From assembly GCA_964035545.1 (NCBI GenBank), contig OZ037767.1, positions 1,678,680-1,742,679 on the forward strand: DNA of 64,000 nt. The letters are read 5' to 3'. Source of the stretch: Bugula neritina (taxonomy: Eukaryota; Bryozoa; Gymnolaemata; Cheilostomatida; Bugulidae). Every line of letters begins with the position of its first letter. The first letter of the stretch is position 1. The notes below the pieces were generated by a model. That model saw nothing but the letters and a program-made list of their open reading frames with translations. It was not told where the DNA came from and searched no databases. The position numbers were made by a program, and so were the translations under genes. Positions 1 to 64,000 of the stretch are shown here, one piece after another.

Positions 1-1718
1 GTTACACTTAGTGACTTACTGCTAGATATAGTCACTAAATTACTATTAGTATTAGTGTATCAGCATCACTATTAGTATCAGTATCAGTATGAACTATAAT
101 CAGATTGATCAGGATGAGGATTAACCTAAGTAAAGAGTAAGAGTGAGAATATCAATATGGATGATTTGAAGTTTACAATTTGAATTACACTTACAGCAAA
201 TGCAACAAATACCATTACAATTAACATGCTTAAAATTATCATCGTATAATAATCACTTGAAGCTAAAGCCAATAAACTATGGCGAATAAGTCTAACTCAT
301 ACTGTAAGTGTAACTAGTGTGCATCCAATGAACTTCATTGTGATTGTGATTGTCATTGTGATTACTTAAAGTGTTCTAGTATAAGTAACATGTTTATTGA
401 TAATGCCGAATATTGCAGCCTAAATACTTGCACATAAAAACTTAAACACCGAGTTAATTCATATCGTGCCCAAACATATTAGCTAAAGCAAGTACCAAGT
501 ACGGTCAAGGTTGATTCCCGCAGCTGGATTATATACATTTGTAGACACACACGACTACACTATGAGTATAACTATAAGTATAAGTATTACTATTGCTATT
601 AGTATTACTAATAGTAATATTATTACTATTAGCATTACATTTACTGTGAATGAAACCCTGTGTTTTTGCTATCACTATCAGTATGAATATTAGTACTATT
701 ATAATATGTATGTTTATTAAAATAACTATAGTAATTGTTAAATAATTAATTATTATTTTATCGATAATTAAAATTGATATTTCATAATCATTTATTGTCA
801 TTGTGATTGTGGTAGTCACAATTTGAATTGTCACTTTGTGATGGCAATTCAAATTTTATTTCAATTTGTATAGCCTTCCTTGAACATTAATACTTAGGAC
901 TAGGTTAGTATTAAGTTTAATTATTTCTATTTTGCCTTTTTTCTTAAATTAATAAAACTTCCATTGTAAAAACTTTCATTGTGATTGTAATACTAATTGA
1001 ACTCATATTGGTTTTAGAAACTCCTGTCAGGCATTCGTAACTTCCATGATGTTCAGGTATGATGACCTTATAACCTTATGACCTCTTATTGTTCTCTAAT
1101 AAATTAAAACTGCATAATTTCAACATAATTTTAACTTATAAATTAAATGTGAAAAGTCAAGAGCTGAGCATGATGTTTTCATCAAAATTTCCTTAAAAAG
1201 AACGAAATCAACTTGAAAACAAACATTGGTGTAGTAAAACCAAATGCCAAAGTTTTAAAAAATAAATAAATTTTTGCAGTTATATTAAGTGAATTGCAAA
1301 AATGAAAGCATTTTCAATGCAATTATTTAAGCTGTGTCTTTCTCAAAACCTGTAGTTTTACTGATTGATTACTAATAATTGTATAAGCATCAACAAACGA
1401 TTGAGACAATAGTATAAATAATTGTCACCAGAAGAATAATTGTTTTTTAATTTTTGTGTCTATGTTTAAAAGATAGATTTTTTATTGAAATAGCCTGTTT
1501 GTCAATAAAGTAAGCACTTGATAATTTACAGGCTAAAAGCTTGGACAACTGCCCTCATCACTGTAGTAATACTGAAAACAGCCTTTCTACTGACAAAAAC
1601 AATAACTCATCTAAACTAGTACTTTTTTAAAACGTATTTTATTGTTTGACCATTTTATCACCTCTTGGAGTTATCCCATCATTGCTGTTTTTCTCCCTCT
1701 TTCAGTGTAGTTTGGCAA
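1..1718. other. AT-rich flank without recognisable gene
   Basis: I see no exon, RNA gene or transposon here. The stretch is low-complexity, with degenerate trinucleotide-like runs such as AGTATTAGTATCAGTAT near 40-90 and AGTATAACTATAAGTAT near 560-640. The reading frames open across 511-852 follow from these runs and resemble no protein family. The last few hundred bases must contain the promoter and 5' leader of ALG11, but no TATA box or other element stands out. Confidence 0.6.
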
Positions 1719-4700
1719 ATGATAGGGAAGGTTGTTCTAGTGATTATACTAGTTCTTCCTCCACTTGTTTTCTCTCTTTGGATGTTGCTAAGAGCTGTGA
1801 GAGACTACAGAAGGCGAATGTGTCGCCGAGAGGTCAGTGGTAACCAGTGATCTCTCCTTTACTGTGCCTACCAACCTCTGAGCTCAGGAATAATATTCTT
1901 ATTACAAATCATATGCATGTTTTAAAACTTGGAGTTGTCATCTATTGTGTTGAAGGGGCGAATCACTGTTGGGTTTTTCCATCCGTATTGCAACGCAGGC
2001 GGTGGTGGAGAAAGAGTGTTATGGTGTGCAATCAGATCTCTTCAAACCAGGTAAGATTTCACACATCCTGTTTCTTATCTCTACATATCGTATGTACAGG
2101 GTATACTTCAAATACTTACTAGTTGACTGTATACTGCAGATACCCACAAGTTGACTGTATACTACAGATACCCACAAGTTGACTGTATACTACAGATACC
2201 CACAAGTTGACTGTATACTACAGATACCCACAAGTTGACTGTATACTGCAGATACCTACAAGTTGACTGTATACTGCAGATACCCACAAGTTGACTGTAT
2301 AGTATATACTGGAGATTGTGACGCAACTGATGAGGACATTCTAACCAGAGCCAGTGACAGACTGGGGGTTGAACCAATCAGAGAAGTAGAGTTTATATAT
2401 TTGACAAGCAGGCGTTGGGTGGAGGCGGATAGGTACCCTGTGCTAACACTTCTCGGCCAAAGTCTAGGATCTCTGGTACTAGGTAAACTCATTATTCAGT
2501 CATTTGTGCTTCTAACTCTAACACCAAACTCGTGGTTATTCTAAGAAAATGTGCATCCTATACCCCACCCTTGTCAGTGTAAGGAACTGAGGCTAGTGAA
2601 TAGAGTAAGGAGCTATTTCTCTTGCATTGGTATATGTGTTGTTCTATATTGGCTGAGATGTAACCACATGCACAGTATAATTATAGACCTCATTCTTTAT
2701 GTTATTATATTATAATTATAGAAACTTTAATTTACTTTAGATTTGCTTTACATTTTGTTACTCATTATTGCAGGGTGGGAGGCTTTGCGCAAGTTTGTTC
2801 CTGATATTTATATAGACAGTATGGGCTATGCATTCACCCTCCCTCTCTTTAGGTATTTAGGTGGATGTAAGATCTCAGCCTATGTTCACTACCCTACAAT
2901 AAGGTGATTTACTACCAGATATTCAACAGCTCTGTGGTTTCATGTTTGGAGTTGTTTCCTTTTCCCATCTTTTGTATAATTAAGAATTCTAAAACTTGCT
3001 GATTCTATCCAACATGATGTCACCGGAGAGAATACTCTAGAAAGTGTGTTCGGTTATGTTGGAAATCACTTTTTCCAAAATAAGACATCATTGCAGTCCC
3101 AAATAGCCTTACATAACACATTAACAGAGTGCAGCTGTGTCAGGAGCTTATTATTCTGATACACATATATTTATCTTAGATAAACTCAGTAAATCCTAAA
3201 CTTTGTACTGATATGAAAAGTGCTGGTGGCGTAGAACAGTTTTGAATAGGGAGATAACTCCGTAGCTACCTGGGAAAACCAGATTATGACATAGCATAAC
3301 ACTCGTCTGGGGATAAAGTTACTTTTGTTTATAGCATGTAAACTAACATCATGGGAATATATTATACATATGTATATAATATATTCATATGTATAATATA
3401 TTATACATATGTATAATATATACGTAAGTATATATTATACATATGTATAATATATACTTACGTATATATTATACATATGTATAATATATACTTACGTATA
3501 TATTATACATATGTATAATATATTATACATATGAATATATTATACATACGTATACATTATACACAAGAGTTGGTAAGTAATGCATGTAATGCTGTCTACC
3601 ACACAGTACGGACATGCTGGAGAAGGTCCGTGGCATGGAGTCCACATACAACAACAGGTCTCGTGTAGCTAGGAGCCCTTTTCTCAGTCAACTCAAACTC
3701 ATCTACTACAAAATATTCGCTCAGATCTACGGCAGAGCTGGAAGGTACGCCATCTTATGTAAATAAAACATGGCTGCCTTGTAACAATTGGAAGTTTTCT
3801 TAAAGTTTTACCTTATTTATTACACTCAACTGTCTTCCAGTTGAAAACCCTAAAATTTAGGAAAGTTTAGGATGAGTTTGATGACGTAGAGTTGCTGGTT
3901 ACAGGAGCAGTGACGTAGTGATGGTGAACTCTACTTGGACGAGGGGGCACATCGAGAAGATCTGGGGTCAGTCTAGTATCCACACAGTTTACCCGCCATG
4001 CGATGTCATAGAGTTTGCCAAACTGCCACTCGAATTCTCAAACAAACAGAAACACATTGTATCTATTGGTCAGTTTCGGCCCGAGAAAGATCACCAACTG
4101 CAGGTAACTTATTCTCAGAGTCTAAATGATAGTCTCTTTGCGTGCGGCCGGCAGTCTGTCCACGTGGTGTGATGATGCTGTAGATCCGCTCTTTCCACAA
4201 GCTGATATCGAGGCTCCACTCCACTCAGTACGCTGCCTACAAGCTGGTGCTTATTGGCGGCTGCCGCAATGCTGACGATCAGGCCAGAGTGGATGAGTTG
4301 AAGAAGTTGGCAGAGGAACTAGAAATCTCAGAATATGTGGAGTTTTGCCTCAACGTGCCTTTCTCCACTCTGAAAGAGAGGATGGCCCAGTCCACAGTTG
4401 GTATACACACCATGTGGAATGAGCACTTCGGTATTGGTGAGTAATGCTAGTGCTGCGACAGTTGTTTGTAATCTTGTTATTGGCTGAATCATGCTAGTGC
4501 TGTGCCGATCACTGTGAAATGGAGATTTTGCTATAATTATAATTGCTATATTGTTAATTTTTATTTGGTATCTGTTATCAATGGTTTGTTTATATCATTG
4601 ATAACAGAAAATAAATTCAAACAATTGATTTTCATTATTGTAATGATTTCATAACTGGCCCTGTACTATTATAGATATAGCCAGATATTTATTGTATACG

Positions 4701-5281
4701 TGTGTCAATTTACTCATAGCTAATTTGACGAACAAAGAGTAAATAACCTATCAAGGGAGATCACACAAGTTGTATGTATATTAGGTGTTGTGGAGTTGAT
4801 GGCAGGGGGCACAGTAGTTCTAGCTCACAAGTCGGGTGGACCTCTAATGGATATTGTGACCATCCAACCTGAAGATGAGAGAACGGGTTATTTGGCTAAC
4901 GACATAGGTATGTTGTGGGTTCTTTTTATGGATATTGTAAAATTGAATTCAGTTATTTCTCATAGGATACAGTCAACACCTAAAGTATCACAGTCAGTGC
5001 CTATAAGCGCAATGTTTTTATATACATTCCTTGTAATTTCACTTGCTAATAAAGTATATACATTACTCTTAGTATCTGTAACTTTCAGTAGTTATCATCT
5101 CACTGTTGCAGAGTCGTACAGTCAATGCCTGGAGGAGATTCTCATGCTACCCAACACTGAATGTGAAGCTATATGCAAGAGAGCACGGCTCTCAGCATTG
5201 AGATATGACGAGGAAATGTTCACTAAGAGCTTCCTCTCTGCATTTGCTCCACTCATTGATCTCGTGCTTCAGAGGCAGTAA
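1719..5281 (+). CDS. ALG11: ALG11, GDP-Man:Man3GlcNAc2-PP-dolichol alpha-1,2-mannosyltransferase, complete
   Basis: ALG11 adds the fourth and fifth mannoses to the dolichol-linked N-glycan precursor on the cytosolic face of the ER, using GDP-mannose. Nine exons join in phase: 1719-1832, 1956-2050, 2280-2482, 2774-2903, 3607-3744, 3905-4103, 4184-4436, 4785-4907, 5112-5281, giving 474 residues (human about 492). An N-terminal membrane anchor (about residues 3-22) is followed by a basic stretch. Family blocks seen are [17 protein letters not shown] (45-61), [48 protein letters not shown] and VLIGGCRN. The GT-B retaining motif EX7E is present as EHFGIGVVE (373-381). The start is the first ATG that gives the membrane anchor in phase with exon 2. 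Intron 2 ends in a tandem array of its own acceptor site. Family assignment is secure; exon edges are inferred from GT-AG sites and alignment to the remembered family sequence. Confidence 0.95.
2123..2290. repeat. 28-bp minisatellite made of the ALG11 exon 3 acceptor
   Basis: Six consecutive 28-bp units fill this interval exactly. Each unit carries a pyrimidine-poor tract, TACTGCAG or TACTACAG, followed by ATACCCACAAG. AG dinucleotides end at 2139, 2167, 2195, 2223, 2251 and 2279. The last is the true acceptor of exon 3, because ATACCCACAAG plus the following bases encode conserved ALG11 residues (YPQVDC). Use of any upstream copy runs into TGA within the next unit. Confidence 0.95.
3359..3562. 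repeat. Palindromic AT-rich array in ALG11 intron 4
   Basis: Repeated blocks of TATTATACATATGTATAATA alternate with ACTTACGTAT in units of about 34 bp. Each block is nearly self-complementary, so the stretch could form hairpins or a cruciform. It lies well inside the intron and touches neither splice site. Confidence 0.85.
4571..4608. repeat. 13-bp perfect inverted repeat in ALG11 intron 7
   Basis: TCTGTTATCAATG (4571-4583) is mirrored by CATTGATAACAGA (4596-4608) around a 12-base loop. No function is evident. It could be a small MITE remnant or a chance hairpin in AT-rich DNA. Confidence 0.6.
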
Positions 5282-5325
5282 ATCGTGTCTCTCCTTGCCC
5301 ACTACTGGCTTAACCCCTCCTCACT

Positions 5326-5480
5326 GGGACTAGTACTCTTAGTAGTAGTACTAATCACTGGTACTGTTAGTAGTAGTACTACTCACTGGTACTGTTAGTA
5401 GTAGTACTACTCACTGGTACTGCTAGTAATAGTACTACTCACTGGTACTGTTAGTAATAGTACTACTCACTGGTACTATT
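5326..5480. repeat. 28-bp minisatellite in the ALG11 3' region
   Basis: About five copies of a 28-bp unit containing TAGTACTACTCACTGG and GTACTGTTAGTAGTAG begin some 45 bases after the ALG11 stop codon. They lie in the presumed 3' untranslated region. Confidence 0.85.
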
Positions 5481-6129
5481 GAGGTTTCTAGTCTTCATGA
5501 TGTGACTATTGCTTTGGCTTATCTCATGGTGCTTTGAGCTTATATAGGCCAAATCGTATATTTAAGACTCCGGTAATTATCTTCTCTGTAAAGTTATCAG
5601 ATACTCTCTTACTGAAACAATGCTATAGCTTCGATTTTGTTTCATTTTTAATAGAACGAAAAGTTGCATCATTATAACCTTTATATCATAATATGCTATT
5701 ATAGTTTAACTTTAGCATATAATTTTTTAGCTATTGCAAGGCTTGACTGTAGTATTAATTGAGATGACTCATCCATCATTTGACTGTAGTTATTAATTTA
5801 TTTTTTATTATGATTAGGTTCCTTAATTATATTCATTATGTTCTCATATGCTACTGCAGCTATTATATCTCGTATGCTACTATATTAGGTATTTTATTTA
5901 TAGTTCTATCATTTCACATCGGTAGCTCTCTGCCAATTTTTCCAACGTCCAAAATGCAATATGACTTTGCGTGAATGCTTTATATTAATTTGCAATGCTA
6001 GAAACGTGTTGCTTAGCAACTGGCAATCATCCTCTGCCTGAACCATTTAATTACCATTTTAGAGCCTATGTTATTCATCAGCTTCCATATTTGTATGCTT
6101 GTGTCTCTCCTAATATATAAATTATAAAA

Positions 6130-6135
6130 AATAAA
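6130..6135 (+). promoter_or_regulatory. Candidate poly(A) signal for ALG11
   Basis: AATAAA on the + strand about 850 bases after the ALG11 stop. A second AATAAA lies at 6495-6500. Either could serve; the hexamer is common by chance in DNA this AT-rich. Confidence 0.3.
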
Positions 6136-7861
6136 ACTGGCTGCCTTTTTGAACAAAAACTTTTTGTAAATTTTTCTTTGTAATTTTACAAGAAACAAGG
6201 TTTTGTATAAAGTTGGGAGTTGCACCCTCTCATTCTTTATACTGCGTGGAGATATTTTCTTAGTTGAAAGTTGTTTCCTAATTAAATCAATATTATTTGG
6301 TTTGCACTTCCAAATACTATGATAAGAAACATGATTTAGTTTGTCCATTTTCATAATGATACCTTGTGTTGAAAATATTTGGCAAAAAAGTTTTTCAAAT
6401 ATAAAAGTCATCCTTGTGGCAGATTCACCACCAAACTTGGGAGTTGTCAGTTCACCTGCCAATCTTAGTACTTGTTTTAGAAGTTATATAATTCAATAAA
6501 AGTCTAACAAACATTTTTAACGCAGATAACATGCAAATCCATGAGTTGTGCTAAACGCAGACGCCATATGCTAGATGTAGACATATCATATACTAAATGT
6601 AGACATCATGCTAGGTTGTGTATAGATGTAAATTCCATGCTTGTATTAGACATCATGTTAGAATCACATTTCATATCACATGCAGACGTAATGTACTAGA
6701 TGCAAATGCTACTCCGTTATAAGACTGGTTTGCAGAATTTGAAAAGTAGCTACACAAGCCTAGTTGAAAGAATAAAAACTCACTTGAGGCAAAACTAAGT
6801 TAATTCTAACCAGCTTTTAGAAGTGACAAGTTGAAATGCTCATTTCTTAATTGTATTTGTAGTTATTGCTCAATCGAATTAGCAATTTTATGCACTTATT
6901 GTAAACTATAATTATGCATTGCAGGTGAAATGCTCCCAAAGTTGCTACTGGAAATAGACTTAATAATTACCATAATGCCTGTTGGGACTCAATGTGGTTA
7001 CATTTACATTGCCAAGTAACTGTATACTTCACTATTGTACTTAATCACAATTCTATTAGCTTTGTGCTTACCGACAATGCTTTAACTTCAACTCCGCTAA
7101 AAAAATCTCAAGTATTTAGATTATTTGATATTTTTCTTTCAATTGAATGGCTACTATAAACAAACTGTAGATTTATTAGTTTACAATAACAATGTGTACA
7201 TAGTATGTGTGTAGTAGCTCCGCAGCAACCAGTGCACTAACTTATCAGCATATGGCAGCAGTCATATCTGTCGGAGGCAGCACATAATCAGTGGCAGCAT
7301 CAGTATTACCAGCTTATGTTCTCTGCATGGTGAGGTATGCACAACTAATTCTTTATACACTCATGCTGATTATATTGTTAATGTGCTATATTCTATATTA
7401 CATAGGCTATATTTTTGCTATTTGCTTTATATTTTTATATATTACTGATATAATTACTATTTTATAGTATATATTATGTGATAATATAGTTTTAGATGAT
7501 TTTACAAAATTATGAATTTTGATGAACTAAAATTAGGGTTAGAGTTTATGTTAGTAATTCACAACCTTGTTGTTATATTACTCTTAGATAAACAAAACCT
7601 CTCTCCACATTCTGTTAAGGGAATTTAAAATGACTTGATATATATAACAATAAGTCTTATAACAAAAATTATATCACTTTAGATTACTCTTCAGTTTCTT
7701 GTAACTATCATTAATAAAAATCTCCCTTTAGCTACATCTTAAAGGATGTCACTTTTATACTGAATCTCACTTATTATAACTCATCAATAAAAACACTTTG
7801 TAGACTCAGTTCTATGTATTCATACATCAACTTCTCAACTTTCTAAACAACCATTGATGTA

Positions 7862-8000
7862 GGCTATAACTAGTAGCACAGGCTATAACTAATAGCACAG
7901 GCTATAACTAGTAGCACAGGCTATAACTAGTAGCACAGGCTATAACTAGTAGCACAGGCTATAACTAGTAGCACAGGCTATTACTAGTAGCACAGGCTAT
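7862..8000. repeat. 19-bp minisatellite, about seven copies
   Basis: Tandem GGCTATAACTAGTAGCACA units with few substitutions, intergenic. Confidence 0.9.
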
Positions 8001-8165
8001 ACAACGAACTCACAGCTGTTGCCTGTCTAGTCTAGTTAACGTGGTGGAGAAAATAGTTCTAATTTCAATAAACGTGTGCATAGAACTAAAACTCAATAGT
8101 GCTAGTAGTAGTACTAGTAGTAGCGCTATAAGTTAGTGACATTGGTGTTAAGGTCATTAGGTACA

Positions 8166-8375
8166 ACAAATAGTATATGTAAGTATATATATTACAACAT
8201 AGTATATGTTAGCATATACCACAACATATAGTATATGTAAGTATATATATTACAACATAGTATATGTTAGCATATACCACAACATAGTATATGCTAGTAT
8301 ATATTACAACATAGTATATGTTAGCATATACCACAACATAGTATATGAAAGTATATATAAACATAGTATGTGATA
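8166..8375. repeat. Degenerate AT-rich tandem repeat with internal palindromes
   Basis: Alternating blocks of ACAACATAGTATATG and TTAGCATATACCAC, partly self-complementary, repeated five to six times with indels. Confidence 0.8.
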
Positions 8376-11300
8376 TTTGACTTATTATATTGGCTTTGTA
8401 TAGACACTTGATGTAGTATCATACATATTGGATACAAACTTATATAATTATTCCTTATCAACTACACAAGGTTATAATTATACACTATTATATAATAATA
8501 TGCTGCATGATAATAAAGATTACTCAATTAGTTGAAGAGCTTTTGTAATGGAATTATAATTATACAATGCAAACACTATAGTGATAACACAATTATTTAA
8601 GTTCTAAAGTTGCGTTTATACCTTCACGATTTTCGGTCAAAATTTCAATTTGGCCGGGTTGAAATTTCTCCGAGTTGCATTGCATTGTAAAAGCCACTCG
8701 TTGAAATTTTTGTACTGTGATAACTTAATCGGCCAATTTTAGAATAGGAGTAATAACTCCTTGTAAACATCGTTATTTAGTTATTACTTTGGCGATTAGA
8801 CAACGTACTTATACGGTTATAATTATATAGCCTACGCCTTCTCAATTATCGCTTTTATGCTTTCCGCTTCACTAATTCACGACGTTTACAAAGGGCATCA
8901 AATAGCTATTATGCGAGTCAAATTTCAATTTCAATTTCAATAAGTTTACAAAAATGCTATAGAACTTTATAACTAGCTTATTTAATATAATTGAAATATT
9001 ACATAACGTAAAGCACAACTGAATACGTAGTGTAAAACACAATGTAAAATTTACAATTACTTTTGAAAATAAAATCGTACCAACAAGTTATATATTTTTA
9101 AACTCAACACATATGCTAGGATAATATAAATCTTATATTCTGGTCAAAGGCAGGATTTCTGTTTCCAGGCAAGTGGAAAGCAATAATTATCTCAAAATAT
9201 TTATGTTTTTATAATTATTAATAAATATTCCTATATACCAGCAGATATTTTCAGTAAGGTCAATTATCTAGTTTTTAAGTTCATTAGTTTATTTCCTGCT
9301 GCTGTAACAAAGACAATCTGCAGTTGCTAAGCAATGAAGATGATCTGCATCCAGTTCCCTGAATATCATATTTACAGCAGCTACTATTTGGTGCAATTCA
9401 CTTCTTCTATTATATGTTCTAGACTCTAGATTCTAGGGCATATAGTCTAGTAAATTATATTGTATTATTATGTATTATGCTAAATGCAGTAGCTGAAGTG
9501 TTATATATATGTAAACAGAATGCAACAATGCACAATATATTGCACATTAAATTATTAAACATGACTATAGCAGATAGACACATGGCACACTCATAATATA
9601 CAATATATAGCAGTGCCCAAAACTATATATAGTGTTATATAGTGCTAAATATAGTTATAGTGCTAAATATAAACTGTATATTATTTATTATAGGTTTAAC
9701 TATTAAGATAAATTGTAAGCTTAGTTGATGAAGGATGCTATACTATAAGCTATACTATGCTTGCTGCATTATCTTATGTAATATTGTGGATATAGTCAAT
9801 GTAATCAATAATTAAGTAGTCCCATGTGAGCTGATTCTCTATTATATAGCATGTCACATGCATGCTTGTACTTACATTACTGTACTTACATTACTGTACT
9901 TACACGCTTCTACTTACATTCACCTACTTACTAAATTCACAGTTCTACAAATAATTACTTTGCTGTGAATTATTCTCATCATGTATGACATCACGTACAT
10001 AGCTGAACAATTATGCTTTAGATACACCTTATCACTATTATATACATCATATAATTATATTGGCACTTTTCTAAGATTAAATGAATTCTACATATCTCTA
10101 GCCTAATCATCGTTTCTATAAATTTTGAGTTCATTTATAACTTTGGCAAGTGGGAGACTTTCAAATAGCTAAAGTTTATCTTAAAACGCGTATTTAATAG
10201 ATATACCACTTTGTTGACCCACAATATAATGTAGAAAACTATTGTATCATATGTGATGAAATGCAAATCCGTACAATTGGTTCATTTTGCTGCTCCAGAG
10301 TTCCAAATGATCTCTTCAAATACAGATACTTCTCAAGGATATGCTAACATGGAAGGCGCGGAGGAGAGAGAGGACAACTCTAATATTGTGTTACAAGAGT
10401 TTGTTCAGGTTCGTAAATGGCTACCCTATTTAAGTCTGTCCAACAATATTCTTTACATAATTAATTCAACAAATTATATGTTTTCAAGTTTACGAGAACA
10501 ACGAACTCGAACCGATTCAATTTTTAAAGCCATAGCAAAATTATAAAAGTTCGGACATGAAACACGGTTTTTTAAAATAGGGTTTGTCTCCCTTGATAAA
10601 ATATTATATTTGTATCACTTAAATTGACAACTTGTCTTGTATAAATTGGTTTTCAACTTAAAACTACGTGTAAAAATAATAATTTTAAAATAAACAACAA
10701 GCAAAAAATTTTGTTTTATGAAGCAAAAATATTAAAACGAATAATCACACTTATATTCTATACAAGTACAGTTATATTAGTATATTTACCAAACTAGTAA
10801 TCGTCAGTTTGGTTAAGCATGCTTAATGCTGACGCTTAACCTCAATATCATTATGATTATCATTATCATATTTATGGAACTGGGAAACCGGTTAATATCT
10901 AAAATCTATGAAAATTTAGACCACTGTAAGCCCTTTTAACAAAACAGGTAAATGTGCTTTTGAGCTCCTTGTACGCCCATGTTATCTATTAGCAATCTAA
11001 ACCGAGGAGATGTACATTGAAACAACGAAATAGTAAACATGTAACTTATGTATATAGTATGTATATAACTGCTATTATGCAGTATACTGTTTATGTGAGT
11101 TTCAACAAGAAATAAAGGTAGTTGCTAGCAGAAACATTCTTCCGGCACATTAAGTTTTTTCAAAATGCTGCATTTAATGTATTGATATGATATACTTTTT
11201 GAAAAACTTGAAATTTTAATAGCATACTAGCTCACTGAATGAAAGCCTTACTTTTTGAAATCACATCTATTGCAACTGTTGACTATAAGACATTGCTGCA

Positions 11301-12382
11301 ACAATTTTATATTTGCTGTTGAACTTATGCTGCTACAACGTATCTATATCATGCAATTTACCTGTCCGTAATAGGAACTGTCATATTTCCCTTTATGTCA
11401 AATGCATTGATATATAAACAGCTTAAATAACCCCACGGAGTACTATTTCCAGCAGACTAAAAGGCCATAAAGCTTTTTCCAATATTTTTTGTTTATAAAG
11501 TGACTCTAGTTTCTTGTAACGTAATACCAGCGTAGTCAGCATGTCTTCAAATTCATAAACAATGTTGTTGACCAGCAAACAAGTGTGTAAACAGGCACAG
11601 CTTTGTGTGCAGATGTAGCTCCACAATAGCCTGTCCTCCAGCTCTCAATACAACCTGCCTACAGTCTAATATTACAATGCCTTATTTATATACCTGCGAT
11701 GATTAGTCTGATAATATTCATGCTAATAGCATGGCTAGCAGCTTCAGACACTAGGTTGATGCTGAGTCTTAGGTTTGCTGTTATCAGCAAGGGTTTCTTT
11801 CTTATCAAAGTTACAGCAAATACTACTGCAGATGCCAGCTAATTCATCAGGAATGCCACTAAAGGTAACACAAGTTATTGAATATTATAATAATCTTTTA
11901 GTAAATTTTGGTGAAAAAGCATCACGCCTGCACACTCAAATTTACTAAAAAAATTAAGCTAAAACATAGAAAATCAAACAAAATTAGACAACAACTTTGC
12001 TTATTTAGTTGTATTTGTTAATATTTTATTAGTTTAATGCAAGAAACTATATATATTGAAACTGTAGAAAATAGCTGAAAGCTAGAGATATATATAGTGT
12101 GTACTAAATTAAGTAAAATGACTCATTTAGAAATTAAATGGCAATTCTTCTATTTGAACTAAAGGATGAAAGCTAAAACTAGAATCCCTCTTATGTACTT
12201 ACTAGGATATTTTTACAAAGTGTCAATCAGGAGTAAATACAGTAATAATTTCTTTGGTGTTGAAGTTTCATTATTATCACAAATAAAGTAGCAGAGAAGA
12301 CAACTCTAGTTGCATAGATAATACAGGCTATTACTTGAATCTTTTTGGTAAAACATGCATGAGCAAGTAGTAGATCAAGTGT

Positions 12383-12426
12383 TATCATGTCTGGGCATGC
12401 CCAAGGGATCATGTCTGAACATGCCC
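12383..12426. promoter_or_regulatory. Four tandem p53-family-like half-sites
   Basis: The p53/p63/p73 decamer consensus is RRRCWWGYYY. Here four decamers lie in line: TATCATGTCT, GGGCATGCCC, a 4-base spacer AAGG, GATCATGTCT, GAACATGCCC. The second and fourth fit the consensus completely; the first has two mismatches and the third has one. The pair arose as a 24-bp tandem duplication. The site is about 1.1 kb upstream of the RhoGEF start codon. Binding is an inference from the consensus only. Confidence 0.45.
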
Positions 12427-13549
12427 AAAGATCTTGGATTGCATGTCAAAACGTGCAGACACTGCTAATTTATTGATAATACACTTAACATGTTTGTATA
12501 TTAAGCTATAATAATATTAGCATTGATGTTGTATATATCAATATATTGATAGTATTTTGTATGTAAAATAACTAAATTCTTATTATTAAGCAAGTTATTT
12601 TGATGTATTTAATTGCTCAATATACATTTTCATCATGTCGATCTGGTTGAATATCACAATTCATTATCAGGACAGTGAACTACTATGTTTGTAGAACATG
12701 TCTTCTGTTAAATTCACCGTAGCCCCAAGCAATAAATGATTGTTTACACAGTATCTTGATATAATTGTTCATGTCATCTTAAATTTATTGTCACAAACTG
12801 AAGAATTCTTCTAATATTATGTTTATGTGATTACGTAAATAGTATGTTGTTGGTGTAATTATGCAACGGTGAAAATGGAGAGTATTCTCCTCATTTAATA
12901 TAGAACAGATAACTCTATGACTGTCTTTAGGTAAATTTACTTAGTATTAGCTAGTGGTTGGGTGCATTTGCACTAACTGTGCTCTAGCTACTGTCAAATT
13001 TCTCACTTTTTATATAAACGCCTTTTTTATACTAGCAGGAATAGCATGAGGCACGCCTCGGTCAAAGATGTTCATTACGTTTATTTTCCCAATAATAACA
13101 ACTGAAACCTACACAATATTTCTTTTATTTGGCTTGAAAGAAAAAAATTGCATTAAAATAATAAGCTAGAATTATTTATTGTTTTTATTTTAAATCTTGA
13201 AATAAAAATATTGATCATCGTACTAGTAATAATCAAAATGTTTTGCGACTAGATCAGTTTTTGTTTTGATTTTCATAGCTAATTATATAGGTTTTACAGT
13301 AGAGCTAAATCGAGCGCGTGACGATTTCAGAGGTTAAATCAGTATAATCATTATTGAACAAGTACAGCGTGCGATCGCTTTTGTTTCAGTCGCTTCCCTA
13401 TCGCTTCAGAGGCGTTACCTCGTTTCTAGCGCAGTACACGTGGTCCAAGCAAACATTGTATGCTTAGTGTTTACAAACTTATTTGACACTTTTGCAATCA
13501 GTAAGGTACACTAGATTCTGGTTTTCATGTCTGTTGAATCTCAAGTAAC

Positions 13550-14338
13550 ATGTTAAAATGGAAGGTTAACTCACCCCAGCTGTCTGCTCACTCTGACCCC
13601 AGACTTCTCAGGTCAATCTCTGACGCTGACTTGTGTTACTCTTGTTCTCTTATCGACAGCGAAGACAGCTTTGTAGATTCTTTAGGAACAAATGTGAGTA
13701 TATTTATCCAGAGATTTTATTGCGTAAGGCTTTGTTTGGTTAAATAATATAAATAGTATATTCTGTCAGTAATAGTAGGTTATTAATTTGTACTTTAGTC
13801 GTGAAGAATTTTTATTATAAAGTGGCTATTACTCATCAAGGCGGGCTTCTTTCACCTCAGATGCGTTGGATTATACATTATATTATAATAGCACATAGCA
13901 CAGTTACTAATGCTATAAAATAAATATTACGTATGGTAACAGTATTTTTATTTAAACTCATAACAACGAGTAATAGTATTAATAATTTTCATTATAATAT
14001 TATTACTATAAAAGGTAGATTTTGACCAAGACTTGAGTGATCGCAAACATATTTCCACTGAAATACGGACATGAAAGTTTATAACTCAGCCTGAACTTTC
14101 TCTATTAAAAGTGGAGTGAAAAATATAACATGTACTTTATTTCTCTATCTGGATATGTTGATATAATATAATATGCGTGTAGCATACAATATGTATAATA
14201 TGATATATAGAATATAACATGTATATAATATGAAATATAATATAATAATGTGCAGAATGCAATTATATATAGAATATATTATGTGAAGTGTTTTCATAAA
14301 GTTTCCCTTCTACTTTACTGCCAGAAGTGGGTACAGTA

Positions 14339-14371
<33 letters not shown>

Positions 14372-16817
14372 GCACCTTTGACAAAGCAGTCTCATTTACA
14401 AATTCAGAGCTGGTTATAGCACCAGGAGGGGCGACTTCCGGTTGTTTGCTGCCGAAGGTCAGCCCATCTGATGAAATCCGGCATGCTGCCACTAAAGTGC
14501 TGCCACAACTAGCTGTCTCCATAAAGTCATTGATTTTATGTCAGCTACAGTGTGCAGGATTCAGCCGCTGTCTTTGTCCAGCAATTAACTGTTTTTATTT
14601 GAAATTGATTTCTTTAATATTATATAGCCTACTTTTGAGTTAGTGTAGGGCAGCAGTATCACACACTGGCAGCAATGGCAGCTTGATTGCTGCCGTATTT
14701 CTATCTCCTAGATTGCTATCGGTTGTTTTTGTGCAACAAAAGTTTGCAAACAAAGTTGGAGTAAAAAATGTATATGTTTTGCTGCTTTAAAAACACCCCT
14801 TTGTGTTCAATAATCATACATTTGTTTTCATTACGCCGGCTTCATTCAACTGTTTCAGCAAAACAAATAAAATTGTATGTATTGAACTCATGCAAACACA
14901 GTTACAAATTCAAGTTAAAATAAAGGTTCAAATTTCATTAGAATATTTAATTAGAATATTATTATAACTTTGAATTTCTCCAATTTATCATTTCTATAGT
15001 TCTATAGCGTTCATGAAGCTATGCACCATTTAGTGGCCTGATATACAAATATGTATAGAAAATTCATGGGCTTTTTAGAGTTGAAAATTACAGTTATTGG
15101 TAGCCGTACTTATTTCCTGGGCAGCTCAACATAGCAATCAATGTTGTGTACGCATGGTTGAAAAGCAATTAGCAAAATTGTTAGCAACTGGGCTTTAAAT
15201 GCTCATACTGTAAAAGGTAGCAAATTATATAGGAAATTTCTAGAACCTATCCTTAATATTTAAACCTTAGAGCTAGCTTAAATCTCAAACTAATCAAAAT
15301 GTGTTTATTTGAAGTTGGTCTACTATCTTCCAATCTTAATAGAGGATAGAAAAGGCCCAAGTGTTGAGGCCACAGACGTGTTACATAACTGACAATTGTA
15401 TTAAGAAAGTTAAGATAATTATATAAGAAAATAAAGAGTCAGAAGCTCCCATCTCCATGGCTACAGCATCGGCTATTTATAAAGCTGTCAGGTTAATTAT
15501 AGATTATGCCTTTCATGAAACAGTCTAGTTAATCTTATGGGACCTCAACTACAAATAAAATCAAAGCTGACTTGTTAAAACCAGCCACAACTACTCATGT
15601 CTAGTTTACAAGTGGAAGCTTTTCTTTAATGGTTAATTGCGCGTGATAGATCTTATCGAGTCCAAATTATCCATAAAGTAATTATAGCTATTTGATTGCC
15701 ATGTGGAGCTAAAACTATCTGTAATTTTTGAGGGTGTATGCATGTACACCCCCTCTCTATGTTCTGGTAAGAAAGAGAGATTATCCTAATCTCCTGATTA
15801 TTCATGTTCTCTTGCGTCATGACTGTTTAGTGGGTGTAGGTTTATATTATTAGAAAAATATAAATAAATTTATGATTTACTAACAGCTTTTGAAATCAAC
15901 TTCTACTAATGAATTATATCTAAATTTGGGATCTCAAAAAAATGACAATTTTTTCCATGTTTCAAATTGCATTTTAAGATGCTTTCGTTTAGATAGATTA
16001 TAGTTTAGATCTTTCCTAATATAATTCAGTATATTTACAGTTGAGAGAGATGATGCAAGACCTGCAAGTCGGATTTTCCGCCGCTATGAACGAACTTTCC
16101 AACATTCAAGACGAGGATAAAATACTTCACGAGAAAATGAACAGCTCTAGAAGAGAGCACGACACCCAGATGAGTGACATTGTTGACCTTGTGCAATCTC
16201 TCAAGGTAAACGGTCTCCCTCATCATAACTATACATACAACTGTAATGGTCATAAAGTCTTGAAACTTTAAATACAGCCATTAACTTTTACAGCTGTACA
16301 GATGAACATGTTTTTATACTAACCTATTTACCTGACTCAAAAATAATAACGATTAAAGCATTACTAAAAATAAAAATTATCTGATATGATAAAAACGTAC
16401 GATTTCAAAGGCAAAGTTTTACCCTACCCTTCTCTTTCTGTGACATGGATGGACTTACTGTTGTTCTTAAACTTCGATGCTCAGTGGTAGCCTGTATTCC
16501 TAACATCAATGAACTTGGGGGGGGGGGTACTGCCATATCTCAAAACTTTGCCTGTACAACTTATAGTGGCCAAAGAAACAGCTCCAAGTTCAGTTGTCTT
16601 TCCTACAAGATGCTTCTAGTACCAGCATTTTACTAATGGCATGAATAAACTAGTTTAGAAAACAATATGTTTTAAGGGTGCTAGTAACTACCCCCCTCCA
16701 TATTATGCTAAAATAAGGTTTCTTTAATAGTTTGAATTCTCATGACCTAAACTTTAAAGCAACGTAAAGCTGGGATGCTCTGCTCTCCACTAATCCAGCA
16801 GTTAATATCTTGTAACT

Positions 16818-16902
<85 letters not shown>

Positions 16903-19900
16903 CATTGTATTACATATATAGGATGTTATGTTGGTTATATTACTATAACTATACTGGTATTATATTATATTATGGTAATATATTAGTATACTATGTTATC
17001 ATATTGTATTATATTATTATATTATATGGTATTGCAGGCGCAATGTGATAATATTCAACTACAGTTAGCGGTATCTAACAAGAATCAAAGGAAATTGGAA
17101 CGTCAAATTAAAAAGTTAAAGTCAGAAAGAGCTGTTGTTTTTGTTGGAGAAAATGAAGAAAGTCACAAACTCTTCTCTCAACTGGAGAATATCAACAGCA
17201 ACAATGCATATACTAACAACGCCTGCGCCAAAAATCCCATGCTAAAGTCATACATTGCAAGTCTACCCCACCCACAAGGTTAGCTTATATATTTATACTT
17301 AGTTTCTTTATTTAGACTTAGTTTATTTTTAATTCATGGTTCAATTGTGGTTTGAGGTTTTCTGTAGCCACCCTTAAGGAAATAGAATATTATCACGTAA
17401 TAAAAAATGAAGGAATTTTTATTACGTGATAAAAACGAGTAATCTGTCTGTACGTCCCCTAGACATGGAGGAGATTGAAGACCACCACTCGGACTCTGAC
17501 GAGAGTTTAGCCGCTGTGACCCAAAGAAGTCTCATGTTATCAAACACCTTGTCACAGCACACCTACACAGTCCCACAATCCCATTCTCTGGGTGAACTAA
17601 ATTCCGCCCACATGGGAGACACCTCTCATACATCCAGTGATCTGGTTAGTTGAATCTTATACTACATAGCGTTGCTTTTTACTATGTTTACTAGAATTTT
17701 AATTTAAATCTAATGCAAATTTTTTTTCAAGAAAAATTCACATTATTATTTATTTAGTAACTAATTTAAATTATTCGTGTTTTCTAAATTCAGAGTAAAA
17801 TTTTTAAAGAGTAATTTGTGTGTGAGACTTTATACAACTTATGTGATTTTAAGTTTCAGAAAAAAAAATTGTGCCTATACATGATGGAACTTTTTTTTGC
17901 TTTTACCACCTGCAAACAATAAAATCCAAATACCTTTCGGTAAGTTCAATTTTCTGTCTGGACTGTTGCTAAAGTCCTTCAAGCTTTAGATTGAAACACT
18001 ATAAAGATATTTAGTACTTGAAGAAAAATTAATTGGTGCTTGAAATTTATTACTGAAGGTTTAAGACTCCATTGAAGTTTGTGCACATTAGGGGTTAATC
18101 CTTAGTAATTATTTTAATTATCCTCTAAAGTTAGTTTATCTTTAAGTATAATCTATGTTAATAATAGCATAACTCCGTGAGAATTACATAGACTTAACCT
18201 ATTAACTTCATTTCCCCTCCTATTTATTCCCAACTTTGGTTTCCTGTCATCTATCTGGGTAAATTAGATGCTGGTATTTTTATCTCAACAGTCACTGCTG
18301 GGTATATAAGACTATTTTGAAGACTTGTCACTTTTAACACAACACAATTAGCATATGAAAAGAATTTAAAGTATTTTTGGCATTGTATTATTCGATTGTC
18401 TTTCATTACGCCATTTCAAATTAAAATATCTCAAACTGATAAATGATAAAATTGCCTGGGTGTAGCTAAATAAGACTCAAATACTTCTTTGATACAGCTA
18501 TCATACTTAACAGAACTTTTTCTTCAGCACAGTTTTATAGATAGTATACCGGGTTGACAGTGGTACCAGAGGAATAATTATTAGGTAGATTAATATTATA
18601 TCCAGCATAGTATTCTAGTTATGACTCATGTTTGAGTCACTAATGACTGTCAGTTACTATCCCCAGAATCACCTACACTTATTTGTATTTGAATACTTGA
18701 TAGTCTCATATATTGATAACTAGCAGAGCCATCAATAAGTAACTAATCTCAACGTTACCCTGGCTTTATTTTGATACCACTAGCGGCTTAGAAGGTCAAA
18801 TAAGGGTTACTGTTACGTGTTTAAGAGATTTAGCTTACGATTGTGTACTCCCGTAATAGGAAGTGGCGTTGTAGGTAAGAACATTAAAAAGCTTGTACTC
18901 TAAAAAAAATTGTCGGCAAAGCTTGATGTTTTTTATGAAAATTACAACTCTCAACTCAAACCAAAACTAGTAAGGAGATTACACAACCTGTGCTGGTTTG
19001 TTGCAGAGTGTGAAGAGTGAGTGTAACATGGCTGAAGTGAGTCAGAACTTAGGGAACAGGAAACGCCTACACAATATGGCAACCAACAGAATTCAAGGTG
19101 ACAATTTTAACAATTTGAGGCTCAGTTGTGTGTAAATTATGTTTATTTCCTTATAGTTTTGTTGTATTAACAAAGGCAGGTGGTATTTCTCAATTAGCAA
19201 TTAATTCATATATGAATAGAGTTTATATATAACCGGATAGTACCTTATCTATGCTCAGGTCATAGACACAGATTAGCTGTTGACATAATGGAGTCGGAAA
19301 AGAACTATTGTACCACTTTATATAACATCCTGGAGGGGTACAAGAAAGCCCTCAGTAGCTCTGGTGGTCTCACTTCTAGAGATCTGAGGTTAGTTACTAC
19401 AGTTGTATCTGCTTAGCTCGAGTTCTTAGTTATTGGCTTGAAATTTGGGTTTACAATTACTTTAATAACCGGCAGACATGTTTTTGTGTTGGAATGGGCT
19501 AGACTTGGGGCTTCCCTGAAAATACTTGTAAGTTTACATGAAGTACTTTCAGCATACTGTAAGTATAGCAAAAATACTTACTTTTTGTACTTACTTCTTG
19601 TATAATAAACAGTTGAAGCTGGTGCAGTTTGAAATCTATTCTATACAATATAAACTGTGATTCTACACTGTCAACAATGAGATGTTCACAGGTATAGCAC
19701 ATAGTATATTATGAATGCACTCACGTACAAGCGCATATAACGTAGAATCAGTTAATTTTAGCACCAAGTAAAGAGCTTTTGCACAAAATCAATATTAAGA
19801 CTCAAAGGGAGCATTTCAAGGGCACATAGTACACCGGCAACACCCACAGCGCTTACAAAGACTTGTTTTATCATTTGTATAAAAAATGCATAACTTTCAG

Positions 19901-22900
19901 TAATTGTATACTAATTGTACCCTTATCAGTATTCCGTACTCAGAAATTGACAAAATCAATACAAAATAAATTTACCAAAAAAGTACAGCACTGGAATAAA
20001 TTTAAATATCTTCACAATAATTACATTGTAGGTAAAATATTATGCTGTAAGAACCAACAACAATAATTGCTTGAGTAGAAGATAGAAATAAATCGTGTGA
20101 CATTGGTAAGCAAGTGCTCCATGCCATATGGCAGTTGGGGAAATAGGTTGACACTTTCATGTGGCTTTGGGAACTTGTGCCCTACTATAGGCAGGAGCTG
20201 GGAAATCAAGTGACACTAGGAAACAAGTGCCCTTTGTTTACCTAAGCAATTACTCATCCATGTTAATTAGGTTTGTTGATTAAACAACATCAGTGCGGTG
20301 TAAGGTCACCCTAGTCAGCTGAGAATATTCTCACCAATTTCAACCACATGACCTCTACACTTTATCCATTTGTTTGCTTTCTTGTTTTGACCTTATAGAT
20401 TGCATTTCATCATTTTTCAACAGTTTACTTGACTATATTATATGTTATTGTTACTCATTGAAATTCTTATCTTTCAACATAAACAGTAATTTATAATGGA
20501 CATGCTGGTTTGATTATAGAATCAAAATTTTTGATGAAAATACAAACTAATACTTATGTATCACTCATTCTAGTTGTACCATCAGTTTTAATTGAAACTA
20601 GAAAATAGATATTCCTTTAAAGATGGCTTCACCTCCAATCTCATCCTTAAACCCCTTTCCAAAGCCTAGTCTTTTACAGAGGGGGGGGAGAGAGTCTAAC
20701 AGTATTTACAAATGAATAAAACTCTTTCCGTTGTTTTTAGTCGCCTGTTCCCTCCTAGCCTTTCTTCTATCTATGAGTACCATTGTGCTACCCTGAAGAA
20801 ACTAGAAACTAGGCTAAGCAGGTGGAAACAGCAGGACATCTTGGGAGACATCTTTGCTAAGTTTTCTGTAACAAAAGAGGTAAGGCTTGAACTCACAATC
20901 TCCTGTGACACTTTGATGTTGTGACATTGTGACATGATGGCACCATGACACCTCGACGTTGTGACATTGTGATACTGTGACATTGTGACACTGGTATGAT
21001 ACTGTGACATATATTGTTGTGGCATGGTGTCACTGTGGGTTTGACGGCACACTTGCTAGTCTGGATAGAGTGAGTTTAGACACATTTTGAGTCTAGAAAT
21101 AACTTTCACATCATCAGTGACTTAGACATTTAGACTGTCAACACAGTAGATGTTGTTGACCACAGATCCAATTTTCTCTTGAAAATAACGCCCCAAAGTT
21201 ATTCCCCCAATTACAATATTCAAAATAACATTCCATTTAACCCTAGTAATGCAATATAACCATTGATATGTGTTACATACATGCGCATAAAATAGCTGTG
21301 GTTGGTTGTCTACCTCCAGCTATTGAGGTTGTCTTGAAATAATCAAATGTATAAAATGCTGTTCACCACCTTTATGATTTAGTATCTACCTGTAAGTGTA
21401 GATGAATTTCTTGCTGTGGGTCTGTATTTTGAGCTGTGTGGGGTAAATTAACTGTTCACCTATTCAAATACACAAGTTCATGTTTATTGTTAAGATAACA
21501 TATAAACAAGCATGGTATTGTTTTGATGCAACCCATGCAGCTGTTACCAGAAAATATCAATAATATGAGTAAGAAATAATCATAGTTCTTTGATCAAACA
21601 CAAATAGCCAAGTTAAATGAGCTGATTCAAGTACTGCTCAAGTCTTCAAAGTATGTTATTAATAATCTACAGTGTGACTTAATGAGCCACAAACCTCTCC
21701 CCCACTTTACAAGTCAGTTCCCTCTTCAACTCTTAATGGGAGATTGAAATATGGTTCTCAGAGTCTTCTGTTAGATCTAATTATACTAGATTCTTTTGTT
21801 CAGCGAGCTGTTTCTAAAACACTAGTATATTTGTAGTTAGTAATTCATGTAATATAAAGTAGTGGTGAATCGTTAGGCTAACAAGAAATTACTGCTCAAC
21901 TAGCTAGACATAGAGGCTATATAGTATATTATAGCAATGAGAACAGCAAGAAGAGCTGTTTTATCAATATTTTATTCAAACATCAAGCTTATATACAATG
22001 TGACATAGACACATTACTGTGGGATATCCTTAGGAAAGATTTTTCGTCAGTTACAGATTGAAATTCTTGGCACATTAGTTTGAGAGTTGATTTTTTAATT
22101 CAAACTCACAACTTGCTAGTGGGCTAGTATATATAGTTTTTGATTCATTGAATAACTTTTTGCCTATTGGGTATTGAAGTGGATGTGCAGTTGGAAACAT
22201 TTGAGCTATTTCATTGTGTAGGTGGACATATTCAGTCAGTATAGAGAGTATATAGGCAACTTTCCAGTGGCACTACAGACTGTAGGGAGACTGAGCAAGA
22301 ACAGTGAAAGATTTCGACATACCCTCAAAATGTGTCAAGGGGAGTCAGGGGCAGATAATTACTCATTTGTGAGTCAGCTATTGACACCTGTTAGGAGAAT
22401 CTCTAGCATTGTGCTACAAATAAAGGTAAGTTTCTTACAAATTTGTTACATCATTTGTTATAGCTTGCCTTCAGCTATGACGGGATGTTTATACTAGTAG
22501 TTAGCTATAATAACGTTGTCACTATTCTTCACTTGGAATTACCCAGCATTTATTACACAACTTTAAGTTATAAGTAAATGTTCCTTTGCTTTGTTTGTTT
22601 AAAACCCCTTGATTTCATTGGCTAGCTGAAATACGTGATGTTGCAGTGGGTGTGTGTAATAAATTAATGAGATTATTGCTTGAAATCAGTACAAAACCTC
22701 AAGATTAGAAAGGATTTAGCTAGTTCTGCCAATTATTTTCTCTTGTGATAGTTTTATCACTTATTGAGTAATATATGGAGCTGCCAGATTTGGTTAATGT
22801 TCCCATTGTTGTGGTCACTTTCTTCATGTTTGCCACGCAGCATGGTGTATTTCATTCCTTCATATAAATATCATTACTTGTGGGATTACAGACTCTATCT

Positions 22901-25318
22901 AGGATATGAGCCTTTACATTAGACACTGCTATGATGTAAAATAAATTGTTATATGTTATAGAATAATTTTTATTATATGTATAATGAGTTGTAATATATA
23001 ATAAAAAGAATTTTAGTGTATAATAGAATAAATTTTAATAAATAATATATGGAGTGTAATATATAATGTAATGTGATTGCAGGATATAATATAATAAATT
23101 ATTCTGTATTTTTTTTGCTTTGTTGTTTACAATTTTAGAAATTACTAAAATATACGGATGCTGACCACCCGGACAAGTTCTTTTTGGAGTCCAGTCTGGG
23201 CTACTTTCGCTCCAGTTTGCTGACAATGAATGACTCAATGGAGAGGTCTCTGCAGCTGGCTGTGACAGATTCTAGCTGCTCGAAGAGGTCAGTGTTTGCA
23301 TGATGTCACTATAATACAGTATCATGATGTCACTATAATACAGTATCATGATGTCACTATAATACAGTATCATGATGTCACTATAACACAGTATCATGAT
23401 GTCACTATAACACAGTATCATGATGTCACTATAACACAGTATCATGATGTCACTATAACAATATATCATTATGTTACTATAACTACACAGCAGATCATTG
23501 GAAACATGCAGTTGGAGCAGTCACGAAGAAGAACAGAGACTGTCTACTGCAACCAAAGACAGTGGAATTCACTCAAATTGTGACTTGGGTTCAACTGAGG
23601 AATTGTCCTCCCTCTCAGCTAATCCTTTTGGTCAAATGATGGTTGAAGAGAGAAATAGTAAAAGTAGAGGTAACTAATTCAATATTCAAACTAACATGCA
23701 ATCATACTCACAGTATATCTGAAGTCAATGATGGCATAGATCTATTAGAATATTATGTAACAGTTGTTTACCAATTAGTTCAGTGAACTATTATGATGCG
23801 AGGCAGCAATAATGCTATTTAAAAGTTAGGTTTAACACCAATGTTTGCTAAATTTTCAATTGCAAATCTAACATTTGGTATTGTACCCATTCAACAAGCC
23901 TTTATAGATTACAATTCTTGTAAACTAAAATGCGGGCTGTCTCTACTGCACCCTCTCATTACTCACTAAGTTCTCTAGGCCTTGGGCTCTTTTCAAATAA
24001 TTTCAGACATTATTTTTCATTATAATTCTAGTTACTTCTTCTTGTTTAGGAGTTATCATCGAATTCTCTAACACTTTATTTTCCAACCAGTTTCAGTCAT
24101 GTTGTAAGAGTTGTCATTACATTATTTGGCAGTGTCATCAACGCGACGTCCTCAAAGTGTCATAGACTTTATTAGTCCGGAGAAAGAATTGACTCTATCA
24201 GTTCCAATGAGAAGCAAGACTCCAGTCCCGTCATCGTCCAGTAAAAGCAGCAGAAGTTTATTTGTCAAACGTATGTGTCACCTAACATGTTGTATTGCAA
24301 AGCTTTAGTACTGCTCATAATACTTTAGTAGGACTTCATTTCATCTCCTAAACTCTTGTACGTCTGCCTAGTTTGTGTCTAACTGATTCCACGTCTGCTG
24401 TTAGCATGTTTTCAATATATCCATTTTCATTAAAACCTTTTTGTATGCCTTTCCATTGTACAAATAAGGATAACATTTTATTGTCATTCCTTTAAATGTA
24501 TCATTTTAGATTCCTCTACTCCGTTAAAACCGTCCTTGTCTCAATCTACCCCGAACTTGCTGGATGACAACAACTTTGCTGATGGCACGATGTCATTGAA
24601 ACGGCAGCAAAGAAGGAAACACAAAGTTCAGTTCAAAAATCCTCCAATCGAAGAGCAGGAAAACAGTCAGCCTTTATCTGGCAGCGATATGAAGAAGTTG
24701 AAGAAAAGGTCCCTAGCTGATACTTTGAAGATTATCTTCAACAGGCGAAAGTAGGTGGCCCAATATTGCTATCAAGTGGCCCAGTACTGTTCTTAAGTGG
24801 TTCAGTACTGTTATTAAGTGGCCCAGTACTGTTATCAAGTGGCCCAGTACTATTATGAAGTGGTCCAGTACTGCAGACAAATTGCCCTCTCTGTTAGCAT
24901 GGCCAGTACTTTTCAGATGTGAATACTAAATTATATATATTCTATTTTGAATATAAACCAAACCTTACATCGCCAAATGCTAGTAAGTTTTTGACACAAT
25001 ATTTATTCTTGATTGTTGAGTTAAAATGTGGGTCTCTCAATAATTACTAGTTTCCTGTTTTAAACGGACATCTAACTGACGGATGATGAATATTTATTAA
25101 CACATTGTAGGGGAGCTCAGTCTAAAAACAGTCACACTGACATGTCAGACAGCTGCTGTGATTTAACCTCATCATTTGAGGAGGGTTCCCATGTCGTCTC
25201 TTCATATTTATCTGAGAACACAGACTATAACTCAAAACTGAAAAAAGGAGAAACAACTCCATATAGAAATGAGAATACTTACGAAGATGAGAATGGAGAC
25301 CCTTACAGCGTTGTGTAG
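13550..25318 (+). CDS. RhoGEF: coiled coil plus DH domain, no PH domain (ARHGEF33-like), complete
   Basis: DH domains exchange GDP for GTP on Rho-family GTPases. Thirteen exons join in phase: 13550-13693, 16041-16205, 17038-17278, 17463-17644, 19007-19097, 19259-19388, 20741-20879, 22222-22425, 23139-23287, 23494-23669, 24133-24270, 24510-24750, 25111-25318, giving 735 residues. Residues about 49-145 are heptad-rich. The DH domain spans about 277-480: MESEKNYCTTLYNILEGY (first conserved helix), RLFPPSLSSIYEYH, DIFSQYREYIGNFP and LLTPVRRISSIVLQIKKLL (the normally most conserved helix). No PH domain follows; the tail is Ser-rich and ends in SVV, a class I PDZ-ligand pattern. An in-frame TGA at 13535 precedes the start. 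A coiled coil with a DH domain and no PH domain is the architecture I recall for vertebrate ARHGEF33; this orthology is a suggestion. The DH call itself is firm. Confidence 0.88.
14341..14372. repeat. (TCTG)8 microsatellite in RhoGEF intron 1
   Basis: Eight uninterrupted TCTG units. The large intron 1 (13694-16040) otherwise shows nothing recognisable. Confidence 0.97.
16827..16899. repeat. (AT)n microsatellite in RhoGEF intron 2
   Basis: About 36 uninterrupted AT dinucleotides, self-complementary throughout. Confidence 0.97.
17390..17432. repeat. 17-bp perfect inverted repeat upstream of RhoGEF exon 4
   Basis: TTATCACGTAATAAAAA (17390-17406) pairs perfectly with TTTTTATTACGTGATAA (17416-17432) around a 9-base loop. 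It ends 30 bases before the exon 4 acceptor, so a hairpin in the pre-mRNA would cover the probable branch-point region. The arms also contain ATTACGTGAT, close to PAR-bZIP-type sites. Confidence 0.75.
20915..21030. repeat. Degenerate GTGACATT repeat in RhoGEF intron 7
   Basis: Imperfect repeats of GTGACATTGT and GATACTGTGACATTGTG begin about 35 bases downstream of the exon 7 donor. Confidence 0.75.
23299..23490. repeat. 24-bp minisatellite ending at the RhoGEF exon 10 acceptor
   Basis: Eight units of 24 bp (192 bases) run from just after the exon 9 donor to the AG that ends at 23490. Units read CATGATGTCACTATAA followed by TACAG or CACAG and TAT. The last unit is diverged and ends in TACACAG, directly before the CAG/exon 10 junction. 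AG sites in the upstream units would lead to TAA within the next unit. Confidence 0.92.
24752..24870. repeat. About 21-bp repeat just inside RhoGEF intron 12
   Basis: Five to six imperfect copies of AAGTGGCCCAGTACTGTTAT start immediately after the exon 12 donor (AAA before GTAGGTGGCCC). The beginning of each unit resembles the donor itself. Confidence 0.85.
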
Positions 25319-26147
25319 ACTTTATTTGTTAATATTTTGTAAGTCTGTAAAATATACAAGCGGACTTTCATTAGCCTTTTTATAAAAAATTATCTTGGCC
25401 TTGACCTGAAAAAATAGGCATAGAATTATTTTATTCTTTAATATATTTTTAGCATTACATTTCCTATGATCTCTATAAATAATAGAATTACTTGTGAGCT
25501 AGTATTGCTACAAAATCTTATATGATGTGCAGGGAGATGAGATATTAAACTACAGGTGCTAGGGTCATGATGTGTTGCTGTGAAAACATTTTGAAATGAT
25601 GAGCATTCAATCATCAACCAATCATGCACTTCGACTTAAATATTTAAACTTTATAAAAATAAAATTTTGTTGTTTGTAAAAAATATGAGCCTTGTCTGTG
25701 TACAAATAAAATTAATGAATTTAACTTCTACTCACCTAGCTAGAATTCATATAATGGTGTATATATAGCACCTGATATGTAAACCATGGCAATGTAACAT
25801 GTTAAAATAATACTAAAATAATATTAATATGACTTGAATGCTAACCAAAAGCAGGTTAGTTGTACGCTTTTGGTTTAGTGCGAAGTTGTATTACCTTGTA
25901 CACAAATGCAGTTGTAAAACTTTTTTCGAGTTAAGTAGAGTTGCTACTGTGAAAGCGCACCGGAAATATTCCAACTGGACACAGTAATCAAAGAGTGATT
26001 ACTTTCTTGTTTTGTTGTAATCGAACAAGACAGACTGGCATGAATTCTAATTTATATTGTCAAGTTTCTTGGTCATAATTTAGTTTTAGTTTAAGCCAAG
26101 TGACAGTGCCAAGAGCATACTAAGCACACAATAAAAATAGCAAAAGC
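25319..26147. other. RhoGEF-YIF1 intergenic region
   Basis: This holds the RhoGEF 3' end and the YIF1 promoter. The 150 bases around 25920-26000 are less AT-rich and include GCACCGGAAATATTCC, an ETS-like CCGGAA core on the sense strand of YIF1. No other gene is seen. Confidence 0.5.
25658..25663 (+). promoter_or_regulatory. Candidate poly(A) signal of the RhoGEF gene
   Basis: AATAAA 340 bases after the stop codon, followed by a GT-rich tract (TTTTGTTGTTTGT), the usual arrangement. Confidence 0.5.
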
Positions 26148-29100
26148 ATGGATGTACCGGCCGGCTATTCAGCAAACACAGCTACTCCTGGAGGTAGGAA
26201 CAAAATGAAAATGAAAATCAGATTCAGTGACAAAACTTAAACTCAAATCCAAGACTGAAGCGTATTGCTCTATTGTTATGATTATGATTAAATGATGAAC
26301 CTAGTGACACCACCAGGTTTTATTCAGATTTAGTAGTGGTTATTTGATTTGATTGATATCTAATGCTAAAACTAAAAGTAAATTAAAGTAGTATTACATT
26401 TAAATTTAATACTATTAATGTATAATACTTAAAGTTAATAGAATCACTATTACTGTTAGTATTATTATAATTTAAATTATTACTATTACTACTATACTAG
26501 TGGCAGTGCTAGTAGTAGTACAATAGTACTTAGTAGTAGTGCTAGTACTAGACCTAGTACTAGTAGTACTAGTAGCAGTAGTAAATCATTATTATAAATA
26601 TATTAATCGTAATTACGGTAATTTAAATTATAATCATAATAATTAACTTTAAGTTTAAGAGATAATCATAAATGATAAATGAAGTTGAAAGTAATATTTT
26701 AATTCTATAATAATATTGTATTTAAAATTTGCTGTTCAAATATATTCTTATATATTATTAATATTGTATTAATACTCAATAGACAATAATGAGTAAGCAG
26801 CTAATGCTAATACTAATATAGATAGTAATTGTTGTGGTAATACTAGTATGACTATGAGTATCAAGGGAAACTCGATCATGAATTATATTAATGATTATAT
26901 AATATGCTAATCATATTAATTAGTTGATGATAAATTCAATAAAATTAGTCAGGTGCAATGTGGATGTTGAGTAAATATTGATTTGATAGCAGCTAAAAAT
27001 TACTTTAATTTTAGCTCTGTTAAGCTGAAGTGAAACTATAGGCTCGCAATTGAGCATTGTTTTATTTAATTTTGTCCACTTTACCTAACTTTCATTAAGT
27101 TCTTTTGAGGTTTGCAATTATTGCTTCTAGCTGTGTATTTGAGCTGTTGGGCGCATTTTCTTGTAGGCTCTGCACCCACACCATCTCGAGGGCCAAAGAA
27201 GTTGGGTAAAAGAGCTGCCCACCCAGCAAACCCACAAATGTTTACCGACATTCCCCAGTCTCAGCCCGTACCCTCCCAGCAAGGTATACTAGGCGTGCCA
27301 AAGTTCTAAACCCTTGATCCTTCCTATGCCATCGGCACAAGCTGTTCTTTATCAGTTGTCTGAGCCATGAGCACCCTTTGTTGGTGTTCATGCCACTCTC
27401 TGGTTGTTTTAGGAGGTTATTATAATCCAGCCCAACAAGCACCCCCTGGTGGCTACTATGGCACTCCCCAGCCGGCAGCACCGATGCCACAGTTTCCGGG
27501 ACAGCAATACATGGCTGACCCAATGGCGAACATGGCCATGCAGTACGGCGGCACTCTAGCAGACCAGGGCAAGGAGTACATGCAGCAAAATGTTAGTAGA
27601 GCTCGGTTTTATCTCTGTCACATGTAACTGATATTTTTTTGTAGTTTTCTGAAAGCCTCAATGGGGAGTTTATTCCACATGAAAGGACAAATCTGTTATA
27701 GTTGTAGCAAGCAGCGTAGAATTCAATGTTTTAGTACAGGCTTATCTGCATTAATTGTATTTATGATATGAACTTTTGAAACAATATTGTAATTTAGAAT
27801 ATGTGAATGTGGAATGCCAAGTATGCATTGTATTATGATGGACAGGTTAGTACTAATTGTGTAGCCGTTTGTTTCTTTTACTAGTGTTACTGTGTTGTAT
27901 ATGACTGAAATGATGCTACCACTTCTGTATTTCCTGTTGCAGCTGGAAAAGTATGTCTCCGCCTCCAAGGTGAAATATTACTTTGCTGTTGACACTTCCT
28001 ACGTGGGGAGAAAACTCGGCCTTCTAGTCTTTCCTTTCACACATTCTGTAAGTCACTCTCTGGACAGATATTATATTTGAGTGAAAAGTTTTTCTATAAA
28101 TGTTAAGATTCTTAATACTCTAATCAATAACCTGTCAATACTCTAATTGATTGAAATTTTCAACTGACCATCCAAAGTAATTGAAATGTTCAAACATTTA
28201 CATTATACTATGTCTGGTGCCGTTATGGTTATCATACCAGTCTAGTTTAGCATAGCTTAGAGTAGAAGTGTTTTATTTTATAGAACTGGTCTGTAGCCTT
28301 CAATCAGGACGAGCCTGTAGCTCCAAGATATGATGTCAATGCTCCTGACTTGTACATACCCAGTATGTTGAGTATATATTTATATCACTTACTTACTCCT
28401 TTGGTGTAGTAATTTCAAATACTATAATCGTTTAATAAATACTGTAATATTTTTGTGATCTACACACATGGAGTTATTCTCACCATGCTGTGTACCCTTA
28501 TAATATTGTAATGTCTTGTAGTGATGGGACTAATTACTTTCGTGTTGGCATCAGCCGTGGCACTCGGTCTTCATGGAAGGTATGTATGCCTTTATACCAC
28601 TTGTAATATCACTTGTCTACCTGTAATATTACCTGTCTACCTGTAATATCACTTGTCTATCTGTAGTATTACCTGTCTACCTGTAATATCACTTGCTTAC
28701 CTGTAGTATTACCTGTCTACCTGTAGTATTACCTGTCTACCTGTAATATCACCTGTCTACCTGTAATATCATATGTATGTTGAAGGTTCACCCCTGAAAC
28801 CATCGGCATGGTAACCAGCTCTGCTCTGGGGTACTTACTTCTAGAGATATTAGTCATACTGTTTGTCATGTACATACTGGCTGTACAGACTTCTCTCACC
28901 TACCTCGACTGGTGTGCTTACTGCGGGTACAAATATTTCGGGTAAGTATAGTGTAGAACCTACCTCTCACTGTATTATATAAATCTGTAAGTATGGTGTA
29001 TAATTATACTAAATTTGATATATAATGTCTGAATCTACATAAAACCCTTTACTTGTTTAGAGCTTCACGTGGTTTTAGAAATTAGCTGGAATGAAGATTT

Positions 29101-29803
29101 TGACCATTATTTGATACCGTTTGGTATACATTGTAACAATGACTAAATTTCATATCTTCTCACACTTGACCTTGTAGAATGGTGTTGGCACTAATAGCTG
29201 GTGTATATATCAACAGAATGACTTACTACTGCATACTTATATACACTGGAGTGGCTCTCGTGTTTTTCCTGGTGAGCTTCGAGTAATACTCTGTAATACT
29301 CTGTAATACTGTAATACTTTATACTCTGTAATACGCCATTAAATGCTACATTTACACTGGTGCGACTCAGTTAAAGTTTAAAAGTAATGTATGAACAACC
29401 ACACATGAAGCTTACTTATAATATTCTAATACCAAATCTTTAGTACGTATAACACTACTTCTTACTAATTTCACTAGTAATAAATCTACCAGCTTTTTAA
29501 TAGCAACTCTTTCCCACCATTTTTATTTCCCCACGTCATAGGATTTCAGTTGCAATCCAGATTTTATAGGATTATAAAATGACAGAAACATTCAAGTGTT
29601 GAATGAATTTAAACGAAACACATAGCTTAAGTTCTTTATTGTTTTATTGGGTGTTGTAGACGCGCACCCTCAAAGTACAGATTCTGCCCCACTCTGAAGA
29701 TTATCAACAAACAGGCAACAAAAGACGTCTGTATGTGCTCCTGTCTCTCTCCTGTGTACAGCCACTGTTTATGTGGTGGCTAACCTACTCCCTCGTACTC
29801 TAG
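26148..29803 (+). CDS. YIF1: YIF1 family ER-Golgi membrane protein, complete
   Basis: YIF1 proteins are multi-pass partners of YIPF proteins in ER-to-Golgi transport. Nine exons join in phase: 26148-26193, 27167-27283, 27413-27591, 27943-28047, 28284-28362, 28522-28579, 28786-28941, 29178-29271, 29660-29803, giving 325 residues (human YIF1A and YIF1B about 293 and 314). A cytosolic Gly/Pro/Gln/Tyr-rich N-terminus is followed by the family signature: [20 protein letters not shown], then [20 protein letters not shown] and [15 protein letters not shown]. About five hydrophobic segments follow ([17 protein letters not shown] onwards), and the protein ends in a hydrophobic WWLTYSLVL. The start is the only in-phase ATG near the 5' end and gives a short MDVPAGY leader. 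The paralogue (A or B) cannot be assigned; most invertebrates are expected to have a single gene. Confidence 0.95.
26450..26585. repeat. AGT/ACT-rich low-complexity run in YIF1 intron 1
   Basis: Degenerate AGTAGTACTAGTAGT blocks. The rest of this roughly 1-kb intron is AT-rich with no other feature. Confidence 0.7.
28595..28780. repeat. 20-bp minisatellite in YIF1 intron 6
   Basis: About nine copies of CTGTAATATTACCTGTCTAC (variant ATCACTTGTCTAC) fill most of the intron between the exon 6 donor and the exon 7 acceptor. The unit does not include either splice site. Confidence 0.92.
29283..29335. repeat. TAATACTCTG repeat after the YIF1 exon 8 donor
   Basis: Four to five imperfect 10-bp copies begin about 10 bases inside intron 8. 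Confidence 0.75.
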
Positions 29804-30655
29804 AGGGAATTCTTTGTAACCCTAAGGCTATCTTTATCTCTACCCAGTAGCTGTGACAAACTATTACAGCAGACATAATGGTGCTATGAGAGAGAGCAGT
29901 GCGAGGTGTGCACACTGTAGAGTAGTAATGTGTATGTATGAAGGGGGACTAGTAAGCTGGTATTACGATGTTTTTATCCTTAGCTTATGTTCCAAACACT
30001 GGCCAAACAATAACCTGTAATTATTATACTTTTTATTGAAATACTGATAACACGAGCTGAAGATGTAACAGCAGTAAAGTATGCAAGGTAATCATAAATA
30101 TAATGTGTTGCTTAATACTTTTAGTATTCTCTCTGTATTTACTGATGAATAAGTCTATTGTGTAGTGAACTAATTGTGGAGTTGTCTTTTCAAGTCTTCT
30201 ACACTCTTTTCTAGGCAATTGTCTTGCAGTAGACACAGGTTTTTCTTTTTGTTGAATGCTATTAGATAGTATTGTAAGTATTTATGTTCACCAAATACTG
30301 GTAGCACTTGTTAATTTTTAATCCAGATGGTTATTTTAATAATCCTTAAGAAGAGAATAAAGAGTTACCTTCTCTTGATGCCTACAGAGATGTTGGCCTT
30401 TCACTTTGCTACAACAGAGTAAACAATAGTTCTGTGGAATACATATTTCCTCCAAATGAAAAGATTTTCCAACAATTGTTATAATAAAGTGAAATTGACG
30501 TAGTTGCTTAGCTTGCGTGCGTACGACCAGATTTTGTAGAGTTGAAAAACCAACCACAAATTAATTCGAACTACTTGATTTAAAAGCGAATCTAAGACTC
30601 AAATTAGTTCTAATAATTATACAACTCAATGAGAATATTTATCTGTAACTATGTT
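29804..30655. other. Convergent 3' ends of YIF1 and CATSPER1
   Basis: No gene is seen. TTTATT at 30032-30037 (AATAAA on the - strand) could end the CatSper transcript; AATAAA at 30357-30362 could end YIF1. If both are used, the two 3' untranslated regions overlap. Confidence 0.4.
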
Positions 30656-33600
30656 CTACTTCATTACTTGGAAATCATCTGCCTATTGCACCTACCTCTA
30701 TATACTTACACTCTGCAATCTACATAATACATGTTACATTTACCTCTATAATATACTTGCACTCTACTTGTATACCGTATGATCTACTACACCCTACTCC
30801 TACATGTATGTTGCACTTACCTCTGCACACAGGTCTACTATTAAGTTAAGAGTTGTCTGTTGCTGCTGGTACACGTACATGTTGTACTCGATGGCTGGCA
30901 AGATTTGAAAGAATCGTTTCAAGGTTGTTTTCTCCCTGCAAACGAGGACAACACAAGTAATACAATAACACTGAACACAACACTGAATACAATGATGGCT
31001 GGTCAGACCAACAAGTAGAAAGGCAATTTGGTTGGCTTAAATCGTATTAACAAAAAAAACTTACAGTTATGCAAACAATGGTGATTTAAAAAAGTAGAAA
31101 TTGAGTAAAATATCCCTTATAAAACATTCTTAAATAATGGCCAGGATGAAAAGGTTACCACCTTGCGGCCACTTTCACTGGCTATCGGCAAAGACTTACC
31201 ACTCATTGGCTGTTGGATATGCCTCTTCAATTGGCATCTTTTTCTTGGAGTTGTCCCCTTCAAACAGACTGTCATCATCCCCTGAGTTTACTACTGCAAT
31301 GAACAGATAGGCTAAATTATACTCGAAATGGGAAAGATCTCGTGTCTTAATCAAAAGATCAACTTCTCTCCTATTTAAAAGTCATCTGCTTTAGAAATAA
31401 TAGATGTCATTCTGAATCACAATTTATTTTGCAAGCTTGCCTACCAGTTGCAATTTTTAAACTAGTGTGAATTGTGAGTTCCAACTAGTAAAATATTTCA
31501 AGTTAGTATGATGGAAACAACTTAAGTAGCAGTGTTTTTGATGAGGGAAAACATACATATGCTATAAAGCCACAGCCTGGACAGAAAACCAACGGCAAAA
31601 GTATGCAGTTGCGAGGACTCATTTTAAATAGAAGTCTTATACTTTCACAATTTTTTGTTGGTTCGCTTTTGCTCTAAGCAATGAGCTAAAGTACAATTCG
31701 ACCAGTTGAGCTGGTAACTACTAGAGATGGTAGGGTTGCTATTGTGACATCACAACGATTCTATCAACTTACAGTCATATAATGTATCGTCTTCCTCTAT
31801 TTTCACTGTCTTATCTTTAGGATCTCCATAAGCTGCGTACAGAGTCAGTTGGAAGTTGTCTACTAACACCGCCACAAACAGGCTGCATGGGAAAGGAAGT
31901 CACAATATCTTACAACTCTAATCAATAACTGCACTCAAAACAATGCATGTTTTTTTCTAATAATTCATAAATATTTTAAAAATTCAAAAACAATGGAAGT
32001 GGAAATTTAACAAATTTTTTATATAAATTTTAAAGCATGATATAACAAAGATGCATGCTGAAGCAATGATAATATAACTCCTAATTAATTGAAGTATAAC
32101 TGTCAAAATGGGACTTACTTTAAGAATATGAGATACTCTATGACAATGTAGGCTATGAGGTAGATGATGATGTGGCTGGAATCTACAAACAGTAGCAGTG
32201 ACTTACAGTGACAGTAACTTACAGTGACAGTTACTTACAGTGACAGTTACTTACAGTAGCAGTGACTTACAGTAGCAGCTACTTACAGTTACAGTGATTG
32301 ATACAAAATTCAACGAGTTTGCAAAAAAAAATCGTTTTAAGCAAGATTGCATCACAAGTTGAACATAATTTCACTATCTAGGTCAGCACACAGTGAGAAA
32401 GCATACAAGGGTCAGCGGACACGACGTCCTCGTATATGAAGAACCAGTCATCTAGAGTGAGTAGCTGGAAGAGTGTGAAGAGGGCAATCCACAAGGAGCC
32501 AAACCTAGTCGGGTCAGCGTGGGCGTACATACCCCGACCAATCACAGCAAACATATCTGATTATATTGTCAGGAAATATGCCGCACACAGGTTCATAGTT
32601 GAAGTATGATGAACATATCAGATTAGTGGCTGAATTTGTTTCTTATATTTAGAAGATACAAAATTTCAGGCCTTTGGCTAACTTTCTAAATACCTCTAAG
32701 AATATAAGACTGTACATAGCACACATGTACACAATGCATACATGAATATAGCACACATGAATATAGCATACATGAATATAGCACACATGAATATAGCATA
32801 CATGAATATAGCACACATGAATATAGTACACATGAATATAGCACACATGAATATAGCATACATGAATATAGCACACATGAATATAGTACACATAAATATA
32901 GCACACATGAATATAGCACACATGAATATAGTACACATGAATATAGCACACATGGATATAGTACACATAGAATATAGCACACATGAATATAGTACACATG
33001 AATGTAGCACACATGAATATAGTAGCCTACACATGAATATAGTAGCCTACACATGAATATAGCACACATGAATGTAGCACACATGAATATAGTACACATG
33101 AATATATATAGCACACATGAATATAGTACACATGAATATAGCACACATGAATGTAGCACACATGAATATAGTACACATGAATATATATAGCACACATGAA
33201 TATAGTACACATGAATATAGCACACATGAATATAGCACACATGAATATAGCACACATGAATGTAGCACACATGAATATAGCACACATGAATATAGTACAC
33301 ATGAATATAGCACACATGAATATAGCATACATGAATATAGCACACATGAATATAGTACACATAAATATAGCACACATGAATATAGCACACATGAATATAG
33401 TACACATGAATATAGCACACATGGATATAGTACACATAGAATATAGCACACATGAATATAGTACACATGAATGTAGCACACATGAATATAGTAGCCTACA
33501 CATGAATATAGCACACATGAATATAGCACACATGAATGTAGCACACATGAATATAGTACACATGAATATATATAGCACACATGAATATAGTACACATGAA

Positions 33601-36600
33601 TATAGCACACATGAATGTAGCACACATGAATATAGTACACATGAATATATATAGCACACATGAATATAGTACACATGAATATAGCACACATGAATATAGC
33701 ACACATGAATATAGCACACATGAATGTAGCACACATGAATATAGTACACATGAATATATATAGCACACATGAATATAGTACACATGAATATAGCACACAT
33801 GAATATAGCACACATGAATGTAGCACACATGAATATAGTACACATGAATATATATAGCACACATGAATATAGCACACATGAATATAGCACACATGAATAT
33901 AGTACACATGAATGTAGCACACATGAATATAGTAGCCTACACATGAATATAGCACACATGAATATAGCACACATGAATGTAGCACACATGAATATAGTAC
34001 ACATGAATATATATAGCACACATGAATATAGTACACATGAATATAGCACACATGAATGTAGCACACATGAATATAGTACACATGAATATATATAGCACAC
34101 ATGAATATAGTACACATGAATATAGCACACATGAATATAGCACACATGAATATAGCACACATGAATGTAGCACACATGAATATAGTACACATGAATATAT
34201 ATAGCACACATGAATATAGCACACATGAATATAGCACACATGAATATAGCACACATGAATGTAGCACACATGAATATAGTACACATGAATATATATAGCA
34301 CACATGAATATAGTACACATGAATATAGCACACATGAATGTAGCACACATGAATATAGCACACATGAATGTAGCACACATGAATATAGTACACATGAATA
34401 TATATAGCACACATGAACACAATGCATACATGAATATAGCACACATGAATATAGCATACATGAATATAGCACACATGAATATAGTACACATAAATATAGC
34501 ACACATGAATATAGCACACATGAATATAGTACACATGAATATAGCACACATAAATATAGCACACATGAATATAGTACACATGAATATAGTACACATAGAA
34601 TATAGCACACATGAATATAGTACACATGAATATAGCACACATGAATATAGTACACATAGAATATAGCACACATGAATATAGTACACATGAATGTAGCACA
34701 CATGAATATAGTAGCCTACACATGAATATAGCACACATGAATATAGCACACATGAATGTAGCACACATGAATATAGTACACATGAATATATATAGCACAC
34801 ATGAATATAGTACACATGAATATAGTACACATGAATATAGCACACATGAATATAGCACACATGAATATAGCACACATGAATGTAGCACACATGAATATAG
34901 TACACATGAATATATATAGCACACATGAATATAGTACACATGAATATAGCACACATGAATATAGCACACATGAATATAGCACACATGAATGTAGCACACA
35001 TGAATATAGTACACATGAATATATATAGCACACATGAATATAGTACACATGAATATAGCACACATGAATATAGCACACATGAATGTAGCACACATGAATA
35101 TAGTACACATGAATATATATAGCACACATGAATATAGCACACATGAATATAGCACACATGAATATAGTACACATGAATGTAGCACACATGAATATAGTAG
35201 CCTACACATGAATATAGCACACATGAATATAGCACACATGAATGTAGCACACATGAATATAGTACACATGAATATATATAGCACACATGAATATAGTACA
35301 CATGAATATAGCACACATGAATGTAGCACACATGAATATAGTACACATGAATATATATAGCACACATGAATATAGTACACATGAATATAGCACACATGAA
35401 TATAGCACACATGAATATAGCACACATGAATGTAGCACACATGAATATAGTACACATGAATATATATAGCACACATGAATATAGCACACATGAATATAGC
35501 ACACATGAATATAGCACACATGAATGTAGCACACATGAATATAGTACACATGAATATATATAGCACACATGAATATAGTACACATGAATATAGCACACAT
35601 GAATGTAGCACACATGAATATAGCACACATGAATGTAGCACACATGAATATAGTACACATGAATATATATAGCACACATGAACACAATGCATACATGAAT
35701 ATAGCACACATGAATATAGCATACATGAATATAGCACACATGAATATAGTACACATAAATATAGCACACATGAATATAGCACACATGAATATAGTACACA
35801 TGAATATAGCACACATAAATATAGCACACATGAATATAGTACACATGAATATAGTACACATAGAATATAGCACACATGAATATAGTACACATGAATATAG
35901 CACACATGAATATAGTACACATAGAATATAGCACACATGAATATAGTACACATGAATGTAGCACACATGAATATAGTAGCCTACACATGAATATAGCACA
36001 CATGAATATAGCACACATGAATGTAGCACACATGAATATAGTACACATGAATATATATAGCACACATGAATATAGTACACATGAATATAGTACACATGAA
36101 TATAGCACACATGAATATAGCACACATGAATATAGCACACATGAATGTAGCACACATGAATATAGTACACATGAATATATATAGCACACATGAATATAGC
36201 ACACATGAATATAGCACACATGAATATAGCACACATGAATGTAGCACACATGAATATAGTACACATGAATATATATAGCACACATGAATATAGTACACAT
36301 GAATATAGCACACATGAATGTAGCACACATGAATATAGCACACATGAATGTAGCACACATGAATATAGTACACATGAATATATATAGCACACATGAACAC
36401 AATGCATACATGAATATAGCACACATGAATATAGCATACATGAATATAGCACACATGAATATAGTACACATAAATATAGCACACATGAATATAGCACACA
36501 TGAATATAGTACACATGAATATAGCACACATAAATATAGCACACATGAATATAGTACACATGAATATAGTACACATAGAATATAGCACACATGAATATAG

Positions 36601-39600
36601 TACACATGAATATAGCACACATGAATATAGTACACATAGAATATAGCACACATGAATATAGTACACATGAATGTAGCACACATGAATATAGTAGCCTACA
36701 CATGAATATAGCACACATGAATATAGCACACATGAATGTAGCACACATGAATATAGTACACATGAATATATATAGCACACATGAATATAGTACACATGAA
36801 TATAGTACACATGAATATAGCACACATGAATATAGCACACATAGAATATAGCACACATGAATGTAGCACACATGAATGTAGCACACATGAATATAGTACA
36901 CATGAATATATATAGCACACATGAATATAGTACACATGAATATAGCACACATGAATGTAGCACACATGAATATAGCACACATGAATGTAGCACACATGAA
37001 TATAGTACACATGAATATATATAGCACACATGAACACAATGCATACATGAATATAGCACACATGAATATAGCATACATGAATATAGCACACATGAATATA
37101 GTACACATAAATATAGCACACATGAATATAGCACACATGAATATAGTACACATGAATATAGCACACATAAATATAGCACACATGAATATAGTACACATGA
37201 ATATAGTACACATAGAATATAGCACACATGAATATAGTACACATGAATATAGCACACATGAATATAGTACACATAGAATATAGCACACATGAATATAGTA
37301 CACATGAATGTAGCACACATGAATATAGTAGCCTACACATGAATATAGCACACATGAATATAGCACACATGAATGTAGCACACATGAATATAGTACACAT
37401 GAATATATATAGCACACATGAATATAGTACACATGAATATAGTACACATGAATATAGCACACATGAATATAGCACACATGAATATAGCACACATGAATGT
37501 AGCACACATGAATATAGTACACATGAATATATATAGCACACATGAATATAGCACACATGAATATAGCACACATGAATATAGCACACATGAATGTAGCACA
37601 CATGAATATAGTACACATGAATATATATAGCACACATGAATATAGTACACATGAATATAGCACACATGAATGTAGCACACATGAATATAGCACACATGAA
37701 TGTAGCACACATGAATATAGTACACATGAATATATATAGCACACATGAACACAATGCATACATGAATATAGCACACATGAATATAGCATACATGAATATA
37801 GCACACATGAATATAGTACACATAAATATAGCACACATGAATATAGCACACATGAATATAGTACACATGAATATAGCACACATAAATATAGCACACATGA
37901 ATATAGTACACATGAATATAGTACACATAGAATATAGCACACATGAATATAGTACACATGAATATAGCACACATGAATATAGTACACATAGAATATAGCA
38001 CACATGAATATAGTACACATGAATGTAGCACACATGAATATAGTAGCCTACACATGAATATAGCACACATGAATATAGCACACATGAATGTAGCACACAT
38101 GAATATAGTACACATGAATATATATAGCACACATGAATATAGTACACATGAATATAGTACACATGAATATAGCACACATGAATATAGCACACATAGAATA
38201 TAGCACACATGAATGTAGCACACATGAATATAGCACACATGAATATAGTACACATGAATATAGTACACATGAATATAGTACACATGAATATTGTACACAT
38301 GAATATAGCACACATGAATATAGTACACATAGAATATAGCACACATGAATATAGTACACATGAATGTAGCACACATGAATATAGTAGCCTACACATGAAT
38401 ATAGCACACATGAATGTAGCACACATGAATATAGTACACATGAATATATATAGCACACATGAATATAGCACACATGAATATAGTACACATGAATATAGCA
38501 TACATGAATGTAGCACACATGAATATAGCACACATGAATATAGTACACATGAATATAGTACACATGAATATAGTACACATGAATATTGTACACATAGAAT
38601 ATATATAGCACACATGAATATAGTACACATGATTATATTATGTCAATAAATGAAAAAGATATTGCAAAGGATACACATGAAGAGCAACATCAGTCCTACA
38701 ATGGCACCCATGGAATGCACCGACTGTATACAGGTGTTCATTATTACCTGCAAGTTTGTCATGAACCTGCAAGAGAAAATCAACTTCACTATTACACGAG
38801 AAAGGCAACTCCAAAATACAAGGTTCACGATTATTATTGATTGATTATTGAGAAAGCTGTGTGAGATAGTTAGGTGAAAGTCGTCCAACAGATGGCGCAT
38901 CACAATATTCAACTATACAATATAGTGTACTATATAATATACTATATAATATACTATACAATATACTATACAATATACTATATAATATACTATACAATAT
39001 ACTATATAATATACTATACAATATACTATACAATATACTATATAATATACTATACAATATACTATACAAATTACAATATACTATACAATATAATATACTA
39101 CACAATATACTATATAATATACTATACAATATACTATATATAATATTCAAATTACAATATACTATACAATATACTATGTAATATACTATACAAATTACAA
39201 TATACTATACAATATACTATATAATATACTACACAATATACTATACAATATACTATATAATAGAGAAAAATGCCAAGGATTACAAAGTGTATAAATATAT
39301 TGCATTCACTGAACAAATTTATACTCTAGTTACAAAATTAATTTTTCTGCTGCTCCCGCTTCTACACTGCAGTATTCAGCTCTTATAAAATACCATAATT
39401 AATGAATTTAGGAAAAGATAATGGAGTACAATATAGACTGTGAGCCAAGCACCACGCTCCCCCTACCTGATAGCTCTAAGCACCCTCAAAGCGCGGATAG
39501 CCTTGAATATTTTGAACATACGCAGGATGTCAAAGGCTACCAATTTGCCAGAAGCAAGCGTTGAGAAAAGAAGAGGCAGAATGTAATCCAAGATGTTGAC

Positions 39601-40856
39601 AATTACGATAACAAAGTCTACAATTAATAACAATGTATCTATACAGACTATGTTTGGAGTTATCATTCCCTGCATTTCTTTAACTCGCCATTTGCTTATA
39701 CAGGGTTATAAACATATATGGCAGTGTGAGTTTTTCATTCATGATTTACAACTTTGACAATGCCAATCTACTAGCCAAAACCAAGATGCATGAAAACATT
39801 ACAAAATCAATTGCCCAATAAAATTGTGTAATTAAGATTAAGCTCCGCCCAAAACATGCTGTGTTCCCCAGCCTTCCTGCTCATCTTATGCGATAGGTGT
39901 GAGACACATGCAGCACACTGATGTGTTGTAGTATAGATAAGCAGTAGGTAAAAAGCAAAACTCTTACAAATGTTCAACAAATTTCAACTACCACATAACA
40001 TACAGACTACAAGTATAGACAATAAAGGTACATAAACCATAGTATAGAGTTCTAGCACGCAGGTGAAGGTCAGGTAAAGGTGAAAGCTAGGAAATGTAAA
40101 TACACACCAAGTACGTTCCAGTTATCCCTAAAATAGTCTTTGCGTAAAACATACAGTTTTAGAACGAGTTCCAATATGTAGATTCCGAGAAAGACGCTAT
40201 CGATAACAGAGAAATACCAATCTGCAGATGAAAAGGGACAACATTCATTAGCTGTTGTAACAAAGTTTACAAAGTGCAGAGTCTGTTTTCAAGCAATGAA
40301 ATGCTTTTCATAGAACAATGAAAGTAATATATCGTATATTAATGTAGATGTAGGTACAAGAAATGTGTTATATCTGCACACAAAATACATGAAGTAGATT
40401 ATAAGCAAAATTACCCACTCACGTGATACTGTGTGTAAAAGTAAACAACAAACAAACCTGCACGAACTGCGACAGACTCGAACGTTTGCAACACAAGCAG
40501 TGCCGTGTTGATGATAATGATAGCAAAGATAAAGGTAGTGAAAGTGCGGGAATGAACAAATATGGACATGCAGGATTTAAAGCTGGCTTCATTCTTCACT
40601 TTCCGTATTGTGTCAGCCATGTCGATCTTTTTAGATTCGCTCAAACTGCAATTTCAACAAGAAACCAGTAACCATAGTAATTATGAAGAAATGTTGGCTA
40701 AGACTTTCGCAATAAACATTATTTACTGAATAATTATGGTGCCACGAACCGAGGATGATTTCGCACCAATATCGATGGTTTATCTTTAATAGTCGAGAGG
40801 GCTGTAGTAGATATGTCATCCTGATTGAAAGATTTAGAAGATCGCCTTCTTTCCAT
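30656..40856 (-). CDS. CATSPER1: CatSper1-like sperm cation channel subunit, complete, short N-terminus
   Basis: CatSper subunits form the alkalinisation-activated calcium channel of the sperm flagellum. Eleven exons on the - strand join in phase: 40856-40750, 40645-40458, 40221-40108, 39617-39467, 38766-38675, 32556-32407, 32182-32119, 31882-31773, 31293-31200, 30935-30821, 30682-30656, giving 403 residues. There is one six-helix domain. S4 has basic residues every third position (R169, K172, K175, R178, R181, R184, R187). The pore reads FTLFQLLTLDDW, with the CatSper TxDxW filter as TLDDW (251-255), the form I recall for CatSper1. S6 is YLIAYIVIEYLIFLNLFVAVLVD, followed by an acidic linker and a C-terminal coiled coil. 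An in-frame TAG precedes the start. Human CatSper1 has a long His-rich N-terminus that is absent here. Intron 5 holds the giant 15-bp array. CatSper1 is the best fit among subunits; a phylogeny would settle it. Confidence 0.87.
32185..32290. repeat. 16-bp repeat abutting the CatSper exon 7 acceptor
   Basis: On the coding (-) strand, units of GTAAGTAACTGTCACT run up to the acceptor CACTGCTACTGTTTGTAG, which looks like a final unit with GTAAGT changed to GTTTGTAG. Each upstream unit carries GTAAGT, a consensus donor hexamer, close to a 3' splice site. Confidence 0.85.
32712..38632. repeat. 5.9-kb array of a 15-bp unit in CatSper intron 5
   Basis: Nearly 400 tandem units of CACACATGAATATAG with variants TACACATGAATATAG, CACACATGAATGTAG, CATACATGAATATAG, an ATATATAG junction form and an AGTAGCCTACACATG form. 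It fills almost the whole intron and ends about 45 bases from the exon 5 donor. The motif CACAATGCATACATG recurs at about 32731, 34419, 35684, 36399, 37036 and 37751. This shows higher-order repeats of about 1265, 715, 637 and 715 bp. Because 15 is divisible by three, five of six frames are open over long distances; those reading frames are not genes. Confidence 0.97.
38912..39262. repeat. 12-bp AT-rich array in CatSper intron 4
   Basis: Tandem ATATACTATACA and ATATACTATATA units with a few ACAAATTACA interruptions, lying between exons 5 and 4. No resemblance to the flanking splice sites. Confidence 0.93.
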
Positions 40857-41916
40857 AAGATTATGGACAGTTGACTTGACCCTATATCTATATTCCTAGA
40901 AACGTAGTAGACCATAGAACAAACATGAAACATTATCTAGAAGAAAAAACTTCATGCTGTAACTAAAACCATTTTGGTACAAGAATCAAAATGAGATTAT
41001 CACCAACAAGTTTTTAGAAAGACAGATAGAAAGTTGAGTTTTTTAATAAGAAAATTTGATAATATTTACCTTATTAGCCTGATCCATGGTTGAATTACTT
41101 CATATACAAAAATAATGACTGATATTAAATTACAAACATAATTTTGACGAAACAATCTACGAACAGAATAATAAATTTCTTTGAGTTAAACACATTGTAA
41201 AGCTCAATGTCCAACGCAACGCCAAGATTTACAATTACTAACATAAAAAGGACTCTGAACTAATGAATGGATGAAATTGTAAACATCTTAAATGAGCAAA
41301 GAACAGATAATTCTAAAACCAATAGTTTGGACTATAAGTGATATTTCTTGTAAAATCCAGATCCGATTACTAATTTGGATGAGAAGCTATTTGGTATAAA
41401 AACGACAAAGCTGAACGCCGAGACTTATTCGTAATACACTAATAAAACTTTCTCTTAGTTTGATATTTTGGAACGAACATAAATTCACATGAATGATGAT
41501 GAAAAATTCAGCCAATGGTCAGGTGAGTTACTATCAACAAACTACTTGGTAGAATTCTCACCTTCATATGTGCCAAAACCATCCGTTTATTCATTAATTT
41601 AAAATAGGTTTTGCAGAAGTCAATTTTAGAAAATCACTGAGCAAATAGTAACCATAACTTGATTAAGATAGTGGTACATGTAATGATTACACACCCAGGT
41701 ATGCCTACAAAAAGCTACAAGGCAACAGAGACGTAAATAAAAAAATAAAATTTATTTTTAAAATGTAAGGGAAACAAAATTAACCTATCAGCTTACATAA
41801 TGCTTAAAACATATTTATCGAAAATAAAATATAAGAAAATGTGATGCACTGCAATTCTATTAGCTTTCAAGAGTTCAAAGACTAAGTGTTGTTAGCTTTG
41901 GGTTGAATTTTCCTAT
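40857..41916. other. CATSPER1-DNAJC4 intergenic region
   Basis: The CatSper promoter must lie here (transcription runs leftwards), with the DNAJC4 3' end to its right. TTTATT at 41751-41756 is AATAAA on the - strand, 160 bases after the DNAJC4 stop, and is a good candidate poly(A) signal. Nothing else is recognised. Confidence 0.5.
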
Positions 41917-43465
41917 TCACTTGCTGATAGAAGCTTTATCTATAAGAGACTCCTTATCACAGTCAGCTAGTTTCTCCTGTTCTTTGTCTTTTTCCTGAGC
42001 TAGTTGATACTGAACAATTTGCATCTGAAGCCTCGTGCGACCTCGTAATGCTTGTGTTCGTAAGTTTTCTAAGGCACTTTGGCCTTCCTGATTAATCGTT
42101 TCCTCTTTATCAAATCTCTTTTTTGCGTACAACCTGGTTAATAAAATCATTACATGCCAACAGAAAATTGGTATTCCTAGAACATTACAAACTGTAACCA
42201 CATTTAGTAAATCTCACTCACTTGACGAGAGAAAGCTGAACAATTCCACCGACAAGAGCAAAGAGTAGAATGAAGATTACTATTTGACCGTTTGAGAATA
42301 TGTTGATACGCGGAGGACTTTTATCATCTTTCGGTTCAGTGTATATGGTGCCATCTCTGTAGTAGGGTGAGAGAAAGTCCTCAAATGGCGGTCTTCAAGA
42401 AATAAAGTAAGACTTTTTGAGACTTCAGAAAGGCAAAACTAAGCAATTCAATCGTTGAAAGTTAAATACTTTTGTTCAGTTCTAATCTTCCTACTGTCTG
42501 TAATAACATGTCTAATCGCACTCATCTTATTAGTTACTCACATATATTTGGCCAATCAAAATTGCTTTTACTAATTACTCACATGTACCTGTTTAATCAC
42601 AAACCCCTTACTAGTTACTTACATGTTCTTGGTTTGACGTAGTAAATTATAATCATATTCAACTTTTTTCTTCTCATCACTCAAGACATCATAGGCTTGG
42701 CGTATCTCGTGAAACTTATCATTGTCACTCGCTTTGTCACCCTTTCTCGTGTCGGGGTGATACTGGAAACACAAAACACAACTAAGTTCACTAAACTTGA
42801 GTTCCTAAGCTAAAAACACGTTTCCAGCTTCACGCTAAGATGGCTTAAAGTTACATCACCCTGAAGTCTTCAATAACCAGCGTTACCGGATATTTAAATC
42901 TCAGCAAAAGCCTCAGAAATCAGTGCAAGTGGTTTTGAAGTTTAACTGCTGATTATGATGGTGATTTAACAACGAAAATTTGTGAAAATATATACATTGT
43001 TCACCTGTTTACACTAAATCACATGACCACACTAGATCACATGACCACACTAGAACACATGATCACACAGAGTAAATTACCTGTTTGGTGAGTTGGAGAA
43101 ATGCAGAGCGAATTTCTTGCTTAGTTGCTGTTGCAGGCAAACCCAACACCTCGTAATGTGTAAACAGCTTTTTATCCGACGAGTAAAGTCTACGTGATTT
43201 GAACAACAAAATAAACAAGTTATTAAACTAAAGTAAAGCACAAACTTTACAATACATTGCCTGCCATTTACCTACAGTTTACATGATAAGTATATATGTA
43301 TTTGTTGCAGAATTTAGATGAGTGTATATTTATCTGCTGCAGATTTCAGATGGGTATATATGTATATATCAGACCTGAGCAACAACAGAAGTGTAAGAAA
43401 TCTTACCTGCAGCAACATTCTAGATGGCGATACGCTATAAAGGGTCGACTGATTATTCGTAACAT
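41917..43465 (-). CDS. DNAJC4: DNAJC4-like membrane J-domain protein, complete
   Basis: J-domains recruit Hsp70 and stimulate its ATPase. Five exons on the - strand join in phase: 43465-43407, 43189-43081, 42762-42623, 42392-42222, 42133-41917, giving 231 residues (human DNAJC4 about 241). The N-terminus MLRIISRPFIAYRHL is basic with no acidic residue before position 16 and runs into RLYSS, a pattern like mitochondrial presequences with an R-x-Y|S cleavage site. The J-domain spans about residues 31-94, with HYEVLGLPATATKQEIRSAF, the essential HPD at 58-60, and QAYDVLSDEKKKVEYD. One membrane segment follows (about 139-157), then a charged, helical tail. The order J-domain, membrane segment, charged helix and the overall length fit DNAJC4. 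Mitochondrial location is an inference from the N-terminus. Another small membrane J-protein is the main alternative. Confidence 0.85.
43005..43070. repeat. 19-bp repeat, three copies, in DNAJC4 intron 2
   Basis: ATCACATGACCACACTAGA repeated three times, beginning about 10 bases downstream of the exon 2 donor on the coding strand. Confidence 0.85.
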
Positions 43466-45435
43466 CTTAGACAACTCATGCCAAATTCTTAACTGGACTG
43501 TTTTAAACGAGAAAATAATTCAATGTAATTTATAACAAAACTACAGCACAAGTAGAGGATTTGTTTATATTCTGAAAAAATATTTTATAATATTCTAAAA
43601 AATTTCAAGACTAAAAATGAACCCAAATTAAATCTAAACTATAAACATAAAAATAAATAGGGTTGTTACAAGATATGCCACGAATGCAATAAAGCATCTA
43701 TAAAGTAATAAACAACAGCTAAAAATTTACATCAACAATAAAAATATCAACAAGTCAGACACATGCACTAAAAATCAGAACTATTCCGAATAGTATTCAC
43801 ATAACCATAATGATAATCCATAACTGTAAGTATAGCTAGGACTCAGGGATAAACTTAGATTTATGCTCAAAATCAAGTTTATTTTTATTTGAAATATAAA
43901 TGTTAAAGACTAAGTTACTATATAATAATATATATATTATCATTATGTATGTGAGTGGTAACTAAGTATTCAACTCAGTCTAAGTCTTAGAGTTCGATAA
44001 TCATAATGATAATGATGATCATGATGACTAGACTTACTTTTAGTATTATTGCAAATTAAACGTAAAGTCAAATAAACATTAATTCATTTACGTTATTTGT
44101 CACCACCAATGTGATTGCTACTATACTAGGGTAACTATTATTGTAATAATTATGATGATCTATAATGTAAATTAACTTAAATCAGTCTGAGCCTACCACT
44201 ACTGTCTACTACTACTGCTAGTACTACAGTAATATTTGTTTATTTCGAACTTACGTAAACGGTGTCGCTATAATTAGTTCTCGAGCTATGCAATGATCGA
44301 AGCAATTAAAAGCTTGTATTTAAGACCCGATAATTAATTGCGTTTTTGCTTTGAAACGTAAGCATATATATTTAGCTACTCAAGTTCAACCAGATTGCTC
44401 TTATTTCCTGTGACTGCTTTGCTGTCAACTCCCAAGGCCTATCTATGCCTATGAGTATGGGTTATGAGTTAAACCAATATTTATAAACTTAATACTATAT
44501 GCTAGTTAAATTTTAATATCAGGTCAACTTCAAACTTATTGCGAATTACTTCATGATTTATTAACCTGTCTATAAATTGCGCTCAATTGAAAATAGCGGT
44601 GTTGAACTTAAACTTAAAGTTGAAGTATCGAGACAAAACTTAGCAAAGCTTCAACTTGAAGTTTAAAAATAGCTTAGCCTTTTGCATTACTTTGACTTTA
44701 GATTTAAATTTAAATTTACGCCTCAATCTTAACATTGTTTTTTTTCAGTTTGAATCTGAGTTTTCAATAGTAATAATAATGGTATTTTTTGCAAATGTAA
44801 CTAAATTCTAAAATGAATATCAACATAGTAGTAGTTATCTACGATTAGTACTAATAGTACTAGTCGGAGTTGAAATAAAATTAATTATCAAGTAAAAAAA
44901 CTTGAAAAATTATTATCAAATTTAAAATAAAGCTAGTAAGCAATACTAATTATACTTGTGAAGTTATATTAATACTAAATAATTAATTTATATGACTTAC
45001 AGGGCTTCAGATATTGCATGAAATATCTACAATCAGTACAATGCAAATTGATGGTTATAATTTTAAGTTTAATTTTTTGAGAATAATATTTACAGCTTAG
45101 TATTTTTGTATACAAACAATGCACAATCAAGGATAGAATGACACCATTTTTATTGTAGTAATTATGTGCTGCCATGATACCTTAAATTTTGTTTTTGTAT
45201 TTTAAGTTCAAGTTGGTGTACTGAATAAAAACAACAAAAGTTATAAATGACTTGTCATTTGAAGTTTTCAAAACTATAAGTATATTAATTTACCATTGTA
45301 ATAAAACCATACTATTTTTGTTGTCTCAAGTATTACTGCTGCCCTATGGTCACGTTCATGTTTTCCAACATATTTTCACTTACTCACAGTAATAGTTGTT
45401 ATCTGCAGTTCATCTAATGATATGTTTCAGGTCAA
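43466..45435. other. Divergent DNAJC4-MLYCD intergenic region, about 2 kb
   Basis: Both genes start outward from this interval, so it should hold two promoters. It is strongly AT-rich with no recognisable exon, RNA gene or tandem array. Confidence 0.5.
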
Positions 45436-48400
45436 ATGCCTAGCATGAGGTTATTCCCACATGTGGTGTTATCCTTTCGTCCAATTATGTCTCAATCGCG
45501 TCTCAAGATTTTACAGAGCCACTTGTGTTGCACAGCCCCAGCTCTGCGAGTATCTCCAGCCTCAAGATTTTCTAGCAGCAAAGCATTAAAACAAAACTCC
45601 TCCAACAGTGTGACAGAAACGATATCGATTGTGAATTCTATAGTCAATACTGGTGACATCAGACCCGCTGAAAACAATGCATCTTTCATCATGAGAAATT
45701 ACAGCAGCTTTTCAGACGAGGATAAAGCTGCCTTCTTGACCCAGTTAGCTTCAGACTATCACTGTCAGCAAAGCAGCTTGTTGCGCAGTTTGTCATCTCT
45801 GAGTTTGGGAGAGTCTACGGCAGTAGGTTATAGGCAGCAGCAGAAACTGAGAGAAAACTTGACCCCCGCGTATGAACTGCTGTTTAGAGAGATTGGCGCT
45901 TCTGCCGGAGGAGTTAAGTTTCTGGTTGACCTTAGACACGACCTCATCAAGTTGTCCCGTGGCGCTGCCAATAGTGAGAAGTTGGCATCTCTTCAAGCAA
46001 TGAATCATAACTTGAAAGAGGTGAAGGGTCAAACGTTTATTTTTATTTTATATTTAGGCTCACTATTTTTAATGAAAATGGGGCACATCAATACAAATAA
46101 TGAACTATTTGAAAATAAAATCGTTGTAGTTTAAATATTAAATACTTGCAGAAAAGTTTTTATTCAGCTAGAAAAGTCAAGCACTACCATATGACATAGT
46201 CTGCACATGGATATAACCACTTGCTCTGGCATGTCATTTATTTATAGCTATTATCATTGTGGTTTGGAGTTGGCTTCCTATCACTAGAAAGAATTACGTG
46301 GAAATCACCCTGTGATCTGCTAGAGAAGGTGGCTGGGTATGAGGGGGTCCACCCTGTACGCAATGTTTCAGACCTAAGACTAAGAGTTGGGGCTTACAGG
46401 AGATGCTACGCTTTCATACATCCGAGGTGAGGTTAGCCATCATCTAACAGCTGAAGTATGGATCCAGTATCTTGTATCGAAGTCAAAAACTGATGCGTTG
46501 AATATTTAATTACTGTGCAATGTATTTTTATATTAATTCAATAAAACTAGAAGTACCATGAAACCTTCCTGTCTCTCCCACAAGAGAGTGTCATTGAATA
46601 TGTTGCGAGTTGAATTGGCATCATCTTAGGGTTCAGTTAAGATTATTAATTTGTTTTGCTAATTTAAAAAAGTCACAGGTCAAGTTACTGTCTAAAGCTA
46701 TTAGATTTTATCTTCCTCTAGCAAGATGATGACTCAGTGAATGTAAAGTGAGTTTACTCTGCTTCCATTAAGATATCTTATTCTACGCACCAACACGTAT
46801 ATCTTTGGATTTATCTTCTCTATTTGATTATTTACTCATTTTTGTTTACTAATTGCTATTGGCTCTTTAAAATTACTACATAGCAACAACTTTTACATTT
46901 TTTGCTTAGAAATTTTGCCAATTGCTTTTCATGTTGTGAAATTTTGCCAATTGACAAATATGTCACAGAATGTTTCCGATTGTCGGCCATGTTGTAGCAT
47001 GCCCCGGGAGCCGGTTGTCATACTGCACGTCGCACTGACAGATGGGATAGCCAGCAATATACAAGCCATCGTGCCTCACCCCACTCTGTCTAATCAGTCT
47101 GATTTCAAACTGACTCAACACTCTGAAGAAGAAGCTTCTACATTCAACAGCGCCGTGTTCTATTCCATCACCTCTACACAGCCCGGACTGAAAGGTACAC
47201 AAACATTCAGTGCTCTGTGACAGCTTCATCATATTTTAGAGTTGTAGTTTAAGTTGATTTTTTGTTTTATAAAATCTCCAACACCTTATAATTGAAATAG
47301 ACAGCATTAATCTCAGTTTAAAATTTAAGTCATCCATTATAAAACTATTATATCATTGTACGATAAAGTCCAATTTGCAGGTATCTCAGTGGATAACTTA
47401 GTTTCTATCTGTAATATACTTGATGTATCTTTATATTTGAGAGTGATAGTTTGGGTACATCCTGATAGCATAGTCGGTATTAGGCATGTAAACTTCCAGA
47501 ATTCCTATCAAAAAATCTAGAATATAATGAAATACTAGTCAATAATGTTTTCTCTCCCATATTTCACCATACAGGGATAGATCTTGGCAACTACCTTATC
47601 AAGTCTGTTGTAAAACAACTGCAGTCTGAGTTCCCGCATCTCACGCAGTTTTCTAGTCTCTCGCCGATACCGGGCTTCCGCGATTGGCTCTTCACTGAGA
47701 TTAATCAGCAGATGGGTGGAGCTAAGCAAGAGCCACTGTTGAGTGATAATCAGATGCAAAGACTATCAACTGTACTTCAGTGTCAGGTATGAGTCATACT
47801 TCAGTGTCAGGTATGAGTCATACTCTAGTGTCAGGTATGAGTCATACTATAGTGTCAGGTATGAGTCATACTCTAGTGTCAGGTATGAGTCATACTCTAG
47901 TGTCAGGTATGAGTCATACTATAGTGTCAGGTGTGAGTCATACTCTAATGTCAGGTGTGAGTCATACTATAGTGTCAGGTATGAGTCATACTCTAGTGTC
48001 AGGTATGAGTCATACTCTAGTGTCAGGTATGAATCATACTTTAGTGTCAGGTATGAGTCATACTCTAGTGTCAGGTGTAAGTCATACAATTTGGAGTTGT
48101 CTTTTCAGTTATTCATAACCCTTTGGAATGTCTTGCATTACATTTACTATTTAAGCTACTTACTTGATAGTATTGTAGCATTATATCTCTAATTTACCTC
48201 ATAGTGTTATATTATTTGTAATGTTATATTTCTTTATTGTACTGCGTTATTGTTAAACATCTTGTGTTACACTTATAATACACTTATTTCTTATATGAGT
48301 AGTATATTGTACTATTTTAGGCTGAAAAGAAAATTATTTTGTCTAAATTCAAAAAGTTGCTGCAAGACGGGACCTGGTGTAAGAACACTGATGTTACCTC

Positions 48401-49096
48401 CGGTATCAAAGATATACTAATGTACCTGTGTGCCAGGTAGTTATCCTCCCCTGTGTATTTCTACTTACTCCATCATAATACTTACTTGCATGTCTGTTAG
48501 ATGCCGTACTTACTTTTGCATATTTATTTACAGTCATCTTGAAAAAGCTTGACTTTGTTCCGGGCCATCTCTACTTGCAATTTATTTGAAATAATGGAAT
48601 AAACATTCATTTAGTGCATCGAATCATCTCAATGAATATTTTTATTAGTTGCAGTCTATAATATTTATTATGAATAACCACAATCTGCTGCAGATATCTA
48701 TACTCATAATCTGCTGCAGATATCTATACTCAATATCTGCTGCAGATATCTATACTCATAATCTGCTGCAGATATCTATACTTATAATCTGCTGCAGATA
48801 TCTATACTCATAATCTGCTGCAGATATCTATACTCATAATCTGCTGCAGATATCTATACTTGGAGAAGCACCGAAACTATGCCCTAAATCCTGTAGCGAA
48901 TTTCCACCTGAGGAATGGGGCTACCCTGTGGCGTATCAACTGGCTGGCTAACTCCACGGCTAAAGGTTTGAGTGAGAGTTGTGGTCTCATGGTGAATTAC
49001 CGATACTACCTCGATAAGACGCTGACCAATAGTCAGCAGTACAACGCCGAGCACATCATTGACGTCAGCCCACAGGTCACCGACCTACTAAACTGA
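45436..49096 (+). CDS. MLYCD: Malonyl-CoA decarboxylase, complete
   Basis: MLYCD converts malonyl-CoA to acetyl-CoA and CO2, relieving inhibition of fatty-acid import and clearing malonyl-CoA in mitochondria. Six exons join in phase: 45436-46020, 46248-46426, 46998-47194, 47575-47786, 48321-48436, 48850-49096, giving 511 residues (human 493). The first 50 residues are rich in R, S and hydrophobics with no acidic residue, ending SRFSSSK, and look like a mitochondrial presequence. The helical domain (FSDEDKAAFLTQLASDY, GGVKFLVDLRHDL) is followed by the catalytic GNAT-like domain: EPVVILHVALTDGIASNIQ, FSSLSPIPGF (catalytic Ser region, about 346-355) and LNPVANFHLRNGATLWRINW with the catalytic His at 449. 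The human C-terminal SKL peroxisome signal is missing; this protein ends TDLLN. An in-frame TGA lies upstream of the start. Introns 4 and 5 carry arrays built on their own splice sites. Confidence 0.96.
47787..48085. repeat. 24-bp minisatellite made of the MLYCD exon 4 donor
   Basis: The exon 4 end and its donor (AGTGTCAG before GTATGAGTCATACT) are followed by 12 further copies at exact 24-bp spacing, so 13 candidate donors end at 47786, 47810 and so on to 48074. Most copies keep GTATGAG or GTGTGAG, both good donor sequences. Only the first gives an open frame, because the first unit reads GTA TGA in the exon frame. Confidence 0.95.
48682..48860. repeat. 26-bp minisatellite made of the MLYCD exon 6 acceptor
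   Basis: Seven copies of CTGCTGCAG followed by ATATCTATACT, with AG ends at 48693, 48719, 48745, 48771, 48797, 48823 and 48849, exactly 26 bp apart. The last is the true acceptor. The exonic part encodes the conserved RYLY before EKHR, so the exon is the source and the intron copies are derived. Upstream acceptors would read into TCA TAA or TTA TAA. Confidence 0.95.
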
Positions 49097-50547
49097 TCTT
49101 TCAAAGTAACCTTTGGGTGATGTTATTGTCAACTGAAGGTCATTGTTTTGCTCTTTTCTTGCGCACAATCAGTCACCAGTAATTTTTACTGCATTATAGT
49201 TATATTTTAGATCAATAGTTAGGATTTTGTAGATTGATTTCTCCTAACTTATCCTTAAATTTTAAAGAAATATATAATATTTTTGTAAGCAATTATTGTG
49301 TCATTAAATGTAAATTACCTGTTTGGAATCAATTTCATTAATCACAGGTAATTATTCTGGAGTTTTAATGCCATTAGTCAATAAACTCTAGTCTGTTTGT
49401 TTCAAAATAATTATTGCTTCTATTTATAATATATTCAGTTTTGAATATATGTAATTTTGCAACCAAGTTTATTTTTTATTTTTCACATTAGCTTTCCTTC
49501 GTGAACTGTTGTATTGGCAAGTCCTGATTATAAAAATAAGAAGTTCCGCAACACATTCCTATTGGCCTGTTTATTGCGTGCTAATTTAGTAATAATAATT
49601 CAAGTAATTGGATAGTTACTGTTTAGTAGATTGTGACCTAGATACTACCCCTTCAGTATGCTTAGAGTTACCCACGCATTACGAATTAAGTTGGAATAAC
49701 ATTTGATGAAAACATTTTCATCAAGAAGTTCTAAGTCTGTTGCACTTTTTGTCTTACGAGTATGAGATATCCCACAATTATTTTCATACACTGCCGTTTC
49801 TGCTATTCCTTTGAGAGCAATAAAATGTTCGTGACCTTTTAAACTCACTTTCTGATGATTCAATCTGCCTATACATTGCTAACTGCGTTCTTGGGTGACG
49901 TGAATATTAGTTTATTATGAGGAGGTTACGCCTCCAGCTAGTCTTGTCAGTCTCAACTTTTAAAATTGATCTTGTTTAATCTACGATTTTTTAAGATATT
50001 TAATAGAAGTTGTATACTGAAAATTACATAACTTTTGAATCAGTAGAGGTTGTATTACAGTTATCATTCTTTTACTTTTACTTGGTTAGAACGCATATGG
50101 TGCTCTGAAGTTTGCATTTCATGGGTTCTGCTAATTAAACAAAACAACTTGCAATAAGTTTTACTTCATAACCAACTGTTTGCTTGTTTGTTTGCAAAGG
50201 ACAACAAATGTCTGGTAATGAATGTAAATGGTTTTTATTGCATGGTTTAAAAACTAGTATAAAAATATAAATAAATAAGAAGAATTTACAGATATTAATG
50301 CTACTGATATACAGTCATGGGAATTCTTTGTACAACTTGTATGTACTTATTGTATACTTGATTGTATACCACACATTCTTGTATTTGTATATTCAAAATA
50401 TAGCAATCGTAATATTACTACCTAATTTAAAAAAATAATGTTATAATGAGTTTGGGTTTGTCCTAAAACTAGATAATGAGTAGAAAATCTAAATAAATAA
50501 ATGCTATATTTTGATATGTACCACTGAAGAGTTGTCTTACTTTGCTG
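49097..50547. other. Convergent 3' ends of MLYCD and the EAG channel gene
   Basis: No gene is recognised. TTTATT at 50234-50239 (AATAAA on the - strand) is a candidate poly(A) signal for the channel gene, about 310 bases after its stop. Confidence 0.45.
49380..49385 (+). promoter_or_regulatory. Candidate poly(A) signal of MLYCD
   Basis: AATAAA 284 bases after the stop codon, followed by CTCTAGTCTGTTTGTTT, a GT-rich downstream context. Confidence 0.5.
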
Positions 50548-53500
50548 TCATAACATGTCAAGGTTGGTGATTTTATCTTTTCTTTGATTATTTGCACCAT
50601 TTCCTGTCTCACTTTCTAAAGATTCCACAGTGGTTGTAACCGTCGCCCCACTTGATCCTAACATGTTATTCGTTGAACCTGGTGAATCAGATTTTGATTT
50701 CGCTGGACTGATGCCTATGTTCAGAGCGGGTAGACGTGCTTGAGGTGAAACTTTACTTCCCTTGGTTAACTTCGACATTTTCTTTTGTTTATTTGCAGTA
50801 CTAGAGTTTGAGTCTGGGCTAGTTGAACGACTATTGCCATCGTTAGATACGTCTGATTCGATGCGTAACGTCGTAGACAATGTTGAGGGGTTTGGAGAGC
50901 CGCTAGAGCTCTGTACACTGATTGAGGCTATTATGGTGTCAATTCGATGATCGACTAAGTCCAATTTGCTAGTCAAACTACAGACATCTCTTTTTATATC
51001 TTGTTTAATGTCAAGTAAGGATTGCAATATGGCCGCCTGTTCCGCATACTTGGCGTCGTTCGTCTCAGCAGCAAACGCTGTGCTCTGCATTCCACTGACC
51101 TCTACATTCATGTCAGGTGCAGCCCGAGATGACCTCAGTTGTTGGAGTTGTATCCCGGCAACCCCGTTGCTTGTTGGCTCAGCTGTCCCATTAGTTAAAA
51201 ACTTTGACCATTTACTTCCATTCTGGGTAACTGCTGGCTTAGTCACTTTAATGGTGGGCGTTTCTAAATCATGCTTTTGTGATTCTAAAATATCAATTCT
51301 CTTTGTAATTACAGGTCATATATGTCAGTTATACTAAGAAAAATACATTAGTTTAATTAAAATTACTAGTAGCACATGCTTTTTAGAATGAAATTCTACA
51401 CAATATTGACATTGTATACTACGCTCACCATTTCCATCTGCGTGCGACTTCTTGAACTTTTGAAATAATTTCCTCACTGGATGGTCGCTGGACAGAGACA
51501 ACGCAGGTTGATTCTCGTGGAGCTTCTCCAATTCCGCTTCTCTCTTGACATCAGCTACTTTTCGGAATAGCATCTATGACAGTCACATGTCTTATTGTCA
51601 CACATATAGTCACATATGTCATATTGTCACACATATAGTAAAATATGCATATATACTCGTACATACAACTTTCACACACACACAACATGCTTTATATTAC
51701 ACGCATTACAATTCAGTAAAACTATAGTATACTAAAATAACTCAGTAAAAGTTTGTTATTTTATTTCAAACTTCAGTTTAAAAGCCTACCCTGGTTCGCA
51801 TGTTGTACGTAAGCTGTAAATTCCGTTTGAAGGAGCTTGCAAAAGCTTGATAGAAATCTAAAATTTCAGACAGCTTGTCTGTCCGTATGCTGTGTATGTC
51901 ACAATACGTCAGTGTTTTTACATTGGCAGCGGACTGTCCAACCACGTGATGCTCCCAGAATAACTCTCCAAACACGTCTCCTTTACCTGCGTACAAAAGA
52001 ACTTATCAACCTGCAAACTCTTCAGAATTTTGATACTTATAGTGGCATTTCACACTACCTTTAGTTATTAAACAATAAATTATATATTTTTAAAAAAAAA
52101 TATTGTAAGTACAATTAACAACTGTTCATAACTTAGTGATATCAGCTTCCACCCTTTCACACAAAAAATAGTTAAATAGATTACTGAAAACGCAACATGG
52201 AAAATCTTTGAATTGGGTATGAATTGGGTATGAATTGGGTATGAATTGGGTATGAATTGGGTATGAATGATCAATTGGTTGTTACACTGAATAAAATCTT
52301 GTATGATCTTACTGAGTATTGCCACCACCTCCTCATCTTGCACAACTTCTAGTGAACCAGACACAACAAAACAGAGTGTGTCCAGACTCTCCCCCTGGTG
52401 GTACAGCAAATCTCCGGGGGCACTGAAATTGCACAAAGTGTTGATAAGTAAAGCTGTGAGAATGGAGATGATTCCCTACCTATTTTAAATATTGCACTTC
52501 AATGAAACGTACAACAAAATCAGAAATTAATGAAATCCTACATGTTGAAGAAAATACATTAGGGAATCATGGGTAAATAACATTCATTATAAGAGATAAA
52601 TAATCGTAGTAATATTCTAAATAAAATGTGCTACAGCATAATTATTGTGCTATAACAAGCTATACTATAGGATAATATAATTTTGTATAGTATAATTCTT
52701 TAAAATATGATATAATACAATTTAGTATATTTGGATATAGTATAGTATAATATAATATAATATAAGGTAGGACATTATAATAGTTTCAGAAATAGAATAG
52801 TTGCTATATCTAATAAACTTGTTCAAGTGATTTTGTTTAAATATATCAACTAATTAATGGAGCAAACCCCAGCACCTAACTACAGTGTGAAAGTCCCACA
52901 GCTTTCAAGTTATAAATGTTTAAAATATTACTGCATTTTCTGTTTTGATTTCGTAACCTGAGCAGGTTACTTAAAGCAAATATTATGACCGTAATGCAAG
53001 TTTCTATTAACTCACCATTATACACCTGTGTGTTTACCCTTTATTGGGGTATATAAGTTGACAGGCCCTAGGGCAATGCTAACAGATTCAATAGCCATTT
53101 AGAGATGTGTGTTTTCCCAGGAGTATTTTACATATTCATAATGAATATAGAATATAATCTACACTACTAGTAATAGTTGCATGTCCCTCTCTCTGTTCCC
53201 TCCCAGCTCAGCTCCCATAGCATACATAATGCATATGTTAATAAAAGACAGAGTTCTCTGTAATAGACTACGACTGAGTACTCAGTACTATAAGTGAGTA
53301 TGCAGTACAATGAGTGAGTACACAGTACTATGAGTGAGTACTCACTCATAGTACTGAGTACTATATAAGTGAGTGTAACGCTATATGTATAACATTACCT
53401 ATATATTATTACCTGTATAATATTATTACCTGTATAACATTATTACCTGTATAACATTATTACCTGTATAATATGATTACCTGTGTAATATATTGAAATG

Positions 53501-56500
53501 CATAGCTAAAGCTCTGAGACAGCCTTCACTGGCCAATCGGAAGCTTGCATGTTCATGGAACACTTTTCTGTTCAGATGAACGCTTATATCTGCCCTCATA
53601 TCTTTCGGGCAGTAGTTTAGCACCTGCAAGACACAAGTACGCTCTAGTATTGTATACATATATAATGTGGAGCACATAGTATATAATACATAGAGCATAG
53701 TATATAATACATAGCACGTAGTATATAATACATAGCACATAGTATATAATACATAGTATATGATACATAACGTATAAAATGTAACTATGCATAACATATA
53801 ATATACAATACACAACATATAATATATAACTATACATAGCATATAAAAGCTGACAAAAAAAGGGAGCTACATGGTCAGCTGTTATTGCCGTCACAATCGC
53901 GTGACACACATACCACTGACACGTTTGTTCATACAAAGAAAAGATTAAATGCAATCTGCAATAGCGAATAACAAAGACATCTTCCCTATTAATATATTGA
54001 TCTGTATTGATTCAAGGAACAGAATATTTGCATCCAGTTGATAGACAATGATAAAAGGTGCCGGGTGATGTTATACAATAATTCCCAACAATAGTATTAG
54101 CACCTTTATTTAAGATTTGTTGTCATTTGACAAACATTAATTGGCACTGCACAGCCTCAAAAGAAAAGAAATCTTCATATTTATTTTTATCTTTCACTGC
54201 TTGGTAAATAATCTTGTATACAGAGTATAAAAGGCATATTATCTTCTATGAAGTATAATATAATATCACAGCGTATGATTTGATGTATGGTGGGTATATG
54301 GGCCGTGTATTATTAGCAGTAATATGACCGCTAATAATAATGATTATATTATTATAATGCTGTTCTAGAATATTATTCTATTGTATTGCTGTTATATACA
54401 ATTGTTTTACCACAACGTTTTGTATAATATTGTTATGATATATAGCATATATAATTTTTATCAACACTTTTATACATACCCAGCTGATTCACGCAAAAAA
54501 TCTATTCAAGCTTTATACAGCTTCAAATGACTTTGAAAAAACTCTATAACAAAATATAACACTCCAAGAACTTTTCTAAACTATCAATATAAAAGCCTGC
54601 TATCGCTATTTTTACTTCAATTGTGTTTAAAACTATGTGCATTAAATTTAAAGCAAGCTGTATTCAAGATTCGAGTTTCAACTTTTTTAATGGGTAGTTT
54701 CTATTTCATAAACTGATTATATACTATAAATAGTAACTGTCATAAGCGTCTGATTGCCTGCAAGGTAAAAAGATCCCTCGTTTGCAAATTTTTAAATGCT
54801 ATATATATAGTTGCTATAGTTGCATAGTAACAGAGAGCCCTTACCTTGTCTGTGTCAATTCCTTTGGTGATGACCCAAGTTGACACAACGTAATCCAGCA
54901 CTCTTTCAGATAACTCATTTGGTATGTCATGCAGTTTCATGAAGTCTTTTATATTGTTTAGCATTTCGTGATATCTGGACGTTGATGAGAGTATCTGCTG
55001 TATTATTGTAGTCACGTTGCCAAATATGGCAGCATAGAACAAGGCTAAAAGACGCAATTACATAATTAAATTATATCGATATAATATTTTACTAAATATA
55101 CACGCCATTTAATAAGTAAAAAAAACGATCAGCAAAGTACGTGTAACAACATATTGAAATTTTAGCCAATAATGTGTATGATGACATCACTATGTTGGTT
55201 GCCATAGTAACACTTACATCCACTAATCATCATGATACAGGTGAATAATTTCTCCATGTCTGTGTTAGCGCTGACATTACCAAAGCCTACACTGGTCATA
55301 CAGCTGATGGTAAAGTAGAGGGCTGTGACATAAGCAGACATGGGGCCGGGGCCTCCCATCAGCTCCCCTGTACCCGTCTCATTCGAATAATAGAACTTAG
55401 CATCTACAACAGGTTATTGTATGTATATAAACATTTTACTGTGTATAGAATGCGTGCATATAAAAACTTTTTGTGCTACAAGCTGTATATAACTTTTGAC
55501 TTCAACATCAAGGTTTTTGACATAATTCAATATGGAAAACAGCTAGAAGAAATTCCACGCACATGACAAAGATAGAAAACCATCTTTTTGAAAACTTTAT
55601 TGTTTCTGAGAGCTTAACCATACTTCAAAATTCAATTGATAAAAGAACTTTTTTTAAAAGTTCAACATCTTCTTTAGCCTGCTGTCCAAAACATCTAGAT
55701 TGCCTTGTCTATTATTGTTTAAATAAAAGCAGTTCGAGTCTACACATACTAGGAGTTGCTAGGACACCACATGCTAAGTGGTTGCTAGGACACCACATGC
55801 TAAGTGGTTGCTATGACACCACATGCTAAGTGGTTGCTAGGGAACCGTATGCTAAGTGGTTGCTAAGACACCACATGCTAAGTGACTGGTAAGACTTACG
55901 ACTTCGTTCTGCCAGCTGGTTGAGCCAACCGGCTGAATACAGCTCCACCTCTGATATCCCGATGTGATACCAGAGACAGGCCATCCAATGAGAGAGTAGA
56001 CAGAAGATGAGCACAATGAGCACCAAGATAGCAGCGCCGTATTCAATATAGTGGTCAAGCTTTCTCGCCACTCTGCCAAGTCGTAGTAGACGGACTACTT
56101 TTAGTGCACTGAATAAGCTGCTGATATCCTGAATTCAAAGTCGGAGAAATGACAGATTGATATGCAAATCTTAATAAAAACCTTTTCTAATTTTCTTTTA
56201 ATCTCTAAGTTTACACGGAATCAGTTTTAGTGACAGCTACATGAAGTGTACTTGAAGTATTCAAAGAATTGGAACTAATATCAAAGTGACAAGATGCACG
56301 CCTTTCTGCTGATCATAATTAAACTATTTTAGTATAATAAACTCTTTAAGTACCAAACAAAACAGACTAACCATGAACTTTATCTGTACCTGATGACTCA
56401 TAGTTATAGTAGGAAACTTCCACGCAGATATTGAGGAAAATTACTTTTGTGAATTTCCAATGAGTAAGCTTATAATTTTCTTATATGAAAACATTTATAA

Positions 56501-59500
56501 ATATGTGTTAATGAAGTCTAACTTATCAGCAATGCTTACATCAGATTCTTGATGTTGAAAAGCGTTGAAGACATCATAGGGTAGACAAGACACCATATCT
56601 ATTAGAAACCACGACTTGATGTAGTTCATTCTTATAACCTTAGGATCACTGATGACCTGCAAGATAAATGACATCTTATTGTCACATTTTATAGTCACAT
56701 ATTATAGTCACATATTATTGTCACATCTTATTGTCACATCTTACTGTCACATTACAAGATAAATAACATCTTACTTTAATATCTTAGTTCAACTATAATT
56801 AGCAAATCAAAACACCAAACGTTATCAAGCTTTGTACTATTTTCGTGGATTTGGGTTTCTGATATTTTTCTTAAATAAAATAAATTCTTTAGAAATAAAG
56901 TTTGTAGACATAGTTCTGTACTAAAACAGCATGCTGCCTTCTATAAATACTCCTAACTTTGTCAATATGTCATATATATATTACGTTATTGTATTATATT
57001 AAATGTTATATTATTTTATTATATTATACCTAATCTTGGATTAATATTACTCTTATACTTCACTGTTGTATTACACTACTTAACATGTTATACTACATGT
57101 ATCGTATAATATGCGGTAATATAATATTATATCATATTATTCGTCAATGTGTCATATTACATAATGTGCTATATTATATTATGCAGTATATATTATATCA
57201 TCTATTAAATATTGCATTGTATATTATATTATATGCTATACCATCCAGTATATAATAATAAATCATATATAATACTATTATACTATATAATATTATATAA
57301 TATATTATTGTGGTTTACCTCGCCATTAGATCCAACAAAAGTTGTATGAAAGTTTAAAATGATGTCTAGAAAGAACACTACGTCTACTACGCTGTCAACG
57401 ACTAGTATCGGAACGTCATCCATAGTTTTATTTTGCAGGGCCACATTGTACGGCACAACAATAGCCGTGTAGAACGTGAGAATGAGTATAATCCAGTCCC
57501 ATATGGTCTTGAATGAGCAGTAGTGTAGGATGATTTGAGGAGGGGTTTTGGGGGTTTCCTGTCTATACTGAGGTAGTAGGTCAGTGCTGATGTTCATAAG
57601 CTAAAATTATAACCAACAAGTCATGCATAAAGATTTTACACTCGGCTGGATTGAAAATGCCGCAACTATAGATTGTAGGTCTTCTTTCAGCATCCATTAA
57701 GCTTTCATTTCTCTCAATCTATAAAAGTTGCCAAGACGAGTCGTAAGTAGCTAGATGAGTGCATCTCGTACCTCGGCAAGAAATTTGATAGAAAAAGCTA
57801 TACAAAGCAAAGCTTGGCTTATAATGGCAAGCATACGGTGATAGTTGATACACCTTGAAGTGCAATTAGACATTAACACAATCTAATGATCATTATACAC
57901 TCTACTTGAAGCCTACAAGATGAAAAAGTATATTTATGGCTGCAATTTACTGTTTAATTATTTATATGGCTTGACAAAGACTGACGTCAATGCAGTATTC
58001 ACTACAACCGTTATTAATGATTATACTTACGGTTGCCAGCTGTGAAGGTCTGTCAGTTCTCTTATCTATGTTTGGCTGATTCAACAGTACTGATTTATTC
58101 CTGGTTACGGATCTAGCCAGCTTTGCAAACTTACTCATACCTATTTGTTACAAAATATAAAATGATTAAAAGTTAGTCCTTATTGAAATAATAAATAAGT
58201 AGTAATTAAATTACGTTCCTAATTTTATATATTTAGTGCTGAAAGCAAAATTTGGCTAAAGTATACAGCATATAGCATTAAATGTAGTCAAAGCAGCGTT
58301 GCAGGTTACCTTAAAAGTGTTTAGCCAGCTGGGTGTCATAATTTGTAACGCTATATTACTCTATAAATGGTGAATTATATATACGCTGTGTCATACAGAT
58401 TTCTTTAGTTTGAGACAAAACATAATATTTGCTCAAGTTTAAAATTATTTTTTGAAAGTTTAACCGACAAATTTAAATTCTTCCTCTCATACTTAAAATG
58501 GCTTGAATATATCGCAGGTTTTACTCAAACATCTGGTAAAAATTGTAAGCAGGATGACTGAATTTTGTTTGACTTTGTAGAGAACAAAGAAGGCTAGAGA
58601 GTTAAAAGAAATATTCAAATAAGTCAGCTGAAATATTTTGGTCATTATTTCAAAATTATGGATCATAGAGGGAGAGACCAAGTTGCGATCTCGTTATTTG
58701 AATCAAAGGGTATGAATAAGACAACATATGCTATAGCTAACACATAGTATAAACTAGGGAGCTTCCACCACATGTCAATATATATATAGATGTCTACCTA
58801 TAGTCTACAAATCATAATAGCAGGTAAATTTTTACTATAAAGAAATAAATATAACTTTGGTGCGGTAGCAAGAGAAACTGAAAGTGGTAAAGATTCGGGA
58901 CTTTCATCACAAAGAGTTTTGCTCTATTGGGAGACAGAAAATCTACAGAAGGGCTTGGCCCAAATTCTATTCCAGCACAATGTGATTGAGCGGGTCGTAT
59001 AAAAACTGTCCGCATTACACTTTTTGGTGGATTAGAATTTGTTGAGCTTAGCCGTGTCTCAAGCAAACAATTGGAGCAGGCACGAGGCTGGTAGCTATGC
59101 AGCACCAAACAGGTGTAAAAATTCTGAGGCTAATACTGGCAGAGAGCTGAGCTACTGCAGGCTAACATGCGTACTGTACCTAGAGGGTCATTCCCAGCAC
59201 CTGTAGGCAAACAGCATGTCAAAACATTTATTAATTAAAAACAGAAAATAAAAAAGTATAATACAATAAATTGGAAACAGTTTCCAGGAAACTGAAATGT
59301 CCTAAAAAATCACTTCAAGTTTCTCTAATAATTTGTTAGTTTTTTTGTGAATTATTTTCAATATTCTAAGCCTAAAATTGTATTTCTAATAAATAAAAAA
59401 CATAAACTTATATTTCTGCTTGTAGCATTTTTCAGCTTTCAAAATTTATTTTAAATAGTAGTGTTTTATTATGATTGAATTCATCCTTTCAAAAATTCTC

Positions 59501-62500
59501 AATAAAAGCCAACAATGCAGTTAATAATGGACCCATGCAACTGCTCTATCGCTTTAACTTTGCTTATAACTACAAATTTATTTTAGGTAACTTTGTGAGC
59601 TTCTATTAGTAATAGTACTAGCATTAGTGCGGACTCAAGATTTTTGCATTTAAATTTTAATCTATTTTATGGGTCTAACTCTTTTGGGTGTCGAGTTACC
59701 CCCTCCCAACCCTGGAGGGTATAAAAGCAGTTTTACAATGAATTACAAAATACTCATTCAGAAAGCAATACAAGATGAATAGAGTAAAAAACAATGTAAT
59801 GTCTCAATTTAGCTGTCGCTAGCTATTTCTAGCACTTATAGATCTAATCACAACCAAACATCATAAAGAAAGCGCTCTTTTATACGCTGTTTGATAATAT
59901 TGTAATTAAGTAACATTGCTATTTTTATATTACTGCATATTCGTATTATATTAATGGTATCGTCTTTTGCCTAATAAAAGTAAAAGAATGTGCTTAATAT
60001 AACATCAAAAGAAAGCTTTTAAAGCAGTGTGTATAAAATTATTATAAGTAACTATAATATGCATTATGTCCTTGCTTTATACTGTATATTATATAGTAGC
60101 CTGTAATTGTAACGCATGCTTATTAAGGTTATTTTCAGTAAAAACAGCGACTGAGTTACATTATTTGCAGAAATAGAAGCAGACGCCCACTTCCCTTCTA
60201 GTGCATTAACAAGTTTTTGCTCAACTACGAAGGCACGTGCATATGGATTAACAACTTTGCAAATCAGAAAGTACAATTAAGGTCAAACATGGTTTCTATA
60301 TTAATGTACTAATAGTTCAGACTTTGCTCTCTCCCCTAAAGGTTTTATTCTTTATTTAGATTCTTCTACAAGTTTTATTTCAATTTAAATGTTGAAATTT
60401 GTTATCTAATGGTGTATGTAAGACAGGAAATATACATTTTGTGCTATATCAGAAGATAAGCAATGTTCATTTCATCTACTTTGTAAAGAAAAAGATACAT
60501 TGATGGTACTTATTTAGACAAGTTGGGATCTCTCTGTGCTGTGGAATATATTTTATAGCTAATTTCAAATTCTTTACTTATGCAAGAGTGTACAGAAGGT
60601 GCTTTTGACTAATAAATGCAACTATTTCAAGCATTTTTGGTTCATAGCTTTGTATTCAATAATAAAAAATTCAAGGAAAACCAGAGTCAATTCAATGTTT
60701 ATATTACAGTAGCAAGTTTATAAGATTGCTATTAAATGAAAAAGTAAATTTTACAAAAATAATTCAAATTTAAATTTCAATGTTTTTGTATGAAACAAGA
60801 AATTGTTTTCATTTTCTATATGAATGACCATCTCTGTTATGTCATCATTGATCATTATTTAAGCTTTGATCTCTAATTTATATGACTTCTTATAATATAA
60901 AAGGCAATGACACATTAAACGGAGATATGTAACTCAAAGCCACGCATCTAAAGTGAATATTTAGGTAGCACAAACCGATTGTTATGATAATATACAAATT
61001 TATCGGCAGGCCACACTCATTGCATTGATTATAGCCTTTAATCTATGAAATGTTAAACACTCTTAATAACTTATTGTAACAACCAATACCAATATTTGTG
61101 TAACTTTATCTAATATTTTAGCATTCAAGGGTTAACGAAATACTCTAAGAATTGTCGTTACTTTAGTAATCATCTCTTTGCATGTCATAACTCGAAGCTG
61201 ATCGGTATAAGTTGTGTCAATTCACCTTCTAATGACCTGGTAAGATTGCGTGCAGTACTTTCTCATGCTATATGTAACAATGTATTCCGCGAGCAGTTAA
61301 CATGATAATTGAAATATTATATAGCAAGGAAATTGCTTATTATCAATATTTGAAAACAGGCTATATACAATAAGCGGTTGGTGAACTCCCCTGGTTAATA
61401 ACTCTGTAACATTGATCTCTACATTACTTCTTTCCATTTGTTTACATTTAAGGTGATACTATGCAATGGAAATTTGTTTTAAATTGGTTAGAAATTTTGA
61501 GAAATGCAATCTAGTCCATGCCAATAACTGAATTGTGTGACTTGAGAAAAATAGCTTTATTTTAGAGTTTAACCACTAGTCATGTGACTAGCTACTAAGT
61601 CATGTGACTAGCTACTAATTCATGTGACTAGCTACTAAGTCATGTGACTAGCTACTAAGTCATGTGACCAGTTAGTAAATCATGTGACCAACATCTCTTA
61701 CCAATCACCAACTCGGATCTAGTATGCTTAAAATACAAAGATCTTTGTGTGTTCAAAATGACATCAGGCTTTTTTGCTAAAACAGTAGCTTTAGTATGAA
61801 AACAAGGTATATGGAGCTTTCCTTTATGCCGAGATGCTTCCCAACTATACAAGTCTGCATAAACATTACTATTTATTTCTAGTAACGTTTGGAAAGTAGC
61901 AAAGTGTATGAAATCACCTTTTGTAGTTTCATCACCAGCTAGAGGCTCTTTAAGGGATGTGATATCTCTAAATGTGCACAAGTATAGCACGACGTGGTCC
62001 TTCTCATTACGTATCGGAGCTATCTGGAGATACAGCCATAACGGGGACTCTAAAAACAGCACGTAATTCTCTGAAATCAAATGCATTGTACAGGATTGAT
62101 ATTAGATGTTCCACAGAGCATTGTGTGACGTAGTGTAGCACTTTATTACATGTTATCTCTCTAATACTGCTTACATTTGCCCACTCAACTGTAGTTGCCA
62201 GTTACATTTGCCAGTTTACAGTTATCAGTTTACAGTTGCCAGTTATAGTTCCCATTTTACAGTTGCCAGTTTAACATATTAATGCATTCTCTTTTCATGG
62301 AGCAAAGAATAGACAAGGAACTCAACGACCAACACTGTTTCAGTAGATACTAAACAGGACTCAACTTGCATCATAAAAACTATTATTTTATTGGCAGATT
62401 TAGAATTAATAACTAATTTCGTTACAGTGCTATAAAAGTTCAGTGATCTGAGTACACCTTCTTTACCCAGGCTGGCATGTTAAAACATTTTTTTAGTTAT

Positions 62501-62881
62501 CTGCAGATATAGATATGGTTAAAGATTCATAGCCAACTTTGATTTCACAAGATTTAAACATCATCTTACAACGTAACTGGCCCTCAGAGCTAAGTTGTCA
62601 ATACAACAAATATAACAATAGTTGTTTTTAGAAATGTAGATTAGACTAACTTGTTTTCTTGAGTACCGATACTTCCACCTGACACATTTCCTGTTTCTCA
62701 AACGCCTCTTCCATCTGTGAACAGATTTCCGGGTCGGTATTGTCTCCCCACATGAATCTTAGCATACTACTTTGTTGCATGATTTCTGCTTTGCTGAAGC
62801 CTGAGATCTTACAAAACCCCTCATTGGCAAACACAATCGGGTAGTCCACCACTCTCGCATTGCCAATGATGAAACAGTTAT
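50548..62881 (-). CDS. KCNH1/5: EAG-class voltage-gated potassium channel (KCNH1/5 type), first exon outside window
   Basis: Thirteen exons on the - strand join in phase: 62881-62651, 62049-61918, 58140-58031, 57600-57319, 56656-56540, 56128-55900, 55403-55218, 55044-54845, 53623-53481, 52422-52313, 51986-51790, 51573-51429, 51284-50548, giving about 938 residues. The order is: PAS/eag domain ([37 protein letters not shown]), [14 protein letters not shown] linker, S1 from [14 protein letters not shown]4 [20 protein letters not shown], turret with SNET glycosylation site, filter SVGFGN, and C-linker. The cyclic-nucleotide-binding homology domain ([25 protein letters not shown]) and the intrinsic-ligand region LTYNM (YNL in mammals) follow. 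The tail coiled coil is [19 protein letters not shown], as in tetramerising EAG tails. The PAS cap exon (usually near VAPQNTFLENI) is not between 62882 and 64000. The class is EAG, not ERG or ELK; sequence is closest to fly eag as I recall it. Confidence 0.93.
51580..51650. repeat. Degenerate TGTGAC repeat upstream of EAG exon 12 acceptor
   Basis: Three to four imperfect copies of CACATATAGTCACATATGTC (+ strand) lie directly upstream of the - strand acceptor GACTGTCATAG. Confidence 0.7.
52210..52264. repeat. 11-bp repeat in EAG intron 10
   Basis: Five exact copies of GAATTGGGTAT, about 50 bases downstream of the exon 10 donor on the coding strand. Confidence 0.95.
53272..53375. repeat. GAGTGAGTACTCAGTACTAT repeat in EAG intron 9
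   Basis: Imperfect repeats of AGTGAGTAC and CAGTACTAT, partly self-complementary because ACTCAGTACTGAGT-like strings recur on both strands. Confidence 0.75.
53397..53486. repeat. 17-bp minisatellite made of the EAG exon 9 donor
   Basis: On the coding (-) strand the exon end ATTACACAG before GTAATC is followed by copies of ATTATACAG before GTAATA. ACCTGT on the + strand occurs at 53479, 53462, 53445, 53428 and 53411, exactly 17 bp apart, with a degenerate sixth copy near 53397. Only the first donor is productive, since reading on gives CAC AGG TAA. Confidence 0.92.
53645..53835. repeat. ACATAGTATATAAT repeat in EAG intron 8
   Basis: Ten or so imperfect units of about 19-21 bp (CATAGCACATAGTATATAAT) lie upstream of the exon 9 acceptor without including it. 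Confidence 0.85.
55745..55890. repeat. 26-bp repeat after the EAG exon 6 donor
   Basis: Five copies of a unit containing ACCACATGCTAAGTGGTTGC (+ strand) begin about 15 bases inside intron 6. GTAAGT itself is not repeated. Confidence 0.9.
56680..56755. repeat. TTGTCACAT repeat upstream of EAG exon 5 acceptor
   Basis: Five imperfect copies of ATTATAGTCACAT and CTTATTGTCACAT lie within 25-100 bases of the exon 5 acceptor on the coding strand. Confidence 0.8.
59180..59200 (-). CDS. Possible 21-nt microexon of the EAG gene
   Basis: Between coding exons 2 and 3 the - strand reads TTTGCCTACAG, then 21 bases, then GTACAG. The 21 bases are in phase with both neighbours (phase 1) and would insert seven residues, AGNDPLG, so that the linker reads [18 protein letters not shown]. 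Fly eag has a short extra segment (VLG) at this place. The acceptor is good and the donor is fair; whether it is spliced in is unknown. Confidence 0.4.
   Translation of the reverse strand: MLGMTL
61575..61685. repeat. 20-bp minisatellite in EAG intron 2
   Basis: Five to six copies of TCATGTGACTAGCTACTAAG, the last with CCAGTTAG. They lie just beyond the possible alternative donor of exon 2. Confidence 0.92.
61702..61917 (-). CDS. Possible alternative in-frame extension of EAG exon 2 (72 codons)
   Basis: The donor that fits the conserved protein (AAAAG before GTGATT, exon end 61918) is weak. A stronger one, ATTG before GTAAGA (exon end 61702), lies 216 bases further on in the same phase, and the frame between them has no stop. 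Use of the second donor would insert 72 residues between the PAS domain and MSKFAK. The segment resembles no domain I know. Confidence 0.35.
62180..62285. repeat. Degenerate CAGTTTACAGTTGC repeat in EAG intron 1 (between window exons 1 and 2)
   Basis: Imperfect copies of TTGCCAGTTTACAGTTATCA; no relation to the flanking splice sites. Confidence 0.75.
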
Positions 62882-64000
62882 CTAAACATATATAAAACAA
62901 TTGTTATGTTTTTGATGTACGAATAAGACTAAAACAGGTGATGCTAATATTTTTAAAATACCAGAATGTGATAGATGATGATTTGGTTGTAGCTAGATTC
63001 GTCTCTACAGGAAGCTACAAAGTTTTCACTAACTTTTCACTAAGCTTCAAAACAACTTTAATTATGCATTTTGCTGTGTCATTTTCTAACAAAATGTCAT
63101 GCACATAAAAACAACAAAACTTTTAACTTATTATTTATTAATTTCCCAGCCTATTGCTTGCTACTTTATTTAATTGCTTTGCTTTTTGTTTAGATAGGAA
63201 TCCCTGAGGAGGTCAATGGGTAATAAATCTTGTTGACGTGTATTTTTAGTGCACAGCATTTATTAGATGAGAAAATTCTCTTATAATTGGCGTCATATTC
63301 TCATTCAGCGTTGTAAGTTCTATAATTTAAACACATGAATGTGCTGCTGGAAATAAAATAGAACTCCAATAGTTATACACATTTGGTTTCTAAAATGAAG
63401 TTTAACTCATGCACCAAAATTCACTAAGAAAATTAAAGAGCTTAGGCTATAAAAACTTTTTTTATTACTGTCCTAAATAATACAAAACATGATAACGTAG
63501 CTAAGACGAATGAATCTCGGACTGTGCCGGGTGATGAAAGTCCTTCCGTGCGAAATTTTCTTTTAAAACTTAGCACAGATAGAAAACTATGACCCAATTA
63601 TACAATTAATACTATTCAATGCATCATGGGTAATAAATGGCTGCATAATAATAAACAATATGTATCAATAAGGTATTTGTTGAGCAAACATGGAATTATA
63701 TATTTAGCACAGCCAAGCAATTTATAAAACTAACACATTATAGCTGGTTTGCTACTGAAATAGCTTTTGTTTCTAAACAAAATTGCTTTTCTTTATTGAA
63801 ACTGACACTTTTTCCATTTCTTTACCTATAAAATGTATGAATAACAATTATTTTCTCTGCTTGTAAAATTGCTGTATGCCAATGAAACAAAATGTTGGTA
63901 TCTACTAAACCTACAACTTATAGATTATAACTGTGGATGAGCTTCACAATGTTTCCATTGAGATATTCTAAATGTTTGTAACTCACACAAGTTTAAAATC
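62882..64000 (-). other. Intron of the EAG gene running off the window
   Basis: The first exon seen starts at phase 1 (xAT AAC), so an upstream exon is required. I searched this stretch on the - strand for the expected PAS cap coding sequence and found none. The region is AT-rich intron with no repeats of note. Confidence 0.6.

Follow-up and report, generated by a model that had tools for sequence, protein, structure and literature searches.

Minisatellites spanning splice junctions in the bryozoan Bugula neritina and their excess at 5′ splice sites

Minisatellites that carry a splice site in their repeat units recur in several genes of one stretch of the Bugula neritina genome (64,000 nucleotides, here called the window). 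The question raised by this locus is whether such arrays come to lie on splice junctions by chance or through a process that duplicates splice sites. The initial annotation had listed five arrays and placed each exactly on a splice site (Table 1). All five were recovered by TRF with the periods originally given; four cover the junction and include 8 to 22 nt of exon, and the 24-bp RhoGEF array stops 7 to 10 nt short of it. The ALG11 array includes 22 nt of exon 3, which starts at 2280 inside the last array copy, and with this exon-proximal copy the ALG11_N match (PF15924) is unbroken over the intron 2 junction (protein 41-180, profile 2-142; Pfam). In the gene identified as MLYCD by the Pfam family MCD (PF05292), exon 6 starts at 48850 in the last copy of the intron 5 array, which includes 11 nt of exon, and human MLYCD aligns without gaps over the junction when the exon-proximal copy is used. 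Intron 4 of the same gene starts at 47787, so placed by the reading frame within a stretch that is poorly conserved and gapped relative to human MLYCD; the array there has TGTCAG/GTATGAG in its unit (the slash marks the junction) and contains 8 nt of exon. At the 17-bp EAG array, which contains 11 nt of the exon at 53481-53623, a KCNH1 chain (PDB sequence) aligns without gaps over the junction with the exon-proximal copy, an alignment that is also the basis of the KCNH1/EAG identity. The 24-bp RhoGEF array fills an intron (23288-23490; the final model moves the acceptor 3 nt downstream), starting 11 nt inside the donor and ending 7 to 10 nt before the acceptor, depending on the AG used; by eye, a last unit, diverged and two bases longer, connects it to the AG. 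Use of a non-terminal copy had been said to bring a stop codon into frame, and stops were indeed found in every inner copy tested (read-through at two donors, the final three inner copies in both ALG11 and MLYCD intron 5, and six RhoGEF copies), although these say little because the sequence is AT-rich.

Table 1. Minisatellites on or near splice junctions in the window. Rows from the 21-bp RhoGEF array downward were absent from the initial annotation.
Gene	Unit and copies	Placement	Coordinates	Strand	Basis
ALG11	28 bp x 7.2	intron 2 acceptor	2101..2301	+	TRF
RhoGEF	24 bp x 7.7		23299..23483	+	TRF; gene by Pfam PF00621
MLYCD	24 bp x 12.9	intron 4 donor	47779..48087	+	TRF
MLYCD	26 bp x 6.9	intron 5 acceptor	48682..48860	+	TRF
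EAG/KCNH	17 bp x 5.2	intron donor	53403..53491	-	TRF
RhoGEF	21 bp	starts 4 nt past donor AAA/GTAGGT	24755..24873	+	TRF
YIF1	20 bp	fills intron: 22 nt past donor, 14 nt before acceptor	28602..28771	+	TRF; YIF1 Pfam
Ion channel (presumably CatSper-like)	16 bp	ends 6 nt before acceptor	32189..32297	-	gene by Ion_trans Pfam
EAG	26 bp x 5	starts 15 nt past donor	55755..55884	-	TRF
EAG	29 bp x 2.3	13 nt before acceptor	51587..51652	-	
EAG	13 bp x 6.3	14 nt before acceptor	56671..56752	-	

Array positions were compared with a null model in which arrays are placed uniformly over collapsed introns. The sample comprised 67 intronic arrays in 324 kb, made up of the window and a further 260 kb taken elsewhere in this genome (blocks A to D), with gene models from the stricter version of our own finder, for which this DNA was also the training set; the 67 are those inside predicted introns. 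Some items were excluded before the counts were made. Block A lost a coding repeat (92472-92567), block C an array lying at its boundary (1-185), and the window two introns: one beside the finder's false minus-strand exon at 48884-49084 (really MLYCD exon 6) and one at 5278 leading into a doubtful last exon, together with its array (5329-5477). Within the window, the earlier argument that chance placement on junctions was implausible did not hold, as four junction-spanning arrays were observed and 3.5 expected (P = 0.49), which is unsurprising because the introns are short. Counting the spanning arrays, 12 in the window lay no more than 25 nt from a junction, against 6.9 expected (P = 0.004).

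Outside the window, 10/45 intronic arrays span a junction compared with 3.5 expected, and all 10 do so at donors, where 1.76 were expected (P < 5e-5); with one array kept per paralogue pair, the donor count is 9/43 against 1.71. No acceptor-spanning array occurred among these 45, with 1.8 expected. Across all 324 kb, 14 of the 67 arrays span a junction, 12 at donors (3.5 expected) and 2 at acceptors, both of the latter in the window. Applying the same cut-off on both sides left the donor counts at 12 versus 3.7 overall and 10 versus 1.8 outside the window. The excess was weaker among arrays with at least three TRF copies (8/36 spanning versus 4.5, P = 0.046; donors 6 versus 2.25, P = 0.016) and among those with periods of at most 40 (12/65 spanning versus 6.4, P = 0.015; donors 10 versus 3.2). 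Seven of the 10 spanning cases outside the window come from block A, which lies close to a chromosome 1 end rich in AGGTAAGT arrays, and none of the eight arrays in block B spans a junction. The difference between donors and acceptors was noticed in block A before testing; blocks C and D, fetched afterwards, yielded 3 donor-spanning arrays among 14 against 0.37 expected. The donor excess consists of the donor-spanning arrays and those lying up to 15 nt into the intron (7 versus 2.2 expected), with no array excess deeper than about 15 nt past the donor. A general pull of arrays toward intron ends was rejected on this ground.

Splice signals occur in many units. Under the criterion that at least half the units hold a donor whose score reaches at least the lower quartile of real donors, donors were present on the sense strand of 8/14 spanning arrays and on the antisense strand of 2/14; acceptors were present in 5/14 and 0/14, respectively. 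The best donor scores of the spanning arrays did not differ significantly between the two strands (P = 0.12). One of the 14 (block C, 11366) begins precisely at the donor, contains no exon and merely touches the junction. More than 25 nt from any junction lie 41 of the 67 arrays, among which sense-strand donor motifs are not in excess (2/41 versus about 1.5), so the proposition that all minisatellites are splice derived was rejected; antisense donor motifs show a slight excess there (6/41 versus about 1.5), which is not predicted by a splicing-linked cause. Two candidate drivers were likewise rejected: donor strength, since the 12 array donors do not differ in it from 240 others (P = 0.79), and hairpin-driven slippage, since fold z-scores of the units do not differ from those of single-copy intron windows (67 arrays versus 64 controls, P = 0.26).

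We consider it likely that these are "mirage" minisatellites that arise at B. neritina 5′ splice sites several times above the rate of random placement. A short stretch straddling an exon-intron junction (about 17 to 45 bp, sometimes more) would duplicate in tandem, and the copies would then expand within the intron, the inner ones becoming intronic. The outermost copy, its exon half still coding, would remain the working splice site and, judging from the DNA sequence, is probably the copy that is spliced. We infer that mutation is biased toward donors, perhaps through a link with transcription or splicing, and that this bias, not selection, underlies the excess. In the selective account, which we regard as unlikely, though the least improbable of the alternatives, donors are duplicated at random and retained because extra donors, as U1 sites, aid exon definition or curb premature polyadenylation. 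The restriction of the outside-window excess to donors, the sense orientation at exon ends and the origin of long arrays from consensus donors would all suit this account, whereas it is opposed by the ordinary strength of array donors, neither weaker nor stronger than others, and by the stops to which the inner copies lead.

Another account, to which we give little credence, is that geometry suffices: duplications fall at random, exonic ones are purged, and short introns leave some arrays on junctions. It accounts alone for the spanning arrays in the window and fits the position of most intronic arrays far from junctions, with no sense donor excess, but not the all-donor excess outside the window, the sharpness of the array peak at the donor or the word counts over the assembly, which use no gene models. 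Three tandem occurrences of AGGTAAGT matched 1,703 times, against 9 for the reversed word, 7 for the one-base change AGGAAAGT and 25 for the reverse of the latter, while the single words are similarly abundant (10,267, 6,689, 7,832 and 7,168). The annotation's recurrent process, in which splice sites are multiplied and existing introns grow longer, finds support beyond chance outside the window, both by placement and by the 1,703 matches. Its symmetric seeding at AG/GT junctions was too broad, given the absence of acceptor cases outside the window and the 11 assembly matches of the acceptor word TTTTGCAG, which come from a single C5 array and from seven mutually similar sites on contig C219. 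By eye, the repeat units at the 22 listed C1 sites of AGGTAAGT arrays seem to have nothing in common but the word itself. Introner elements likewise supply many splice-site-bearing repeats per genome, but as dispersed copies of one family, whereas each of these listed B. neritina arrays has its own unit.

The word AGGTAAGT might instead be a hot spot in its own right, independently of splicing, because nucleases or transposases target it or because it is prone to slippage; we find this about as improbable as the geometric account. Predicted exon ends lie on the first copies of 9/14 AGGTAAGT arrays, a count that depends on a total-score cut-off of 15 chosen after the scores were seen (they fall into 15.8-35.0 and 2.9-8.7, the donor's own score included); by coding score alone, just 7/14 exceed the 90th percentile of control positions at the same locus. 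Pfam matches were found in 3/7 scanned exons at these arrays (caspase, and OATP twice). The nine arrays with exon ends speak against a word-based hot spot, as do spanning arrays on donors with other words (CCTGTATGT, TCAGTAAGT and GGGGTAATA) and units with no hairpin excess. In its favor are the five AGGTAAGT arrays with no exon end recognized at their start and the slight antisense excess far from junctions.

Paralogues of an MCT/SLC16-like family in block A bear on the age of the introns. With exon ends matched by eye, the array-bearing introns are also present in array-free copies, and the arrays there were therefore added to existing introns. At one homologous donor the process appears recurrent, two paralogues having arrays of different units and the others none. 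A pair of paralogues whose arrays share nearly the same unit differ in copy number, at 2.9 and 12.8. The exception is an intron at KK/DIFYSG, present only in the young pair g5 and g6, which carries a donor array. The far end of the array in this MCT-like pair keeps the exon end GTACAAGAAG/GT, altered at a single base in one of the two genes, a remnant that we count in favor of the exon as the probable source of the copies. That the arrays are remains of introns born when AGGT proto-splice sites were duplicated in tandem, a model proposed for amphioxus globins (PMC3087553), is highly improbable. In its favor is the young-pair intron, whose donor array holds exon-end copies; against it, the best local matches of that intron to the exon end and exon start are not at the acceptor, and the other array-bearing MCT-like junctions have the same intron in array-free paralogues.

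In structure these arrays are those of the amphioxus mirage minisatellites, and their kind is therefore already known. As PMC3087553 describes them, the mirage arrays of amphioxus Adh3 (Canestro 2002) and globin genes span 5′ or 3′ exon-intron boundaries and carry splice signals in many units (10 to 72 bp in Adh3), and a link to intron evolution was proposed. The B. neritina arrays likewise span junctions of both types, with splice signals in many units. The amphioxus accounts cover a handful of genes and report RT-PCR, with regular splicing undisturbed, and arrays whose length is unstable from one haplotype or cell to another; boundary copies there escape homogenization, and in B. neritina the far-end copy in the one MCT-like pair keeps exon-end sequence. 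Here, the arrays are known from DNA and from protein continuity over the junctions, and what is new is the phylum, Bryozoa, the genome-wide count over the whole assembly together with a null model, and the donor bias. Tandem duplication over AG/GT proto-splice sites has also been described in Drosophila (PMC2891723), where it created a new intron within an exon, whereas in B. neritina the copies were mostly added to introns common to array-free paralogues.

In the B. neritina germline, 5′ splice sites could be hot spots of tandem duplication through their very working as splice sites, a possibility that we advance tentatively. Breaks would follow from events at the donor, either transcription or the assembly of the spliceosome (polymerase pausing, R-loops or U1 binding), and their repair with short duplications would mean that RNA splicing marks the DNA and that introns lengthen steadily from their 5′ ends. 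Intron lengthening and the appearance of new splice sites have so far mostly been inferred from old, decayed cases. The B. neritina genome holds many tandem donor copies at or near their source exons, enough for tests in numbers of the choice of the outer copy in splicing, of copy-number differences between haplotypes (the alternate haplotype is GCA_964035465.1; PMC11480708) and of whether donors attract duplications. Should mutation be the cause of the donor bias, DNA duplication would be tied to the site where introns begin.

In the predicted gene models sampled here, minisatellites that cover exon-intron junctions (spanning arrays) are over-represented at intron starts (donors) and not at intron ends (acceptors). 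The placement sample comprised 324 kb out of about 200 Mb: the window (contig C3, bases 1,678,680 to 1,742,679) and, from the same assembly, two 100-kb blocks, A (contig C1) and B (C5), and two 30-kb blocks, C (C2) and D (C4), these four picked by coordinate with their sequence unseen. Genes were predicted throughout with a self-written gene finder, whose coding and splice-site models were trained on the same sequence. The resulting models have 259 introns, including two defined manually, and these hold 67 minisatellites (period of ≥9, TRF score of ≥80). Under the null model, each intron had its arrays collapsed to one unit, and a founding unit was placed uniformly over it, with exon overlap allowed and units lying entirely within exons treated as purged.

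The five arrays reported for the window in the initial annotation are present with the periods given there, as determined with TRF, and Pfam and comparison with the KCNH1/EAG PDB sequence agree with the naming of the four genes. Four of the five take in a splice junction, as had been claimed, together with 8 to 22 nt of exon (ALG11 intron 2 acceptor, MLYCD intron 4 donor, MLYCD intron 5 acceptor, and EAG intron 9 donor), but the array in RhoGEF intron 9 falls short, its first base lying 11 nt past the donor and its last base 7 to 10 nt ahead of the acceptor. Given the exon-proximal copy, alignments with conserved proteins run through the junctions of ALG11, MLYCD intron 5, and EAG; the nearest MLYCD protein among the matches listed, from another bryozoan, Watersipora subatra, has 59% identity. 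The annotated stop codons on use of inner copies were seen for the tested copies of all five arrays, which is usually the outcome for AT-rich sequence. Four spanning arrays compare with 3.5 expected under null placement (P = 0.49); thus, these cases alone do not exclude chance, and the assertion that chance placement is implausible does not follow from them. The window also contains a 15-bp satellite, with an AT skew near 0.3 along it, and a 12-bp satellite that comes after it (see the table).

Outside the window, 10 of the 45 intronic arrays are spanning, against 3.5 expected (P = 0.0015). All ten cover donors (1.76 expected, P < 5e-5), and no acceptor-spanning array occurs among the 45 (1.8 expected). 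With one array kept per paralogue pair, 9/43 are donor-spanning, against 1.71. Block A dominates, with 7/23 spanning arrays, compared to 0/8 in B, 2/13 in C, and 1/1 in D. The donor/acceptor split was first noticed in block A and later tested on blocks C and D and on the whole assembly; blocks C and D, fetched afterwards, together hold 3 donor-spanning arrays among 14, against 0.37 expected. The excess is weaker in two subsets: spanning arrays number 8/36 versus 4.5 (P = 0.046) when at least three TRF copies are required and 12/65 versus 6.4 (P = 0.015) for periods up to 40, the donor-spanning counts being 6 versus 2.25 (P = 0.016) and 10 versus 3.2, respectively. Across all 67 arrays, the donor-side excess does not reach beyond spanning arrays (12 versus 3.7) and those within the intron's first 15 nt (7 versus 2.2). 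On the acceptor side, 2 arrays are spanning versus 3.7 expected, and 5 lie at 1 to 15 nt versus 2.2 (P = 0.07), all five inside the window. Block B is poor in minisatellites (8 in 100 kb) and carries a long multi-exon gene model in tandem repeat, with near-identical exon lengths.

Coordinates of arrays, introns, and repeats in the window and comparison blocks
Feature	Locus	Coordinates	Strand	Description
Satellite		window 32716-38637		5.9 kb, 15-bp unit, ~380 copies
Satellite		window 38928-39262		12-bp unit
Array with unit TCTTCTAGTAG|GTAAGT	L006 (6107-6439)	block A 16107-16439		
KK|DIFYSG intron	L010	block A 52742-53696	reverse	donor array, 2.9 copies
KK|DIFYSG intron	L011	block A 63751-64914	reverse	donor array, 12.8 copies
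Multi-exon gene model	L015-L024	block B ~20-64 kb		tandem repeat

Independently of gene models, the whole assembly (215.8 Mb, 295 contigs) was searched for words occurring three times with 8 to 38 nt between copies. The triple donor word AGGTAAGT gave 803 + 900 matches, against 3 + 6 for the reversed word, and a one-base change of it, AGGAAAGT, gave 7, with 25 for its reverse. As single words, AGGTAAGT occurs 10,267 times and its reverse 6,689 times, compared to 7,832 and 7,168 for AGGAAAGT and its reverse. Matches within one array overlap, so that match totals are not array totals; counted by hand, AGGTAAGT arrays occupy at least 22 separate places among the matches listed, all on C1 (8 of the 22 in its first 2.2 Mb), and AGGAAAGT arrays occupy 4 places across all contigs. 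The acceptor word TTTTGCAG gave 11 matches, 4 from one C5 array and 7 from alike places along the small contig C219, and none reversed; in the window, both acceptor arrays read CTGCAG, outside the reach of TTTTGCAG. The assembly counted also includes apparent ciliate contigs, and the 22 listed AGGTAAGT places lie on C1, an animal chromosome. Of the 130 kinase matches that the assembly gives, most fall on small contigs (about C11 to C295) with many in-frame TAA/TAG and few TGA; these contigs resemble ciliates reading TAA/TAG as glutamine, and the assembly seems to include an associated ciliate.

Upstream flanks were taken for 14 of the 22 C1 places, chosen with the flanks unseen. The best predicted exon ends on the first array copies in 9/14 (scores of 15.8 to 35.0, donor score included), and no predicted exon does so in the other five (2.9 to 8.7). 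By coding score alone, 7/14 exceed the 90th percentile of same-locus control positions; loci L032 and L039, two of the nine, are below this threshold, and L039 matches OATP in Pfam. Eight exon peptides, seven of them lying at array starts and the eighth in an upstream exon, were searched against Pfam, which supported three of the array-start peptides, one caspase and two OATPs.

Paralogues in block A bear on the source and age of the copies. Six predicted genes (g1 to g6) and a partial one (g7) have a common MCT/SLC16-like exon pattern, and a scanned piece matches Pfam MFS_1. A homologous donor in g1 exon 5 and g4 exon 1 carries arrays of unlike units (19 and 22 bp), and the same exon end in g2 and g3, compared by eye, is without a counted array; the array there is therefore younger than the intron and has more than one origin. 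In g5 and g6, the array starts with AATGTACAAGAAG|GTGTGT, inner units read TAGTAGAAG|GTGTGT, and the far end reads GTACAAAAAG|GT in g5 and GTACAAGAAG|GT in g6. This retention of exon-end sequence at the far end indicates that the intronic copies derive from the exon end. This intron, KK|DIFYSG, is present with the same donor array in the young paralogues g5 and g6 and absent from g1 to g4 and g7, a distribution that might reflect a recent gain, but the best local matches to its flanking exon ends fall elsewhere than at its acceptor. At locus L006, the array unit joins acceptor-like to donor-like sequence, a combination also found in recursive splice sites; splicing into an inner copy would thus regenerate a donor and might do no harm.

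Tandem repeats at exon-intron boundaries were termed mirages in amphioxus Adh3 and were later found in amphioxus globin genes, with further amphioxus loci cited in the same source (PMC3087553). Searches of open-access literature on splice-site repeats, mirages, and bryozoan genomes yielded no genome-wide count or donor bias of splice-site minisatellites. Two genome-wide tandem repeat papers (PMC3152781 and PMC11686069) do not mention "splice," the Flustra genome paper does not mention "tandem repeat," "minisatellite," or "intron," and neither "intron" nor "tandem" occurs in the Watersipora genome note.

Hairpin-driven slippage was rejected as a driver because array units fold no better than intron controls, as was donor strength, since array-bearing donors are not stronger than other donors. 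A good donor is present in at least half of the units in 8/14 spanning arrays on the sense strand and in 2/14 on the antisense strand; in the best donor score of spanning arrays, the two strands show no significant difference (P = 0.12). Candidate grounds for the donor preference are a mutational bias tied to splicing or transcription, an advantage of having additional donors, and a property of the word itself. The 41/67 intronic minisatellites whose nearest junction is >25 nt away show no excess of donor motifs on the sense strand (2 versus about 1.5 expected) and a slight excess of donor-like motifs on the antisense strand (6 versus about 1.5). Most minisatellites here thus arise from a general process, with donors over-represented among their birth places.
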